Source: an uncultured Bacteroides sp. (lineage in GTDB: Bacteria; Bacteroidota; Bacteroidia; Bacteroidales; Bacteroidaceae). Taken from it: a stretch of 64,000 bases of DNA. The translations under genes were made by a program, and so were the position numbers. The notes under the pieces were generated by a model. That model worked only from the letters and a program-made list of their open reading frames with translations. It made no database searches and was not told the DNA's origin. Where the stretch lies: positions 46,202 through 110,201 of the forward strand of contig CASELH010000001.1 of NCBI GenBank assembly GCA_949288715.1, written 5' to 3'. Positions 1 to 64,000 of this stretch are shown piece by piece; position 1 is the first letter of the stretch; every line of letters begins with the position of its first letter.

Positions 1-1947
1 CTTCTTGGCTGCTTCTTTCATCAGCTTGCGGGTGCGCTCGATGCTCTTTTCCAGTTGGGCACGGTTCATGTATTGCATTATCGGGTCGGCGGCCAAGCCG
101 GCTTCACTTTCTTGTTCGGTGTAGGGACGCGGACCGTTGGCTGCCATATGGCTGGCAAATACGTTGAAGCTCTTGTTCTTCTTGATTTGTTGCGGGGTGA
201 TGCCATGCTCTTCGTTATACTTCAGCTGCTTCTCGCGCCGGCGGTTGGTCTCTTCTATGGTTTTCTGCATGCTCTCCGTTATGGTGTCGGCATACATGAT
301 GACCATGCCGTTGATGTTTCGGGCAGCGCGTCCGGCGGTCTGGGTCAGTGAGCGGTGGGAGCGCAGGAAGCCTTCTTTGTCCGCATCGAGTATGGCCACG
401 AGGGAGACTTCGGGCAGGTCGAGGCCTTCGCGAAGCAGGTTGACGCCAATCAATACGTCGTAGACCCCGGCCCGCAGGTCGTCCATTATCTTTACCCGCT
501 CCAAGGTCTCTACGTCGCTATGTATGTAGTTGCACTTCACGTGGTTGTTCAGCAGGTATTCGGTCAACTCTTCGGCCATGCGCTTGGTGAGGGTGGTGAC
601 CAGCGTGCGCTCTTTGCGCTCTATGCGCAGCTGTATTTCTTCCATTAGGTCGTCTATCTGGTTTTGGCTGGGGCGCACTTCTATGATGGGGTCCAACAGG
701 CCGGTGGGGCGGATGACTTGTTCCACCACGATGCCTTCCGACTTCCTCAGCTCGTACTCGGCCGGGGTGGCGCTGATGTAGATGACCTGGTGGGTCATGG
801 CCTCGAACTCGTCGAAGGTGAGCGGGCGGTTGTCCATGGCGGCGGGCAGGCGGAAGCCGTATTCCACCAAGTTGACCTTGCGGGCACGGTCGCCCCCATA
901 CATGGCGCGGATTTGCGGGATGCTGACGTGGCTTTCGTCCACCACCATCAGGTAGTCTTTGGGGAAGAAGTCGAGCAGGCAGTAGGGGCGCGTGCCCTCG
1001 GCGCGTCCGTCGAAGTAGCGCGAGTAGTTTTCGATGCCTGCGCAGTGGCCCAGTTCGCGCAGCATCTCCATGTCGTAGGTGACGCGCTCTTGCAGCCGCT
1101 TGGCCTCGAGCATACGGCCTTGCTCTTCAAACCATTGCACGCGTTTGTGCAAGTCGTCCTCTATGTCGTGAATGGCGCGCAGGGTGGCCTCCTTGGTGGT
1201 CATGAAGAGGTTGGCGGGGTAGATTTTGTAGTCGTCGAAGCGGTTGATGGTAACGCCGCTCACGGGGTCTACTTCCTCAATGCTGTCCACCTCGTCGCCC
1301 CAGAACACCACGCGCAGCAGGTTGTCCGTATAGGCCAGGAAGATGTCTATGGTGTCGCCCTTGACGCGGAAGTTGCCTCGGTTCAGCTCCACGTCGTTGC
1401 GGGTGTAGAGGCTGTCCACCAGCTGGCGCAGGAAGACGTTGCGGCTGAACGCCTTGCCCTGCCGCACCTCGATGACGTTGTTGTAGAAGTCGGCCGGATT
1501 GCCCATGCCGTAGATGCACGACACGGAGGAGATGACCACCACGTCCTTCCGCCCCGACAGCAGTGCCGAGGTGGCCGCCAGGCGCAGCTTGTCTATCTCG
1601 TCGTTGATGGCGAGGTCCTTCTCTATATAGGTGTCCGACGAGGGCAGGTAGGCCTCGGGCTGATAGTAGTCGTAGTAAGACACGTAGTACTCCACCGCGT
1701 TGTTGGGGAAGAAGCCCTTGAACTCGCTGTACAGCTGTGCGGCCAGCGTCTTGTTGTGGCTCAGCACCAGCGTGGGCTTGTTGATGTTGGCAATGACGTT
1801 GGCTATGGTGAACGTCTTGCCCGAGCCGGTGACGCCCAGCAGCGTCTGCGCGGGCACGCCCTGCAGCACGCCCTCCGTCAGCTGTTCGATGGCCTCCGGT
1901 TGGTCGCCCGTGGGACGGTAATCGGATATCAATTCAAACTTGTTCAT
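1..1947 (-). CDS. uvrB: Excinuclease ABC subunit UvrB (3' end cut by window edge)
   Basis: Damage-recognition helicase-like subunit of nucleotide excision repair; it receives DNA from UvrA and positions UvrC. The minus-strand frame opens at the ATG complementary to 1945-1947 (MNKFELISDYRPTGDQPEA) and stays open for 649 codons to the window edge, so roughly the last 30 residues are missing relative to usual UvrB length. Visible features: Walker A GVTGSGKT near residue 40, the UvrB beta-hairpin region (YYVSYYDYYQPEAY) near residue 95, Walker B region VDESHVSIPQ, and C-terminal helicase motifs (REGLDLPE, QTAGRAARN). The UVR domain would lie in the missing tail. No obvious TAnnTTTG element sits directly upstream. 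Confidence 0.97.
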   Translation of the reverse strand, partial: MNKFELISDYRPTGDQPEAIEQLTEGVLQGVPAQTLLGVTGSGKTFTIANVIANINKPTLVLSHNKTLAAQLYSEFKGFFPNNAVEYYVSYYDYYQPEAYLPSSDTYIEKDLAINDEIDKLRLAATSALLSGRKDVVVISSVSCIYGMGNPADFYNNVIEVRQGKAFSRNVFLRQLVDSLYTRNDVELNRGNFRVKGDTIDIFLAYTDNLLRVVFWGDEVDSIEEVDPVSGVTINRFDDYKIYPANLFMTTKEATLRAIHDIEDDLHKRVQWFEEQGRMLEAKRLQERVTYDMEMLRELGHCAGIENYSRYFDGRAEGTRPYCLLDFFPKDYLMVVDESHVSIPQIRAMYGGDRARKVNLVEYGFRLPAAMDNRPLTFDEFEAMTHQVIYISATPAEYELRKSEGIVVEQVIRPTGLLDPIIEVRPSQNQIDDLMEEIQLRIERKERTLVTTLTKRMAEELTEYLLNNHVKCNYIHSDVETLERVKIMDDLRAGVYDVLIGVNLLREGLDLPEVSLVAILDADKEGFLRSHRSLTQTAGRAARNINGMVIMYADTITESMQKTIEETNRRREKQLKYNEEHGITPQQIKKNKSFNVFASHMAANGPRPYTEQESEAGLAADPIMQYMNRAQLEKSIERTRKLMKEAAKK

Positions 1948-2075
1948 CCTGATACTTACTCATGATTGCGGTGCAATATTCGCTAAAATCTTCGACATAA
2001 ACAAGGGAAGAGGGCGTTTCTTCGTGTAGGGAGGTCGGTCGCCAGATATGAAGTTTGCTTTGCGACCATTGTGCG

Positions 2076-2123
2076 TACCCTCACAAGCCTGCATGTGTAT
2101 ACCCTCACAAGCCTACATGAGTG
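2076..2123. repeat. Two-copy 24-bp direct repeat
   Basis: Two adjacent 24-bp units starting TACCCTCACAAGCCT (positions 2076 and 2100) lie in the 190-bp gap between uvrB and the sensor kinase gene. The second copy differs at a few positions. No gene is visible here. Function unknown. Confidence 0.6.
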
Positions 2124-2137
2124 GGTAGGCTCATGCC

Positions 2138-3925
2138 TCATTTCTCTTTGGCCAGGGTGAAGACAAACTCCAGCCCGCCTCCCTGGCGGTTCTTGGCGGA
2201 GATGGTGCCGCCGTGTATCAGCACGGCGTTCTTCACGATGGCCAGCCCCAGGCCGGTGCCGCCCAGCTTGCGCGAGCGGCCCTTGTCCACGCGGTAGAAA
2301 CGCTCAAACAGGCGATTGAGGTGTTCGGGCGGAACGCCCACGCCGGTGTCCGAGAAGCTGAAGTAGAAGAAGTTGTCGTCTTCGCGGAAGCACTTTATGT
2401 CGATGCAGATGCGGGTGCCGGCATAGGCTATGGCGTTGTCCATGAGGTTGCGGAAGATGGAGTAGAGCAGTGAGTAGTTGCCCCTCAGCTGTATCTTGGG
2501 CCGGAGGGAGTTGACCACGGTAATCTGCTTCTGCTCCAGCTCCAGGGCCACTTCGTTGACCATGTTGGTCACCAGCAGGCTGATGTCTACCTTCTCCATC
2601 TCAATCATGTTGGCCGCCTCGTCCATGCGGGTCAGCACGGAGATGTCGCGCAGCAGGCGGCTCAGGCGGTTGCTTTGGGCGTAGCAGCGCTCCAGGAACA
2701 CCTGCATCTTCTCGCGTGGCAGGTTTTCATTGTCCACAATGGTCTCCAGGTAGCCCTGTATGCTGCTGACGGGTGTCTTCAGCTCGTGGGCAATGTTCTG
2801 CGTCAGCTGTCGCTTGAGGCGCACCTGCTCTTCCTCCTGGGTGATGTCGTTGATGGATATCTCGAAGCTGAGGTCTTGGAAGATGATGCACTCCACGACA
2901 AACACGCGGCCGTTCTTGTTGATGCTGATGGACATGCGCTTTTCTTCCTTGTAGTCCCAACGCTTGGCCTTGTTGATGAAGTCGGTGATGCTTTTGAACT
3001 CGTCGATGGCGAAGATGTCTTCCGTAGTCTCCAGGTTGGAGTCCGATATGATGTTGCCGTATTGGGTGAAGAGGTTGTTCACCAGTATCTCCTTCTTGTC
3101 TTTGGTGAACACGCCCAAGCCTTCGCGCGACGTCTGTAGGTGGGTGATGAGCTTCTCGCGCTCGATGTAGAGGTCTTCCTTGGTCTCCCGCAGTCGCTTG
3201 TATATCTGCACGATGTGCTGGGATATTTCCCCCAGCTCGTTGTGCGGGAAAGTGGAGTCAATGTTTATCGGCTCATTCTTGTCCGCCCGCTTGGCAAACT
3301 CCCGCAGCTGGTTGATGGCCGTGCCCAGCTTGGAGACGTAGGTATAGAAGATGAATATCAGCGCCAGCGTGATGCCGATGGTGAACCACAGGTAGTGGGG
3401 GTCGACGGCCAGGTTGTTGACGAGGCTCACCGTGTAGGGCAGCGCCGAGCGGATGATGCAGTCGTCGTAAGCGGCGGCCGAGTAGAAGTAGGAGATGCCC
3501 GTGGTCTCCGAAGTCCGCCTCACGTCGTGCCCCTTGCCCAGGCTCAGGGCTTGTTGTATTTCGGGGCGGTCCATGTGGTTTTCCAGCCCCAGGGGATAGC
3601 CCGGCCGGTAGTTGTCGAACATCACCATCCCGTTCCGGTCGATGATGGTGACGCGCAGGTCGGCATCGATGTAGCGCACGATGTACCCTTCGATGGCCTG
3701 CGGCCAAAGGCTGTCGGGCAGCTGGCATATCTCGCGGTGCAGCCTCTCGTTGCAGTCTTGCAGCTGCACGTCCAGCAGTTCTATCTTATACTCCTTTTCC
3801 CGCTGGTATTGGTAGGCCATGAAGCAGCCGGCGAATATCAGGAATAACGATATGACGGAAAGAAACAGTTTTTTGCTGTATGAAAGGAAGCGTCTTTCTT
3901 TATTCGGCTTCAAAGCAGTATCCAT
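2138..3925 (-). CDS. Membrane sensor histidine kinase (PhoR-like)
   Basis: 595-residue two-component sensor. A short cytoplasmic tail is followed by TM1 (about 19-40), an extracytoplasmic sensor region (41-177), TM2 (178-198), a HAMP-like linker, a PAS-like segment, then the HisKA domain with phospho-accepting His380 in NIAHELKTPVSS and a HATPase_c domain (N box NLMDNAIAYAG, DTGVGVPPE, GGTGLGLAI). The start codon lies inside the 3' end of the response regulator gene (26-bp overlap), which implies translational coupling with it. The ligand cannot be read from sequence. Overall architecture and the OmpR-class partner resemble PhoR/PhoB, but a phosphate role is only a guess. Confidence 0.93.
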   Translation of the reverse strand: MDTALKPNKERRFLSYSKKLFLSVISLFLIFAGCFMAYQYQREKEYKIELLDVQLQDCNERLHREICQLPDSLWPQAIEGYIVRYIDADLRVTIIDRNGMVMFDNYRPGYPLGLENHMDRPEIQQALSLGKGHDVRRTSETTGISYFYSAAAYDDCIIRSALPYTVSLVNNLAVDPHYLWFTIGITLALIFIFYTYVSKLGTAINQLREFAKRADKNEPINIDSTFPHNELGEISQHIVQIYKRLRETKEDLYIEREKLITHLQTSREGLGVFTKDKKEILVNNLFTQYGNIISDSNLETTEDIFAIDEFKSITDFINKAKRWDYKEEKRMSISINKNGRVFVVECIIFQDLSFEISINDITQEEEQVRLKRQLTQNIAHELKTPVSSIQGYLETIVDNENLPREKMQVFLERCYAQSNRLSRLLRDISVLTRMDEAANMIEMEKVDISLLVTNMVNEVALELEQKQITVVNSLRPKIQLRGNYSLLYSIFRNLMDNAIAYAGTRICIDIKCFREDDNFFYFSFSDTGVGVPPEHLNRLFERFYRVDKGRSRKLGGTGLGLAIVKNAVLIHGGTISAKNRQGGGLEFVFTLAKEK

Positions 3926-4589
3926 ATCCCAAACGTGTTACAATGCATTTGCCATACGTGCCAATCTTCTTGCGCAGGCGGGTGATGTTCACGTCTATGG
4001 TGCGGTCGAGCACATAGACTTCATCGCTCCAGATGCGCCCCAGGATGTCTTCGCGCGAGAATACGCGCCCCTTGTTCTGCAAGAGCAGTTGCAGTATTTC
4101 GAACTCCTTTTTGGTAAGGGGTGCTTCCATGCCGTCTATGCTTACTTTCTTCTTCACGGTGTCCAGCACCAGCGACTTGTATATCAGCTGTTCGGGCAGT
4201 TGCGCCGCGGCGGTTTGTGCCGTGCGCCTCAGTACGGCCTTGACACGTGCCACGACTTCGCGCAGGGAGAAGGGCTTGGATATGTAGTCGTCTGCCCCTA
4301 CGTTGAATCCCGTGACGGTGTCGTTCTCCGTATCTTTGGCGGTAATGAATATGATGGGAATCTTGGCGGTATTCTTGTCTTTCTTCAGCATGCTGGCCAG
4401 CTTGAATCCGGAGATTTCTCCCATCATCACGTCGAGCAGTAGCAGGTTGTAGCTTGCTAAGTCCATCTTGAGCGCCTCTTCGGCAGAGTTTGCGGTGTCT
4501 ACCTCAAATCCTTCATTCTCAAGGTTGAACTTCAAGATTTCGCACAAATCTTCTTCGTCGTCTACGGCTAAAATTCGGTAATTGTTCAT
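3900..4589 (-). CDS. OmpR/PhoB-family response regulator
   Basis: 229 residues: an N-terminal receiver domain with acidic residues D10/D11, phospho-acceptor D53 (LLLLDVMMG), T83 and K105 (SKPF), and a C-terminal winged-helix DNA-binding domain ending YGKCIVTRLGYGYCFEAE, typical of OmpR/PhoB regulators. It is the first gene of a two-gene operon with the sensor kinase, whose start overlaps its end by 26 bp. A near-consensus promoter word (CACCTTTG, one mismatch from TAnnTTTG) lies upstream on the minus strand. Target genes are unknown. Confidence 0.94.
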   Translation of the reverse strand: MNNYRILAVDDEEDLCEILKFNLENEGFEVDTANSAEEALKMDLASYNLLLLDVMMGEISGFKLASMLKKDKNTAKIPIIFITAKDTENDTVTGFNVGADDYISKPFSLREVVARVKAVLRRTAQTAAAQLPEQLIYKSLVLDTVKKKVSIDGMEAPLTKKEFEILQLLLQNKGRVFSREDILGRIWSDEVYVLDRTIDVNITRLRKKIGTYGKCIVTRLGYGYCFEAE

Positions 4590-4743
4590 AAGGCTTGTTT
4601 TTGCTTATTATTGCACGGCAAAGGTGAGAACTTGCTGTTACGGAGTAGTGAAATATGTGTTACAATATTATTACAATTCAAGCCTGCGGCCATTTTCCGC
4701 ATCCATGGGCGGCTTGTTTCTTTTGCAAATGTACATCATTTTG

Positions 4744-4775
4744 TTTGCATATAAACTATAGTAGTACTACTTTTG
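4744..4775 (+). promoter_or_regulatory. Bacteroidetes-type promoter for the DUF3805 gene
   Basis: TTTG at 4744-4747 and TACTTTTG at 4768-4775 are separated by 20 bp, matching the Bacteroidetes primary-sigma pattern. The element decides the start below: a TTG at 4773 lies inside the promoter and is excluded, leaving the ATG at 4803. Confidence 0.75.
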
Positions 4776-4802
4776 CACGAATTACGAGGAAAGGCATTGC
4801 GT

Positions 4803-5663
4803 ATGGAAAAAGGCAAAAAGTTTATTTCTCCGGGGGCATGGTTCTCCATGGTTTATCCGGAGGCATGGAGTGAGTTTGAAGGCGGCGAAGGGGCTTTCTT
4901 GTTTTACAATCCGGGCGAGTGGACGGGAAATTTCCGCATCTCGGCCTATAAGGGAGCACCGGGATATGGCCAGGAAAGCGTCCGCCAGGAGTTGGAGGAA
5001 AATCCATCGGCCCGGCTTGTAGAGGTGGGCAAGATGACTTGTGCTTATAGCCGGGAGATGTTTGAGGAAGACAATGCTTGCTACACGTCTCACATCTGGA
5101 TAACCGGCATCGGCAATGTGGCTTTCGAATGTTCGTTCACCGTGCCCCAAGGCGCCCCTGTGGCAGAGGCGGAGGATATTATCTCTTCACTTGAAGTGCG
5201 TGTGGAGGGCAAGAAATATCCGCCTGAAATCATTCCCGTGCGACTTTCCGAAATCTACCAAATCAATGAGGCCTACGAGTGGGTGGAAATCCGGGTGAAG
5301 GATTTGCTGAAGAAAGACTTCCAAGGAGCGGAAGCCGACGTGCTCTCCATGCAGCAGGTGGTGGACCTCGATGGCATCAGTCGCAAGAAGCGCGAGGCGT
5401 GGATGGCCTTTGGCATCGTGCTGTGCGTCATCCTGGCCAATGAAGCAGACGGCATGGAGTGGCGCACGCTGATGGATGGCAACCGCGAAGCCCCGGTGCT
5501 GCTCCATGTGCCCACAGGGCGGTGGATAGACCCCATGAAGCTGGTGTGGAGCAAGGTGAAGGCCGGGGAAACGATAAGTTTGGCGGAGACATACCAAAGG
5601 TTTGGAGAAGGCGAGGGCTTTGCAAGAGATAGCGAGGCGACAAGTATTTACGGTAACATCTGA
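4803..5663 (+). CDS. DUF3805/DUF3806-type protein of unknown function
   Basis: 286 residues, no signal peptide or membrane segment, so probably cytoplasmic. The N-terminal half (SPGAWFSMVYPEAWSEF, followed by a beta-rich stretch) resembles DUF3805. The C-terminal half, which contains a well-conserved-looking WMAFGIVLCVILANEADGM segment and ends near VLLHVPTGRWIDP, resembles DUF3806. I base these family names on recall of the motif style, not on a search. The start is fixed by the promoter at 4744-4775. The stop lies 14 bp before the proposed start of the downstream ABC-F gene, so the two are probably co-transcribed. No biochemical function is assigned. Confidence 0.82.
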   Translation: MEKGKKFISPGAWFSMVYPEAWSEFEGGEGAFLFYNPGEWTGNFRISAYKGAPGYGQESVRQELEENPSARLVEVGKMTCAYSREMFEEDNACYTSHIWITGIGNVAFECSFTVPQGAPVAEAEDIISSLEVRVEGKKYPPEIIPVRLSEIYQINEAYEWVEIRVKDLLKKDFQGAEADVLSMQQVVDLDGISRKKREAWMAFGIVLCVILANEADGMEWRTLMDGNREAPVLLHVPTGRWIDPMKLVWSKVKAGETISLAETYQRFGEGEGFARDSEATSIYGNI

Positions 5664-5676
5664 TATACACAATATT

Positions 5677-7557
5677 TTGGCTGCAGTTAATTCTATACTC
5701 CAGGTTGAGAATCTGACGAAATCTTTCGGAGATTTAGTCTTGTTTGAGCATTTGTCCTTCGGGCTCTCCGAAAGGCAACGGGTGGGGCTTATTGCCAAGA
5801 ATGGAAGTGGTAAATCGACTTTGCTGAACATCCTTTCCGGTAAGGAAGGATATGACGAGGGAATCATCTCCATGAAGCGCGACCTGCGCGTAGGCTACTT
5901 GGAGCAGACGCCTTATTATCCGGAAGAGCTGACTGTGCTGGAAGCCTGCTTCTATCACGGCAACTCCATAGTCGACCTTATTAAGGAATACGAGCGCTGC
6001 ATGGCGCACCCCGACCACCCGGGGCTGGACGACTTGTTGGTGCGTATGGAGCACGAAAGAGCCTGGGATTATGAGCAGAAAGCCAAACAGATTCTCTCCA
6101 AGCTGAATATACGCGACTTTTCCCAACAAGTAAAGTCGCTTTCCGGCGGGCAGTTGAAGCGGGTAGCTTTGGCTAATGTCTTGATTACAGAGCCCGAACT
6201 GCTGATTCTGGATGAGCCAACCAATCACCTTGACTTGGAAATGACCGAATGGCTGGAAGAGTACCTAAGGCGCACCAACCTGACTTTGCTGATGGTGACG
6301 CACGACCGCTATTTCCTCGACCGGGTATGCTCGGAAATCATAGAGATAGACAACAAAGTCCTCTATCAATACAAAGGCAATTACAGCTATTATCTGGAAA
6401 AGCGCCAAGAACGCATTGAGGCAAAAAACGCCGAAATTGCCCGTGCCAACAATCTCTATCGCACTGAACTCGAGTGGATGCGTCGCATGCCGCAAGCCCG
6501 TGGGCATAAGGCCCGATACAGGGAAGAAGCTTTTTATGAACTTGAAAAAGCGGCTAAGCAACACGTCAGCAATGACAACGTAAAATTGGAGGTGAAATCA
6601 TCCTACATAGGCAGCAAGATATTTGAAGCCGACCATCTCTACAAATCATTTGGGTCGCTGAAGATACTGGATGATTTCTCCTACATATTCTCCCGCTATG
6701 AAAAGATGGGCATTGTGGGAAATAACGGGACAGGGAAATCTACCTTCCTCCGCATCCTGATGGGGAAAGAACAAGCCGATAGCGGCACGCTCGACATCGG
6801 GGAAACAGTGCGTTTCGGCTATTACTCGCAGGAAGGATTGAAATTCGATGAGCAGATGAAGGTGATAGACGCTGTGCAGAACATTGCTGAAGTAATAGAA
6901 TTGGGTAATGGAAAGCGATTGACCGCCAGCCAGTTTCTGCAGCATTTCCTTTTCACGCCGGAGACCCAGCATAGCTATGTGTATAAATTGAGTGGAGGCG
7001 AGCGCAGGCGCTTGTACTTGTGCATAGTGCTGATGCGCAATCCTAACTTCTTAGTCCTCGACGAGCCCACCAACGACCTCGACATCGTAACGCTTAATAT
7101 ACTGGAAGAATATCTGCAAGCCTTCAAAGGATGCGTCATTGTAGTGAGTCACGACCGCTATTTCATGGACAAGGTAGTAGACCACCTGCTTATATTCAAT
7201 GGCAATGGCGATATACGCGATTTCCCCGGGAACTACACCCAATACCGCCATTGGAAAGAAGAAAAAGATCGGCGGGAAAAAGAGCAATCGGCCACGGTAA
7301 AGTCTCAAACGTCCGCTCCAATCAAGCCGCGTGAAAATGAAAAACGTCGTTTGTCCTTTAAAGAGCGCCGTGAGTTTGAACAGTTAGAACAAGAAATCAA
7401 TGAATTGGAAGCCGAAAAGAAGGATATTGAAGAAGCCTTGTGCAGTGGCACCTTATCGGTGGATGAACTTACAGAAAAATCGAAACGCTTGCCTCGCCTC
7501 ACCGAAATGATTGATGAAAAAACAATGCGTTGGCTTGAATTAAGCGAATGGGCATGA
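5677..7557 (+). CDS. ABC-F family ATPase (Uup-like)
   Basis: About 626 residues with two ABC cassettes and no membrane domain, as in ABC-F ribosome-associated ATPases. Cassette 1: Walker A AKNGSGKSTLL, signature LSGGQLKRVAL, Walker B LLILDEPTNHLDL. Cassette 2: Walker A GNNGTGKSTFL, signature LSGGERRRLYL, Walker B FLVLDEPTNDLDI. A charged linker and a C-terminal coiled coil (about the last 70 residues) point to the Uup branch. The start is awkward: relatives begin MNSILQVENLTKSF, but here the equivalent codon is GTT at 5686-5688, and no ATG or GTG occurs upstream in frame. TTG at 5677 is the nearest standard initiator and is chosen here; TTG at 5602 inside the previous gene is less likely. Confidence 0.93.
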   Translation: MAAVNSILQVENLTKSFGDLVLFEHLSFGLSERQRVGLIAKNGSGKSTLLNILSGKEGYDEGIISMKRDLRVGYLEQTPYYPEELTVLEACFYHGNSIVDLIKEYERCMAHPDHPGLDDLLVRMEHERAWDYEQKAKQILSKLNIRDFSQQVKSLSGGQLKRVALANVLITEPELLILDEPTNHLDLEMTEWLEEYLRRTNLTLLMVTHDRYFLDRVCSEIIEIDNKVLYQYKGNYSYYLEKRQERIEAKNAEIARANNLYRTELEWMRRMPQARGHKARYREEAFYELEKAAKQHVSNDNVKLEVKSSYIGSKIFEADHLYKSFGSLKILDDFSYIFSRYEKMGIVGNNGTGKSTFLRILMGKEQADSGTLDIGETVRFGYYSQEGLKFDEQMKVIDAVQNIAEVIELGNGKRLTASQFLQHFLFTPETQHSYVYKLSGGERRRLYLCIVLMRNPNFLVLDEPTNDLDIVTLNILEEYLQAFKGCVIVVSHDRYFMDKVVDHLLIFNGNGDIRDFPGNYTQYRHWKEEKDRREKEQSATVKSQTSAPIKPRENEKRRLSFKERREFEQLEQEINELEAEKKDIEEALCSGTLSVDELTEKSKRLPRLTEMIDEKTMRWLELSEWA

Positions 7558-7580
7558 TTACGCTGCATGCCCATTCGCTT
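7542..7580. repeat. 15-bp perfect inverted repeat across the ABC-F stop codon
   Basis: AAGCGAATGGGCATG (7542-7556) is exactly mirrored at 7566-7580, with a 9-nt loop. The left arm covers the last codons and part of the stop of the ABC-F gene. The S46 peptidase gene converges from the right, so the hairpin could stop transcription from both sides, although neither side has a clear T tract. Confidence 0.7.
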
Positions 7581-7591
7581 ACCGTATGCAT

Positions 7592-9766
7592 TTACAGCCC
7601 CACTATGTCCATTTCTTTTAAAAGGTGGGAAGCCCCTGCATATTTGTCTATTATAAATAAGGTATAACGGATGTCAACACACGCCGCCCGTTGGGAAGAC
7701 GGACGGAAAGCTATATCGCCGGTCAGGCCTTCATAATTGCGGTCGAATGCCGTCCCTATAAGTTCGCCACGTCCATTAAATACAGGACTGCCGGAGTTTC
7801 CTCCAGTATTATCTGTGTCAACAATGAAGCAAACAGGCATTTCACCATCCTTAGGGCGTGCATAATGCCCATAATCCTTGTCGCGATACAATTGTTTAAG
7901 CTTTTCGGGTACAACGAATTCCCAATTGTCCGGGTCTTCCTTTTCCATCACACCACGTAAGGTTGTGGCATATTCATTGACAATGCCGTCGGCAGGAGAA
8001 TAGGACGCCACCTTGCCATACGTTAAACGAAGGGTGCTGTTGGCATCTGGATAGATAAATTGGCCGTTTTCATGCTTCATGTCCATCATGCCTTTTACCC
8101 AAATCTTATGGGCTTTGTTGTAATCGCGGTTAGCATCGTGCATATCCAGGGCGGTTTTCAATAGCCCGTCAGTTACAGAATATTTGAATAGAACCAGCCA
8201 ATCATTGTTTATCTTGTATAAACTGGGCTTACGGATAAATTTGTCAAAGTTGGCTTGGTTACCAAAAATGGAATGCTCGAAGCATGCGTCAATAAACTTG
8301 TCCGTATCCCCCTTAAAACGTTTTTCTATAACTTGGAAGATAGCAATGCGTTGGTCTTGTGGAATATATTGGGTATACAACCGCATCATTTCTTTGCCAA
8401 CCAGCCGTTCCACTTCAGGGAAGGGGACAGAAGCAAAGTAGCGCTCGGCGACAGCCTTTAAGCTATCGGCCGCTTGGCGTATACGTTTCTTGTCTTTCGT
8501 CTTCAAGGCTGTGACCAATCCACTTGTATTGGGAATCTTTAAGAAATCCATGCCATTTACCATTGCTTCCTGAATAGCCTGTTGATGATATAAGGCAGGG
8601 CGGCGTTGTTTCACAATCCGCCGTATGGCATCAAATGCAGCTTGATAAGTGGTGTCACCCAATCGGCGTCCTCGTTCCAACAGCTGTTCTTGCTGCGCTA
8701 TCTTGGTGTCCAATACTTTCAATTTGACAAGTCCTTCGTTCATGCCCAAAGCATTTTTCCAATAGTTGGCGCTTGAGGCATATTTCGCGGCATAATGTAT
8801 GCGTACAGCATCTGAGTTGAGCATTTCTTTCATCAGAATCTTTTGACGGGCATCGCGCACATGGATGCGCATGAAGTTGGTAGTCTGCATGCGTTCTTCC
8901 ACTTCATCGCTTATCATATATCGCCAATTGCGTCCGGGAAATCCCATGACGAAGGCAAAGTCTCCTTCAGAATATCCTTGCAAGCTGATGCGCAAAGGGC
9001 GTTTTACGTGTAATGGCATGTTGGTAATGGAGTAGGGGGCAGGTTCTCCATTGGGCTTAGCGTAAATGCGGAATAACGAAAAATCGCCTGTGTGCCGGGG
9101 CCACATCCAGTTGTCTGTATCAGCGCCAAACTTGCCTATGCTGCTTGGCGGTGCGCCCACCATGCGTATATCAGTATAGGTAGTTTTAATGAACAGATAA
9201 TATTTGTTGCCTCCATAAAAAGCTTTCAGCTCAATGCTTTTGCCTTGAGGCAAGGCAATTCCTTCTACAAGGGCGAAGCGCTGTGCCACTGTCTTTAAAT
9301 AGCTTGGCGATAAGAAATTGGTGCCTTGCGGGTCGGGGTCTTTTGCTAATTGCTCCTGTACAAAGCCGGTGACATCAAGAATCTGGTCAATAATTGTAAC
9401 AGACAGTCCTTTACAAGGCAGTTCTTCCTGGCGCGTCATTGCCCAGAAGCCGTCTGTCAGATAGTCGTGTTCTACGGTAGAATGCTGTTGTATGTATGAA
9501 TACCCGCAATGGTGGTTGGTCAATACCAGTCCTTCACGTGAGATGATTTCGCCCGTACAACCGCCGCCAAAGTGCACTACCGCATCTTTAAGCGATACAC
9601 TATCGGGACTATAAACAGCATCAATAGGAATTTCAAGCCCCATTTCGCGCATCACAGCAGCATTTTGTTCTTTCAGGTCGGTAAGCATCCACATGCCTTC
9701 ATCCGCGTGTGCAGGTAGCAGGCAAGCGGTCGCCAAAAGAGTAAATATTAGTTTTTTCTTGTTCAT
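7592..9766 (-). CDS. S46-family dipeptidyl-peptidase, DPP11-like (Asp/Glu-specific type)
   Basis: Periplasmic serine exopeptidase releasing dipeptides from peptide N termini. The chosen start gives 724 residues with a signal peptide (MNKKKLIFTLLATACLLPAHA) cleaved near residue 21. The S46 catalytic triad is visible: His85 (TNHHCGY), Asp228 (TGDFS) and Ser658 (GGNSGSPV). The residue 18 positions after the serine is Arg676 (AFDRNYEG). In characterised S46 enzymes an arginine here (Arg673 of Porphyromonas DPP11) gives Asp/Glu preference at P1, whereas DPP7 has glycine, so acidic specificity is inferred. An in-frame ATG 14 codons upstream is rejected because it would put extra residues before a complete signal peptide. 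Its own promoter is at 9796-9826. Confidence 0.94.
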   Translation of the reverse strand: MNKKKLIFTLLATACLLPAHADEGMWMLTDLKEQNAAVMREMGLEIPIDAVYSPDSVSLKDAVVHFGGGCTGEIISREGLVLTNHHCGYSYIQQHSTVEHDYLTDGFWAMTRQEELPCKGLSVTIIDQILDVTGFVQEQLAKDPDPQGTNFLSPSYLKTVAQRFALVEGIALPQGKSIELKAFYGGNKYYLFIKTTYTDIRMVGAPPSSIGKFGADTDNWMWPRHTGDFSLFRIYAKPNGEPAPYSITNMPLHVKRPLRISLQGYSEGDFAFVMGFPGRNWRYMISDEVEERMQTTNFMRIHVRDARQKILMKEMLNSDAVRIHYAAKYASSANYWKNALGMNEGLVKLKVLDTKIAQQEQLLERGRRLGDTTYQAAFDAIRRIVKQRRPALYHQQAIQEAMVNGMDFLKIPNTSGLVTALKTKDKKRIRQAADSLKAVAERYFASVPFPEVERLVGKEMMRLYTQYIPQDQRIAIFQVIEKRFKGDTDKFIDACFEHSIFGNQANFDKFIRKPSLYKINNDWLVLFKYSVTDGLLKTALDMHDANRDYNKAHKIWVKGMMDMKHENGQFIYPDANSTLRLTYGKVASYSPADGIVNEYATTLRGVMEKEDPDNWEFVVPEKLKQLYRDKDYGHYARPKDGEMPVCFIVDTDNTGGNSGSPVFNGRGELIGTAFDRNYEGLTGDIAFRPSSQRAACVDIRYTLFIIDKYAGASHLLKEMDIVGL

Positions 9767-9795
9767 ATAGGTTTGGAATATTATATGTTTCCATG

Positions 9796-9826
9796 CAAAG
9801 GTAAACAAAATTCTTTTACTTGCAAA
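9796..9826 (-). promoter_or_regulatory. Promoter for the S46 peptidase gene
   Basis: On the minus strand, TTTG (9823-9826) and TACCTTTG (9796-9803) are spaced by 19 bp. The transcription start would fall about 25 bp before the ATG at 9766. Confidence 0.75.
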
Positions 9827-9832
9827 AAGAAG

Positions 9833-9868
9833 AATCCACCTACATTCAGAGATGAACGCAGGTGGATT
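9833..9868 (-). terminator. Terminator of the etfBA-acd operon
   Basis: Stem arms of 15 bp at 9833-9847 and 9854-9868 (two mismatches) with a 6-nt loop lie just downstream of the acyl-CoA dehydrogenase stop. On the minus strand the stem is followed by a T-rich run. Its T tract overlaps the -33 element of the next promoter. Confidence 0.75.
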
Positions 9869-9899
9869 TCTTTAGTTTATCAAGCAGCATTGCCTACTT

Positions 9900-11606
9900 T
9901 TACTTACGGTAGCAAGCAATGTCTTCTTTCCGGAAATTTTGGATAAAGGCATTGTGCTTCTCCACTTCAGCTTCGGCATAGTTGAGGTATACCTTGGCGG
10001 ATTGGGTGAATAATTCCGGCGCGCGGGTGGCATCTTGAATGATAAGGTGCGACATTACGCAATCGGCAGCCATTTCATACAGGCGGCGAGCCATCAGGTC
10101 GTGCAATTCCTGGTCGGCAGCTTCCTTCACCAGGTTGGTGCACGCTTCAAACTTGTCGGTCATAACTTTTACGCGCTCCAACAGGGGCTTCATCTCCTCC
10201 GAGCAAGGAACCTGTTCATAGTCGCGCAGGGTGGCCAAGTAAGCGCCGTTGGTGACATAGCGGATGGCTGCCACCGTTTGCAACTGTGTGGTGCCCTCGT
10301 AGATGCTCGTGATACGGGCGTCACGGTAGATGCGTTGGCAGGCATATTCCAACATAAAGCCGCTTCCGCCGTGCACCTGGATGCAGTCGTAAGCATTTTG
10401 GTTGGCATACTCGGAGTTCATACCCTTGGCCAGCGGGGTGAAGGCATCGGCCAGCTTGGCATATTTCTTTTGCTCTTGCCGCTCCTCAGGTGTCAGTTTA
10501 CGCTCGCGGGCAATGTCGTCCAATGCCTTGTAGATGTCCACATAGCGGGCCGTCTGATAGAGCAAGGCACGTCCGGCATCCAACTTGGCCTTAATGGTAG
10601 AAAGCATATCGTAAACCGCCGGGAACTCGATGATGGCTTTGCCAAACTGTTTGCGGTCTTTAGCATAGGCCAATGCTTCGTTATAGGCAGCTTGGCTCAA
10701 GCCAACGCTTTGTGCGGCGATGCCCAGGCGGGCACCGTTCATCAGAGCCATCACGTATTTGATAAGTCCCAGCTTGCGGTCGCCACACAGTTCGGCACGG
10801 GCGTTTTTGTAAACCAGCTCGCAGGTGGGTGAGCCGTGGATGCCCAGCTTATTTTCAATGCGGCGCACGTTTACCCCCCCATCACGCTTGTCGTAAATGA
10901 ACATGGAAAGGCCGCGGCCGTCACGTGTGCCTTCTTCCGAGCGAGCCAAGACGAGGTGCAGGTCGGCATCTCCGTTCGTAATGAAGCGTTTCACTCCGTT
11001 CAGCCTCCAGCACTGGTTGGCTTCGTCGTAGGTGGCTTTCAGCATCACGCTTTGCAGGTCGCTGCCGGCATCCGGTTCCGTCAAGTCCATGGACATGGTT
11101 TCGCCGGCACAAATGCGGGGAATGAAACGGCTGTGCTGGTCTTCGTTGCCGAATTCGTAGAGTGTCTCTATGCAATCTTGCAACGACCAGATGTTGCCAA
11201 ACCCGGCATCGGCAGCAGCTACAATCTCGGCGCACATAGTATAAGGCGTAATGGGGAAGTTCAATCCCCCGAAGCGCCTGGGCATAGTCATGCCGTTCAG
11301 CCCGGCCTTCACCATGGCGTCCAGGTTCTGCTTGGTGCCGCTGGCATATTCCACGCGCCCGTTGGCACAATGGGGGCCTTCCTCGTCCACGCCCTCTGCA
11401 TTGGGGGCAATGACCTGTCCGGTGATTTCACCGGTAATCTCCAGCACCTTGTCGTAAGAATCAATGGCATCCGCATAGTCCTGCGGAGCATAATCATATT
11501 GGTCTTTATCTCGGTATCCGCGTTCCTTAAGCTCGCAGATGCGTTCCATCATCGGGTTGTTCAGATGGTAGCGCAGTTCAGGTATCTCAGTGTAGAAATT
11601 ATCCAT
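9900..11606 (-). CDS. Acyl-CoA dehydrogenase family protein with C-terminal extension
   Basis: 568-residue FAD-dependent acyl-CoA dehydrogenase that would pass electrons to the ETF encoded just upstream. Family segments visible: flavin/substrate region MSMDLTEPDAGSDLQ, FITNGDADLHLVLAR, RKQFGKAI, IQVHGGSGFMLEY and the active-site region SIYEGTTQLQ with the usual Glu base. It is longer than the 380-residue core family because of a helical C-terminal extension after RYVTNGAYL. The start is 2 bp past the etfA stop, indicating tight coupling in an etfB-etfA-acd operon. The acyl substrate is not readable; saturation of an unsaturated acyl-CoA is as possible as oxidation in an anaerobe. Confidence 0.93.
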   Translation of the reverse strand: MDNFYTEIPELRYHLNNPMMERICELKERGYRDKDQYDYAPQDYADAIDSYDKVLEITGEITGQVIAPNAEGVDEEGPHCANGRVEYASGTKQNLDAMVKAGLNGMTMPRRFGGLNFPITPYTMCAEIVAAADAGFGNIWSLQDCIETLYEFGNEDQHSRFIPRICAGETMSMDLTEPDAGSDLQSVMLKATYDEANQCWRLNGVKRFITNGDADLHLVLARSEEGTRDGRGLSMFIYDKRDGGVNVRRIENKLGIHGSPTCELVYKNARAELCGDRKLGLIKYVMALMNGARLGIAAQSVGLSQAAYNEALAYAKDRKQFGKAIIEFPAVYDMLSTIKAKLDAGRALLYQTARYVDIYKALDDIARERKLTPEERQEQKKYAKLADAFTPLAKGMNSEYANQNAYDCIQVHGGSGFMLEYACQRIYRDARITSIYEGTTQLQTVAAIRYVTNGAYLATLRDYEQVPCSEEMKPLLERVKVMTDKFEACTNLVKEAADQELHDLMARRLYEMAADCVMSHLIIQDATRAPELFTQSAKVYLNYAEAEVEKHNAFIQNFRKEDIACYRK

Positions 11607-11608
11607 GG

Positions 11609-12628
11609 TTATTTGCTGTGGGATTTATAGTATTTTATCATCTTCGGAATCACTTCTTCAACGGTGCCGTTGATGACGTAATCCGCAATAGTGTTGATGG
11701 GGGCATTCTCATCGCTGTTGATGGAGATGATGATGCCGCTCTCCTGCATGCCGGCTATGTGCTGAATCTGTCCGCTGATGCCGCAAGCAATGTAGAGCTT
11801 GGGACGCACCGTAACGCCTGTCTGCCCTATCTGTCGGTCGTGGTCGGCAAAGCCTGCATCCACGGCGGCACGGCTGGCGCCTACCTCGGCGTGCAGCTCC
11901 TTAGCCAACTCGAACAGCATGTCGAAGCCTTCCTTCGAGCCCATGCCATAGCCGCCGGCCACGATGATGGGCGCGCCCTTCAGGTTGTGCTTGGCCTTTT
12001 CCACATGGCGGTCGATGACCTTCACCACATAATCTGTGTCATGCACATACTTGGCCACGTCGTGGTTGACAACCTCGCCTTGGTAGTTCTCGTCCAGAAT
12101 TTCCTTCTTCATCACGCCCTCGCGCACGGTGGCCATCTGCGGGCGGTGTTCGGGGTTGACAATGGTGGCCACGATGTTTCCGCCGAAGGCCGGACGAATC
12201 TGATAGAGCAGGTTCTCATACACCTTGCCTTCTTTCTTATCCTCATGGTTGCCTATTTCCAGAGCAGTGCAGTCAGCGGTCAGTCCGCTGGTCAGGGCGG
12301 AGGATACACGGGGGCCAAGGTCGCGGCCGATGACGGTGGCACCCATCAGGCAGATTTGCGGTTTTTCTTCCTTGAATAGGTTGATAAGGATGGACGAGTG
12401 GGGCAGGGAGGTGTAGGGGAACAAGCCCGGTGCGTCGAACACATGCAGCTTGTCCACACCGTAGGGCATCACTTGCTTTTCTATGCCTGCCAGGCCCGAT
12501 CCTGTGGCGATGGCTTCCAGCTGGCAGCCCAATTGGTTGGCCAGCTTGCGGCCCTTGGTCAGCAACTCCAGGCTGACGTCGGCAACGGTAGTGCCTTCTA
12601 TTTCGAGATATACAAATACGTTGTTCAT
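11609..12628 (-). CDS. etfA: Electron transfer flavoprotein alpha subunit
   Basis: 339-residue FixB/EtfA protein. The C-terminal FAD-binding domain is clear: GASRAAVDAGF, QIGQTGVTVRPKLYIACGIS, QHIAGMQESGIIISIN and DENAPINTIADYVI. It pairs with EtfB encoded upstream and probably accepts electrons from, or gives them to, the acyl-CoA dehydrogenase encoded 2 bp downstream. Sequence inspection does not settle whether this ETF is a simple carrier or an electron-bifurcating type. It is separated from etfB by an 88-bp gap holding a heptamer-array hairpin (12644-12712). Confidence 0.95.
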   Translation of the reverse strand: MNNVFVYLEIEGTTVADVSLELLTKGRKLANQLGCQLEAIATGSGLAGIEKQVMPYGVDKLHVFDAPGLFPYTSLPHSSILINLFKEEKPQICLMGATVIGRDLGPRVSSALTSGLTADCTALEIGNHEDKKEGKVYENLLYQIRPAFGGNIVATIVNPEHRPQMATVREGVMKKEILDENYQGEVVNHDVAKYVHDTDYVVKVIDRHVEKAKHNLKGAPIIVAGGYGMGSKEGFDMLFELAKELHAEVGASRAAVDAGFADHDRQIGQTGVTVRPKLYIACGISGQIQHIAGMQESGIIISINSDENAPINTIADYVINGTVEEVIPKMIKYYKSHSK

Positions 12629-12643
12629 GTTCTTTGAGTTAAG

Positions 12644-12712
12644 AGCTACGAGCTACAAGCTACGAGTAAGTGATTTCTACTACTTGTCGCTTGCAGCTAT
12701 CAACTTGTAGCT
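12644..12712. repeat. 7-nt-period array folded as an inverted repeat, between etfB and etfA
   Basis: Left arm: AGCTACG, AGCTACA, AGCTACG in tandem (12644-12664). The right arm read on the opposite strand is AGCTACA, AGTTGAT, AGCTGCA, AGCGACA, again a 7-nt period. AGCTACAAG (12651-12659) and CTTGTAGCT (12704-12712) pair perfectly. The hairpin lies inside an operon, so it could adjust etfA relative to etfB mRNA. Similar arrays lie at 30061-30150 and 32457-32541. Confidence 0.75.
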
Positions 12713-12716
12713 GAAT

Positions 12717-13610
12717 TTATCCGATGGTATGGTTTTCTAAGAGTTCTACAATCAGGCCTTCCACATCCTGGTCGCTTCCGGTCAGCGTTTTGCTTTCCTT
12801 GGCTTGGAAGGAGATGTTCTGTATGGTCTTCACCTTGGTGGGCGAACCGCTCAGACCACATTGTGCCAGGTCTGCATTGACATCGGCCGTGCTCCACTCC
12901 ACGATGTTCAAGTAAGGGCGCTGGTCATACATTTCAGCGTAGGGCAGGGCTGCACCATCCTTGGTGATGGCTGCCTTTTCTTGTGCACCAAGGGCACGTT
13001 TATACTTCTGCACCAGCTTGGCGTTGCGGGGACGACAGGGAGCCGCGCTACCGTTGACGGTGATGACCAGGGGCAGGGGAGCCTCTACGGTTTCCACACC
13101 GCCGTCGATGTGACGCTTGATGGTGATTTTCTTGCCGGCTTCGTCCACATTCAAGATTTCTTCGGCATAAGTCACCTGGGCCAGCCCCAGCTTCTCGGCC
13201 ACTTGCGGGCCTACTTGCGCCGTGTCTCCGTCGATGGCCTGGCGTCCGCCGATGATGATGTCGTATTCGCCAATCTGCCGTATGGCCGTAGCCAGGGCAT
13301 AGCTGGTGGCCAGTGTGTCGGCACCGGCAAAGGCGCGGTCGGTCAGCAGATAGCCGCCATCGGCACCGCGATACAGTCCTTCACGAATGATTTCGGCCGC
13401 GCGCCCCGGTCCCATGGTCAGCATGGTCACGGTAGAGCCCGGGTGTGTCTCCTTCAGCCGCAGGGCCTGCTCCAAGGCATTGAGGTCTTCGGGGTTGAAG
13501 ATGGCGGGTAGAGCCGCACGGTTGATTGTGCCGTCGGCCTTCATGGCATCTTTCCCGACGTTGCGTGTGTCGGGCACTTGTTTTGCCAATACTACGATTT
13601 TCAAACTCAT
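12717..13610 (-). CDS. etfB: Electron transfer flavoprotein beta subunit
   Basis: 297-residue FixA/EtfB protein. The start is set at MSLKIVVLAKQVPDTRNVG (ATG complementary to 13608-13610), as in the family; the frame is open further upstream but those residues have no family character. Visible features: the ETF beta core PEDLNALEQALRLKE, MGPGRAAEIIREGLYRGAD and IIGGRQAIDGDTAQVGPQVAEKLG, which form the nucleotide-binding region. First gene of the etfB-etfA-acd operon, with a promoter at 13695-13702. Confidence 0.95.
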   Translation of the reverse strand: MSLKIVVLAKQVPDTRNVGKDAMKADGTINRAALPAIFNPEDLNALEQALRLKETHPGSTVTMLTMGPGRAAEIIREGLYRGADGGYLLTDRAFAGADTLATSYALATAIRQIGEYDIIIGGRQAIDGDTAQVGPQVAEKLGLAQVTYAEEILNVDEAGKKITIKRHIDGGVETVEAPLPLVITVNGSAAPCRPRNAKLVQKYKRALGAQEKAAITKDGAALPYAEMYDQRPYLNIVEWSTADVNADLAQCGLSGSPTKVKTIQNISFQAKESKTLTGSDQDVEGLIVELLENHTIG

Positions 13611-13694
13611 GTTGTAATATTTAGAATTAGTATTAGTTTCTTTTTTCCTCCCATCCATGCGGAAGGTATATGTATTCATGTTATTATCAAGGTG

Positions 13695-13702
13695 CAAAGT
13701 TA
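13695..13702 (-). promoter_or_regulatory. -7 element for the etfBA-acd operon
   Basis: Minus-strand TAACTTTG matches TAnnTTTG and lies about 85 bp before the etfB ATG. No clear TTTG is seen at -33. Confidence 0.55.
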
Positions 13703-13799
13703 GAGAAAGAGTTTGGTTTGGCAAGCATTCGAGGCATTTTTTCAAACCGGATGCGTCCAACCAGTTTTTTAATCTGTAGCCGGACGGTGCCTCGCCCTG

Positions 13800-13873
13800 T
13801 TTGCTTCGCTTCTCATTCGTACCTCATTCGGTACTCATTCGCTCCTCGTTCGTTCCTATGGAAGCGAAGCAAA
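13800..13873. repeat. Four 11-bp tandem units inside a 13-bp inverted repeat
   Basis: Perfect 13-bp arms TTTGCTTCGCTTC (13800-13812) and GAAGCGAAGCAAA (13861-13873) enclose four 11-bp units: CATTCGTACCT, CATTCGGTACT, CATTCGCTCCT and CGTTCGTTCCT (13814-13857). The region is non-coding, and 11 bp is about one helical turn and half of the 22-bp period that follows. Confidence 0.8.
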
Positions 13874-13875
13874 AC

Positions 13876-13935
13876 CCTCGCAAAGGCGGTGCCTTCTCCT
13901 TGCAAAGGCGTTGCCTTGCCCAGGAAAAGGCAAAC
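13876..13935. repeat. 22-bp-period tandem array, locus 1
   Basis: Two 22-bp units start at 13876 (CCTCGCAAAGGCGGTGCC...) and 13898 (CCTTGCAAAGGCGTTGCC...), followed by a degenerate partial third. The array lies just upstream of the DUF3078 promoter. Related arrays occur near 28.0, 36.4, 44.0 and 49.9 kb. Confidence 0.8.
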
Positions 13936-13970
13936 TATGCGGCTTGGACGAAAAAGATGCAGGTAACAAT

Positions 13971-14001
13971 TTTGCAGCCTTACATATTTAATTTATTTTT
14001 G
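13971..14001 (+). promoter_or_regulatory. Promoter for the DUF3078 gene
   Basis: TTTG (13971-13974) and TATTTTTG (13994-14001) are spaced by 19 bp. Transcription would start about 20 bp before the ATG at 14029, supporting that start. Confidence 0.78.
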
Positions 14002-14028
14002 CAGGCGAAACATAAACATGGGGCTATT

Positions 14029-15654
14029 ATGAACATTTTGAAAACGGGAATGTGCCTGATGCTTGCCTTTTGCCTTGCCCGCCCTGCCGTGCAGGCGCAA
14101 GAGGTGACAGGCGGTGCGCTTGTGCCCGATACCTGCAGGCAGGACAGTGCTTTGATTACGGTGGAGGCAGTGGAGGCTGTGACCGACACGACGGCCGTGC
14201 CGGCAATGCCGGATTCGTTGGCTGCAAAGCCGGACACGCTGACCCTGCCAGACACACTTGCCCGGGCAACACAGGTGGCCAAGACCGACACTGTGCCCAG
14301 GAAAAAGAGCAAGGCCAAGCGGCGTCCCAAGCTCGACGATTTCTTTAAGGATTATTGGATATTGAAGTTACGCCCGACGGGGATGCATACCTTTGCCATG
14401 GATACGGTTTCGCTGCTGTATGAAAAATATATCGGTGTTCTGGACTACTTGAATGACCCCTCTACACCGGAGCGCTACATTGCTTGCAACCCCGATTATT
14501 ACCGCCTGTTCATGCCCTTGACCTATTATTATTCGCCGATAGAGAGGGTTTCGAAGATAGATTGGAAATTTCAACCTTTTGCCGCCTCCCCGGCTCTGGA
14601 CAAGAGCCTGCTGCCCATCGACACATTGGCCTTCACTGCGAAGGAGCGGATTAAAGAGCGGGTGGACCGTGCCCTGCTGGAGGCCTACGTCAACTATCCC
14701 CAATTGGTGGTGCGCACTGAAGACGAGATAAACAGTACCCCCATGTTCAAAGACGACATCAGGAGAGAGGCCTCTTCCAAAAAACGTTCGGTGATAAAAC
14801 TTTTCGCCTCCGACCCCGCAGAGCAGGTGCAAAGCGAGTCGAAGGGCATCGTTATCCGCAAGCCCAACTGGTGGACAACGGGCGGAAACGGCTCGTTGCA
14901 GTTCACGCAAAACCATTTTTCGGATAACTGGTATAAGGGCGGGCAAAGCACTCACTCCCTGCTGGCAGGCCTACAGCTGAAGGCCAACTACAACGACCGC
15001 GAGAAAATACAGTGGGAGAACTTGGTGGACGCCAAGCTGGGCTTCGTGTCATCGCCCTCGGACACTGTGCACAACTATCTGATAAACAACGACCAACTCC
15101 GACTTTACAGCAAGCTGGGCATACAGGCCATCTCCAAGTGGTACTACACCATCTCCACAGAAGTGAAGACACAGTTCTGCCCGGCCTACGATGCCAATAG
15201 CGAGGTGATGAAGGCCGCCTTCCTGGCTCCCCTCGACTGGTCGACAAGTCTTGGTATGGACTACAAGCTGTCCAAAACGAAGATAAACCTCTCTGTCTTC
15301 GTAGCGCCCTTGACCTACACCATGCGCTATGTGGGCAATGAGAACGTCAATGAGACGAGCTATGGTCTGGAAGAAGGCAAACGGGTGAAGCACGACTTCG
15401 GCTCGCAGGTGCAAACCAACTTGACGTGGACACCTACCTCTTTCGTGAAGCTGACTTCCCGCCTGGATTACCTCACCAGCTACAAATGGGTGCGTGTGGA
15501 GTGGGAGAATACCATCGACTTCCTGCTGAACCGTTACCTTTCCGCCAAGCTGTATGTGTACGGGCGGTTTGACGATGGCAACAAGCCCACCGTGGGCAAT
15601 AGCTATTTCCAGGTGAACGAGACGTTAGGCTTTGGCCTGAACTATGCCTGGTAG
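14029..15654 (+). CDS. Outer-membrane-type DUF3078 protein
   Basis: 541 residues starting MNILKTGMCLMLAFCLARP with a signal peptide ending VQAQ. A low-complexity Pro/Thr/Ala/Asp-rich stretch is followed by the DUF3078-like C-terminal region, recognisable by NHFSDNWYKGGQSTHSL, repeated amphipathic beta-strand segments, and a terminal aromatic-ended strand (GFGLNYAW), all consistent with a beta-barrel or outer-membrane-associated protein. Family assignment is from motif recall. Monocistronic between its promoter (13971-14001) and the rnf promoter. Upstream DNA is densely repetitive. Function unknown. Confidence 0.85.
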   Translation: MNILKTGMCLMLAFCLARPAVQAQEVTGGALVPDTCRQDSALITVEAVEAVTDTTAVPAMPDSLAAKPDTLTLPDTLARATQVAKTDTVPRKKSKAKRRPKLDDFFKDYWILKLRPTGMHTFAMDTVSLLYEKYIGVLDYLNDPSTPERYIACNPDYYRLFMPLTYYYSPIERVSKIDWKFQPFAASPALDKSLLPIDTLAFTAKERIKERVDRALLEAYVNYPQLVVRTEDEINSTPMFKDDIRREASSKKRSVIKLFASDPAEQVQSESKGIVIRKPNWWTTGGNGSLQFTQNHFSDNWYKGGQSTHSLLAGLQLKANYNDREKIQWENLVDAKLGFVSSPSDTVHNYLINNDQLRLYSKLGIQAISKWYYTISTEVKTQFCPAYDANSEVMKAAFLAPLDWSTSLGMDYKLSKTKINLSVFVAPLTYTMRYVGNENVNETSYGLEEGKRVKHDFGSQVQTNLTWTPTSFVKLTSRLDYLTSYKWVRVEWENTIDFLLNRYLSAKLYVYGRFDDGNKPTVGNSYFQVNETLGFGLNYAW

Positions 15655-15739
15655 CCCATTTTTCTGCCTTAAATAGGAAAAAGCATGCAGGTAGATGTAG
15701 AAAAATCTTCCGGATGACTTGTAGTTCATAAATTATGCT

Positions 15740-15747
15740 TAAATTTG
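15740..15747 (+). promoter_or_regulatory. -7 element for the rseC-rnf operon
   Basis: TAAATTTG matches TAnnTTTG, 27 bp before the rseC start. The -33 region has only a partial TTTG (CTTG). Confidence 0.55.
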
Positions 15748-15774
15748 CCGCGATTGTAATGTTCACTTTGCAAA

Positions 15775-16194
15775 ATGGCAAATACAATAAAACACTTAGG
15801 TATCGTGGAAAGCATCGAAGACCATCATATACAGGTGCGGATAGTGCAGACTTCGGCATGTGCCTCATGCAGCATCAAGGGGCACTGCACTTCGGCCGAC
15901 GTAAAAGAAAAGCTTATCGACATAGCCGCTGCCGACACTTCTTCCTACCGGCAGGGCGATCACGTATGGGTAGTTGGCTCTCTCTCTATGGGCGGAATGG
16001 CTGTATTGCTGGCCTTTATCATTCCCTTTTTCATCGTGGTGGTTTCACTATTCGTTTTCATGGCTTTATGGGGCAATGAGTTGTATGCAGCGCTTGGAGC
16101 GCTGGTGCTGCTTATACCATATTATTATATACTGAGGTTGAACGGCAGGTGGCTGGGAAGGAAATTCTCCTTCTCCATCCAACCCATGGAGTAG
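15775..16194 (+). CDS. rseC: RseC/MucC-family protein (SoxR-reducing system)
   Basis: 139-residue integral membrane protein. The N-terminal soluble part carries a cysteine cluster (SACASCSIKGHC, pattern CxxCxxxxxC) and a beta-rich region. Two transmembrane helices follow (about residues 74-95 and 102-118). In other bacteria RseC is encoded with Rnf and contributes to reduction of SoxR. Here it precedes rnfB by 73 bp and is probably the first gene of the rnf operon. Confidence 0.93.
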   Translation: MANTIKHLGIVESIEDHHIQVRIVQTSACASCSIKGHCTSADVKEKLIDIAAADTSSYRQGDHVWVVGSLSMGGMAVLLAFIIPFFIVVVSLFVFMALWGNELYAALGALVLLIPYYYILRLNGRWLGRKFSFSIQPME

Positions 16195-16267
16195 CCCCCG
16201 AGAGTATAGAGCCGGATGGCTGAGTAATTCTATCAAAAACAATAATAATCAATAACACATTAGTTTT

Positions 16268-17161
16268 ATGCATGTAATTCTGATAGCAGTAATCTCATTG
16301 GGAGTGATAGCGATAGTCCTTGCGGCTATCTTGTATGCGGCTTCCAAGAAGTTTTCTGTGTACGAAGATCCGCGTATCGGCCAGGTGGCGGCAGTTTTGC
16401 CACAGGCCAATTGCGGTGGGTGTGGATACCCGGGTTGCAGCGGCTTTGCCGACGCTTGCGTCAAGGCGGGCTCGCTGGAGGGTAAGCTCTGTCCAGTGGG
16501 AGGGCAGGCGGTCATGTCGAAGGTGGCAGACATCCTTGGCTTGTCCGTCGCTGCCTCCGAGCCTATGGTGGCGGTGGTGCGTTGCAATGGCACTTGCAGC
16601 AACCGTCCGCGTGTCAATCAGTATGACGGCGTCAAGAGTTGCGCCATAGCCTCTGCCCTTTATGGGGGAGAGACGGGTTGCAGCTACGGTTGCCTGGGAT
16701 GCGGCGATTGCGTAGCCGCCTGTAAGTTCGATGCCATACACATGAACCCGGACACAGGCCTTCCCGAAGTAGACGAAGCCAAGTGTACGGCTTGTGGCGC
16801 CTGTGCCAAGGCCTGCCCGAGGAACATCATTGAAATTCGTCCGCAGGGCAAGAAGTCGCGTCGTGTGTATGTACAGTGCGTCAACAAAGACAAGGGCGCG
16901 GCAGCCCGCAAGGCATGCGCGGCAGCCTGCATCGGTTGCGGCAAGTGCGTCAAGGTGTGCGCCTTCGAGGCGATTACGCTGGAGAACAACGTGGCTTACA
17001 TTGACCCGGCCAAGTGCAAATCGTGCCGCAAGTGCGAGGAAGCTTGTCCGCAGGGAGCCATCATTGCCCTCAACTTCCCCCCGCGCAAGCCGAAGGTTGA
17101 AGAGAGCGTCGCTCCTGCCAACGAGGCTCCCCAGCCGGCCGTAGTAGCAAATAAGGAATAG
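16268..17161 (+). CDS. rnfB: Rnf complex iron-sulfur subunit RnfB
   Basis: 297-residue subunit of the Na+/H+-translocating ferredoxin:NAD+ oxidoreductase. One N-terminal membrane anchor (about residues 3-25) is followed by a four-cysteine domain (CGGCGYPGCSGFADAC then CPVGG) and four ferredoxin-type CxxCxxCxxxC motifs (CLGCGDCVAAC, CTACGACAKAC, CIGCGKCVKVC, CKSCRKCEEAC). This is more than in the short E. coli-type RnfB and similar to the extended anaerobe type. It presumably receives electrons from reduced ferredoxin. An Ala/Pro-rich tail ends the protein. Confidence 0.96.
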   Translation: MHVILIAVISLGVIAIVLAAILYAASKKFSVYEDPRIGQVAAVLPQANCGGCGYPGCSGFADACVKAGSLEGKLCPVGGQAVMSKVADILGLSVAASEPMVAVVRCNGTCSNRPRVNQYDGVKSCAIASALYGGETGCSYGCLGCGDCVAACKFDAIHMNPDTGLPEVDEAKCTACGACAKACPRNIIEIRPQGKKSRRVYVQCVNKDKGAAARKACAAACIGCGKCVKVCAFEAITLENNVAYIDPAKCKSCRKCEEACPQGAIIALNFPPRKPKVEESVAPANEAPQPAVVANKE

Positions 17162-17191
17162 AATAGTAAACTTGTTAATGCAAAGAGATAT

Positions 17192-18529
17192 ATGTTGAAG
17201 ACATTTTCAATCGGTGGTGTCCATCCACACGAAAATAAACTTTCAGCACATCAGCCCATCATCAAGGCGGAAATCCCGGCCAAGGCGGTTATTTTGCTGG
17301 GGCAGCACATCGGTGCGCCTGCAAAGCCCGTGGTGGCCAAGGGAGACGTAGTGAAGGTAGGAACAAAGATTGCCGAACCGGGAGGCTTTGTATCTGCCGC
17401 CATCCACTCGTCCGTCAGTGGCAAAGTAGCTAAAATTGATACGGTGGTAGATGCCAGCGGATATCCGAAGCCCGCCATCTTCATCGATGTACAGGGCGAC
17501 GAATGGGAAGAGAGCATCGACCGGTCGGACACGCTGGTCAAAGAGTGCACGCTCACTCCGGAAGAGATTGTGAAGAAAATAGCCGATGCAGGCATTGTGG
17601 GACTTGGAGGCGCCTGCTTCCCTACACAAGTCAAGTTGTGTCCTCCGCCTGCGTTCAAGGCAGAGTGTGTCATTATCAATGCTGTGGAATGTGAACCCTA
17701 TCTGACAGCCGACCACCAGCTGATGCTGGAGCATGCTGAGGAAATCATGGTGGGAGTGACCATTTTGATGAAAGCCGTTAAGGTAAGTAAAGCATTCATT
17801 GGCATAGAGAACAACAAGCCTGACGCTATTCAACTGATGACGAAGGTTGCCTCGTCGTACAGCGGCATTGAGGTTGTTCCCCTGCAAGTGAAATATCCGC
17901 AAGGCGGCGAGAAACAACTGATTGACGCCATCATCCGCCGCCAAGTAGCAGCAGGCGCACTGCCTATCTCTACCGGTGCCGTGGTGCAGAACGTGGGCAC
18001 GGCTTTTGCCGTCTATCAAGCAGTGCAGAAGAACAAACCGCTGTTCGAGCGCGTGGTTACCGTTACCGGAAAGTCGTTGCAAAAGCCTTCCAACTTTCTG
18101 GTGCGCATAGGCACCCCCATGAAGCAGCTGATAGAAGCTTGTGGCGGTCTGCCCGAAGACACGGGCAAGATTATAGGTGGAGGCCCCATGATGGGCAAAG
18201 CCTTGGTGAGTGACGAGATACCCACGGTGAAAGGCACTTCCGGCATACTGATAATGAACGAGAAGGAAGCCCGCCGTACCGCTCCCCAGCCTTGTATCCG
18301 TTGCGCCAAGTGTGTGGCGGCTTGCCCTATGGGTTTGGAGCCATATCTGCTGGCTACGGTTTCTGCCCACGGAGACTTTGAGAGAGTTGAGAAAGAAGAC
18401 ATTATGTCGTGCATTGAATGCGGTTCATGCCAGTTTACCTGCCCCTCCAACCGTCCTATGCTGGACTACATCCGCTTGGGTAAGGCTAAAGTGGGAGCCA
18501 TGATACGCGCACGCCAAGCAAAAAAATAA
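17192..18529 (+). CDS. rnfC: Rnf complex subunit RnfC (NADH/FMN/FeS)
   Basis: 445 residues. The N-terminal region (FSIGGVHPHENK) precedes a Complex I 51-kDa-like domain with glycine-rich nucleotide/FMN-binding segments (IVGLGGACFPTQVKL, INAVECEPYLTADHQLM), a SLBB-like part, and two ferredoxin motifs (CIRCAKCVAACPMGLEP, CIECGSCQFTCPSNRPM). It is the NAD+/NADH-reacting subunit. Spaced 30 bp after rnfB and 9 bp before rnfD. Confidence 0.96.
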   Translation: MLKTFSIGGVHPHENKLSAHQPIIKAEIPAKAVILLGQHIGAPAKPVVAKGDVVKVGTKIAEPGGFVSAAIHSSVSGKVAKIDTVVDASGYPKPAIFIDVQGDEWEESIDRSDTLVKECTLTPEEIVKKIADAGIVGLGGACFPTQVKLCPPPAFKAECVIINAVECEPYLTADHQLMLEHAEEIMVGVTILMKAVKVSKAFIGIENNKPDAIQLMTKVASSYSGIEVVPLQVKYPQGGEKQLIDAIIRRQVAAGALPISTGAVVQNVGTAFAVYQAVQKNKPLFERVVTVTGKSLQKPSNFLVRIGTPMKQLIEACGGLPEDTGKIIGGGPMMGKALVSDEIPTVKGTSGILIMNEKEARRTAPQPCIRCAKCVAACPMGLEPYLLATVSAHGDFERVEKEDIMSCIECGSCQFTCPSNRPMLDYIRLGKAKVGAMIRARQAKK

Positions 18530-18538
18530 CATAGAAGT

Positions 18539-19534
18539 ATGGAAAATAAATTAACTGTGTCCCTGTCGCCCCACGTCCACGGCGGCGATAGTGTGAAAAA
18601 GAATATGTACGGCGTGCTCATTGCCCTCTTGCCGGCCTTTTTGGTGTCGCTGTATTTCTTCGGATTAGGTGCGTTGGTCGTCACGGCTACTTCCGTGTTG
18701 GCTTGCGTGTTCTTTGAGTGGGCTATTGGCAAATTCATCCTGAAGCGCGAAACGACTTCTATCACTGATGGGTCGGCCATCATTACTGGAGTGCTGTTGG
18801 CCTTCAACCTGCCGTCCAATTTGCCTGTGTGGATTATCATCATCGGCGCTCTGTTTGCCATAGGTGTAGCCAAGATGTCGTTTGGAGGGTTGGGTTGTAA
18901 TCCTTTCAACCCGGCACTGGCAGGGCGTGTGTTTCTGTTGCTCTCCTTCCCGGTGCAGATGACGAGCTGGCCTGCTGTTGGCCAACTGACGGCTTACACA
19001 GATGCCGTAACTACAGCTACTCCACTGGCTGTGATGAAAGGCGTGATTAACGGAGCACCAGGTTTCTCGCTGGACCAACTTCCGAGTTCGCTGGACTTGT
19101 TCTTGGGCAACAATCCCGGTTGTATAGGCGAAGTGAGCGCGCTGGCTTTGTTACTCGGCTTGGTCTACATGTTATGGAAGAAGATCATCACTTGGCACAT
19201 TCCGGTATCCATTCTTGTTACGGTGTTCGTTTTCGCGGGCATTATGCATTTGGTCAATCCGGAGTTGTATGTGTCGCCTTTGGTGCAATTGCTGTCAGGC
19301 GGCTTGCTGCTGGGTGCCGTGTTCATGGCTACAGATTATGTGACATCGCCTATGAGTCACCGGGGCATGCTGATTTATGGTGTGTGCATCGGTGCACTGA
19401 CGGTGGTTATCCGTCTCTTTGGTGCATATCCGGAGGGCATGTCGTTTGCCATCCTTATAATGAACGCGTTCACGCCGCTTATCAATACGTATGTCAAACC
19501 TAAACGCTTTGGGGAGGTGGCCAAGAAGAAATGA
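18539..19534 (+). CDS. rnfD: Rnf complex membrane subunit RnfD
   Basis: 331-residue polytopic membrane protein with about eight to nine hydrophobic helices. The segment DAVTTATPLAVMKG corresponds to the RnfD/NqrB covalent flavinylation site, where FMN is attached to threonine; SGAT is the common form and TTAT is seen here. Other conserved stretches: FGGLGCNPFNPALAGRVFLL and ATDYVTSPMSHRG. The stop overlaps the rnfG start by 4 bp (ATGA, 19531-19534). Confidence 0.95.
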   Translation: MENKLTVSLSPHVHGGDSVKKNMYGVLIALLPAFLVSLYFFGLGALVVTATSVLACVFFEWAIGKFILKRETTSITDGSAIITGVLLAFNLPSNLPVWIIIIGALFAIGVAKMSFGGLGCNPFNPALAGRVFLLLSFPVQMTSWPAVGQLTAYTDAVTTATPLAVMKGVINGAPGFSLDQLPSSLDLFLGNNPGCIGEVSALALLLGLVYMLWKKIITWHIPVSILVTVFVFAGIMHLVNPELYVSPLVQLLSGGLLLGAVFMATDYVTSPMSHRGMLIYGVCIGALTVVIRLFGAYPEGMSFAILIMNAFTPLINTYVKPKRFGEVAKKK

Positions 19535-20190
19535 AAAAGTTAGAATCTACATTGACAAACATGTTGTTGGTGCTCACGGGTGTGACAGTTGTCTCCGTGG
19601 CACTGCTGGCTTGGGTAAACGAACTTACCAAAGAGCCTATTGCCCAGGCTAATGCAAAGGCGTTGAGCGATGCTGTCAACTTGGTAGTACCGGGTTTTGA
19701 CAACAATCCCATAGCCGAGAAGAAGATGCAGGAGGTGAATGGCGTGCAATATGCCGTCTATCCGGCTACCAAGGGTGGCGAATACATCGGTGCGGCCGTC
19801 GAGGCAAGTGCCATGGGTTTTGGCGGCGAGTTAAAAGTGCTGGTAGGTTTTGATGCCCAAGGAAATGTCTTGAACTACTCCCTGTTGCAGCATGCCGAAA
19901 CGCCGGGATTAGGTTCAAAAGCCGACGTATGGTTCAAAGCCGGAGGCAAGGGAGACATTACCGGTATGAATCCCGGGCAGCAGCCTCTTGCCGTAAGTAA
20001 GGATGGCGGTAAGGTGGATGCCATTACGGCTTCTACCATTACGTCGCGCGCCTTCCTTAATGCAGTGAATGCCGCGTATGCAGCCTTTGCAGGGCAGGAG
20101 CAAGCCGATGGAGTAACCGGTGCCACGCAAACTAATGTTGAACAGCCTGCGGGTGAGGAAGAAGCTACCCCCTCGCCAGCCGCCCAATAA
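19531..20190 (+). CDS. rnfG: Rnf complex FMN-binding subunit RnfG
   Basis: 219 residues: an N-terminal membrane anchor (about 8-30) followed by a periplasmic FMN-binding domain. The motif VDAITASTITSRAF holds the S/T-x-x-T site where FMN is covalently attached, usually by ApbE. A short Glu/Ala/Pro-rich tail follows. Translationally coupled to rnfD by the ATGA overlap. No apbE gene is seen in this window. Confidence 0.95.
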   Translation: MKKLESTLTNMLLVLTGVTVVSVALLAWVNELTKEPIAQANAKALSDAVNLVVPGFDNNPIAEKKMQEVNGVQYAVYPATKGGEYIGAAVEASAMGFGGELKVLVGFDAQGNVLNYSLLQHAETPGLGSKADVWFKAGGKGDITGMNPGQQPLAVSKDGGKVDAITASTITSRAFLNAVNAAYAAFAGQEQADGVTGATQTNVEQPAGEEEATPSPAAQ

Positions 20191-20200
20191 ATAGAAAGGA

Positions 20201-20794
20201 GTGATTGCTATGAACAATTTCAAAGTTTTAATGAACGGCATTGTCAAGGAGAACCCAACTTTTGTATTGCTCCTGGGCATGTGCCCCACGCTTGGAACAA
20301 CGTCTTCAGCCATTAACGGCATGGGCATGGGGTTGGCCACGGCCTTCGTGCTGGTGTGCTCCAATGTGGTCATCTCGGCCATAAAGAACCTTATCCCCGA
20401 CATGGTGCGCATTCCTGCCTTTGTGGTGGTAATAGCCTCGTTCGTCACATTGCTTCAGATGATTATGCAGGCCTATGTGCCGGCATTGTACGCTACATTG
20501 GGTCTGTTCATCCCACTTATCGTGGTGAATTGCATTCTCTTGGGGCGGGCTGAAGCCTTTGCGGCAAAGAACGGTCCAGTAGCTTCCATGTTTGACGGCT
20601 TGGGCATGGGCTTGGGCTTCACTGTGGGACTGACTACGCTGGGTGCCGTGCGCGAACTGCTGGGTACGGGCAAGATTTTCGGTCTTACTGTCTATCCCGA
20701 AGATTGCGGCATGCTACTTTTCGTGCTGGCTCCGGGCGCTTTCATTGCTTTAGGCTATCTTATCGCTCTGGTAAACAGATTGAAGAAAGCTTGA
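20201..20794 (+). CDS. rnfE: Rnf complex membrane subunit RnfE
   Basis: 197-residue integral membrane protein with about six helices and the conserved starts NPTFVLLLGMCPTLGTTSSAINGMGMG and GLGMGLGFTVGLTTLGAVRE. It forms a symmetry-related pair with RnfA in the complex. It starts 10 bp after rnfG and lies 46 bp before rnfA. Confidence 0.95.
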   Translation: MIAMNNFKVLMNGIVKENPTFVLLLGMCPTLGTTSSAINGMGMGLATAFVLVCSNVVISAIKNLIPDMVRIPAFVVVIASFVTLLQMIMQAYVPALYATLGLFIPLIVVNCILLGRAEAFAAKNGPVASMFDGLGMGLGFTVGLTTLGAVRELLGTGKIFGLTVYPEDCGMLLFVLAPGAFIALGYLIALVNRLKKA

Positions 20795-20840
20795 CCACAG
20801 TGAGTTGACTTATTAATACTCCACTTTTAACAGATTTCTT

Positions 20841-21419
20841 ATGGAATATATACTTATATTTATTTCGGCAATCTTTGTCAACAACATCGTGTTGTCGCAG
20901 TTCTTGGGCATATGTCCCTTCTTGGGCGTATCCAAGAAGGTTGACACTGCGTTGGGTATGGCCGCCGCAGTGGCTTTCGTGCTCACCATCGCCACCATCG
21001 TTACCTTCCTCATACAGAAGTATGTGCTTGATGCCCTTGGCTTGGAATACCTGCAGACCATTACCTTCATCCTGGTCATCGCGGCCTTGGTGCAGATGGT
21101 GGAAATCATACTGAAGAAAGTGTCGCCTGCGCTTTATCAGGCCTTGGGCGTCTTTCTGCCGCTCATCACGACCAACTGCTGTATTTTGGGTGTGGCCATC
21201 CTTGTCATTCAAAAAGATTACGACCTGCTTACGGGTATCGTATATGCCTTCTCTACTGCCTTGGGCTTCGGCTTGGCGCTGACCCTTTTCGCCGGCATAC
21301 GCGAACAACTCAGCCTGGTCAGCATTCCTAAGGGGCTGCAAGGCACGCCCATTGCACTCATTACCGCCGGGCTGTTGGCCATGGCCTTCATGGGTTTCTC
21401 GGGCGTGGTGAAGTTGTAG
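20841..21419 (+). CDS. rnfA: Rnf complex membrane subunit RnfA
   Basis: 192-residue integral membrane protein with six helices. The family signature VNNIVLSQFLGICPFLGVSKK, containing a conserved membrane-embedded cysteine, is near the N terminus, with TNCCILGVAI in the middle. It ends the operon and is followed by a clear terminator at 21479-21510. Confidence 0.96.
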   Translation: MEYILIFISAIFVNNIVLSQFLGICPFLGVSKKVDTALGMAAAVAFVLTIATIVTFLIQKYVLDALGLEYLQTITFILVIAALVQMVEIILKKVSPALYQALGVFLPLITTNCCILGVAILVIQKDYDLLTGIVYAFSTALGFGLALTLFAGIREQLSLVSIPKGLQGTPIALITAGLLAMAFMGFSGVVKL

Positions 21420-21478
21420 CTATGCGGGGTGGAGGATTGATTCCATGCCTGCCACAGATAAAACTTACACATACGAAA

Positions 21479-21510
21479 GCCTGCTTCCAGTATCATGGAG
21501 GCAGGCTTCT
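21479..21510 (+). terminator. Terminator of the rnf operon
   Basis: Arms GCCTGCTTCCA (21479-21489) and TGGAGGCAGGC (21496-21506), 11 bp with one G-U pair and a 6-nt loop, followed by a T-rich run. Confidence 0.8.
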
Positions 21511-21665
21511 TATTGTTAAAAAAGCGTAACAAAGTAGGGCTGAAACGGAGCAAACCGCTATCTTTAACCTGCCGTTTGGAAGGCCAAGGGCATTCTCATA
21601 ATGATGCCAGACTGATTGGAAACTACCTAACGGCCTGATAAACAACAGTACTAAAACAACAGAAC

Positions 21666-22067
21666 ATGCAGATATTACAGCTACCCGGTACGGACAAGGC
21701 TCTCTACGAGTTGGTGGCTCCATTAGTGATGGATCCCAAGGTCATTAGGTGGAACAACAACTTCCCCTTCCGCACATCGCCTCGTTTTGAGTGGTTCGTG
21801 GCCGTGGACGAGGGCCAGGTGCTGGGCTTCATGCCCGTAGAACACAAACGCAGTGAAGATGTCATTAACAACTACTACGTAACTGACCGCAAAGCTGACA
21901 CGCTGGAACAGTTGATTCGCTATGCTATCGGACACTTGGAAGAAGGCCCGACGCTGGCAGCCGTCAGCTTTAAAGAAGACAGGGAGCTCTTTGCCAGCCT
22001 GGGCTTTGAGGATGAAAACGTGTGGACCCGCTACGTACGGATGAGGAGAAAAAAACAGTCAAAATGA
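21666..22067 (+). CDS. Small GNAT-like acetyltransferase domain protein
   Basis: 133 residues. Secondary-structure style and the segments VAVDEGQVLGFMPVEHK, NNYYVTDRKADTLEQLIRYAI and FASLGFEDENVWTRYVRM resemble a compact GNAT fold; the terminal SLGFE...YVRM piece is especially typical. The acetyl-CoA-binding Q/RxxGxG/A motif is not clear, so activity is uncertain. Its TGA overlaps the ATG of the next gene (ATGA at 22064-22067). It is the first of three coupled genes with ibrA and ibrB homologues, so it probably works with them. Confidence 0.75.
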   Translation: MQILQLPGTDKALYELVAPLVMDPKVIRWNNNFPFRTSPRFEWFVAVDEGQVLGFMPVEHKRSEDVINNYYVTDRKADTLEQLIRYAIGHLEEGPTLAAVSFKEDRELFASLGFEDENVWTRYVRMRRKKQSK

Positions 22068-23353
22068 GTCAGCCGAAGAACGTGTATGAACTGGCCGAGG
22101 AACGCCTCGACATTATCTTCAAGGAGTTTGATACCGTGTGCGTCTCTTTCTCTGGAGGAAAGGACAGCGGTGTATTGCTAAACTTGTGTATAGACTACAT
22201 CCGTCGCCACAACCTGAAGCGCAAGTTGTGTGTGTTTCACATGGACTACGAAATACAGTACCGGCAAACAATTGACTATGTGGACCGTACCCTCGCCGCC
22301 AACCGCGACCTGCTTGAGGTGTACCGCGTCTGCGTACCCTTCCGTGTGAGTACATGCACCTCCATGTATCAAAGCTACTGGAGGCCATGGCAAGAAGACC
22401 TTAAGGACATCTGGGTGCGTCCCCTGCCAGAGGATTGCTACACGAAAGAATACTTTCCCTTCTACCGCGAAGACATGTGGGACTACGACTTTCAGATGCT
22501 ATTCGCCAAGTGGCTGCACGAGCGGAAAGACTCGGTGCGCTCGTGCTTCCTTATCGGCATACGCACGCAGGAGAGCTTCAACCGTTGGCGCAGTATACAC
22601 CTCAGCCGTAAGTACCAGATGTATCACAACTATCGCTGGACCTCGAAGATTGGGAACGACATTTATAATGCCTATCCTATCTACGATTGGAAGACTACCG
22701 ACATTTGGACAGCCAACGGAAAGTTCCGCTACGACTACAACCATCTTTACGATCTTTATTATAAGGCCGGAGTCAGCCTTGAGCGGCAACGTGTGGCCAG
22801 TCCCTTCCTGTGTGAGGCACAAGACAGCCTCCGTCTGTATCGTGCTATCGACCCCGATACGTGGGGGCGCATGATAGGGCGGGTGAATGGTGTCAACTTC
22901 ACCGGTATCTATGGCGGAACACGGGCTATGGGGTGGCAGTCAGTCACACTTCCCAAAGGGTACACTTGGAAGGAGTTCATGCACTTCCTGCTCTCCACCT
23001 TGCCCGAGGAGACACGCCGCAACTACCTCCGCAAGCTCACGGTAAGCATAGAGTTTTGGCGTACAAAAGGAGGCTGTCTGTCGGACAGCACCATCGAGAA
23101 GTTGCGGCAGGCGGGTGTCATCATGGAGGTGGGTGGCTCCACAAATTACAAAACCACCAAGAAACCCGTGAAGATGGACTACTTGGACGACATCAATATC
23201 CCCGAGTTCCGTGAGATACCTACCTATAAGCGCATGTGCGTGTGCATCCTAAAGAACGACCACGCCTGCAAGTACATGGGCTTTGCCTTGACAAAGGAGG
23301 AAGCCTACAAGAGAGACAAGATAATGGAACAATTCAAAAATCTGAAATTATGA
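22064..23353 (+). CDS. IbrA-like PAPS-reductase-family protein (PP-loop, DUF3440-type)
   Basis: 429 residues. An N-terminal adenine-nucleotide alpha-hydrolase PP-loop, SFSGGKDSGVLL (SGGKDS at residues 30-35), is followed by a long C-terminal region of the DUF3440 style. This is far longer than assimilatory CysH, and no cysH-type neighbours (cysD, cysN) are present. The arrangement with a ParB-like partner matches IbrA/IbrB of E. coli, known as regulators of eib genes, though the molecular activity is unclear. Both ends overlap neighbours by ATGA, indicating a tightly coupled three-gene unit. The upstream alternative start inside the GNAT gene is rejected. Confidence 0.88.
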   Translation: MSQPKNVYELAEERLDIIFKEFDTVCVSFSGGKDSGVLLNLCIDYIRRHNLKRKLCVFHMDYEIQYRQTIDYVDRTLAANRDLLEVYRVCVPFRVSTCTSMYQSYWRPWQEDLKDIWVRPLPEDCYTKEYFPFYREDMWDYDFQMLFAKWLHERKDSVRSCFLIGIRTQESFNRWRSIHLSRKYQMYHNYRWTSKIGNDIYNAYPIYDWKTTDIWTANGKFRYDYNHLYDLYYKAGVSLERQRVASPFLCEAQDSLRLYRAIDPDTWGRMIGRVNGVNFTGIYGGTRAMGWQSVTLPKGYTWKEFMHFLLSTLPEETRRNYLRKLTVSIEFWRTKGGCLSDSTIEKLRQAGVIMEVGGSTNYKTTKKPVKMDYLDDINIPEFREIPTYKRMCVCILKNDHACKYMGFALTKEEAYKRDKIMEQFKNLKL

Positions 23354-23901
23354 CCGACTACAAGAGCCCGGTGTACAATGTGCGGGCAGTGCCTGTAGAG
23401 AAGGTGCAGGCCAACGACTATAACCCCAACGTGGTGGCCCCCCCCGAAATGAAACTGCTTGAGTTGTCCATTTGGGAGGATGGCTTTACCATGCCCTGCG
23501 TTTGCTATTACAACGAGCAGGAAGACAAATATATATTGGTGGACGGATTCCACCGCTACCAGGTGCTGAAGACCTCCAAGCGCGTTAATGAGCGTGAGCA
23601 TGGCATGCTGCCTGTGGTGGTCATCGAAAAAGACTTGTCCAACCGAATGGCATCCACCATCCGCCACAACCGTGCCAGGGGCACCCACACCATCGAACTG
23701 ATGTGCAACATTGTGGCCGAGCTCGATAAGGCCGGCATGTCCGACGAATGGATTATGAAGCACATAGGCATGGACCGCGACGAACTATTGCGCCTCAAGC
23801 AGATTTCCGGACTTGCAGAGCTTTTTGCCGACAAGGCCTTTAGCGTGCCCGACGAGGCAACGGAGTTCCAGCCGCCTACGCCGCAGGAAACGTCGCTGTG
23901 A
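23350..23901 (+). CDS. IbrB-like ParB/Srx-fold nuclease-like protein
   Basis: 183 residues. The N-terminal ParB-like domain is seen in VEKVQANDYNPNVVAPPEMKLL (starting line of the fold), YILVDGFHRYQVLK (equivalent of the ParB GERR box) and RMASTIRHNRARGTHTIE. The C-terminal part resembles a short helix-turn-helix region (MDRDELLRLKQISGLAELF). There is no ParA nearby, which argues against a chromosome-partition role. It pairs with the IbrA-like gene through an ATGA overlap at 23350-23353. It converges on the DUF4923 gene 20 bp away. Confidence 0.88.
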   Translation: MTDYKSPVYNVRAVPVEKVQANDYNPNVVAPPEMKLLELSIWEDGFTMPCVCYYNEQEDKYILVDGFHRYQVLKTSKRVNEREHGMLPVVVIEKDLSNRMASTIRHNRARGTHTIELMCNIVAELDKAGMSDEWIMKHIGMDRDELLRLKQISGLAELFADKAFSVPDEATEFQPPTPQETSL

Positions 23902-23921
23902 TTACATATATGGGGAATGCG

Positions 23922-24527
23922 TTACTCCTCTTTCCGGAGCGCAAACCCCATAAGCAGCCCGTCATATCCATCGGCTATGCTGGAGACAGCCTCCAACGTG
24001 CTGTTTCCACTCTTTCCGGCCAGTAGCTGCACCAGGTCGAGCAGACGGTCGAAGTTGAACAGCAAGTCCATCTGTGCCGACGTGTATTTCAGCGTGGCTT
24101 TCAGGGGCACCAGGCGAGCCAGCTTGAGGGTGACGTGGTTGTCCGCCTGGTCGTAAGAGTATGTCCCTTTTACCGGCTTTCCTCCCAAAGTAGCCTGGAA
24201 GGTGCTGTCGGCCTCGAAGGTAAAGCTCAGTGCGCCTTCACGGAAGCCCAGCTTTTGCAGCTGTTCGTCCAACTTATCAGCCAAGGTGTTGGCTGCTACG
24301 GCACCTCCGGCCTTGGCCAGCAGGTTGTCCGATTCAAACTCTACGGCAGCACCCGTATACACCCATGTGCCGGTCATTTCAGCCAGGTTGGTGCCTGTCA
24401 CGGCACTGACAATTTTCTCCACATTCTCTCGGTTAAGCAAGTCCTTCAATCCCTGAGCCTGTGCGCATGGACATGCCAGCAGGATGGCTATAAGGGTCGA
24501 AAAGGCAATTGATGCATACTTCTTCAT
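23922..24527 (-). CDS. Secreted DUF4923-family protein
   Basis: 201 residues with a signal peptide (MKKYASIAFSTLIAILLACPCAQAQ). The mature part (GLKDLLNRENVEKIVSAVTG, MTGTWVYTGAAVEFESDNLLAKAGG, GKPVKGTYSYDQADNHVTLKL) looks like the Bacteroidales DUF4923 lipocalin-like group, judged from recall. Probably periplasmic. The gene is 4 bp downstream of engB on the same strand and could be co-transcribed with it. Function unknown. Confidence 0.82.
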   Translation of the reverse strand: MKKYASIAFSTLIAILLACPCAQAQGLKDLLNRENVEKIVSAVTGTNLAEMTGTWVYTGAAVEFESDNLLAKAGGAVAANTLADKLDEQLQKLGFREGALSFTFEADSTFQATLGGKPVKGTYSYDQADNHVTLKLARLVPLKATLKYTSAQMDLLFNFDRLLDLVQLLAGKSGNSTLEAVSSIADGYDGLLMGFALRKEE

Positions 24528-24531
24528 ACGT

Positions 24532-25146
24532 CTATTTTTGTTTATTATCAGATACTTGTTTGTTGATGTTGTCGATAAACTCCAGCAGCTCTTCGCGTCC
24601 GCGCCGTGTTTCGGCGGAGGTTACAAAGCTGGGGGGAAGTTCTTCCCACTGGCCTTCTAAGTGTTTCAGGTAGGCTTGCACGTTGGTCTTGAGGGCACCG
24701 GGCTTCAACTTGTCGACCTTGGTGAAGACCAAGGCGAAAGGCACGGCATTCTCGCCCAGCCACTCTATGAATTCCAGGTCGATGGTTTGGGGAGCGTGCC
24801 GGCTGTCTATCAGCACGAACAGGCATGTCATCTGGCGGCGGTGCAGCACGTAGTTCTCTATGATGCGGCGTATTTGTTCCTGCACGCGGTGTCCGCGCTG
24901 GGCGTAGCCGTAGCCGGGAAGGTCGACGATGTACCATCGGTTGTTGATGAGAAAGTGGTTGATGAGCAAGGTTTTGCCCGGCGTTGCCGAGGTCATGGCC
25001 AACCCTTTCCGCCCCGTGAGCATATTGATAAGGCTGGACTTCCCCACGTTCGACCGCCCGATAAAGGCATACTCCGGCAGTCCGTCTTGCGGGCACCGGG
25101 CCACATCGGTGTTACTCACCACAAACGTGGCACTGCGTATTTCCAT
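24532..25146 (-). CDS. engB: Ribosome biogenesis GTPase EngB/YsxC
   Basis: 204-residue GTPase needed for large ribosomal subunit assembly. G1 [11 protein letters not shown]2 region SATPGKT, G3 [10 protein letters not shown]4 FTKVDKLK and G5 TSAETRRG are all present. Two adjacent ATGs (complementary to 25144-25146 and 25147-25149) are possible starts; the one giving [15 protein letters not shown] is chosen because it matches related proteins. The upstream extension in this frame is low-complexity and rejected. Confidence 0.95.
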
Positions 25147-25287
25147 CATGATGCTTTGCGTTTGATTTTTTAGCCTTACAAAGATAATACAAAAAAGTGA
25201 GATATTGTAAAGCCGCAAAAAAATCCCTGCAACCCACGGGGAGTGGCAGGGATTCTTGCAGATGAAGAAAAAGTAAAATGTGTCTTT

Positions 25288-26298
25288 TTACTTGCTGAGG
25301 GCCAACGCTACGTTTACGGCGCAAGCCACGGTGCAGCCTACCATCGGGTTGTTGCCGATGCCCAGGAAGCCCATCATTTCTACGTGAGCGGGTACTGAGC
25401 TGGAGCCTGCAAACTGGGCGTCGCTGTGCATGCGGCCCATAGTGTCAGTCATGCCATAGCTGGCGGGACCGGCGGCCATGTTGTCCGGGTGCAGTGTGCG
25501 TCCCGTGCCACCACCGCTGGCTACCGAGAAGTAAGGCTTGCCGGCCAGCACGCGTTCCTTCTTGTAAGTTCCGGCTACGGGGTGCTGGAAGCGGGTGGGG
25601 TTGGTAGAGTTACCCGTGATGGATACGTCCACATTCTCGTGCCACATGATGGCTACGCCTTCGCGCACGTCGTCGGCACCGTAGCATTTCACTTTGGCGC
25701 GGGGACCGTCGGAGTAGGGAGTCTCCTTCACGATTTTGAGCTCGCCTGTGAAGTAGTCGAACTCTGTCTGAACGTAAGTAAAGCCATTGATGCGGCTGAT
25801 AATCATGGCAGCGTCCTTGCCCAGTCCGTTCAGGATGCAGCGCAGGGGGTTCTTGCGCACCTTGTTGGCCATCTCGGCAATCTTGATGGCACCTTCGGCA
25901 GCGGCAAATGACTCGTGTCCGGCCAGGAAGGCGAAGCATTGAGTCTCTTCGCGCAGCAGGCGTGCAGCCAGGTTGCCGTGGCCCAAGCCTACCTTACGGT
26001 CGTCGGCAACGGAGCCGGGGATGCAGAAGGCCTGAAGGCCGATACCGATGGCTTCGGCAGCGTCGGCGGCGTTGGTGCAACCTTTCTTCAGGGCGATGGC
26101 GCAACCTACCACGTAGGCCCACTTGGCGTTTTCGAAGCAGATGCCTTGCGTTTCTTGGCAAGTGAGGTAGGGGTCGAGGCCTGCGGCGTCACAGATGGCA
26201 TTAGCCTCTTCGATGTCTTTGATGCCGTTCGCGTTCAACGCGGCAAGTATTTGCTTGATACGGCGGTCTTGGCTTTCAAATTGTACGGGTCTAATCAT
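25288..26298 (-). CDS. GGGtGRT protein (conserved, function unknown)
   Basis: 336 residues, no signal peptide, cytoplasmic. Named for the motif GGGTGRT, here at residues 262-268 (ASGGGTGRTLHPDN). It is cysteine-rich, with cysteines near residues 36, 47, 54, 66, 74, 92, 121, 154 and 205, several spaced like metal or Fe-S ligands. The C-terminal GNNPMVGCTVACAVNVALA is glycine/cysteine rich. It follows a NifU/SufU-like gene by 15 bp, a pairing I recall from other anaerobes. The role may involve an iron-sulfur or redox cofactor, but this is inference only. Confidence 0.9.
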   Translation of the reverse strand: MIRPVQFESQDRRIKQILAALNANGIKDIEEANAICDAAGLDPYLTCQETQGICFENAKWAYVVGCAIALKKGCTNAADAAEAIGIGLQAFCIPGSVADDRKVGLGHGNLAARLLREETQCFAFLAGHESFAAAEGAIKIAEMANKVRKNPLRCILNGLGKDAAMIISRINGFTYVQTEFDYFTGELKIVKETPYSDGPRAKVKCYGADDVREGVAIMWHENVDVSITGNSTNPTRFQHPVAGTYKKERVLAGKPYFSVASGGGTGRTLHPDNMAAGPASYGMTDTMGRMHSDAQFAGSSSVPAHVEMMGFLGIGNNPMVGCTVACAVNVALALSK

Positions 26299-26313
26299 AT
26301 CTGTGTCCTCCTT

Positions 26314-27015
26314 TTATTCTTTACGTGGGTCAATGTATTTTACTGCTCCCTGTTCGGGTTTGAAGCGGCCATAGGTGCCGGTCACTGCCTTGAGTGCCTC
26401 GTTGGCGTCTTTGCCGGCCTTAACCTGCTCCATGAACTTGCCCATGTGGACGTATTCGTAGCCGATGACTTCGTTGTCCTTGTCGAGGGCCATGCGGGTG
26501 ATGTAGCCTTCGGTCAGCTCCAAGTAGCGTGTGCCCTTGGCCAGCGTGCCGTAGAGGGTGCCCACCTGGCTGCGGAGTCCCTTGCCCAGGTCTTCGAGGC
26601 CGGCGCCAATCATCAGGCCGCCTTCGGAGAAGGCCGACTGAGTGCGTCCGTACACAATCTGCAGGAACAGTTCGCGCATGGCTGTGTTGATGGCGTCGCA
26701 TACGAGGTCGGTGTTCAGGGCTTCGAGGATAGTCTTGCCCGGGAGGATTTCGGATGCCATGGCGGCGGAGTGGGTCATGCCCGAGCAGCCGATGGTCTCG
26801 ACGAGTGCTTCTTGAATGACGCCCTGCTTCACGTTCAGTGTCAGCTTGCAGGCGCCCTGCTGGGGAGCGCACCAGCCGATGCCGTGCGTCAAGCCCGAGA
26901 TGTCAACTATTTCTTTCGCTTTTACCCATTTACCTTCTTCGGGTATTGGAGCCGGTCCGTGGTTGGGACCCTTCTTTACAACACACATGTGTTCAACTTC
27001 GTGTGAATAAGTCAT
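26314..27015 (-). CDS. NifU/SufU-like iron-sulfur scaffold-type protein
   Basis: 233 residues. Cysteines sit in contexts like the SufU/IscU ligand positions: HGIGWCAPQQGACKL, ETIGCSGMTHSAAMAS and NTDLVCDAINTAM. The middle and C-terminal parts (QIVYGRTQSAFSEGGLMIGAGLEDLGKG, YEYVHMGKFM) are not part of standard scaffolds and look specific to the GGGtGRT-associated subfamily. First gene of the pair, with a promoter at 27083-27090 and a leader hairpin at 27054-27079. No other isc/suf genes are adjacent, so a general Fe-S assembly role is doubtful. Confidence 0.85.
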   Translation of the reverse strand: MTYSHEVEHMCVVKKGPNHGPAPIPEEGKWVKAKEIVDISGLTHGIGWCAPQQGACKLTLNVKQGVIQEALVETIGCSGMTHSAAMASEILPGKTILEALNTDLVCDAINTAMRELFLQIVYGRTQSAFSEGGLMIGAGLEDLGKGLRSQVGTLYGTLAKGTRYLELTEGYITRMALDKDNEVIGYEYVHMGKFMEQVKAGKDANEALKAVTGTYGRFKPEQGAVKYIDPRKE

Positions 27016-27053
27016 AATCAGCTCTTTTAGTTAGTTATAATATTATAATGTAA

Positions 27054-27079
27054 GCGGAAAGCCGCCCTGCGGTTTCCGC
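27054..27079 (-). promoter_or_regulatory. Hairpin at the 5' end of the NifU-like/GGGtGRT mRNA
   Basis: GCGGAAAGCCGC (27054-27065) can pair with GCGGTTTCCGC (27069-27079) with a single bulged G. It lies between the -7 element and the gene, so it would sit close to the mRNA 5' end. Confidence 0.55.
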
Positions 27080-27082
27080 CTG

Positions 27083-27090
27083 CAAAGTTA
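27083..27090 (-). promoter_or_regulatory. -7 element for the NifU-like/GGGtGRT operon
   Basis: Minus-strand TAACTTTG matches TAnnTTTG, about 70 bp before the start codon. No TTTG at -33 is evident. Confidence 0.55.
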
Positions 27091-27146
27091 GTCTTTTTCC
27101 ACTAACCTACAATCGGTTGGCGGGACTTTTTTCTATTGTTTAGATT

Positions 27147-27899
27147 TTATTCAACGAAAGTGCTGTAGATGTAGGTGTCGACCAGTTCCTCATGGTAGCT
27201 GGCGTCTTCTACGACCAAGCGGTAGCCGTCTAGTTGGTCAATATCTAAGTGGTCGTAGGTATCTTCGCCTTTATCCAGGAATATGTCTCTCATTACGGCA
27301 TACTCTCGATATCCCGTCCAATAGACTGAATGCTCGGTGGTAGTGGAGTAATCTAATGTTTCCTTTCCGCTCTCGTCCTCGATGATGCATCTTCCGTCTG
27401 CGGTGAACGTGAGACTGACGTTGTTCTCTTCGCCAATCCATGTGCCTATCAGCAACTCATCGTTGGGGTCGCTCCACCAGCCTCTCGCATAAGAGAAAGT
27501 GTTGCCACCCGGTGTGATGCCAGTCCAAGCTGTGGGGGTTTGAATGGTTATCTCCCATGTCCAGTTTAACGTAGTAGTCAACATGTTGCTCTCTTTATTA
27601 TACTGCCACGAGCCGAAAGTGTCGGATGATCCCACTTCGTCGCGCATTACCGTCCCATCAGGAAAGAATAGCCAGTCTGGCCGATACGTGTTGGGGCCCG
27701 TGTAGTTCCATCGGCCTATCCACAACCTGTAGTCCGCATACTTCTCGATAATCTCCTGGCTCTCCTTGTCCAAGCCTTCCGTGCCCGTCGAGGGGTTACC
27801 GGGGTCATTGGGGGTGTCGTCGTCGTCGCCCCCGCAGCTGGCGAGGCTCATGGCCATGAAGAATGTCGTGACCAATGTCCAAAGTGTTTTTGCTCTCAT
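27147..27899 (-). CDS. Surface-type lipoprotein, unknown function
   Basis: 250 residues. The signal peptide ends in a lipobox (MAMSLASC), and the Cys is followed by GGDDDDTPND, an acidic stretch like the Bacteroidetes lipoprotein export signal, so display on the outer face of the outer membrane is likely. The mature part has lipocalin-like beta segments (IGRWNYTGPNTYRPDWLFFPDGTVM, LIGTWIGEENNVSLTFTADGRC) with two repeated 'IG(R/T)W' starts, suggesting two related halves. No named family recognised. Single gene with a promoter at 27941-27948. Confidence 0.85.
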   Translation of the reverse strand: MRAKTLWTLVTTFFMAMSLASCGGDDDDTPNDPGNPSTGTEGLDKESQEIIEKYADYRLWIGRWNYTGPNTYRPDWLFFPDGTVMRDEVGSSDTFGSWQYNKESNMLTTTLNWTWEITIQTPTAWTGITPGGNTFSYARGWWSDPNDELLIGTWIGEENNVSLTFTADGRCIIEDESGKETLDYSTTTEHSVYWTGYREYAVMRDIFLDKGEDTYDHLDIDQLDGYRLVVEDASYHEELVDTYIYSTFVE

Positions 27900-27940
27900 A
27901 ATGTTAATGTTTTAAGTTAGTAATAGTTGATTTTTGAATG

Positions 27941-27948
27941 CAAAGGTA
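27941..27948 (-). promoter_or_regulatory. -7 element for the lipoprotein gene
   Basis: Minus-strand TACCTTTG, about 42 bp before the ATG. Confidence 0.55.
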
Positions 27949-27995
27949 AAATACAATTTTCATTAAAGCAAGATTAAAGAGGTAAAAAAGTTTCC

Positions 27996-28009
27996 CTGTC
28001 ACCTGTCAC
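27996..28009. repeat. 14-bp dispersed word, copy 1
   Basis: CTGTCACCTGTCAC, also found exactly at 32438-32451 and, inverted, at 40776-40789. All three are intergenic. Confidence 0.75.
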
Positions 28010-28030
28010 CTCGCGCGGACGGGGCATGCC

Positions 28031-28119
28031 TATCTCTTGCAAAGTGGCGTTCTAACCCTTGCGAAGGAGCGTTTCAACCCTCGCGTGGTGGCGTTTCAAC
28101 CCTTGCAGGCGGGAGTTTG
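28031..28119. repeat. 22-bp-period tandem array, locus 2
   Basis: The core CTTGC/CTCGC recurs at 28036, 28058, 28080 and 28102, exactly 22 bp apart, within units such as GGCGTTTCAACCCTTGC. The array fills the gap upstream of the rfbC promoter. Of the 290 bp between genes here, only this array, the 14-bp word and two promoters are recognisable. Confidence 0.85.
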
Positions 28120-28161
28120 GTCAATAAGTCCGCCCCTCTTGCATATTCCAAAAAAGACCGT

Positions 28162-28169
28162 TAACTTTG
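28162..28169 (+). promoter_or_regulatory. -7 element for rfbC-ugd
   Basis: TAACTTTG, 20 bp before the rfbC ATG. A weak -33 (CTTG) lies about 20 bp upstream. Confidence 0.55.
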
Positions 28170-28189
28170 CCCGGACAAATATTGACGAT

Positions 28190-28738
28190 ATGAATTACAT
28201 CCAGACTGAGATAGACGGCGTGTGGGTCATCGAGCCGAAAGTGTTCAGCGACGCACGCGGATATTTTATGGAAGCCTTCAAGGAGGAGGAGTTCCAGCGG
28301 GAGATTGGCCCCGTGCACTTTGTGCAAGACAATGAGTCGAAATCCACCTTCGGCGTGCTGCGCGGCCTGCACTACCAGCGCGGCGCCATGAGCCAGGCCA
28401 AGCTGGTGAGGGTGCTGCAAGGGCGGGTGCTCGATGTGGCGGTGGACTTGCGGCGGCAGTCGCCCACCTTTGGCCGCTACGTCAGCGTGGAGCTGAGCGC
28501 GGACAACAAGCGGCAGTTGTTCATCCCCCGCGGCATGGCCCACGGATTCCTGGTGCTGAGCGATGAAGCTATATTCACCTATAAGGTGGACAACGTGTAT
28601 GCCCCTCAGGCCGAGGCTTCCATCCGCTTCGACGACCCCGACCTGGGCATAGACTGGCCCGTGGCGCCCGAGCAGATGCTGCTGTCCGACAAAGACTTGC
28701 ACGGCACCGCATTCAAGAACGCAGAATATTTTGACTGA
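28190..28738 (+). CDS. rfbC: dTDP-4-dehydrorhamnose 3,5-epimerase
   Basis: 182-residue cupin-fold epimerase of dTDP-L-rhamnose synthesis. Family segments: IEPKVFSDARGYFMEAF, VQDNESKSTFGVLRGLHYQ (catalytic His region), AKLVRVLQGRVLDVAVDLR, FIPRGMAHGFLVLSDEAIFTYK with the conserved His and Tyr, and DLGIDWP. Only one base separates its stop from the ugd ATG, so these two nucleotide-sugar genes are co-expressed. The rest of the rhamnose pathway (rfbA, B, D) is not in this window. Confidence 0.95.
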   Translation: MNYIQTEIDGVWVIEPKVFSDARGYFMEAFKEEEFQREIGPVHFVQDNESKSTFGVLRGLHYQRGAMSQAKLVRVLQGRVLDVAVDLRRQSPTFGRYVSVELSADNKRQLFIPRGMAHGFLVLSDEAIFTYKVDNVYAPQAEASIRFDDPDLGIDWPVAPEQMLLSDKDLHGTAFKNAEYFD

Positions 28739-28739
28739 T

Positions 28740-30056
28740 ATGAAGATAGCTATAGTAGGAACAGGATACGTGGGCCTGGTGACGGGCACCTGCTTCGCCG
28801 AGATAGGCGTGAACGTGACGTGCGTGGACACCAACCGCGAGAAGATAGAAGCGTTGAAACAAGGCATCATCCCCATCTACGAGAACGGGCTGGAGGAGAT
28901 GGTGAACCGCAATGCCAAGGCCGGGCGGCTGACTTTTACCACCAGCCTGGAGGAGTGTCTGAACGATGTAGACGTGGTGTTCAGCGCCGTGGGCACGCCC
29001 CCCGACGAGGATGGCAGCGCCGACCTGAGCTACGTGCTGCAAGTGGCACGCACCATAGGCCGGAACATGCAGAAGTATCTGCTGGTGGTAACCAAAAGCA
29101 CCGTGCCCGTAGGCACCGCCCAGCGCGTGAAGGCCACCATTCAAGAGGAGCTGGACAAGCGTGGCTCCACGCTGACCTTCGACGTGGCCTCGAACCCCGA
29201 GTTCCTGAAAGAAGGCAATGCCGTGGCCGACTTCATGAGCCCCGACCGTGTGGTGGTGGGCGTGGATTCGGAACGGGCCAAGCAACTCATGACCAAGCTA
29301 TACAAACCCTTCCTGCTCAACAACTTCCGCGTCATCTTCATGGACATCCCCTCCGCCGAAATGACCAAGTATGCAGCCAACTCCATGCTGGCCACCCGCA
29401 TCAGCTTTATGAACGACATAGCTAACTTGTGCGAACGCGTAGGGGCAGACGTAAACATGGTGCGCGCAGGCATAGGGGCCGACACCCGCATTGGGCGCAA
29501 GTTCCTCTATCCCGGCATAGGCTATGGCGGCTCGTGCTTCCCCAAGGATGTGAAAGCCCTCATCAAGACCGCCCAACAGAACGGATGCCGCATGCGCGTG
29601 CTCGAGGCCGTGGAGGAGGTGAACGAACGGCAGAAATCCGTCCTCTTCGACAAGCTCTCGGCACACTTCGGGGGCGGGCTGAAGGGCAAGAACGTGGCTT
29701 TGTGGGGACTCTCCTTCAAGCCGGAGACCGACGATATGCGTGAGGCACCTGCCCTCGTGCTGATAGACCTGCTGCTGAAAGCGGGCTGCACCGTGCGCGC
29801 TTATGACCCCGCCGCCATGACGGAGTGCCGCCGCAGGTTGGGCGACAGCATACAGTATGCCACGGACATGTACGACGCCGTGCTCGATGCAGACGCCCTG
29901 TTGCTGCTTACGGAGTGGAAAGAGTTCCGCCTGCCCTCGTGGGCCGTGGTGAAGAAAGCCATGCGCCACCCCCTTGTGCTGGACGGCCGCAACATTTACG
30001 GAAAGAAAGATTTGGAAGAACAAGGCTTCGCCTATTCGTGCATAGGGCAACGGTGA
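28740..30056 (+). CDS. ugd: UDP-glucose 6-dehydrogenase
   Basis: 438 residues. N-terminal Rossmann motif KIAIVGTGYVGLVTGTCFAEIG, substrate region NPEFLKEGNAVADFMSPDRVVVG, and active-site Cys in GIGYGGSCFPKDVKAL, then a C-terminal UDP-binding domain with LSFKPETDDMREAPAL. It makes UDP-glucuronate for surface polysaccharides using two NAD+. The ATG at 28740 is preferred over a TTG at 28731 inside rfbC. Confidence 0.96.
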   Translation: MKIAIVGTGYVGLVTGTCFAEIGVNVTCVDTNREKIEALKQGIIPIYENGLEEMVNRNAKAGRLTFTTSLEECLNDVDVVFSAVGTPPDEDGSADLSYVLQVARTIGRNMQKYLLVVTKSTVPVGTAQRVKATIQEELDKRGSTLTFDVASNPEFLKEGNAVADFMSPDRVVVGVDSERAKQLMTKLYKPFLLNNFRVIFMDIPSAEMTKYAANSMLATRISFMNDIANLCERVGADVNMVRAGIGADTRIGRKFLYPGIGYGGSCFPKDVKALIKTAQQNGCRMRVLEAVEEVNERQKSVLFDKLSAHFGGGLKGKNVALWGLSFKPETDDMREAPALVLIDLLLKAGCTVRAYDPAAMTECRRRLGDSIQYATDMYDAVLDADALLLLTEWKEFRLPSWAVVKKAMRHPLVLDGRNIYGKKDLEEQGFAYSCIGQR

Positions 30057-30060
30057 GAGA

Positions 30061-30147
30061 AGTGATTAGGGGTTAGTGATTAGTGATTAGCTGTTAGTGA
30101 TGAGTGATTAGTGCGCATTAATCACTTATCACTCATCCGCTAATCAC

Positions 30148-30150
<3 letters not shown>
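30061..30150. repeat. 7-nt-period array folded as an inverted repeat, between convergent ugd and helicase genes
   Basis: Seven tandem heptamers from 30061: AGTGATT, AGGGGTT, AGTGATT, AGTGATT, AGCTGTT, AGTGATG, AGTGATT. The right side read on the minus strand again shows AGTGATT-like units. Strong pairing: ATGAGTGAT with ATCACTCAT plus AGTG with CACT. It reaches the helicase stop codon, so it probably acts as a bidirectional transcript end. Confidence 0.82.
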
Positions 30151-31371
<1,221 letters not shown>

Positions 31372-31400
31372 GCTATATAAATGATAATTTATCGGGGGAC

Positions 31401-31579
31401 GGCACACAGATGACACAGATGAGACAGATTTACACAGATTTTAAGGGCTTCGTCATGTATATCTGTCATTCTGAGCAACGCGAAGAATCTCCCCGAACAC
31501 ACTGGGAGATACTTTACTCCGTTCAGCATGACAAAAGAAATCTGTGGTCATCTCGTTAAATCTGTGTCATCTGTGTGCC
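31401..31579. repeat. Composite inverted-repeat element, copy 1
   Basis: The outermost 19 bp (31401-31419, GGCACACAGATGACACAGA) are perfectly inverted at 31561-31579. The outer arms are tandem 9-mers (ACACAGATG type). The inner core (31463-31532) begins CTGTCATTCTGAGC and ends in the imperfect reverse complement GTTCAGCATGAC. The same core layout occurs at 39331-39508. It lies between the divergent helicase and TlpA-like genes. No coding potential seen. Confidence 0.85.
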
Positions 31580-31734
31580 AGTTAAATTCATATCTCTCTG
31601 TTTTTGCCCGCAAAGATAGTGAAAGTGTGGCAAAATTCCTTGCTGGCGGACGGTAAAAATGCAGGCGCATGTTGTAGGATTATGCTAAACAACATAAAAA
31701 TAGAGGGCAAAAAAGTAAGAAAAATGCTTGTTTA

Positions 31735-31767
31735 TTTGGAACATGTTTTGAGAAATGCTTACCTTTG
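31735..31767 (+). promoter_or_regulatory. Promoter for the TlpA-like gene
   Basis: TTTG (31735-31738) and TACCTTTG (31760-31767), 21 bp apart. It implies a leader of about 138 nt before the ATG at 31912. Confidence 0.7.
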
Positions 31768-31773
31768 CGCCCG

Positions 31774-31911
31774 ATTTCAAGTGAAAGGCTTTGACTATCA
31801 GCCCTCTTGGGGAAACAGTAGCCAAAGCTTCAGGATAACCCCGGCCGGGAAATCGTTGTTGAGAGAAAGAATAGGCACGGCCGGGCTGAGTATTAACCAA
31901 AACCGTAGCGC
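31774..31911 (+). other. Long structured 5' leader of the TlpA-like gene
   Basis: This non-coding stretch can fold into at least two stems: AAGGCTTTG with CAAAGCTT (31785-31831 region), and CCCGGCCG (31840-31847) with CGGCCGGG (31878-31885). An apical hairpin CCCTCTTGGGG lies within the first. It matches no riboswitch consensus I know. It could be a regulatory leader or an independent small RNA. Confidence 0.45.
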
Positions 31912-32427
31912 ATGAGATATGCCAAATGGATTTCTTTAGCAGCATTGCTGTTGATATTGACGTCTTTCATGGGGAAAGACAAAGTAACTGAAGGGCTCAG
32001 CGTGGGCAACCTTGCCCCCGACTTTTGCCTGAGCGAAGGCCCGGATGCGGGCGCGCGCAAATTCCTCCTTTCCGACTACAAAGGCCGCTATGTGCTGCTC
32101 ACCTTCTGGGCGAGCTACGACGCCTCCTCGCGGCTGATGAACGCCACGTTGAACCACACGCTGCAGGCATCTTCGGCCTTAGCGGAGGACGTGGCCATGG
32201 TCTCCGTGTCGTTCGACGAATATGCTTCCGTCTTCCGCGAGACGGTGCGCAGGGATGGCATCAAGGGTGCCGCCTGCCTGGTGGAGACGGCAGGGGAGGC
32301 TTCCGACCTCTTCAAGGATTACCACCTGAACCGCGGCTTCTCCAACTACTTGCTGGACGATAAAGGCATCATCGTGGCCAAGAACCTCGATGCCACGCAG
32401 CTGAAAAAGATGATGCAGAAAAAATAG
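31912..32427 (+). CDS. TlpA/AhpC-like thioredoxin-fold protein lacking the CxxC
   Basis: 171 residues with an N-terminal hydrophobic segment (about 5-20), probably a signal peptide or anchor facing the periplasm. The thioredoxin-fold pattern is clear: VGNLAPDFCLSEG, KFLLSDYKGRYVLLTFWASYDASSRLMN, VAMVSVSFDE, YLLDDKGIIVAKNLD. In active TlpA relatives the motif reads FWAxWCxxC; here it is FWASYDASS, so both redox cysteines are replaced. It cannot do dithiol chemistry and may bind a partner or ligand instead. A 14-bp dispersed repeat starts 11 bp after the stop. Confidence 0.88.
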   Translation: MRYAKWISLAALLLILTSFMGKDKVTEGLSVGNLAPDFCLSEGPDAGARKFLLSDYKGRYVLLTFWASYDASSRLMNATLNHTLQASSALAEDVAMVSVSFDEYASVFRETVRRDGIKGAACLVETAGEASDLFKDYHLNRGFSNYLLDDKGIIVAKNLDATQLKKMMQKK

Positions 32428-32437
32428 GTGGGTGTAA

Positions 32438-32451
32438 CTGTCACCTGTCAC
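32438..32451. repeat. 14-bp dispersed word, copy 2
   Basis: CTGTCACCTGTCAC, identical to 27996-28009 and to the inverted copy at 40776-40789. It directly precedes the heptamer hairpin. Confidence 0.75.
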
Positions 32452-32456
32452 TGATT

Positions 32457-32541
32457 AAGAATGAAGAATGAAGAATCGCGCTCCGCGCAAAATGAAGAAT
32501 TTCCATGCGGCATCCTTGAGAATTCTTCATTCTTCGTTCTT
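32457..32541. repeat. 7-nt-period inverted repeat between convergent genes
   Basis: AAGAATG-type heptamers in the left arm (32457-32476) pair with 32522-32541 at 19 of 20 positions. An inner CGCG-rich mini-hairpin sits in the loop. The right arm touches the amylase stop codon. Probably a bidirectional terminator or mRNA 3' end structure. Confidence 0.82.
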
Positions 32542-34250
32542 CATTTCGGGGATTGCTTCCAACTTATTTTCAGTATCTTTACCCCGTAGCCGGGCACGGT
32601 GATGTCCGTGGCGCGGGCGGAGGTGAAGCTGATGGCCTCGTCGGCACCCGTCATGAGATCGGTGGCGGTGCAGGCTTCGAGCTGGGGCAGGCCGAGGCAG
32701 TCGAAGGCGTGCTGGGGCAGGTTGACGGCCACTGGGGCAGGTTGCGGGTCGAAGTTGGCCACGATGAGTAGGGCCTCCTTGCCGTAGTGGCGCAGGAAGG
32801 CGTATTGGCGGTGCTCGTTGAAGCGCCACCCGCCCACGTTGGCATAGGTGAGGTCGAAGAATTGCCCGTGCACAATGGCCGGCTCCTCATTGCAAAGGGT
32901 GAGGATGCGCCGGTAGGTGTCTTGCAGGTGCTGTTCGGTATCCGTCAGTAGCTTTCCGTCAAACTTTCCGCCATTCCGCCAGCGGCGCACTGTGTCTACA
33001 CACCAGTAGTCGAATATCGTAGTACGTCCGTCTCTGCCACTGAAGCCTTCGGCGTCCATCCCCCGCTCGCCAAACTCTTGTCCGAAGTACACCATCATTG
33101 GGTTAGTGTTCATGAGGGCGGATACGGCCAATGCGGGGATGGCTTTTGCGGGGTCGCCGGCAAAGAAGTCGGAGGCGATGCGCTGCTCGTCGTGATTCTC
33201 CAGGAAGTTCAGCATATTATGCTCAATGCCCGAAAGGCTTTGCCAGCAGCGGGTAATGGCTGTGGCCGACTCCTGACCGCAGATGATGGCACGCAGTGTG
33301 TCATACAGCCCCACCTTGTCATACAAGTAGTCGAACTTGCCCCGGAACAGGTAGTTGCGGTATTCGGCAGGATTGTACACCTCGGCAATGAACAACAGGC
33401 CGGGGTATTGTGCCTTGACTTGGGGTATTGCCCATTCCCAGAACTCCACGGGAACCATCTCTGCCATGTCGCACCGGAACCCATCGATGCCTTTCTCGGC
33501 CCAGAAGAGCAGGATGTCGCACATTTTATACCATGTGTCCGGCACCGGGTCGAAATGCCCGATGCCCCCGTTCAGGTAGTCCACGCCATAATTCAGCTTC
33601 ACCGTCTCATACCAGTCGTTCACCGTTGGGTAAGCGTCGAAGCGGTTGTTACCCGTGGCGCGGGCGGGCGATTCCCGGTAAGGCAAAGCGGCTGGGCCTT
33701 GCATGTCAAACTGCCCTTGCAATGCCTGGCCGGGGATGTAATAGAAATTGTTCTGCGGACTGAAAGCGAGGCCTATGTCGTCATCCTCCCCCAGCTGCTT
33801 GCCATGTCGTTGGGCATCGCTGTAGTATTGCCGCGCCACGTGGTTGGGCACGAAGTCGATGATGACGCCCAGGCCTGCACGGTGCGTGCGTTTCACCAGC
33901 AAGTCGAACTCCTTCATGCGCTCGGGCACGTCCCTGGCCAGGTCGGGGTCCACGTCGTAGTAGTCCTTAATGGCATAGGGCGAACCCGCGCGACCCTTCA
34001 CCACGGCAGGATGGTCGGGCCGGATGCCGTAGCGGCGGTAGTCGGTCTGGGTGGCATGCTCGATGATGCCGGTATACCAGACGTGGGTGGCTCCCAGTTG
34101 GTGTATCTCGTTCAAGGCCTTGCCCGTAAAGTCGGCCAGACGGCCGCAGCCGTTCTGTATGATGCTTCCACCCGGGATGCAGCTCTCATTTGTATTTCCA
34201 AACAGCCGGGTGAAGACTTGGTAGATGACGATTTTCTGGTTCTTCTCCAT
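32541..34250 (-). CDS. Alpha-amylase family (GH13) glycosidase
   Basis: 569 residues, no signal peptide, so cytoplasmic. GH13 conserved regions are present: I DFVPNHV, II GIDGFRCDMAE (nucleophile Asp), III LLFIAEVYNP (acid/base Glu) and IV FLENHDEQR (transition-state Asp). A C-terminal beta domain follows. It probably acts on alpha-1,4-glucan or maltodextrin; exact specificity is not readable. It is not beside a SusC/SusD pair here, so an internal glucan-trimming role is more likely than surface starch capture. The start at MEKNQKIVIYQVFTRLFGN is chosen, with a -7 element at 34272-34279. Confidence 0.93.
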   Translation of the reverse strand: MEKNQKIVIYQVFTRLFGNTNESCIPGGSIIQNGCGRLADFTGKALNEIHQLGATHVWYTGIIEHATQTDYRRYGIRPDHPAVVKGRAGSPYAIKDYYDVDPDLARDVPERMKEFDLLVKRTHRAGLGVIIDFVPNHVARQYYSDAQRHGKQLGEDDDIGLAFSPQNNFYYIPGQALQGQFDMQGPAALPYRESPARATGNNRFDAYPTVNDWYETVKLNYGVDYLNGGIGHFDPVPDTWYKMCDILLFWAEKGIDGFRCDMAEMVPVEFWEWAIPQVKAQYPGLLFIAEVYNPAEYRNYLFRGKFDYLYDKVGLYDTLRAIICGQESATAITRCWQSLSGIEHNMLNFLENHDEQRIASDFFAGDPAKAIPALAVSALMNTNPMMVYFGQEFGERGMDAEGFSGRDGRTTIFDYWCVDTVRRWRNGGKFDGKLLTDTEQHLQDTYRRILTLCNEEPAIVHGQFFDLTYANVGGWRFNEHRQYAFLRHYGKEALLIVANFDPQPAPVAVNLPQHAFDCLGLPQLEACTATDLMTGADEAISFTSARATDITVPGYGVKILKISWKQSPK

Positions 34251-34271
34251 ATTATATATGCTTTTTCGCAG

Positions 34272-34279
34272 CAAACATA
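34272..34279 (-). promoter_or_regulatory. -7 element for the amylase gene
   Basis: Minus-strand TATGTTTG, 21 bp before the ATG at 34250. Confidence 0.5.
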
Positions 34280-34323
34280 CAGAAAAACTTCTGAACAACC
34301 ATGTAATATCTGGGATTTTACGT

Positions 34324-34331
34324 TACCTTTG
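34324..34331 (+). promoter_or_regulatory. -7 element for the collagen-like lipoprotein gene
   Basis: TACCTTTG, about 33 bp before the first ATG (34364). This placement makes that ATG the expected start although it is out of frame with the main reading frame. Confidence 0.6.
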
Positions 34332-34363
34332 TGCGCGAATCATTAACTTTAATACATACGATT

Positions 34364-36273
34364 ATGAAACATCAACATTTGAGGGACAAAATTACCTCCC
34401 CCTATTAAGAAATATTAACTATTTAATCTTGCTAATCTCATCGGTATTTCTTTGCTCATCCGTTCTATTCACTGCATGTACCGATGACTATGACGACACC
34501 GCCTTGTGGGACACGGTGAACGACCACGAACAACGCCTCGCCGCCCTCGAGCAATGGCAAAGCGAGGTGAACCATAACCTCGAGGCACTGCAACAGCTTG
34601 TCAATACAACCGACTATATTACTTCCGTTACCCCGTACTTGGAGGGTGGGAAAGAGGTGGGCTACACCATCAGCTTCCTGCGCTCCGAGCCTATCGTCAT
34701 CTACCACGGCCAGAAAGGCGACAAGGGCGACCAAGGCGAGAAAGGTGATAAAGGCGAACAAGGCGAGCAGGGCATCCAGGGAGAAAAGGGCGATACGGGC
34801 GACGCAGGCTACACCCCGCAAATAGGCTTGACCCAAGGGGAGGACGGCAACTGGTACTGGACCTTGGACGGCCAGCCGATGACCGACCCGCAGGGCAGCC
34901 CCATCCGCGCCAACGGCGAGAAGGGAGAACAAGGCGACAAGGGTGAACAGGGCACACCGGGCACCTCCGCCCCCGTGCCGCAAATAGCCTTGGGCAGTAC
35001 CCTCGCCACCGGCACGGTGATGACGGACAATGGCGTAAAACAGTCGGCCGCCTGGTATCTCAGTGTGGATGGCGGCCGGACGTGGTATCGCATCAGTGGC
35101 GACAAAGGAGATAAGGGCGACACCGGGGCACAAGGCCCGCAGGGCCCGCAAGGAGAGCAAGGGGAACAAGGCCCGGCAGGCCCGACGGGACCGCAAGGAC
35201 CGGAGGGAGAACAAGGTCCGGCAGGCCAGGCAGGCGACTCCAAGTTCCTCAGCGTGGAACTCTCGGAAGACGGCACGCACTACATCTTCACCCTGGCCAA
35301 TGGGGGAGACCCCATAGAGGTGCCCGCCTACCGCGCCTTGCAGATAGGCCAACAGCCCATAGGTGGAGAGCCGGGTGACCCCATCTCCATGGTAGGGGAG
35401 AACATGGAAATCCCCATCACCCTCCCCACCGGCAATCCGGACGACTACTCCTCCATCCTGGCCCAACTCACCCCGGAGGGCGACGAGGGCACCCTGTCCT
35501 CCATAGCCACCACCCGCTCCGCCGGAGCATCCGGCTGGGGCGTGACAGCCGAGTTTACCGAGAGCGGCGCCAAAGTCACCGTCACCCGCCCCGCCAACAC
35601 CTATGTAAAGGCACAGCTCACCCTTACCCTCGTGGCCAAGGACGGCACCACCACCATAGCCTCCCGAACTATCCGGAGCGTCATGGCGGGCGACTACCTG
35701 CTTAGCGACGGCACCTTCACCCCCTCGCTGACGGACGACAACCGGACCCATGCCATCGGCATCGTCTTCGCCATGGGGCACAATACAGCCGACCAGTCCG
35801 ATTACAGCAGTACGGGCATCGGGCAGCAGAAGTGCCACGGCTACGTGGTGGCACTTAGCGATGCAAGCGGCGGCAGTAAATGGGGGCCAATGACTTGGTC
35901 ATCAGTTGGCAATACCGGCAGCGACTGGAACGGCTATAAGTACACGCAGAATATACAAGCACAAGCCAATTGGCAGTCCGATTATCCTGCCGCCGGGGCC
36001 GCTTGCAATTACAGCATAGCAGCAGCTCCCACAAACACCAGCGGTTGGTTCCTTCCTGCCCTCATGCAGCTGGCGGCTATATGCAGCGCAGAAAAAAGCA
36101 ATGGTGCATTGGACGGCAAAGATGCATATGCCAAACTGGGTTATAATATGTACTGGTCATCTTCCGAGTTCGCCAGCGACGGGAATTATGCATACATTAT
36201 TTATGATGGCAATAGAAGCATTAACTATCGTAAGGACATACCCAACCGTGTCCGTTCCATACTGGCTTTCTGA
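34364..36273 (+). CDS. Collagen-like repeat lipoprotein with C-terminal lectin-like domain; apparent frameshift near the start
   Basis: The first ATG (34364) reads only 14 codons (MKHQHLRDKITSPY) before TAA at 34406-34408. The long frame, shifted by one base, has no ATG after the promoter and opens directly into a lipoprotein signal (LRNINYLILLISSVFLCSSVLFTAC). One extra C in the C5 tract at 34398-34402, or a -1 ribosomal slip there, joins them into one normal signal peptide. The mature protein has an Asp-rich start (TDDYDD), a short coiled coil, three Gly-X-Y tracts of about 11, 6 and 16 triplets, a beta-rich middle, and a C-terminal domain ending MYWSSSEF...NRVRSILAF, like DUF1566/C-type-lectin-fold ends. 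Surface display is likely. Confidence 0.82.
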
Positions 36274-36421
36274 CCCCGGAGCAAGCATAAAACCGGGCTT
36301 CCCGCCCTGCGCCCGCACAAGAAGCAGGACGGACTGAGACTAATTAACCATAGTATTAACCCGCCTTTTTGTCAAGAAAAAGTGAATCACCAAGACCCCT
36401 TGTCCCAGGCGTTTTTCCCGC

Positions 36422-36533
36422 CGGGGACACACGACTTTCCCGTGGGGGACAAACGAGACCCTCGTGGGGGACAAATGAGACCCTCGTGGGGGACAAACGA
36501 GACCCTCGTCGGGGACAAACGACAATGCATTGT
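36422..36533. repeat. 22-bp-period tandem array, locus 3
   Basis: Units at 36422, 36444, 36466, 36488 and 36510. The three central ones (GGGGGACAAACGAGACCCTC...) are nearly identical and each contains the small palindrome ACGAG-ACC-CTCGT. The last holds ACAATGCATTGT, a perfect palindrome. It occupies the 320-bp gap before the HU-like gene; nothing else is evident in the gap apart from the ribosome binding site. Confidence 0.88.
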
Positions 36534-36585
36534 AGGACAAGTGGTTACAGCGACAATCTTTCAGACGGACGGAAAGGCACAAAAA

Positions 36586-36591
36586 AGGAGG
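36586..36591 (+). promoter_or_regulatory. Strong Shine-Dalgarno of the HU-like gene
   Basis: AGGAGG, 5 nt before the ATG at 36597. Such strong sites are unusual in Bacteroidetes; it fixes the start among in-frame alternatives. Confidence 0.75.
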
Positions 36592-36596
36592 TTTGT

Positions 36597-37082
36597 ATGA
36601 TATTTTGGAAACGAGTCCAACAAGCAATCAACAAACTGTGGTACCCACGCAGCGTGACGGTGGGCAAGCCTGTGGAGACGCAGGAGCTGGCCCGCCGCAT
36701 TGCCCGCGAGAGCACCGTGTCGCCCGCCGATACGCATGCCGTGCTGCGCGCCCTCCCCGCCATCATGGCGGACTTCATGAAGGAGAGCCGCGCCGTGCAC
36801 TTCGAGGGACTGGGCTGGTTCCGCTACACCACCGTGTCCGCCGGTAAGGGCGTGCCCACGAAGGAGGAGGTGAGCAGCGACCAGATTACCGGCCTGCGCG
36901 TGCAGTTCACCCCCGACCGCACCCGCAACATGGACGGCGGCTACACCCGCGCGCTCATTGCCGACGAAGGCATAGGCTTTGCGGAGTGGCTGGGCAAGGA
37001 AAGCGACGAGACCACGCTTCCCGACGACGACGCCACCGGAGACGACGGTAGCGAGGACGACGGCGACCACCAGCTGGGATGA
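36597..37082 (+). CDS. HU-like DNA-binding protein with acidic tail
   Basis: 161 residues. Residues about 20-118 resemble the Bacteroidales HU-like family (ELARRIARESTVSPADTHAVLRALPAIMADFM, HFEGLGWFRYTTVSAGKG, VQFTPDRTRN), i.e. a HU/IHF fold beginning with a longer N-terminal extension. The C terminus is strongly acidic (PDDDATGDDGSEDDGDH). Related proteins are presumed nucleoid or surface-locus-associated DNA binders. The gene sits directly downstream of a 22-bp repeat array and has its own terminator, so it is a single-gene unit. Confidence 0.88.
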   Translation: MIFWKRVQQAINKLWYPRSVTVGKPVETQELARRIARESTVSPADTHAVLRALPAIMADFMKESRAVHFEGLGWFRYTTVSAGKGVPTKEEVSSDQITGLRVQFTPDRTRNMDGGYTRALIADEGIGFAEWLGKESDETTLPDDDATGDDGSEDDGDHQLG

Positions 37083-37119
37083 GCCTCGGTCACCCTGGCC
37101 GCGCATCCCGCAGACAACA

Positions 37120-37184
37120 GACCGGACAGGGGCGGGCACACCGCATGTGCCACGCATACGCCCCCGTCCGGTCCTTCTTTTTCT
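37120..37184 (+). terminator. Terminator of the HU-like gene
   Basis: 15-bp arms (37120-37134 and 37159-37173, one mismatch) enclose a second hairpin (GGCACA/TGTGCC) and are followed by CTTCTTTTTCTT. Confidence 0.85.
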
Positions 37185-37233
37185 TGGCAGATTGGGGGGA
37201 AAGTCGTATCTTCGCACCCAAACGACATTTGTT

Positions 37234-37806
37234 ATGAAAAGATTAAGCTACTCCTTCCTGCGCGCCATCTGCGCGCTTGTCATCGGCCTGATACTGGTAC
37301 TGTTCCCCAACGAGGCCGGCGATTATTTCGTCATCACCATCGGTGTGGTATTCCTGATTCCTTCGCTCATCAGCCTTGTGGCCTACTTTGCCGAACGGTC
37401 GGGCCTGCGTCCGCCATTCCCCCTGCTGGCCATAGGCAGCCTGCTCTTCGGGTTGTGGCTGATAATAATGCCCGGCTTTTTTGCCGACTTCCTCACTTAC
37501 GTCCTGGGATTCATTTTGACGATGGGCGGGGTGCAGCAGATAGCGTCCCTCATGTCGGCCCGCCGTTGGATGCCTGTGCCCTTCGGGTTTTACGTGGTGC
37601 CCATCCTTATTTTGCTGGCAGGGCTGTTCTCGTTGTTCAACCCCGTAGGCGTGCGTTCCACCCTATTTATAGTAATAGGCGTCAGCGCCATCATTTATGC
37701 CTGCTCCGAGCTGTTCAATTGGGTGAAGTTTACCCGCCGCCGTCCGCACGACCCCTCCTCCACAGGGCGGGACATCGACGTTTCCGATGCCGAGGTGTTA
37801 GAATAG
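37234..37806 (+). CDS. DUF308 (HdeD-like) membrane protein
   Basis: 190 residues with six predicted transmembrane helices in paired repeats (AICALVIGLILVLFPNEAG, FVITIGVVFLIPSLISLVAYF, LLAIGSLLFGLWLIIMPGFFA, LGFILTMGGVQQIASLM, VVPILILLAGLFSLFNP, LFIVIGVSAIIYACSELF). The repeated 'G...P' helix ends are typical of DUF308. HdeD is linked to acid resistance in E. coli, but this cannot be carried over safely. Single gene ending at the bidirectional terminator. Confidence 0.9.
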   Translation: MKRLSYSFLRAICALVIGLILVLFPNEAGDYFVITIGVVFLIPSLISLVAYFAERSGLRPPFPLLAIGSLLFGLWLIIMPGFFADFLTYVLGFILTMGGVQQIASLMSARRWMPVPFGFYVVPILILLAGLFSLFNPVGVRSTLFIVIGVSAIIYACSELFNWVKFTRRRPHDPSSTGRDIDVSDAEVLE

Positions 37807-37857
37807 CCGTCCTCCGGCAGGAGAGGGACATAGCCTTGAGACATGGGTCATAGCACA

Positions 37858-37886
37858 ATAAAGGGGGACTTTCAATCCCCCTTTAT
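37858..37886. terminator. Bidirectional terminator between DUF308 and serine palmitoyltransferase genes
   Basis: Perfect 10-bp stem ATAAAGGGGG (37858-37867) / CCCCCTTTAT (37877-37886) with a 9-nt loop, between convergent genes. Confidence 0.82.
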
Positions 37887-37920
37887 AGTTTCTATAGGCT
37901 TACGCCTCCTGTGCAATGCA

Positions 37921-39108
37921 TCACTGTAGGATGCCCAATGCTTTAAAGCACTTGGAGAGCTTCTCCACGGCAAAGTCCACCTGCTGCTTGGTGTGTGTAG
38001 CCATGAGGGCCACGCGCACCAGCGTGTCTTGCGGGGCGCAGGCGGGCGGAATGACGGGGTTGATGAAGATGCCCTCGTCGAAGGCCAGCTTGGTGACGGT
38101 GAACGTCTTGTCCGTGTCGCGCACGTACAGGGGGATGATGGGCGACTCCGTCTCGCCAATCTCGAACCCCGCGTCGCGGAAGCTCTTCAGCGCGTAGTTG
38201 GTGATGTCCCACAGCTGCTTGATGCGCTCGGGCTCGGTGCGGATGATGCGTATGGCCTCGCGGGCTGCAGCCGTGGCCGCAGGCGTGTTGCTGGCCTGGA
38301 AGATGTAGGAGCGCGCATTGTGGCGCAGCCAGTTGATGACCTCCTTGTCGCCCGCCACAAATCCACCGATGGATGCCAGCGACTTGCTGAAGGTGCCCAT
38401 GATGAGGTCTACGTCGGCCGTCACCCCGAAATGGTCGCACACGCCGCGTCCCTCTTGGCCGAACACGCCCAGGCCGTGGGCCTCGTCCACATAGATGCTG
38501 GCGTTGTACTTCTTCTTCAGGCGCACTATTTCGGGCAGGTTGGCCAGGTCGCCCTCCATGGAGAACACGCCGTCCACCACGATGAGCTTCACCGCCTCGG
38601 GGTCGCACTTCTGCAGCTCGCGCTCCAGGGCCTCCATGTCGTTGTGCTTATACTTCAGCTGGGTGGCAAAGGAGAGCCGGCGCCCGTCTACGATGGAGGC
38701 GTGGTCGCGGTCGTCGCAGATGATGTAGTCGCCCCGTCCCGCCAGCTGCGGGATGACGCCCTCGTTCACCGTGAACCCGGTGGAGAAGCACAGCGCCTCG
38801 TCTTTGCCCACCCACTCGGCCAGCTCGCGCTCCAGCTCCACGTGGATGTCGAGCGTGCCGTTCAGCAGGCGCGAGCCCGCGCAGCCGGTGCCATACTTAT
38901 CCGTAGCGGCCTTGGCGGCCTCGATGATGCGCTTGTCATACGTCAGCCCCATGTAGGCGTTCGAGCCGAACATCAGCACCTTGCGGCCATCCATCATCAC
39001 CTCCGTGTCCTGGTGGCTGTCAATGGTGCGGAAATAAGGATACACGCCCTTGGCCATGAACTGCTGGGGCACGTCGTATTTTGCGAATTTGTCTTGTAGT
39101 AAACCCAT
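37921..39108 (-). CDS. spt: Serine palmitoyltransferase (sphingolipid synthesis)
   Basis: 395-residue PLP-dependent alpha-oxoamine synthase that condenses serine with a long acyl-CoA or acyl-ACP to 3-ketosphinganine, the first step of Bacteroides sphingolipids. Key residues: His136 (DDRDHASIVDG), Asp208/His211 (YVDEAHGLGVF) and PLP Lys242 (GTFSKSLASIGGF). The start MGLLQDKFAKYDVPQQFMAKGVYPYFR and the PVIPPACAPQDTLVRVALMATHT end match the Bacteroides enzyme as I recall it. The alternative, 2-amino-3-ketobutyrate CoA ligase (kbl), is less likely given this match. Cytoplasmic or membrane-peripheral. It faces a divergent lipid kinase gene. Confidence 0.92.
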   Translation of the reverse strand: MGLLQDKFAKYDVPQQFMAKGVYPYFRTIDSHQDTEVMMDGRKVLMFGSNAYMGLTYDKRIIEAAKAATDKYGTGCAGSRLLNGTLDIHVELERELAEWVGKDEALCFSTGFTVNEGVIPQLAGRGDYIICDDRDHASIVDGRRLSFATQLKYKHNDMEALERELQKCDPEAVKLIVVDGVFSMEGDLANLPEIVRLKKKYNASIYVDEAHGLGVFGQEGRGVCDHFGVTADVDLIMGTFSKSLASIGGFVAGDKEVINWLRHNARSYIFQASNTPAATAAAREAIRIIRTEPERIKQLWDITNYALKSFRDAGFEIGETESPIIPLYVRDTDKTFTVTKLAFDEGIFINPVIPPACAPQDTLVRVALMATHTKQQVDFAVEKLSKCFKALGILQ

Positions 39109-39176
39109 TGTGTGTGATCCTAATCAAATAATATTTTTTTTCTCTAAAAAAACATGTCTCTTTTCCAAACAGGGGG

Positions 39177-39184
39177 CAAAGATA
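39177..39184 (-). promoter_or_regulatory. -7 element for spt
   Basis: Minus-strand TATCTTTG, about 68 bp before the ATG. Confidence 0.5.
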
Positions 39185-39330
39185 AGCATTTCTGTTATAA
39201 CTTGCTCTTTTTGCCGCGAAAAAATCGACCAAAGCGCATTTTCTTCCGCCCCGCAGGTTACGGAACGGAAGATTTGTGCTACATTTGCGTTGCCGAAATC
39301 GGGAATAAATGAGAATTTATCTGTCACGAG

Positions 39331-39508
39331 GAACGCAGACGACGCAGCATACGCAGATGAACGCAGACTTTTAATAATTGCGTCATTTATCTGTCATTCT
39401 GAGCGCAGCGAAGAATCTCCTATTATGTGAGAGATGCTTCACTACGTTCAGCATGACGAAAAGAAATAAATCTGCGAGCCTCTGCGCCCTTCCGCGTAGT
39501 CTGCGTTC
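39331..39508. repeat. Composite inverted-repeat element, copy 2
   Basis: Outer arms GAACGCAGACGACGC (39331-39345) and its 14/15 complement at 39494-39508, built of 9-mers (ACGCAGATG type). The inner core (39391-39457) starts CTGTCATTCTGAGCGCAGCG and ends GTTCAGCATGAC, as in copy 1. It occupies most of the 465-bp divergent gap between spt and the lipid kinase gene, which holds no gene. Confidence 0.85.
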
Positions 39509-39573
39509 TTTTAAGTCCGTACACATAAATTCCCATTTATGGCATAAACAAAACATAACCAGCCATCTACGAA

Positions 39574-40668
39574 ATGGAGCATACGCAAGAAAACAGGCCG
39601 GAAGCACGGCAAGTGACGTTCGTGGTCAATCCCAAGTCGGGCACCCACGGCAAGGCCCCCGTGCTGAACGCCATAGATGCCTGCATGGATAAAGACCGCT
39701 ATGGCGTGGAGATAGTCTACACCCAATATGCAGGCCATGCCGCCCACATAGCTGCCCGCAAGGCCGGCGAAGGCGCCTACGCCGTGGTGGCCGTGGGAGG
39801 CGACGGCACCGTGAACGAGATAGCCCGCTCGCTGGTGCACACGCACACCGCCCTGGGCATAGTGCCCTGCGGCTCGGGCAACGGGCTGGCCCGCCACCTG
39901 CAGATTCCCATGGACCCCCAAGGCGCCATCGAGCTGCTCAACGAGGGCTGGGCGGACACCATAGACTACGGCCTGCTGAACGGAACCCCCTTCTTCTGCA
40001 CCTGCGGCGTGGGCTTCGACGCCTTCGTCAGCCAGAAGTTTGCCCAGGCAGGCCGCCGCGGCCCCCTTACCTACCTGGAGCAGACCCTGCGCGAAAGCCT
40101 CAGTTACCGCCCCGAAACCTACGAACTGGACATGGACGGCAGCACCGCCCACTACAAAGCCTTCCTCATAGCCTGCGGAAACGCCTCGCAATATGGCAAC
40201 AACGCCTACATAGCCCCCCAGGCCACGCTGGACGACGGACTGCTCGACGTGACCATCGTAGAGCCCTTCACCATGCTCGACGTGCCCGCCCTGGCCTTCC
40301 AGCTCTTCACCAAGACCATCGACCAGAACAGCCGCATCAAGACCTTCCGCTGCCGCACCCTCCACATTCGCCGCCCACAGCCCGGCGTGGTGCACTGCGA
40401 CGGCGACCCCCTCATGATGGGGCGCGACATCAACGTAGACATCGTGCAGCACGCCCTCCGCGTCATCGTGCCCAAGGAAGCCCCCCAACATCCGCCCGTG
40501 AGCGTGCTGCAACGCGCGCAAGACTACATAGGAGCCCTCCGCCAGGCCAACGAAGCCCTCGTGGCCGACATTGCCCTGCGCAACAAGCGCATACTGGACA
40601 AGGGCAAAAAGCAGTTCAAGCTGCTCACCGGGCGGAAAGAGGAGGAAGACGGCCATCCGCAGCCTTGA
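39574..40668 (+). CDS. Diacylglycerol kinase-family lipid kinase
   Basis: 364 residues of the DAGK_cat/YegS/sphingosine-kinase superfamily. Nucleotide-binding motifs: VVNPKSGTHGKAP, AVVAVGGDGTVNEIA and IVPCGSGNGLARHL; a C-terminal beta domain includes IACGNASQYGNNAYIAPQATLDDGLLDV. The product could phosphorylate diacylglycerol, a sphingoid base or ceramide. Its position opposite serine palmitoyltransferase favours a sphingolipid substrate, but this is inference. The C-terminal tail is charged and helical. No signal peptide. Confidence 0.9.
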   Translation: MEHTQENRPEARQVTFVVNPKSGTHGKAPVLNAIDACMDKDRYGVEIVYTQYAGHAAHIAARKAGEGAYAVVAVGGDGTVNEIARSLVHTHTALGIVPCGSGNGLARHLQIPMDPQGAIELLNEGWADTIDYGLLNGTPFFCTCGVGFDAFVSQKFAQAGRRGPLTYLEQTLRESLSYRPETYELDMDGSTAHYKAFLIACGNASQYGNNAYIAPQATLDDGLLDVTIVEPFTMLDVPALAFQLFTKTIDQNSRIKTFRCRTLHIRRPQPGVVHCDGDPLMMGRDINVDIVQHALRVIVPKEAPQHPPVSVLQRAQDYIGALRQANEALVADIALRNKRILDKGKKQFKLLTGRKEEEDGHPQP

Positions 40669-40715
40669 AAAAATATTTTTCACCGGCAAGCCGCCCCGGC
40701 TACGGATTTTTTACG

Positions 40716-40723
40716 TACCTTTG
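40716..40723 (+). promoter_or_regulatory. -7 element for aspS-gtrA
   Basis: TACCTTTG, 96 bp before the aspS ATG, giving a leader that contains the third 14-bp repeat copy. Confidence 0.58.
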
Positions 40724-40775
40724 CACATAAGTTCGCGCCGCCGCCAGCCGAAAGAAAGAAGGCGAGGGGAGAGGC

Positions 40776-40789
40776 GTGACAGGTGACAG
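40776..40789. repeat. 14-bp dispersed word, copy 3 (inverted)
   Basis: GTGACAGGTGACAG, the reverse complement of CTGTCACCTGTCAC, in the aspS leader. Confidence 0.75.
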
Positions 40790-40818
40790 CGACACAAATA
40801 AATATTTCAATATATAAT

Positions 40819-42576
40819 ATGTATAGGACACATACCTGCGGAGAACTCCGCATCTCCGACACTGGCAAGCAAGTCACGCTGGCCGGATGGGTGCAACGCA
40901 GCCGCAAGATGGGAGGCATGACCTTCATCGACCTGCGCGACCGCTACGGCATCACCCAGCTCGTATTCAACGAAGAAGTCAACGCCCCCCTGTGCGAGCA
41001 AGCCAACCGCCTGGGGCGCGAATACGTCATCCAAGTCACCGGCCAGGTGAACGAACGCTTCAGCAAGAACGCCCACATCCCTACGGGCGACATCGAAATC
41101 ATCGTGAACGAACTCAACGTGCTCAACGCCGCCCTTACGCCACCCTTCACCATTGAAGACAACACCGATGGCGGCGACGACATCCGCATGAAGTTCCGCT
41201 ACCTAGACCTGCGCCGCAACGCCGTGCGCCGCAACCTGGAGCTGCGCCACAAGATGACCATCGAAGTGCGCAAATACCTCGACAGCAAGGGCTTCATCGA
41301 AGTGGAAACCCCCTTGCTCATAGGCTCCACGCCCGAAGGCGCACGCGACTTCGTGGTGCCCTCGCGCATGAACCCCGGCCAATTCTACGCCCTGCCCCAA
41401 AGCCCGCAGACGCTGAAACAGCTGCTTATGGTGTCCGGCTTCGACCGCTACTTCCAGATAGCCAAGTGCTTCCGCGACGAAGACCTCCGCGCCGACCGCC
41501 AGCCTGAGTTCACGCAGATAGACTGCGAAATGTCTTTCGTAAAGCAAGACGACGTCATCGAGCTCTTCGAAGGCATGGCCAAATACCTGTTCAAGGAACT
41601 GCGCGGCGTGGAGCTGACGGAGCCCTTCATGCGCATGCCCTGGGCCGACGCCATGAAGTATTATGGCAGCGACAAGCCCGACTTGCGCTTCGGCATGAAG
41701 TTCGTGGAGCTGATGGACATCATGCAGGGCCACGGCTTCTCGGTGTTCGACAACGCCGCCTACATTGGCGGCATCTGTGCCACGGGTGCCGCCCACTACA
41801 CGCGCAAGCAGCTTGATGCCTTGACCGACTTCGTGAAACGCCCGCAGATAGGCGCCAAAGGCCTGGTCTATGCCCGCGTGGAGGCCGATGGCAACGTCAA
41901 GTCCAGCGTAGACAAGTTCTACACGCAGGAAGTGCTGCAGCAGATGAAAGCCGCCTTCCAGGCACAGCCGGGCGACCTCATCCTCATCCTTAGCGGCGAC
42001 GACGCCATGAAGACGCGCAAGCAGCTCAGCGAGCTCCGCCTGGAGATGGGCAACCAGCTGGGACTGAGGGACAAGGACAAGTTTGCCCTGCTTTGGGTGG
42101 TGGACTTCCCCATGTTTGAGTGGAGCGAAGAAGAAGGCCGCCTCATGGCCATGCACCATCCCTTCACCCACCCCAAGGAAGAAGACATCCCCCTGCTGGA
42201 CACCGACCCCGCCGCTGTGCGCGCCGATGCCTACGACATGGTGTGCAACGGCATCGAGGTGGGCGGCGGCTCCATCCGTATACACGACGCGCAGCTGCAG
42301 GCCAAGATGTTCGAAATCCTCGGCTTCACCCCCGAAAAGGCGCAAGAGCAGTTCGGCTTCCTGATGAACGCCTTCAAGTATGGCGCTCCCCCTCATGGCG
42401 GACTGGCCTACGGGCTCGACCGCTGGGTCAGCATCTTTGCCGGGCTCGACAGCATACGCGACTGCATCGCCTTCCCCAAGAACAACAGCGGGCGCGACGT
42501 CATGCTCGATGCCCCCGGCTACCTCGACCAGAAGCAGCTGGACGAACTTAACCTCGTGGTGGACATCAAAGAGTAG
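40819..42576 (+). CDS. aspS: Aspartyl-tRNA synthetase
   Basis: 585-residue class II synthetase of the bacterial type. N-terminal OB-fold anticodon-binding domain ([22 protein letters not shown]), class II motif 1 region, motif 2 [18 protein letters not shown], a GAD insertion domain, and motif 3 [15 protein letters not shown] near the C terminus. The ATG at 40819 (MYRTHTCG) matches the usual start. GtrA follows after 6 bp. Confidence 0.97.
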
Positions 42577-42582
42577 GGCAGC

Positions 42583-42966
42583 GTGAAAGAATCCGTCCGC
42601 ATCTTCCGTTTTGCCCTCATCGGTACGCTCAACGCCATCATCATGGCCCTTACCGTGTGGGTGATGATGGATGTGCTGGACGTCAACTATCTGCTGTCCA
42701 ACGTCGTGGCCTACGTCGTGGCGCAGATACACAACTTCCTGTGGTGCAAATACTGGGTGTTTCCCACCGGAGACAGAAAGAGCAACACTTGGCGGCAAGT
42801 GCTGCTCTTTTCCATTGCTTTCGGCATGGCTTATGGCGCCCAATTCCTGTTTCTTATCGCCATGGTCGAGGGTGTGGGACTGAACGAATACCTTGCCCAG
42901 TTCCTGGGCCTCTTCATCTACGGGGGCGTCAACTTTGTGATGAACAGGCGGGTCACCTTCAAGTGA
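42583..42966 (+). CDS. GtrA-family membrane protein
   Basis: 127 residues with four transmembrane helices (IFRFALIGTLNAIIMALTVW, LLSNVVAYVVAQIHNFLW, VLLFSIAFGMAYGAQFLFLI, YLAQFLGLFIYGGVNFVMNR). GtrA-like proteins are thought to flip or carry prenyl-linked sugars for cell-surface glycans. The start is GTG at 42583; no ATG lies nearby upstream. It is probably co-transcribed with aspS from 6 bp away, with no functional relation evident. Confidence 0.9.
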   Translation: MKESVRIFRFALIGTLNAIIMALTVWVMMDVLDVNYLLSNVVAYVVAQIHNFLWCKYWVFPTGDRKSNTWRQVLLFSIAFGMAYGAQFLFLIAMVEGVGLNEYLAQFLGLFIYGGVNFVMNRRVTFK

Positions 42967-43020
42967 CGCAAGCCGCCGGTGCCGCTTTGCAATGCCTTGT
43001 GCCCGCCTCGTCCTGGGCTT

Positions 43021-43908
43021 TCAGTCGTCAAGGTAGCGCCTTGTCAGCCCGTCGTAGGCATCAATCCGGCGGTCGCGCAAGAAGGGCCACCAGCGGCGCA
43101 CGTTCTCACTCCTCTCCATGTCAACCTCCACCACCATGTTTTCCGGCGCATCGTTTCCGGCCTGTGCCAGCAGTTCGCCTTGCGGGCCTGCCACGAAGCT
43201 GTTCCCCCAGAACAAGATGCCTTCGGTCTGCCCCGAAGGGTCGGGCTCGTGCCCCACGCGGTTGACGGCCACCACCGGAAGCCCGTTGGCCACGGCATGC
43301 GCGCGCTGCACGGTGACCCATGCGCCGAGTTGACGCATCTGCTCGTCTTTGGTGTCGTTCAGCGACCATCCGATAGCTGTGGGGTAAATCAGCATTTCCG
43401 CCCCCTTCAAGGCCATCAGTCGGGCTGCTTCGGGATACCACTGGTCCCAGCACACCAGCACTCCGAGCTTGCCCAGGGAGGTCTGCACGGGCTCAAACCC
43501 CAGGTCGCCCGGCGTGAAGTAGAATTTTTCATAGAAGCCCGGGTCGTCGGGGATGTGCATCTTGCGGTATTTGCCGGCCATGCTGCCTTCGCGGTCGAAC
43601 ACTACCGCCGTGTTGTGGTAAAGCCCCGTGGCTCTTTTTTCGAATAATGATGCCACCAGCACCACCTTGTGGGCAGCCGCCAGCTCTGCAAAGAAGCCGG
43701 TGGAGGGGCCGGGGATGGGCTCGGCCAGGTCGAATGCCTGCGTGTCTTCCGTCTGGCAGAAGTAGAGCGTGTTGTGCAGCTCTTGCAGCACAATGAGTTG
43801 CGCCCCGTGCTTGGCGCATGCTTCGATGCTTTGGGCCAGGTTCATCAGGTTGGTCCGGAGGTCGGATGTATTGGCTTGCTGAATGATGCCTACTTTTATT
43901 TTTCTCAT
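43021..43908 (-). CDS. aguB: N-carbamoylputrescine amidase
   Basis: 295-residue carbon-nitrogen hydrolase. The nitrilase triad is visible: Glu in LQELHNTLYFC, Lys in AGKYRKMHIPD and Cys in LVCWDQWYPEAAR. The segments LHNTLYFCQTED and YPTAIGWSLND are characteristic of the plant/bacterial N-carbamoylputrescine amidase branch. It turns N-carbamoylputrescine into putrescine, CO2 and ammonia. The agmatine deiminase gene lies just upstream on the same strand, completing the pathway; a separate -7 element at 43943-43950 allows independent expression. Confidence 0.94.
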   Translation of the reverse strand: MRKIKVGIIQQANTSDLRTNLMNLAQSIEACAKHGAQLIVLQELHNTLYFCQTEDTQAFDLAEPIPGPSTGFFAELAAAHKVVLVASLFEKRATGLYHNTAVVFDREGSMAGKYRKMHIPDDPGFYEKFYFTPGDLGFEPVQTSLGKLGVLVCWDQWYPEAARLMALKGAEMLIYPTAIGWSLNDTKDEQMRQLGAWVTVQRAHAVANGLPVVAVNRVGHEPDPSGQTEGILFWGNSFVAGPQGELLAQAGNDAPENMVVEVDMERSENVRRWWPFLRDRRIDAYDGLTRRYLDD

Positions 43909-43942
43909 AAGCTATTTCTGAATTTGTTCATTGTTAGTTCTG

Positions 43943-43950
43943 CAAATGTA
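43943..43950 (-). promoter_or_regulatory. -7 element for aguB
   Basis: Minus-strand TACATTTG, 34 bp before the ATG. Confidence 0.5.
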
Positions 43951-43990
43951 TTAAAAAGGGTGGAATCGGCCGATAGTTTGCAGCGAAATC

Positions 43991-44060
43991 TACCGTTTCA
44001 ACGCCCGCATGGTAGCGTTCCTACGCCAGCGGCATGGCGTTTCAACCCCACTAAGCCCGT
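43991..44060. repeat. 22-bp-period tandem array, locus 4
   Basis: GTTTC/GTTCC words at 43995, 44017 and 44039 are exactly 22 bp apart. The unit GGCGTTTCAACCC is shared with the locus near 28.1 kb. It lies in the 173-bp gap between aguA and aguB. Confidence 0.82.
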
Positions 44061-44081
44061 GCTCTATGGCGCGAATAGCCG

Positions 44082-45131
44082 CTATGCAAGTACCCCTGCC
44101 GGGTATTGCATCGTGACGCAATGCAGTGAGCCGTGCTGGCGGATAAGTACTTGGCAATCAATCCCTATGACTTCATGCTTGGGGAATGCCTCCCGGAGCA
44201 CTTCGCGGGCACGGGCATCGTTCTCCGGCTGCCCGTAGGTGGGGTAGAGCACTGCCTCGTTCATTATCAGGAAGTTGGCGTATGTGGCAGGCAATCGTTC
44301 GCCATCCGCCACAATGGCATCGGGCATAGGCAAGGGGAGTAGGCGGTAGGGGGCGCCCTCCGCCGTGCGGAAGGTCTTCAGCTGCTCCTCCATCAGTTGC
44401 AGGGCGGGGTAGTGTTCGTCGCGAGTGTCGGTGCATTGCACGTAGGCAATGGTGTCCGCCGAGCAGAAGCGGGCCAGCGTGTCGATGTGGCTGTCGGTGT
44501 CGTCTCCGGCCAGGTATCCGTGGTCGAGCCACAGCACGCGCTGCAGGTGGAAGGCCGAACGCAAGTACTCTTCAATGCCCGCCTTGTTCATTTGCCCGTT
44601 CCGGTTGGGCGATAGGAGGCACTCCGAAGTGGTGAGCAGCGTGCCCATGCCGTCGCTTTCAATGCTGCCCCCTTCCAATACAAATCCCAAGCGGTTGGCA
44701 TACCGCCCATGCAAGGCGCCTGTTTCTGCCAGGTGGCGGGTGATTTGGTTATCTTTATCGGCGGCAAACTTCAGTCCCCAGCCGTTGAAGGTGAAGTCGA
44801 GCAGGGTAGGCCCGTCCGCATCGAGCAGGGTGATGGCCCCGTGATCGCGCGCCCAGGTGTCGTTGGTGGGGCACGTGGCAAAGCGGACGTTTTCCATATT
44901 GACCGTCGCGGCGATTTGTTTCTTTACACTCTCCGGCTCGGGGGTGACGATGAGCAGCTTCTCGCGGGCGGCAATTTCGCGTGCGATGTTGGCAAAGCAA
45001 TGCTCTACTTCGTCCAGCAGATAGGCCCAGTCTGTTTGGGCATGGGGCCAGGTGAGTTGCACCCCGCTTTGCAAGGCCCACTCGGCAGGCAAATGGGGGG
45101 AGCATGAGGGAAAGGCTATTGTATATTCCAT
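44082..45131 (-). CDS. aguA: Agmatine deiminase
   Basis: 349-residue peptidyl-arginine-deiminase-fold enzyme converting agmatine to N-carbamoylputrescine and ammonia. Catalytic features: NDTWARDHGAI, EGGSIESDGMGTLLTTSECLL, WLDHGYLAGDDTDSHIDTLARF (acidic and His residues) and the nucleophilic Cys in GSLHCVTMQYP near the C terminus. It forms a two-step putrescine pathway with AguB encoded downstream across a 22-bp repeat array. Confidence 0.95.
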   Translation of the reverse strand: MEYTIAFPSCSPHLPAEWALQSGVQLTWPHAQTDWAYLLDEVEHCFANIAREIAAREKLLIVTPEPESVKKQIAATVNMENVRFATCPTNDTWARDHGAITLLDADGPTLLDFTFNGWGLKFAADKDNQITRHLAETGALHGRYANRLGFVLEGGSIESDGMGTLLTTSECLLSPNRNGQMNKAGIEEYLRSAFHLQRVLWLDHGYLAGDDTDSHIDTLARFCSADTIAYVQCTDTRDEHYPALQLMEEQLKTFRTAEGAPYRLLPLPMPDAIVADGERLPATYANFLIMNEAVLYPTYGQPENDARAREVLREAFPKHEVIGIDCQVLIRQHGSLHCVTMQYPAGVLA

Positions 45132-45260
45132 GTCGCTTATTTATAAATTGATTGCGAAGATAGAATGATTGCAGCGTATTATATATGTGTCAATTCTTAA
45201 AATAATGAAAAAACCAACCGGTCGGTTGCTTTTCTTGCCCGATGGCTCCCTTTTTTGCGT

Positions 45261-45268
45261 TATCTTTG
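45261..45268 (+). promoter_or_regulatory. -7 element for the nif3/zinc-ribbon pair
   Basis: TATCTTTG, 20 bp before the nif3 ATG, which supports the start at 45289. Confidence 0.6.
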
Positions 45269-45288
45269 CACAAAATTTCCCCGACATA

Positions 45289-46071
45289 ATGAAACTTAAG
45301 GAGATTGTGGACGCCCTTGAACAGTTCGCGCCTCTGCCCTTGCAAGACGGATTTGACAATGCCGGCCTGCAAGTAGGACTGACAGATGCGGAAGTTACAG
45401 GGGCTTTGTTGTGTCTTGACGTTACCGAGGCCGTGCTCGACGAAGCCATTGCCCTTGGATATAACTTGGTAATATCCCACCATCCGCTCATGTTCAAAGG
45501 CTGCAAGTCCATCACCGGCAAGGACTACGTGGAGCGATGCATCCTGAAAGCTATCAGAAACGGCATCGCCATCTACTCCGCCCACACCAATTTGGACAAC
45601 GTGCAAGGCGGGGTAAACTACAAGATGGCCGAGAAGATAGGCCTTACGGATGTCCGCATCCTCGAGCCCAAGGACGACTGCCCGCAAGCAGGCTCGGGCG
45701 CCATCGGCCGGCTGGCGTGCGCGGAAGATGAAGAAGCCTTCTTGAAGCGCATAAAGCACACCTTCGGCGTGGGCTGCCTGCGCCATAACCGTGGCTGCCA
45801 ACGCCAGATAAAGACCGTGGCTTTGTGTGGAGGAGCGGGCGCCTTTCTCATACCAAGCGCCATCCGGCAGAAGGCCGACGTGTTCATTACCGGAGAAATA
45901 AAATATCACGACTACTTCAATTACGACTCGCAAATCCTGCTGGCCGAGATAGGACACTATGAGAGCGAGCAATATACGAAAGAAATATTTTATCAACTAA
46001 TCAGGGAATCGTTTCCCGGCCTTGCCGTCGAGCAGACCCGGGTGAACACCAACCCCATAAACTATCTGTAA
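45289..46071 (+). CDS. Nif3-like dinuclear metal-centre protein
   Basis: 260 residues, the short form of the NIF3/YbgI/GCH-I type 2 group without the inserted CutA-like domain. Metal-ligand segments: VISHHPLMFKG, YSAHTNLDNVQGGVNYKMAE, TGEIKYHDYF and EIGHYESEQYTKEIF. The activity is uncertain; a hydrolase role has been suggested for the family. The next gene, 5 bp downstream, is a coiled-coil zinc-ribbon protein, a commonly conserved pair. Confidence 0.93.
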   Translation: MKLKEIVDALEQFAPLPLQDGFDNAGLQVGLTDAEVTGALLCLDVTEAVLDEAIALGYNLVISHHPLMFKGCKSITGKDYVERCILKAIRNGIAIYSAHTNLDNVQGGVNYKMAEKIGLTDVRILEPKDDCPQAGSGAIGRLACAEDEEAFLKRIKHTFGVGCLRHNRGCQRQIKTVALCGGAGAFLIPSAIRQKADVFITGEIKYHDYFNYDSQILLAEIGHYESEQYTKEIFYQLIRESFPGLAVEQTRVNTNPINYL

Positions 46072-46076
46072 AGAAT

Positions 46077-46907
46077 ATGGCTAAAGAAGCAAAGAAAAAT
46101 CCACAAGAACTGACCGTAGAGCAGAAGTTGAAGACCTTGTACCAGCTGCAAACCATGCTTTCCAAGATTGATGAAATCAAGACCTTGCGAGGCGAGCTGC
46201 CCCTGGAAGTGCAAGACCTGGAAGATGAAATAGCAGGCCTGACCACGCGCATTGAACGCATCAAGAGCGAAATTGCCGAACTCAAAACCTCCATTGCGGG
46301 CAAGAAGGTGGAAATAGAAACCGCCAAAGCGTCCGTGGCAAAATACAAAGAACAGCAAGACAACGTGCGCAACAACCGCGAATACGACTTCCTGAGCAAG
46401 GAAATAGAGTTCCAGACGCTGGAGATAGAGTTGTGCGAAAAGCGCATCCGTGAGTTTACCGAGCAGCAAGACGAAAAGACAAAAGAGTTGGAAAAGAGCA
46501 GCGCCCTGCTGGAAGAACGCCAGAAAGACCTCGAAGTGAAGAAGAACGAGCTGGACGAAATCATCTCGGAAACCAAGCAGGAAGAAGAAAAGCTGAGGGA
46601 CAAGGCCAAAGACCTCGAAACCAAAATAGAGCCGCGCCTGCTCCAGTCGTTCAAACGCATCCGCAAGAACTCGCGCAACGGGCTGGGCATCGTCTACGTG
46701 CAACGCGATGCATGCGGCGGCTGCTTCAACAAAATTCCGCCCCAACGCCAGCTGGACATCCGCTCGCGCAAGAAAGTCATCGTATGCGAATATTGCGGGC
46801 GCATCATGATAGACCCCGAATTGGCCGGAGTAGCTCCCGAGCCCAAGGCCGCAGCCCCCAAAGAAAAGCCTGCAAGAACACGCAGGAAACTGACCGAGAT
46901 GGATTGA
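46077..46907 (+). CDS. Coiled-coil protein with C4-type zinc ribbon
   Basis: 276 residues. Residues about 10-200 form a long antiparallel-type coiled coil (repeated Glu/Lys/Leu heptads). A C-terminal zinc ribbon follows with ACGGC and VCEYCGR giving four cysteines, then an Ala/Pro/Lys-rich tail. This is the DUF164/zf-RING_7 architecture. Related proteins are suspected nucleic-acid or trafficking factors; no activity is established here. Co-transcribed with nif3. Confidence 0.92.
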   Translation: MAKEAKKNPQELTVEQKLKTLYQLQTMLSKIDEIKTLRGELPLEVQDLEDEIAGLTTRIERIKSEIAELKTSIAGKKVEIETAKASVAKYKEQQDNVRNNREYDFLSKEIEFQTLEIELCEKRIREFTEQQDEKTKELEKSSALLEERQKDLEVKKNELDEIISETKQEEEKLRDKAKDLETKIEPRLLQSFKRIRKNSRNGLGIVYVQRDACGGCFNKIPPQRQLDIRSRKKVIVCEYCGRIMIDPELAGVAPEPKAAAPKEKPARTRRKLTEMD

Positions 46908-46932
46908 ACTTGATGTTCCTCCTCATCATACG

Positions 46933-46975
46933 AAAGGCGAGAGTGCACACCGACGGGCACTCCGCCTTTTATTTT
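46933..46975. terminator. Terminator between the zinc-ribbon and HsdR_N genes
   Basis: AAAGGCGAGAGTGC (46933-46946) pairs with GCACTCCGCCTTT (46957-46969) with one bulge, followed by TTATTTTT. It overlaps the stop codon of the convergent gene. Confidence 0.8.
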
Positions 46976-47424
46976 TGTAATGAACTATACTCCGGGATGT
47001 CGGTAAGAAACAGATAGCGGCCCCGTTCATAATCCATTTTGCAGCAATAGTGCTGCATCCCGTTGCTCACGATGAGGTAGTCCACCTTCATCACCATGTT
47101 ATAGCGCGTTATCTGGTCGAACACAGCCTGATTGACAGGCACATGGGGAGCTTTATACTCCATAATCATCCGCGCCGACAAGTCGCGCCCGTACAGCACG
47201 GTGTCGCAACGCTTCAAAGTGCCATTCAGGCGTATCTGCACCTCATTGGCCATAAGCGCAGACGGATACCTCTTATAGTCTATAAGGAAGTGTACAAAAT
47301 GCTGGCGCACCCATTCTTCGGGCGTCAAGGCCACATAACGACGCCGCAAGACATCGAAAATGAAGTTTTTTCCACCCCTTTCCGTAATTTTTGCATCAAA
47401 TGCGGGTAAGTTTAACGATAACAT
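46969..47424 (-). CDS. Orphan HsdR_N-type nuclease-fold domain protein
   Basis: 151 residues resembling the stand-alone type I restriction HsdR N-terminal domain (HSDR_N_2). PD-(D/E)xK-like residues: Asp in LKRCDTVLYGRD and Glu-x-Lys in MIMEYKAPH, with a conserved Gln in DQITRYNMVMKVDYLIVSNG. No helicase, HsdM or HsdS gene is near, so it is not a classical restriction subunit. It is divergent from holA, with its own -7 element at 47480-47487. Whether it cuts DNA is unknown. Confidence 0.85.
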   Translation of the reverse strand: MLSLNLPAFDAKITERGGKNFIFDVLRRRYVALTPEEWVRQHFVHFLIDYKRYPSALMANEVQIRLNGTLKRCDTVLYGRDLSARMIMEYKAPHVPVNQAVFDQITRYNMVMKVDYLIVSNGMQHYCCKMDYERGRYLFLTDIPEYSSLQK

Positions 47425-47427
47425 TGC

Positions 47428-47435
47428 TACATTTG
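47428..47435 (+). promoter_or_regulatory. Possible -7 element for holA
   Basis: TACATTTG, with a long leader of about 160 nt before the ATG. A nearer promoter may exist. Confidence 0.4.
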
Positions 47436-47479
47436 TAGATTAAACAACGGTTCACACCACTCTTTCTATCAACGGGAGG

Positions 47480-47487
47480 CAAAATTA
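47480..47487 (-). promoter_or_regulatory. -7 element for the HsdR_N gene
   Basis: Minus-strand TAATTTTG, 55 bp before the ATG at 47424. Confidence 0.5.
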
Positions 47488-47602
47488 CGCATTTCTTATG
47501 AGAAAGCAGGGTAAGGCCGTTGCAAATCGGCCCTCTTTTTAATGCATAAGCCATCTGCATAGAAAGAGGCATACAAAAAACAAGCAGCAGATTATAGATA
47601 TC

Positions 47603-48622
47603 ATGGCCAGGCAAGAAATGACTTGTGACGACATATTGAAAGAATTGCGTGCCAAGCAATATCGCCCCATCTATTACCTCATGGGGGAAGAATCCTATTA
47701 CATAGACGTGATAGCCGACTATATGGCCGACCATATATTGTCCGATTCGGAAAAAGAGTTCAACCTGACCGTCGTATATGGGGCAGACACAGACATCGTC
47801 TCCATCATCAATGCGGCCAAGCGCTACCCCATGATGGCCGAGCATCAAGTCATCATAGTCAAAGAGGCGCAAAACATCCGCAACATGGACGAGCTTTTCT
47901 ACTACCTGCAAAAGCCGCAACCCTCAACCATATTGGTAATCTGCCATAAGCACGGCGTCATCGACCGGCGGAAAAAGCTTGCCACAGAGATTGAAAAGAA
48001 AGGCATTCTTTTCGAATCCAAAAAAGTGAAAGAAAGCCAGCTTCCTGCCTTTATCGGCACCTATATGAAGCGGAAGGGCATAGACATGGAGCCTAAAGCA
48101 ACCGCTATGCTGGCCGATTTTGTAGGCACAGACCTCAGCCGCTTGAGTGGAGAGTTGGACAAGTTGACTTTAATTCTTCCAAAAAATCAGACACGTGTCA
48201 CCCCCGAATTGATAGAGCATAACATCGGAATCAGCAAAGATTATAACAACTTCGAACTTCGTAGCGCTCTTGTCGAGAAAGACGTCTTAAAGGCCAATAA
48301 GATAATAAAATATTTTGAAGAAAATCCGAAAACGAATCCCATACAGATGACTTTATCTTTACTTTTCGGTTTCTTCTCCAACCTCATGCTAGCATATTAT
48401 GCTCCCGAAAAAACAGAGCAAGGCATTGCCGCGTTCCTTGGCCTCAAGTCTCCTTGGCAATCCCGCGAATACATGATTGCCATGCGCCGTTATAGCGGAG
48501 TAAAGACTATGGAGATTATAGGTGAAATCAGGTATGCTGATGCCATGTCTAAGGGAGTGGGCAATTCGTCATTAAGCAACGCGGAAATCTTGAAAGAATT
48601 GATTTTTAAAATCCTGCATTGA
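47603..48622 (+). CDS. holA: DNA polymerase III delta subunit
   Basis: 339-residue clamp-loader delta subunit. Family features: an N-terminal AAA+-like domain without a functional Walker A (RPIYYLMGEESYYIDVIADYM), QVIIVKEAQNI, STILVICHKHGVIDRRKKL, then the C-terminal clamp-loader helices (FVGTDLSRLSGELDKL, ITP-like DKLTLILPKNQTRVTPELIEHNIGISKDYNNFEL). It opens the beta clamp within the loader. Single gene followed by a long AT-rich gap. Confidence 0.94.
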   Translation: MARQEMTCDDILKELRAKQYRPIYYLMGEESYYIDVIADYMADHILSDSEKEFNLTVVYGADTDIVSIINAAKRYPMMAEHQVIIVKEAQNIRNMDELFYYLQKPQPSTILVICHKHGVIDRRKKLATEIEKKGILFESKKVKESQLPAFIGTYMKRKGIDMEPKATAMLADFVGTDLSRLSGELDKLTLILPKNQTRVTPELIEHNIGISKDYNNFELRSALVEKDVLKANKIIKYFEENPKTNPIQMTLSLLFGFFSNLMLAYYAPEKTEQGIAAFLGLKSPWQSREYMIAMRRYSGVKTMEIIGEIRYADAMSKGVGNSSLSNAEILKELIFKILH

Positions 48623-49359
48623 GGCTAATTCCTGCCCAATCCTTCTATTTTCTCTAATTAAAGAGGAATCTCGCACCTGAAAATGAGCATAAACTCGCTT
48701 AGAATCAATAAGATATGATGAAATAAAGCCTTTTAGAATCGCATAAATATCATGTCGTGCCCAATTTATCCGGAAATAAGGGCAGGATTTAAGGATTCAC
48801 CATCTTTTTTATTCAGCTTCGCTTTTCAAATCCATTTTTACTTGTCTCACTTTTTCTATTCTGTAGTATATACAAAATCATAGGGGCGTTTCTGGCTTCC
48901 TTGCATTCACGTTATAAGTTATTAGCGTTTATAAGAGTAATCTTTATGAAAGTAATATTGTATGGTTGTATGCAAGCAAAAGTATTATTGTACATTGCTA
49001 AGTCTGGTTAAGATTGTTATGTTATAAATATGAATGTAATCCTTTTGAGTATACGGATGTATAATAATGCTATTTGCACTGCCATCAGATATATGTATCT
49101 CATATATATTCAATAACTTATAATCGGTTATTAAATAGTGGATTCATTTATATAGCCAATTGGCGGAAATATTCTTGTAAATTATACTAATTCAGCTATA
49201 AGTGAATGCGTAATAAGCAAATAATCATTATATTATGCCGATTTGTTTAACTGATATATTCTGTATAGTACCTACAAATTACAAAAATGATAATTACATC
49301 TATTATCTGTAGATTGGAGGTATATACAAATGTAATTATACAAATATAAGAGTATCATA
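48623..49359. other. AT-rich intergenic region without a recognised gene
   Basis: About 740 bp, markedly richer in A and T than flanking coding DNA, with no convincing open frame, tRNA or IS. Small features: a 9-bp inverted pair ATAATTACA (49290-49298) / TGTAATTAT (49331-49339) just upstream of the XRE promoter, possibly an operator. It may hold a small RNA or decayed DNA. Confidence 0.6.
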
Positions 49360-49390
49360 TTTGCTTTTGTTATTTTATTTATTACCTTTG
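49360..49390 (+). promoter_or_regulatory. Promoter for the XRE-type gene
   Basis: TTTG (49360-49363) and TACCTTTG (49383-49390), 19 bp apart, about 44 bp before the ATG. Confidence 0.75.
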
Positions 49391-49433
49391 TCATCTGAAA
49401 AAAGAGCGAATACAATTGTAATCTCTATATATT

Positions 49434-49916
49434 ATGGAAATCAAAGATCGTTTTAAGATGATTATGGAGCGTGAAAAGCTGACAGCTGGAGCATTTGCTG
49501 AAAGCATAGGCGTGGCTCAAGCCACCATCTCACACATCTTAGGCTCACGCAACAAGTATCCAAGCACGGACGTGATTCTGAAATTGCATCAGCGTTACAA
49601 TGATATTAACTTGGGATGGTTGCTTACAGGTGAAGGCAGCATGACTGCCGACCCGAATGAGAATGAAGATAAAGATGAAAATCCCATTTCGGACTATCCT
49701 TTATTTGCTGAGAATGCAAAAAATCCGGCCGATGATGCAGGCTTTGATAAAAATCGCAAGGAAATGAGCTTAGAACTGCCTCAAACGCCCGTTAAAGAGA
49801 TTGTGAAACAGGAAATTATCTATAAAGAAAGACCTCCGCGGAAAATCACGGAAATAAGAATCTTTTTCGATGATAACACCTATGAGACTTTTAAGCCGGA
49901 GCATATGACAAAGTAA
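49434..49916 (+). CDS. XRE-family helix-turn-helix protein
   Basis: 160 residues. N-terminal Cro/C1-type HTH (about residues 1-65: MEREKLTAGAFAESIGVAQATISHILGSRNKYPS). A short acidic linker leads to a C-terminal part ending KITEIRIFFDDNTYETFKP, not recognised by me. It may autoregulate through the inverted pair upstream. A 22-bp-period repeat array begins within its stop codon. Confidence 0.88.
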   Translation: MEIKDRFKMIMEREKLTAGAFAESIGVAQATISHILGSRNKYPSTDVILKLHQRYNDINLGWLLTGEGSMTADPNENEDKDENPISDYPLFAENAKNPADDAGFDKNRKEMSLELPQTPVKEIVKQEIIYKERPPRKITEIRIFFDDNTYETFKPEHMTK

Positions 49917-49983
49917 TACCTTGCTTCCGGCTTTGCAATACCTTGTCCTCGCCTTGGTAATACTTTGCCTCCTCCCGTAAGGC
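49915..49983. repeat. 22-bp-period tandem array, locus 5
   Basis: AATACCTTG/AATACTTTG words start at 49915, 49937 and 49959, exactly 22 bp apart. The array begins in the XRE gene stop codon and ends before the pyrK promoter. Confidence 0.82.
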
Positions 49984-50033
49984 AAATATGAGGATAGCTG
50001 AGGCGTATTGCATATAATGTCACTTTTTTGTTA

Positions 50034-50041
50034 TATCTTTG
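50034..50041 (+). promoter_or_regulatory. -7 element for pyrK-pyrD
   Basis: TATCTTTG, 31 bp before the pyrK ATG; the -33 element is weak. Confidence 0.55.
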
Positions 50042-50072
50042 GCCATCTAAAAAAATAACGCTTCATACGAAT

Positions 50073-50849
50073 ATGAAAAAATGTGTCTTAGATTTAGTGG
50101 TAAAAGAGAACATCCGCCTGCATGCGCATTATGCGTTGCTGAAGTTGGGGTGCTCTGAAACGCTTCCGGAAATGTTGCCGGGGCAATTTGCCGAGATACG
50201 TGTAGATGGTTCTCCTACTACATTTTTGCGACGTCCCATTTCAATCAATTATGTAGACCGTGTAAAAAACGAGGTATGGTTTCTTATCCAGCTGGTTGGA
50301 GACGGAACTAGGAAGCTGGGGGAAGCCCAGGAAGGTGATATAATAAATGTGATATTACCCTTGGGAAACGGCTTCACCATTCCGGAGAAGGCCTCAGACC
50401 GCTTGTTGCTGGTAGGTGGAGGCGTCGGCACAGCTCCTTTGCTGTATCTTGGCGAGCAATTGGCCAAGCAGGGAAGCAAGCCCACCTTTTTATTGGGCGC
50501 AAGAAGCCGGAATGATTTATTGCAATTAGAGCAATTTGCTTTATATGGAGAGGTCTATACTACTACAGAAGACGGCAGCATGGGGGAACAAGGTTACGTC
50601 ACGCAACACACCTTGTTGGATAAGATGGATTTCAAGAAAATATATGTATGTGGCCCCAAGCCCATGATGATAGCTGTGGCCCGATATGCCAAAAGCAGAG
50701 GAATCGATTGCGAAGTGTCATTGGAGAATACCATGGCATGCGGAGTAGGCGCCTGCCTATGTTGTGTGGAAAACACCGCTGACGGGCATGTTTGCGTATG
50801 TAAAGAAGGTCCTGTTTTTAATATAAATAAGTTGTTATGGCAGATTTAA
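50073..50849 (+). CDS. pyrK: Dihydroorotate dehydrogenase electron transfer subunit
   Basis: 258-residue ferredoxin-reductase-like subunit of class 1B dihydroorotate dehydrogenase. FAD-binding segment [15 protein letters not shown]-binding [16 protein letters not shown] and [14 protein letters not shown], and a C-terminal [2Fe-2S] site in [27 protein letters not shown]. It moves electrons from PyrD to NAD+. The reading frame overlaps pyrD by 13 bp. The start at [16 protein letters not shown] is preferred over an earlier in-frame codon that lies at the -7 element. Confidence 0.95.
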
Positions 50850-51748
50850 GTGTAAATATCGGTGAATTACATATGAAAAACCCTGTGATGACCGCATCCG
50901 GCACATTTGGGTATGGCGAAGAGTATGCAGACTTTATGGATATATCGCGAATAGGCGGTATTATTGTAAAAGGCACTACTCTTCACAAACGTGAAGGGAA
51001 TCCATATCCGCGTATGGCGGAAACGCCTTCAGGAATGTTAAATGCTGTAGGACTGCAAAATAAAGGCGTTCATTACTTTGTAGAGCATATATATCCCCGC
51101 ATCAAAGATATACAGACTTGCATGATGGTGAATGTCTCAGGTTCTACCATCGACGATTACATGAAAACGGCTGAAATAATCAATGAACTTGTAAATATTC
51201 CTGCAATAGAATTGAACATCTCATGCCCTAATGTAAAGCAAGGTGGAATGGCTTTTGGCATTACGCCCCAGGGAGCCGAAGAGGTCGTGAAAGCCGTGCG
51301 ATCGGTCTATAAGAAAACACTTATCGTAAAGCTCTCTCCCAATGTGACGGATGTCACCGAAATAGCCCGCGCCGTGGAAGGTGCCGGCGCCGATAGTGTA
51401 TCCCTCATCAACACGCTGCTTGGGATGGCGATTGATGCTGAGCGCAAGCGTCCTGTGCTGTCAACCATCACCGGGGGAATGTCCGGAGCTGCTGTAAAGC
51501 CCATAGCCTTACGCATGGTGTGGCAAGTAGCCCGTGCCGTAAAAATTCCGGTCATAGGGCTTGGAGGTATTATGAACTGGAAAGATGCGGTGGAATTTAT
51601 GCTGGCTGGAGCCTCAGCCATCCAGATAGGTACAGCCAACTTTATTGACCCATGCGTTACACTGAAAGTAATAGATGGCATCAATGACTATTTAGAAAGA
51701 CATGGGCACAAGTCCGTTAGCGAGATTATAGGTGCGCTTGAGGTATGA
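50837..51748 (+). CDS. pyrD: Dihydroorotate dehydrogenase, class 1B catalytic subunit
   Basis: 303-residue FMN TIM-barrel enzyme oxidising dihydroorotate to orotate in pyrimidine synthesis. Key segments: [49 protein letters not shown] (catalytic Cys), [30 protein letters not shown] and [20 protein letters not shown]. Works as a complex with PyrK. Followed by a terminator. Confidence 0.96.
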
Positions 51749-51787
51749 TACCTTACAGACAGATGCCATTCGCTAATCAATTTCATA

Positions 51788-51820
51788 AAAAAGGACACTT
51801 CTTCGGAGTGCCCTTTTTCT
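51788..51820. terminator. Bidirectional terminator between pyrD and trmD
   Basis: AAAAAGGACACT (51788-51799) / AGTGCCCTTTTT (51807-51818), 11 of 12 pairs, 7-nt loop, flanked by A and T runs. Confidence 0.85.
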
Positions 51821-51840
51821 TTTTTCTTACATGTCAACCT

Positions 51841-54594
<2,754 letters not shown>

Positions 54595-54641
54595 TGTGTA
54601 ACTTTTTGCATCCATTTTAAGGCTTAAATAGAAAAAAGTAG

Positions 54642-54649
54642 TACTTTTG
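54642..54649 (+). promoter_or_regulatory. -7 element for dapA
   Basis: TACTTTTG, 35 bp before the dapA ATG. Confidence 0.55.
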
Positions 54650-54684
54650 CATGCTATTTGCTAACAGATTACTAACAGATACTC

Positions 54685-55578
54685 ATGATACCGACTAAAT
54701 TGAAAGGAATGGGGGTAGCACTGATTACTCCGTTCAAGGCAGACGAAAGTGTAGATTACAATGCATTGATGCGCTTGGTGGACTATCAATTGCAAAATAA
54801 TACTGATTTTTTGTGCGTATTAGGCACAACCGCCGAAACTCCGACGCTTACGGAGTATGAAAAGCAAAAAATTAAGTCAATGGTCATTGAACGTGTTAAC
54901 GGACGCATACCAATCTTGTTGGGAGTAGGTGGAAACAACACCCGCGCCTTGGTTGAAACACTTAAAACAAACGATTTCACAGGAGTAGATGCCATTCTTT
55001 CGGTGGTGCCCTATTATAATAAGCCTTCACAAGAAGGCATTTACCAGCACTATAAAGCGTTGGCCGAAGCTACAGATTTACCCTTGGTGCTTTATAATGT
55101 GCCAGGACGTACGGGGGTAAACATGAAGGCGGAAACAACTTTGCGGATTGCCCGTGATTTCAAAAACGTGATAGCTGTAAAGGAGGCATCGGGCGATATC
55201 ACTCAGATGGATGATATTATCAAAAACAAACCTGACGGCTTCAATGTCATTTCGGGTGACGATGGCATTACTTTCCCTCTTATGGCATTAGGAGCGGTAG
55301 GTGTTATCTCTGTCATCGGCAATGCATTTCCCCGCGAATTTAGCCGCATGGTGCGTCTTGCGCTTGAAGGAGACTATGTGCATGCGCTCGATATTCACCA
55401 TAAATTTGCCGAGCTGTTCAAACTCTTGTTCGTCGATGGCAATCCCGCAGGAGTGAAGGCTATGCTTCATGCCATGGGCATGATAGAAAACAAGTTGCGG
55501 CTTCCATTGGTACCCACACGTATTACCACTTTCGAAGCCATGCGCCAGATATTGCAGGAATTGAACATCAAATGCTGA
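54685..55578 (+). CDS. dapA: 4-hydroxy-tetrahydrodipicolinate synthase
   Basis: 297-residue TIM-barrel aldolase of lysine and diaminopimelate synthesis, condensing pyruvate with aspartate semialdehyde. Family residues: LCVLGTTAETPTLT, VVPYYNKPSQEG, Tyr in LVLYNVPGRTG and Schiff-base Lys in VIAVKEASGDI. Single gene with its own promoter and a strong terminator. Confidence 0.96.
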   Translation: MIPTKLKGMGVALITPFKADESVDYNALMRLVDYQLQNNTDFLCVLGTTAETPTLTEYEKQKIKSMVIERVNGRIPILLGVGGNNTRALVETLKTNDFTGVDAILSVVPYYNKPSQEGIYQHYKALAEATDLPLVLYNVPGRTGVNMKAETTLRIARDFKNVIAVKEASGDITQMDDIIKNKPDGFNVISGDDGITFPLMALGAVGVISVIGNAFPREFSRMVRLALEGDYVHALDIHHKFAELFKLLFVDGNPAGVKAMLHAMGMIENKLRLPLVPTRITTFEAMRQILQELNIKC

Positions 55579-55589
55579 CAAATAAAAAA

Positions 55590-55614
55590 GCCTCTCGAAA
55601 TGAGAGGCTTTTTT
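55590..55614 (+). terminator. Terminator of dapA
   Basis: GCCTCTC (55590-55596) / GAGAGGC (55602-55608) with a 5-nt loop, A6 before and T6 after. It could also end the tRNA transcript arriving from the right. Confidence 0.9.
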
Positions 55615-55618
55615 AATG

Positions 55619-55692
55619 TGATCGCGACAGGATTCAAACCTGTAACCGGCTGATCCGTAGTCAGCTACTCTATTCAGTTGAGCTACGCGACC
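55619..55692 (-). tRNA. tRNA-Arg (anticodon ACG), copy 1
   Basis: Minus-strand cloverleaf of 74 nt. Acceptor GGTCGCG/CGCGATC, anticodon stem GCTGA/TCAGC with loop CTACGGA (anticodon ACG), T arm ACAGG-TTTGAAT-CCTGT, discriminator A. CCA is not encoded. It would read CGU and, after A34 deamination to inosine, CGC and CGA. Confidence 0.93.
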
Positions 55693-55701
55693 CTTTTTTA
55701 G

Positions 55702-55775
55702 TGACTCCTACAGGATTCAAACCTGTAACCTTTTGATCCGTAGTCAAATGCTCTATTCAGTTGAGCTAAGGAGCC
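55702..55775 (-). tRNA. tRNA-Arg (anticodon ACG), copy 2
   Basis: Minus-strand cloverleaf of 74 nt, 9 nt upstream of copy 1. Acceptor GGCTCCT/AGGAGTC, anticodon stem TTTGA/TCAAA with the same loop CTACGGA. The D arm and T arm are identical to copy 1, but acceptor and anticodon stems differ. CCA is not encoded. Confidence 0.93.
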
Positions 55776-55850
55776 TTTCGTTTAACCGGGTGCAAAGATA
55801 CACCCTTTTTCTGAATCTGCAAACTATTTCTGAGTTTTTTTGCAAAATAA

Positions 55851-58163
55851 TTATTCAATAAAACGATAATTGAATAACTGCCACCCTATGGTTAACCCAA
55901 CATTCCATTCCCTTTTCGGTGAACTATAATGATTTACGTATGCCGATATGCTCCCAAAAGGCAACTGGCAAATTACAGACAGTTCACCCATATATTCCGC
56001 ACGTGAGAAAGCTTTGCCATAGTAGGCTTCTCCTTGCATGTTCTTTCTGATTGGGAATATCGGCAAAAAGCCATAGAACTCTGAGCGCAGGTGGAACATG
56101 TCGTTTATCACGTAAATGGGTTTTATTCCGGCTGCTACAAACTGATTGGCCCGGAAAGCTTCATTATACATCAATTTACTATGCGGAGTGGGTGAAAAAT
56201 CACCTGCCTGCATCATAGTGGCTGTATAGTTCTGTGAAAAGTTCTTTGACGAATATAAGGCCTCAGTCATCCAGCCTAATACAAAGTGTGGTGACATGGT
56301 GTGATAGGACTCCTTTAAATAAGAAATCTGAAGCCAAGCCACATCGCGTTTTTCAGAAGTATAAATTGTAGCAGGATTAGGGTTGCCTGGCACAAACTCT
56401 TCATGTCCGGTGTATATCTGTGCTACGAGCTTTTCCCAATAGCCGCGTGTGGCATATTGTCTGGTGTTGAGCGTATTCCCATAAAAGCCGATAGAACCTC
56501 CCCATAGTTTATAAGAACTTCGGTCAGAATGATCGTTATCAAAATCTATAATATTGGATTGGAAATAATTATCTTTCAATACCCCATAGCCAAAACCGAA
56601 TTCAGCCCGCCGATTGCTTAAGAAAGGCAATGACACCATGAGTTTTACAAAACGCTCGTCTTTCGAGTTGAATGAAGGGCGGTCGTTGCGCGAGAAAAGC
56701 TTGTCTTTTTTGAAATAGTCAAACGTACTGAACGACGCGATAAAGCGATATGATGTAGGGATGCCCGTAGGCAAATCAAAACGTGCCATTAACTGTGCAT
56801 TATTATAAATTTTCCCTATCTGCCCGTCCGCATAGATGCCTTTGGCATAATAATTCAAGTTCTGGTAACCAATCCCCATGTAAATCTGATTGGAACTTGT
56901 CGTAGACACACTTCCTCCGATGCGTATCGAAAAGTTATCTTCCACTTTAACCTTCAGGTGTAACTCATACAAGTTGCTCATAGGGTCGTACACGGCATGA
57001 GGGATGATTTCCGAAATCATGTCATCCGAAAGCAATCTGAAATAGCCTCGTTTCAAGTCTTCATACGTGAACACTTCATCCTCCCCTCCGTGAAATTCTT
57101 TTTTGATATAAGCTTGTTGCTGCGGGTTGGCACCTTCAATATAGATGTTGCGGAATTGCAATGGAGGAAGGCTATTCTTAAATACCATTCTGCGTTGGCG
57201 CACATGATCCATGCTTACCCTTCGTGTTATTATACGTTGTTTAATGGAGTCCATCATGCTGATGGTACGGTTGTAGCCGATATCATGCAATTCGTCCAAG
57301 CGGTCGAAATCCAACAAGTTGACATCATTGTATTTGAAGGTTAACAATATGCCTACAGAATCAGGAATAGAGTAGTCTGTCTTTTGCATAATCATGTTTT
57401 CCAATTGGCTCATGATATTCCCTTCTTTAGGTTTTCCCGGGTTGGCGGCCACCGCACTTCCAATGATGATGTCTGGATGAAAATCGCTGCGCATCACGTC
57501 TGTGGGGAAATTATTGTAAATACCTCCGTCATAGGCCAATATGCTATCAATCTCTATGGGTTTGAAGACAAAAGGGAAGCTCATGGAAGCACGCACAGCA
57601 TCTCCCAGGTCCCCATTCTTCATTACTAACGGCTTTTTGTTATATACGTCAGAAGCTACACAACGGAAAGGTATGAACAATTTGTTGAAATCCCCATTGC
57701 ATGACGCTGTTGCGCGTGCAAAAAGCTCCACAAAAGCCAGGTTCATTTGTATGGGGTTCACCATACTCGTGGGCAATATCTGCGGCTTGGTACGCGTTGA
57801 GTCCTTCAAGCCAAAGTGAATGGTAAAGAATTCGGGTGTAGGACGGTTTTCCTTAAAATAGTAGCTGTATTTTGTTTCTACAACACCGGTATACCAACGT
57901 TTGAAATCGGGTGAGCGCAACAATGCCTCCATATCGTCCGGCGAATATCCCATGGCATACAAGGCGCCGACAATGGCTCCCATGGAGGTTCCTGCCACAT
58001 AGTCTATCGGAATCCCATTCTCTTCCAAAGCTCGTATGACACCTATGTGTGTCATTCCCTTGGCACCCCCTCCACTTAGCACAAGACCAACCTTTTGCGC
58101 CTTTGCCGGAAGCAAAAAAACAGTGAGAAGGCACAACACTATAATAGGAGAAACTCTCTTCAT
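55851..58163 (-). CDS. Patatin-like phospholipase fused to an outer-membrane beta-barrel
   Basis: 770 residues. Signal peptide MKRVSPIIVLCLLTVFLLPAKA. Patatin domain (about 23-300): oxyanion loop SGGGAKGMTHIG, nucleophile Ser60 in GTSMGAIVG and Asp of the dyad in YDGGIYNNFP. A POTRA-like segment (about 340-410, FRNIYIEGANPQQQAYIKKEF) is followed by a predicted 16-strand barrel (GGSVSTTSSNQIYMGIGYQN to the terminal LTIGWQLFNYRF). This is the architecture of PlpD-type proteins (type Vd secretion). Whether the patatin part is released or stays at the surface is unknown. Confidence 0.93.
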   Translation of the reverse strand: MKRVSPIIVLCLLTVFLLPAKAQKVGLVLSGGGAKGMTHIGVIRALEENGIPIDYVAGTSMGAIVGALYAMGYSPDDMEALLRSPDFKRWYTGVVETKYSYYFKENRPTPEFFTIHFGLKDSTRTKPQILPTSMVNPIQMNLAFVELFARATASCNGDFNKLFIPFRCVASDVYNKKPLVMKNGDLGDAVRASMSFPFVFKPIEIDSILAYDGGIYNNFPTDVMRSDFHPDIIIGSAVAANPGKPKEGNIMSQLENMIMQKTDYSIPDSVGILLTFKYNDVNLLDFDRLDELHDIGYNRTISMMDSIKQRIITRRVSMDHVRQRRMVFKNSLPPLQFRNIYIEGANPQQQAYIKKEFHGGEDEVFTYEDLKRGYFRLLSDDMISEIIPHAVYDPMSNLYELHLKVKVEDNFSIRIGGSVSTTSSNQIYMGIGYQNLNYYAKGIYADGQIGKIYNNAQLMARFDLPTGIPTSYRFIASFSTFDYFKKDKLFSRNDRPSFNSKDERFVKLMVSLPFLSNRRAEFGFGYGVLKDNYFQSNIIDFDNDHSDRSSYKLWGGSIGFYGNTLNTRQYATRGYWEKLVAQIYTGHEEFVPGNPNPATIYTSEKRDVAWLQISYLKESYHTMSPHFVLGWMTEALYSSKNFSQNYTATMMQAGDFSPTPHSKLMYNEAFRANQFVAAGIKPIYVINDMFHLRSEFYGFLPIFPIRKNMQGEAYYGKAFSRAEYMGELSVICQLPFGSISAYVNHYSSPKREWNVGLTIGWQLFNYRFIE

Positions 58164-58285
58164 GGTTAAAGAAATTACTTTTTACGAGCTTTACTTTGTA
58201 TTTCTGCTTCAAATATACGCATTTATTTCTTAAAGAAGCAAATTGTGCGTCGGGCTAATAAGTGTTTTTCACGCTATTTGTGGCT

Positions 58286-58330
58286 ACAAAAAGACGAGGG
58301 TAATCCCGTCCTCACAGTTACCCTCGTCTT
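58286..58330 (-). terminator. Terminator of htpG
   Basis: Perfect 13-bp stem AAGACGAGGGTAA (58291-58303) / TTACCCTCGTCTT (58318-58330); minus-strand transcription runs into a T5 tract at the left. Confidence 0.88.
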
Positions 58331-58359
58331 TAGCAATCTATGTTCTTTACTGGGAAAGC

Positions 58360-60408
58360 TTACTTTATCAATTCCAAGCTTCTCTTGACGAAGTTGTTCA
58401 ACGCTTCACCCTTCAGCATGCCGTTTTGAAGCAGAGCCAAATCTATGAGCTGGCGCACAACCTTGTTTTGGGCAGCATAACCCGACAGAATGTTCTCCTT
58501 TTGCTGTGCCAAGTCGTTCCATTTCTTGTCCAATGTTTCCAGTTCATCCTTCTCAGCGGCAGGTATTTCCTCTGCCTTTTTACCCTCATGCTGTTTCCTC
58601 AGTTCTTTGCGTTGTTTGTCTACCTCGTCCATTTCCGTTTGTATGGGGGTGAGCGATGAAGCGCATGCCGCATCTTCGTCTGCCAGCACACCTTTTATCA
58701 GCTTATGGTCTGCATTGAGTATCAAGCTATACATATCGGGCATTTCACCATAGAAGCTCATTCCGGCTTGTATGGTGGCCATTTCCTTCATACGGCGCAT
58801 ATATTCGCTTTGTGTTATAAGCACCGGCGCTGCTCCTTCGCCCAGAGGCTGGGCAGAGACGTGAAACTCCGTCTTTTCCATATGGGGCAACTGGCTCTTG
58901 AATAAGGTGGAAAGCACTTCCTGATGCGAAGCGTCCAATGTTTCGCCTTTGGATTCTTCCTTTACGATAAGGTTATCCACCACATCGCTGTCCACACGCG
59001 TAAAGCGGGTTTTCTCAAATTTCTGCTCCAGCATGCTTACTACGGCAATGTCCAGCTGACCATCCATCAGCAGCACGTTGTATCCTTTGTTTTTAGCAGC
59101 ATCTATATAGCTGTATTGCTCTTCCTTATTGTTGGCATAAAGGTATATCAATGTGCCGTCCTTGTCCGTCTGGTTGTCTTTTATAAGAGTCTTGTACTCG
59201 TCAAAGGTGTAGCACTTGCCGTCAGTGTCGGTAAGCAAGGCAAAGTCTTTGGCGCGCTCGTAGAAGTCTTCTTGCGTCAGCATGCCATAGTCGATGAAGA
59301 TTTTCAAGTCGTTCCACTTCTCCTCAAATTGCTTGCGGTCATTTTTAAAGATTGATTGCAAGCGGTCGGAAACCTTCTTGGTAATGTAAGTGGATATCTT
59401 CTTTACATTGCTATCGCTCTGCAAGTACGAACGCGATACATTCAGCGGAATATCCGGCGAATCGAGCACACCGTGCAACAGCGTCAGGAAGTCGGGCACA
59501 ATGCCTTCCACTGAGTCTGTCACATATACCTGATTGCAGTACAGCTGTATTTTATTCTTGTTCAGTTCAATATTGCTCTTCACCTTCGGGAAGTAAAGGA
59601 TACCCGTCAAGTGGAACGGATAATCTACATTCAGGTGAATCCAGAACAAAGGTTCATCCGCCATGGGATAAAGTTCGCTATAAAACTTCTTATAGTCCTC
59701 ATCTTTCAGCTCGTTTGGCTTGCGGGTCCACAAGGGGGTAGTGTCGTTTATCACGTTGTCCTCTGCGGTTTCTACCTGTTTGCCGTCTTTCCATTCTTTC
59801 TTCTTGCCGAATGCTATAGGCACGGGCAGGAAGCGGCAGTATTTCTTCAAGAGGGCCGATATGCGCGATTCTTCAAGGAATTCCTTGCAATCGTCGTCTA
59901 CATAAAGCACGATATCTGTGCCTCGGTCGGCTTTGTCAACGTCTTCAATGGTGAACTCAGGACTTCCGTCGCATGTCCATTTCACGGCCTGCGCGCCTTC
60001 TTGATAGGATTTGGTGATGATTTCCACCTTCTTTGCCACCATGAAGGCCGAGTAAAAACCCAGTCCAAAATGGCCGATGATGGCATTGGCGTCATTCTTA
60101 TACTTCTCCAAGAAGTCGTTGGCTCCCGAGAAGGCTATCTGGTTGATGTATTTGTCTATCTCTTCTGCCGTAAGGCCTAAGCCACGGTCGGACACTGTTA
60201 TTGTATCCTTATCCAACGATACATGGATGGTAAGGTCGCCCAGCTCGCCTTTGAAGTCGCCCATTGAGGCAAGCGTCTTCAGCTTTTGGGTGGCATCGAC
60301 GGCATTCGAAACCAACTCACGGAGGAATATCTCGTGGTCGCTATATAAGAATTTCTTGATGACGGGGAAAATGTTTTCAGTAGTTACCCCAATATTGCCT
60401 TTTTGCAT
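58360..60408 (-). CDS. htpG: Molecular chaperone HtpG (Hsp90)
   Basis: 682 residues. N-terminal GHKL ATPase domain: LRELVSNAVDATQKL (N box), DRGLGLTAEEIDKYI and GHFGLGFYSAFMVAKK. The middle domain has PLWTRKPNELKDEDYKKFY and FPKVKSNIELNKNKIQLYCNQVYVTDSVEGIVPDFL, and the dimerisation domain carries the last 150 residues. It assists late folding of client proteins under stress. Between it and clpC is only a terminator, so both stress genes have separate transcripts. Confidence 0.97.
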   Translation of the reverse strand: MQKGNIGVTTENIFPVIKKFLYSDHEIFLRELVSNAVDATQKLKTLASMGDFKGELGDLTIHVSLDKDTITVSDRGLGLTAEEIDKYINQIAFSGANDFLEKYKNDANAIIGHFGLGFYSAFMVAKKVEIITKSYQEGAQAVKWTCDGSPEFTIEDVDKADRGTDIVLYVDDDCKEFLEESRISALLKKYCRFLPVPIAFGKKKEWKDGKQVETAEDNVINDTTPLWTRKPNELKDEDYKKFYSELYPMADEPLFWIHLNVDYPFHLTGILYFPKVKSNIELNKNKIQLYCNQVYVTDSVEGIVPDFLTLLHGVLDSPDIPLNVSRSYLQSDSNVKKISTYITKKVSDRLQSIFKNDRKQFEEKWNDLKIFIDYGMLTQEDFYERAKDFALLTDTDGKCYTFDEYKTLIKDNQTDKDGTLIYLYANNKEEQYSYIDAAKNKGYNVLLMDGQLDIAVVSMLEQKFEKTRFTRVDSDVVDNLIVKEESKGETLDASHQEVLSTLFKSQLPHMEKTEFHVSAQPLGEGAAPVLITQSEYMRRMKEMATIQAGMSFYGEMPDMYSLILNADHKLIKGVLADEDAACASSLTPIQTEMDEVDKQRKELRKQHEGKKAEEIPAAEKDELETLDKKWNDLAQQKENILSGYAAQNKVVRQLIDLALLQNGMLKGEALNNFVKRSLELIK

Positions 60409-60472
60409 AATCTGTAGATTTATTTATTTATTTATTGATTATCCTTTTATTAAGAAACACAAAGCAGGAAGC

Positions 60473-60503
60473 AAAAAAAATGCCAGCCATCCAGTGGCTG
60501 ACA
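60473..60503 (-). terminator. Terminator of clpC
   Basis: 9-bp stem TGTCAGCCA/TGGCTGGCA on the minus strand (60481-60503, one G-U pair) followed by T8. Confidence 0.9.
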
Positions 60504-60535
60504 TTTTGTCTGTTTCCTACGTTATATAGGTTTGC

Positions 60536-63088
60536 TTATTTCTTAAGGATGTCGAGCTCGGCAGCACCTTCTTTAGCGGTCACGCTGATGGTATCGCCGG
60601 CTTCAACCCCGTCGCTGACAATAAGCGTGGAAAGCCCGTCTTCCAGATAGTTCTGGATGGCACGCTTCAAGGGGCGTGCGCCAAACTGCACGTCATAGCC
60701 TTTGGCGGCCAGGAAGCGTTTGGCACTTTCATCCACTTCAAGCTTGTAGCCTATCTGTTCCACCCGCTTGGCCAAAGCTCCCAGTTCTATGTCCACTATG
60801 CTGGTGATGGCGTCCAACGACAACTGGTCGAAGGTGATGATTTCGTCCAGTCGGTTCAGGAATTCCGGGGCAAACGTCTTGTTCAGCGCTTTCTGTATCA
60901 CGCCGCGCGAGTACTCCTTGTCATCAGCACGGCTTTGTGTTGCAAAGCCGATGCCTCGTCCAAACTCTTTAAGCTGCCGGGTGCCAATGTTTGAAGTCAT
61001 GATGATGACGGTGTTCTTAAAGTCTACCGTTCGCCCGTTGTTGTCGGTCAGGCGGCCTTCGTCGAGCACTTGCAGCAAGATGTTGAACACGTCGGGATGT
61101 GCTTTCTCTATCTCGTCGAGCAGTACGATGGAGTAGGGCTTGCGGCGCACTTTTTCCGTGAGCTGACCACCCTCTTCATATCCCACGTAGCCCGGAGCCG
61201 CTCCAATCATGCGCGACACGGTGTATTTCTCCATGTATTCGCTCATGTCTATGCGGATAAGGGCATCATCTGAGCCGAACATATAGCGAGCCAGCTGTTT
61301 GGCCAGGTGTGTCTTGCCCACGCCCGTAGGCCCCAAGAACATGAAGGTGCCGATAGGGCGATTGGGGTCTTTCAGCCCCACGCGACTGCGCAGTATGGCT
61401 TTCACCAGCTTCTCTATGGCGGCATCCTGCGCCACCACCTGTGCTTGCAGGGCTTCCTTCATGCCGGCCAGCTTCAGGCTTTCGGCTTGCGCCATACGCT
61501 GCACGGGCACGCCGGACATCATGGAGACCACGTTGGCAATGTCTTCCTCGCCTACCACCTGCCGATGGTCTTTGAGTTGCGATTCCCATTCGGTCTTCAT
61601 TTCTTCCAGCCGGGTGGCCAGTTCCTTCTCGCGGTCGCGGAAACCTGCGGCAAGTTCATAGTTCTGTGCCTTCACGGCTTCCGTCTTGCGGTTGCGGGTG
61701 TCTTCTATCAGTTTCTCCTGCTCTTCTATGGCTTTAGGCACGCTGATGTTGGCCAAGTGCGCCCGCGAGCCTGCTTCGTCGAGGGCGTCGATAGCCTTGT
61801 CCGGAAAGTTCCGGTCGCTGATGTAGCGCCCTGTCAATTTGACACAAGCCTCCAATGCCTCGTCTGTATACAAGACGTTGTGGTGGTCTTCATACTTGTC
61901 TTTGATGTTGCGCAATATTTGCAACGTCTCTTCGGCAGTGGTAGGCTCAACCAGCACTTTTTGGAAGCGGCGCTCCAAGGCTCCGTCTTTCTCTATGCTC
62001 TTGCGGTATTCGTCGAGGGTGGTGGCGCCTATGCACTGTATCTCGCCGCGGGCCAAGGCCGGTTTCAGCATGTTGGCGGCATCCATGGTGCCTGCGGCTG
62101 CCCCGGCGCCTACAATGGTGTGTATCTCGTCGATGAACAGGATGACGTTGGGATTCTTCTGAAGCTCGTTGATGATGGAGCGGATGCGCTCTTCAAACTG
62201 GCCACGATACTTTGTACCGGCCACTACACCGGCCATGTCGAGCATAATAACCCGCTTGTCGAACAGCACGCGCGACACCTTCTTCTCAACGATGCGCAAG
62301 GCTAGCCCCTCTACGATGGCCGACTTGCCCACGCCGGGTTCGCCTATCAGCACGGGGTTGTTCTTCTTGCGGCGGCTCAATATCTGTGCCAGGCGTTCTA
62401 TCTCGCGTTCACGCCCCACCACGGGGTCCAGCTTGCCCTCGGCGGCGGCACGGGTCATGTCGATGCCGAAGTTGTCGAGCACAGGGGTATCGTTGGTAGG
62501 CTTCCGTGAGGCGGTCTGCGGAGATGTGGGTGCACCTGCCCCTTGGGCTGCGGAGTGGGACGGCCCCATCATGTCTTCTTCCTCCTCCTCGTCGTCTTCG
62601 GTGAAGCCCATGCCGGCATGCGTGTTGGGCAGCTTCATGGAGAGCTGCTCGTAGACCGACTGGTAGTCCACCCGGTTTTCCTCGAGCACGGTAGCAGCCA
62701 GGTTGTCGCCGTCCTTCAGTATGGCCAGCAGCATGTGCTCGGCATCGGCCTTGGGGCTTTTCAGCAGGCGTGCTTCAAGGATGCACATCTTCAGTATGCG
62801 GGCGGCAAGGGGCGAAAGGCTCACTTCGGCATCGGCTGCCTGTGTCGGGCTGTTGCTGCCTTGCTCCGTGCCTGTTGTCCTGTCGTGGAGGCAGTTTTCC
62901 AGGCGTTTTTTTACGTTGGCCAGGTCTATGCCCAGGCGGTGCAATATTTCTATGGCCTTCCCGCCGCCGTCGCGCAGCATGCCCAGCAGCAGGTGCTCGG
63001 GGCCTATGTAGCGGTTGCGTAAGCGGGTAGCTTCTTCTCGGCTGTAGCTGATAATGTCTGATACTCGTTGTGAAAACTGGCTATCCAT
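60536..63088 (-). CDS. clpC: ClpC-type AAA+ protease ATPase
   Basis: 850 residues. Two N-terminal Clp_N repeats ([38 protein letters not shown]), an acidic linker (EDDEEEEED), AAA+ domain 1 (Walker [14 protein letters not shown], Walker [12 protein letters not shown]), a UVR-type middle segment ([20 protein letters not shown]), AAA+ domain 2 ([26 protein letters not shown]) and a C-terminal D2-small domain. It unfolds substrates for ClpP and marks the ClpC branch rather than ClpA or ClpB. No mcsAB or ctsR partners are nearby. Confidence 0.96.
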
Positions 63089-63140
63089 GTTTCTTCTTTC
63101 TCCTTATACTATATTGCTGTCTTGAAACTTTATTGCGGGG

Positions 63141-63148
63141 CAAAGATA
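63141..63148 (-). promoter_or_regulatory. -7 element for clpC
   Basis: Minus-strand TATCTTTG, about 53 bp before the ATG. Confidence 0.5.
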
Positions 63149-63231
63149 ATGCAAATATTCCAATATTCAGTCATGCACATCCCCGATGTTTCTTAGCAAA
63201 TATCGTGCCACAGGAACGAGGAGCATATTGC

Positions 63232-63537
63232 TTAGATTGGACGCAATTCTACTGTCAATCCCATTGCAGAGGCTATTTTATAAAGTGTGGCTACAGTAGG
63301 CACGGTCAATCCACGTTCAATCCTTGATATGTACCCCTTGTCCGCACCGATACGCTTGGCGAGTTCCGCTTGCGTAAGATGCGCGTTTTTGCGTGCTTCC
63401 AATAATATTTGGGCATTGTATTCCTCCCATGCCTTCTCACGGTTTTTCTCACGTTCAGGAGTTCCTTCCGCTCCCAAAACTTCGTCAAGCATTGCGCTGA
63501 CATCATAAATGTCCTTGCTGATTTCCTTTAGTTGCAT
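63232..63537 (-). CDS. XRE-family antitoxin (HigA-like)
   Basis: 101 residues. N-terminal helices (about 1-50) are followed by a Cro/C1-type HTH (NAHLTQAELAKRIGADKGYISRIERGLTVPTVATLYKIASAMG). It overlaps the upstream RelE/HigB-like gene by 35 bp, so toxin comes first, as in HigBA pairs. It is expected to bind the toxin and repress the shared promoter, probably at the palindrome 63866-63883. Confidence 0.9.
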   Translation of the reverse strand: MQLKEISKDIYDVSAMLDEVLGAEGTPEREKNREKAWEEYNAQILLEARKNAHLTQAELAKRIGADKGYISRIERGLTVPTVATLYKIASAMGLTVELRPI

Positions 63538-63847
63538 AATATTCCTCCTTTAATTTTATTGCTTTCTTTATTTCACTTTCAGGTGTCTTTTGTGTCTTTT
63601 TCTTGAACGCATTGAATAAAACCACAATTCTATTTCCATCATTAATAAAGAATACTCTAAATTCCGTATTACCGTAATTTGAACGAAATTCGTATATGCC
63701 ATCACGGATAAACTTAACGTAATGGTGTGGAATTTTATCTTCCGTTGTAAGCAAGTCCAATGAGCGCAGCAACTTTGCCTTTTCTTGAACCGGAAGTTTT
63801 TTTAAAAAATCACTGAAATAGTTCTTGTATGCGATTATTTTTCTCAT
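63503..63847 (-). CDS. RelE/HigB-like (Gp49 family) toxin
   Basis: 114 residues, starting MRKIIAYKNYFSDFLKKLPV. Family features: LPVQEKAKLLRSLDLL, IRDGIYEFRSNYGNTEFRVFFI (conserved ELR/EFR and R-x-F/Y core of ribosome-dependent mRNA interferases) and VLFNAFKKKTQKTPESEI (the 'hgF.KK..ktp..ei..A' tail). It would cut mRNA at the ribosome when free of antitoxin. An upstream in-frame ATG is rejected because the -7 element lies between it and this start. Confidence 0.9.
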   Translation of the reverse strand: MRKIIAYKNYFSDFLKKLPVQEKAKLLRSLDLLTTEDKIPHHYVKFIRDGIYEFRSNYGNTEFRVFFINDGNRIVVLFNAFKKKTQKTPESEIKKAIKLKEEYYATKGNQQGHL

Positions 63848-63851
63848 GGGG

Positions 63852-63859
63852 CAAAGGTA
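63852..63859 (-). promoter_or_regulatory. -7 element of the toxin-antitoxin operon
   Basis: Minus-strand TACCTTTG, only 4 bp before the toxin ATG, so the mRNA may be leaderless or nearly so. Confidence 0.6.
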
Positions 63860-63865
63860 TGAAAA

Positions 63866-63883
63866 GTTGTACAATAGTACAAC
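63866..63883. promoter_or_regulatory. Probable operator of the toxin-antitoxin operon
   Basis: Perfect palindrome GTTGTAC-AATA-GTACAAC, 7-bp arms and 4-bp spacer, centred about 15 bp upstream of the -7 box, where a dimeric HTH repressor would block the promoter. Confidence 0.7.
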
Positions 63884-63902
63884 CATATTCAGGCTTTTTT
63901 CT

Positions 63903-64000
63903 CTACTCAATCGTTATCGCGTACTCGTACTCCGAGCCTGCCGTCCATTTGGCATCCTTTTGCATCCGGTAGATGTAGGTCTTGCCGCCGGTAGTGGAGA
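63903..64000 (-). CDS. Fimbrillin-like lipoprotein, C-terminal fragment
   Basis: The minus-strand frame from the window edge ends TGGKTYIYRMQKDAKWTAGS then EYEYAITIE and a stop. The 'GKTY.Y......W.AG..Y.Y.ITI' ending is characteristic of Bacteroidales fimbrillin/Mfa-like proteins, which finish in a beta strand used for pilus assembly. Only 31 residues are visible, so the family call is tentative. Most of the gene lies beyond the right edge. Confidence 0.6.
   Translation of the reverse strand, partial: STTGGKTYIYRMQKDAKWTAGSEYEYAITIE

Follow-up and report, generated by a model that had tools for sequence, protein, structure and literature searches.

Why should five intergenic sites in a single 64-kb window (the whole stretch of DNA analysed) carry tandem arrays that step by exactly 22 bp, with units that differ from site to site? 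Why many non-coding repeats share an exact length and not a sequence is named as an open question in the available sections of PMC8161180. The arrays described here are intergenic tandem repeats of constant length and variable sequence, built of 22-bp units (21-23 bp in relatives), about 3-8 of them placed head to tail, and the reading that we favour, tentatively, is a process at the DNA level in which hairpin template switching and conversion keep a register of two helical turns.

The arrays of the window

The 22-bp step that the earlier note had seen at five loci was confirmed by a lag scan, by shuffles and by a best-lag test. Over the coordinates first noted, identity at lag 22 was 0.71 (13876-13935), 0.72 (28031-28119), 0.79 (36422-36533), 0.56 (43991-44060) and 0.57 (49915-49983); letter shuffles of each locus gave 0.25-0.27 and at each of the five none of 2000 reached the observed value, and, over lags from 10 up to 39 at most, 22 was the best throughout. 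When the window was scanned at 24 and at 26 matches in 40, lag 22 gave exactly five clusters in the 64 kb, the five loci themselves, against three and one at lag 21 and none at lag 23. Among the lags from 13 to 59, the mean number of clusters at these two cut-offs was 0.21 and 0.07 for the other lags not divisible by three, and 2.62 and 0.77 for multiples of three. The stricter cut-off of 28 in 40 is passed by just three of the five, so that the arrays at 43991 and 49915 are the weak ones. Gene calls and ORF positions place all five between genes, as had been claimed for them (Table 1).

Table 1. Tandem arrays of the 64-kb window
Array	Positions	Units	Setting and features
11/22-bp period (CTCATTCGTAC)	13805..13857		adjoins the 13.87-kb array
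22-bp	13869..13931	~2.9	divergent intergenic gap; AAGGC-GNT-GCCTT dyads
22-bp, GGCGTTTCAACCC core	28030..28119	~4	divergent gap (own gene caller)
22-bp (GGGGGACAAACGAGACCCTCGT)	36406..36541	~6	codirectional gap (own gene caller); upstream of HU-HIG gene
22-bp	43989..44052	~2.9	between aguA and aguB ORFs
22-bp	49906..49977	~3.3	starts at stop codon of HTH ORF

Spread, sequence families and relatives

A sample of 822,212 bp, a quarter of this genome, contains 43 arrays at lag 22, whereas lags 21, 23 and 33 have 3, 12 and 1, so that one repeat length dominates. The genome-wide element that the earlier note had suggested from five loci is thus borne out, and the lag-22 enrichment on which that suggestion hung is present over the quarter sampled. 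By our own gene caller, which gives the sample a coding fraction of 0.82, 41 of the 43 lie between called genes, one at the edge of a stretch and one inside a called ORF, in agreement with the non-coding position proposed for the arrays. Among codirectional gaps 24 of 252 hold an array, among divergent ones 12 of 70 and among convergent ones 5 of 41; no gene arrangement is strongly preferred, and a role as terminators is disfavoured by the lack of preference for convergent gaps. Units abut head to tail at a period of 22, and this structure, in place of one with unique spacers, is not that of a CRISPR array.

A single sequence family is not supported, since the units form several unrelated ones: at a threshold of at least 16/22 the 43 arrays, to which the weak window arrays at 43991 and 49915 do not belong, fall into 19 clusters, eight of them with two or more members (the largest with 15) and 11 of them singletons. 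Of the cores said to be shared between loci, part survives, in that the 28.03-kb array clusters with L182:2632 and the 36.4-kb array belongs to a three-member cluster, and part does not, the 13.87-kb array being a singleton. Two near copies of the 36.4-kb array (98% and 87%) occur elsewhere in the same genome, and in a comparison of 3-kb loci the match to the near copy at C24 covered 90 bp, with none outside it.

Arrays were expected in relatives and occur there. The relative that aguA places closest, G016, yielded 56 over 1.03 Mb, and other Bacteroides samples have fewer, with periods of 21-23 bp; in these lag counts one array may score at two neighbouring lags, and the near-identical array of L047 and L049 is counted for both, here as in the relatives' tallies of dyad symmetry and flips. 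L023, apparently part of G016, is kept in the lag, fold and dyad-symmetry counts and is absent from the flip counts. Outside the genus, 162 kb from three genomes gave one lag-23 array in G026 and none in G032 or G039; among named loci, three from Barnesiella are without arrays and L052, titled Prevotellaceae, has lag-22 and lag-23 clusters. The array at 13805..13857 represents a dispersed family, 19 of 49 match rows in G016 falling on it by a hand count.

The same sites in a close relative

We entered 45 arrays of this genome into a comparison with the sampled third of G016, and 15 were compared (28 lacked an anchor, one had its anchors apart and one was too long). At 13 of the 15 orthologous intervals a period-21/22 array is found in both species, and at two sites, window:28030 and L185:19332, the period is the same and the sequence unlike; at the first of these the G016 interval shows a lag-22 signal with an identity of 0.42 (lengths 118 and 120 bp). 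The G016 counterpart of 13869..13931 has no detected array at lags 21 to 23. Nine of the 15 compared arrays are without an indel. The array at 43989..44052 has zero indels against G016 and two paired changes, both at its dyads, G016 has a 21-bp insertion at 49906..49977, and a gap of 40 bases separates the two species at L005:9344.

On ten arrays (identity at least 0.6, at most 5 gapped bases), paired changes at dyads between species numbered 8 against 3.1 ± 1.6 expected, a value reached in 0.7% of 1000 shuffles, with all 8 stemming from just two arrays (6 and 2), and 31 dyad pairs were broken against 47.5 expected. Within arrays, paired (compensatory) changes showed no excess (8 against 10.5 expected). 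Arrays substitute at a rate like that of other intergenic DNA, 0.145 per bp against 0.143 at identity of at least 0.6 and 0.171 in the 0.6-0.97-matched set. Ten arrays, with 894 bp aligned, showed 2 gap openings, and 36 matched control intervals showed 19 (53 out of 254 control intervals aligned for the indel and substitution rates); as proof of selection on the register this depletion is suggestive but not significant (p = 0.09). A test for concerted evolution took six orthologous pairs, L185:16069 and window:43989 being misaligned and not used, and just L187:2609 had a higher unit identity within species (0.71, 0.64) than across them (0.57).

Dyad symmetry and flipped cores

Dyad symmetry at p<=0.05 against column-permuted units was found in 17 of 43 arrays of this genome and in 29 of 56 from relatives, compared with 3 of 22 other-lag controls. 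Cores are also inverted in register: of 824 unit pairs, 14 (from 7 arrays) match exactly as reverse complements while showing at least three differences in direct comparison; the reverse, the complement and two recoded controls gave 0 each, and about the half-unit axis 13 of 906 pairs are flipped against 0 in controls. With one mismatch allowed, flips amounted to 26 of 824 on-axis and 17 of 9454 off-axis. Between species, a core flip from TTCCAA to TTGGAA is seen at L018:16026. Whole inverted units could be the source of part of the flip signal. The flips are partly non-independent, L017:11175 and its G016 counterpart sharing one, and L047 and L049 being near-identical.

What keeps the register

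We infer that the upkeep of the arrays takes place at the DNA level. Units in single-stranded form would fold into hairpins or small cruciforms, and template switching within or between units could mend imperfect palindromes, flip cores and copy units, while conversion between arrays would carry one unit type into others. Such exchange may be most efficient when both units face the same side of the helix, so that the register would persist while the letters turn over; within genes, arrays would be eliminated, since 22 is not divisible by three. A specific cellular function need not be assumed. Hairpins cannot explain everything, because 26 of the 43 arrays have no significant dyad symmetry. 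Counted on the sense strand, C-C mismatches exceed G-G ones (45 vs 18), a bias not expected of a DNA process that treats both strands alike, and the nearly constant unit number between species points to less turnover than unit copying suggests. A wider version is speculative, and we consider it unlikely: a hairpin-based process in the DNA, indifferent to sequence and with two helical turns as its ruler, would write and rewrite the 22-bp units at fixed intergenic sites of Bacteroides, a site's array retaining its period while letters or even the unit family were replaced, and constant-length repeats in other bacteria may depend on the same ruler.

Somewhat unlikely, in our judgement, is a phased protein lattice, in which a nucleoid or DNA-bending protein would polymerise in two-turn steps and read shape or short degenerate features, the arrays being selected. 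The combination of a constant step with a variable sequence speaks for such a lattice, as do the period that outlives its sequence at two of 15 sites and the mere two gap openings in the ten aligned arrays, and the same proposal appears in the available sections of Subirana and Messeguer (PMC8161180). However, the unit families are unrelated within one genome (8 clusters and 11 singletons), arrays are gained and lost between species (that between aguA and aguB was not seen in 31 of 32 inspected relatives), the indel depletion is not significant, and a sequence-indifferent binder alone would not make units alike. If the lattice were true, the arrays would be a spacing-based code organising the chromosome; if the mutational process were, a source of intergenic variation.

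We regard it as quite improbable that the arrays are transcribed into chains of RNA hairpins with a role in 3' regions, be it in stability, in termination or as a sponge. Such a role would fit the 18 of 24 codirectional arrays that lie closer to the upstream stop than to the downstream start, but this lean may merely mirror promoter space, and 12 arrays sit in divergent gaps. The folds of some arrays are much more stable than those of column-permuted versions (z of -5.6 at L011:5689 and -6.7 at L017:5610), but others fold no better (window:28030, window:36406 and L005:9344); the mean z for the better of two strands, a minimum and hence biased down, was -1.8 over 22 arrays of this genome and -3.1 with relatives (74 arrays listed, those above 200 bp left out). 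The C-C bias on the sense strand gives RNA some support, but G-U mismatches on that strand are not in excess over A-C (32 vs 35; 16 vs 12 in the more symmetric arrays), covariation within arrays is absent, and an Rfam scan of four loci (124 kb) at the gathering score gave 4 matches, none over an array. This evidence argues against the structural RNA that the earlier note had offered, be it a single RNA family or a hairpin RNA.

Ordinary replication slippage, that is, VNTR behaviour with 22 preferred by chance, is very unlikely. The arrays are indeed imperfect tandem repeats in non-coding DNA, and the unit-sized difference at window:49906 and the gap at L005:9344 are changes of the kind that slippage makes, but other non-coding lags are rare (1 array at lag 33 against 43 at lag 22), nine of the 15 compared arrays have no indel, and the sharp 22-bp peak recurs across unrelated families. 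REP-like dispersal by an IS200/RAYT-type Y1 transposase would suit palindromic, intergenic, dispersed units, but is hardly credible, since PF01797 (Y1, IS200-like transposase), present in 19 of 41 genomes searched, had 0 matches in this genome, G016, G003 and G021, all with arrays; an iteron origin is unlikely because the arrays are dispersed chromosome-wide.

Relation to known repeats

REP/BIME palindromes with RAYT transposases are small dispersed intergenic units. The Bacteroides units are likewise small, palindromic, intergenic and dispersed, but their arrays keep a head-to-tail 22-bp register, have no common sequence and come without a detected Y1 transposase. In a J Bacteriol article of 2020, Subirana and Messeguer are said to give '22/44 or 52 nt' as the main repeat type. 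In a search with few subscription journals in its scope, we recognised no paper, by title and start of abstract, on Bacteroides 22-bp arrays; the genus may still figure in the lists of the J Bacteriol article, and such arrays are not mentioned in the passages covered of a P. gingivalis study (PMC5771137).

The kind itself is already published, and Bacteroides adds a case with dyads and flipped cores. The available sections of PMC8161180 describe bacterial tandem repeats of constant size and variable sequence, about two helical turns long, non-coding, with several families per genome and of unknown function; 20-23 nt repeats are mentioned there for many bacterial groups (Subirana and Messeguer 2021), and a short sequence common to a species' repeats is reported in many species without being a requirement. 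Set against these sections, our arrays agree in their constant unit of about two turns, array-specific sequence, non-coding position and several families, and differ in occurring in Bacteroides and not Bacillus, in a unit of 22 as opposed to 20-21 nt, and in being shorter, since the search there required at least four repeats per array and 24 of our 43 span at least 88 bp. Dyad symmetry, in-register flipped cores and sequence replacement at the same site, as measured here, are further points of difference. For the published question about length, Bacteroides offers handles in orthologous arrays whose register outlasts their sequence, in the mirror symmetry of units, and in flipped cores, which would be the trace of DNA hairpins.

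A survey of prokaryote satellites (PMC6749651), which does not name Bacteroides in its abstract or Bacteria section, describes, in the sections available, satellites that are non-coding and dispersed in the Leptospira genome; our arrays share this non-coding dispersion with the Leptospira satellites, whose repeats are long.

Abundance and position of the arrays

The 22-bp arrays are real and genome-wide. The window belongs to a 3.28-Mb assembly of 103 contigs, and its aguA protein has its best named matches in Bacteroides. At each of the five loci for which the earlier note had claimed a 22-bp step (13.87, 28.03, 36.4, 43.99 and 49.9 kb) the best lag was indeed 22, with identities of 0.56-0.79 compared with 0.25-0.27 in shuffles, and with a threshold of either 24 or 26 matching positions in 40 these loci were the only lag-22 clusters (stretches matching themselves when shifted by 22 bp) in the window. 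Tandem Repeats Finder reported period 22 at 13.88, 28.04, 36.44 and 49.91 kb as well as at the adjoining 13.81 and 36.41 kb; the 43.99-kb array, with the 49.9-kb array the weakest of the five, was absent from its output for the window.

The proposal of a genome-wide, intergenic element also held when we sampled a quarter of the genome (822,212 bp, the window plus 39 stretches). A threshold of 28 of 40 yielded 43 clusters at lag 22, 3 at lag 21, 12 at lag 23 and 1 at lag 33, along with 20 at lag 11, 22 at lag 44 and 7 at lag 66, and a first-order Markov sequence modelled on the first 424 kb contained no lag-22 cluster. A 2020 paper by Subirana and Messeguer reportedly gives 22/44 as a main repeat type. 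According to our own codon-based gene caller, which assigned 82% of the sample as coding, 41 of the 43 arrays lie between genes, one inside a called ORF and one at a stretch edge. Among gaps of at least 60 bp, there were 24 arrays for 252 codirectional, 12 for 70 divergent and 5 for 41 convergent gaps, and therefore no strong preference for any gene arrangement; for 18 of the 24 codirectional arrays the upstream stop was closer than the downstream start.

Conservation and age

Forty relatives were drawn, 24 of them genomes of the same genus, the closest by aguA (86%) being G016, our main comparison species. Its 1,030,601 bp contained 56 clusters at lag 22, compared with 12 and 15 at lags 21 and 23. 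In the 1.39 Mb covered by 80 named loci around relatives of aguA the respective numbers were 27, 16 and 9, and no other lag between 15 and 33 exceeded six. Five further genomes of the genus, each sampled over 62-100 kb, contained between none and three lag-22 clusters. Inspection of 32 of the 80 loci found the aguA-aguB array in one (L023) and missing from the 31 other relatives, whose aguA-aguB gaps are mostly short. This single occurrence, together with the arrays across the genus samples, indicates that an individual array can be young and the array type widespread in the genus.

In 9 of 15 intervals compared with G016 the array showed no indel, at 74-96% identity. One interval differed by a 21-bp insertion and a 3-base edge gap, another by a 40-base gap within the array (142 vs 65 bp), and two carried a period-22 signal in both species in unlike sequence (window:28030, identity 0.42; L185:19332, 0.57); in the remaining two, no array was detected in G016. 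At identities of at least 0.6, substitutions accumulated at a similar rate in arrays and other intergenic DNA (0.145 vs 0.143 per bp), and the lower gap rate of arrays was not significantly different.

Unit families and dispersed copies

Consensus units matching at 16 or more of 22 positions formed one group of 15, three of 3 and four of 2, plus 11 singletons, with 44 matching pairs compared with 0.3 for permuted units. L180:15155, a member of the largest group, lies within a 20-kb stretch that gave 46 match rows in G016; by hand count, 27 of these fell on the array, at about 25 sites. Copies of the 36.4-kb array occur on contigs C24 (98%) and C20 (87%). In comparisons of 3-kb loci, the match to the reverse-turned C24 copy was limited to the array (96% over 90 bp, with a second match offset by one unit), whereas in the C20 copy some flank was also alike, as far as a similar gene start, which this copy (L003) precedes as the 36.4-kb array precedes the HU-HIG gene. 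Two of the purine-rich arrays, in L015 and L178, are letter-identical over most of their length at separate places.

Coordinates of arrays, neighbouring genes, other repeats and small RNAs
Feature	Location	Remark
Collagen-like protein (Pfam Collagen, DUF4988)	window 34225-36273	just upstream of 36.4-kb array
HU-HIG DNA-binding protein gene	window 36597-37082	directly downstream of 36.4-kb array
Purine-rich 22-bp array	L015 13159-13231	GGTAAGGAGCGG type
Purine-rich 22-bp array	L178 9067-9130	GGTAAGGAGCGG type
Purine-rich 22-bp array	L010 14732-14801	GGTAAGGAGCGG type
Short-period tandem repeat (7 or 9 bp)	window 30061-30150	at/near gene end
Short-period tandem repeat (7 or 9 bp)	window 31404-31576	at/near gene end
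Short-period tandem repeat (7 or 9 bp)	window 32457-32545	at/near gene end
FopS small RNA (RF04319)	L180 5250-5322	paralogue
FopS small RNA (RF04319)	L184 11398-11470	paralogue

Symmetry and flipped cores

With all unit columns permuted alike (100 permutations), 17 of the 43 arrays of the own genome had a dyad axis better than about 95% of permutations, as did 29 of 56 from relatives and 3 of 22 with other lags. Paired changes at dyads showed no excess within arrays (8 vs 10.5 +/- 2.6 expected) and an excess between orthologous arrays (8 vs 3.1 +/- 1.6; 7 of 1000 shuffles reach 8), where all eight came from just two arrays. G-U and A-C mismatches were equally common (32 vs 35) on the sense strand of codirectional arrays. 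Sense strands of the own codirectional arrays also showed a strand bias at dyad positions, with C-C exceeding G-G mismatches (45 vs 18).

For the cores, axes were picked from the arms alone, and reversed, complemented and two recoded sequences served as controls. Exact reverse-complement core pairs with at least three direct differences numbered 14 of 824, from seven arrays, and 13 of 906 at the half-unit axis, with none in any control in either case. Tolerating one mismatch, we found 26 of 824 on-axis vs 17 of 9454 off-axis (controls: reverse 5, complement 2, recoded 0). The TAGTAT/ATACTA flip at L017:11175 and in its G016 counterpart is a single inherited flip seen twice, and at L018:16026 the core TTCCAA is TTGGAA in G016, a flip between species. 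Such flips are expected from DNA hairpins or cruciforms, and part of the signal could come from inverted whole units.

In supercoiled cellular DNA, two helical turns span about 22 bp. Among the explanations tested, the evidence best supports an account in which hairpin template switching and conversion would keep the arrays in two-helical-turn register. Y1 transposase had no matches in the own genome or in the relatives G016, G003 and G021, and an Rfam scan of four loci found no family over any array.

The arrays fit a known, so far unexplained kind of repeat, as described by Subirana and Messeguer, in whose work Bacillus tandem repeats vary in sequence at a constant length of 20-21 or 52 nt, repeats of 20-23 nt are mentioned for many bacterial groups with two helical turns noted, and nucleoid proteins or small RNAs are proposed for constant-length repeats (PMC8161180). 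The same authors state that the 52-nt repeats often hold short sequences and their reverse within one repeat, which resembles the symmetry of our arrays (PMC8161180).

Other repeats and RNAs nearby

The halves of the 7- or 9-bp repeats are roughly reverse complementary and resemble long heptad or nonamer hairpins. By hand count, the first of these repeats accounted for 18 of 49 match rows in G016 and the L180 FopS stretch for 7 of 46. In Bacteroides timonensis (L046) an apparent reading frame, preceded by small hairpins, follows aguA; its product seems to resemble an IS200-type (RAYT-like) protein.
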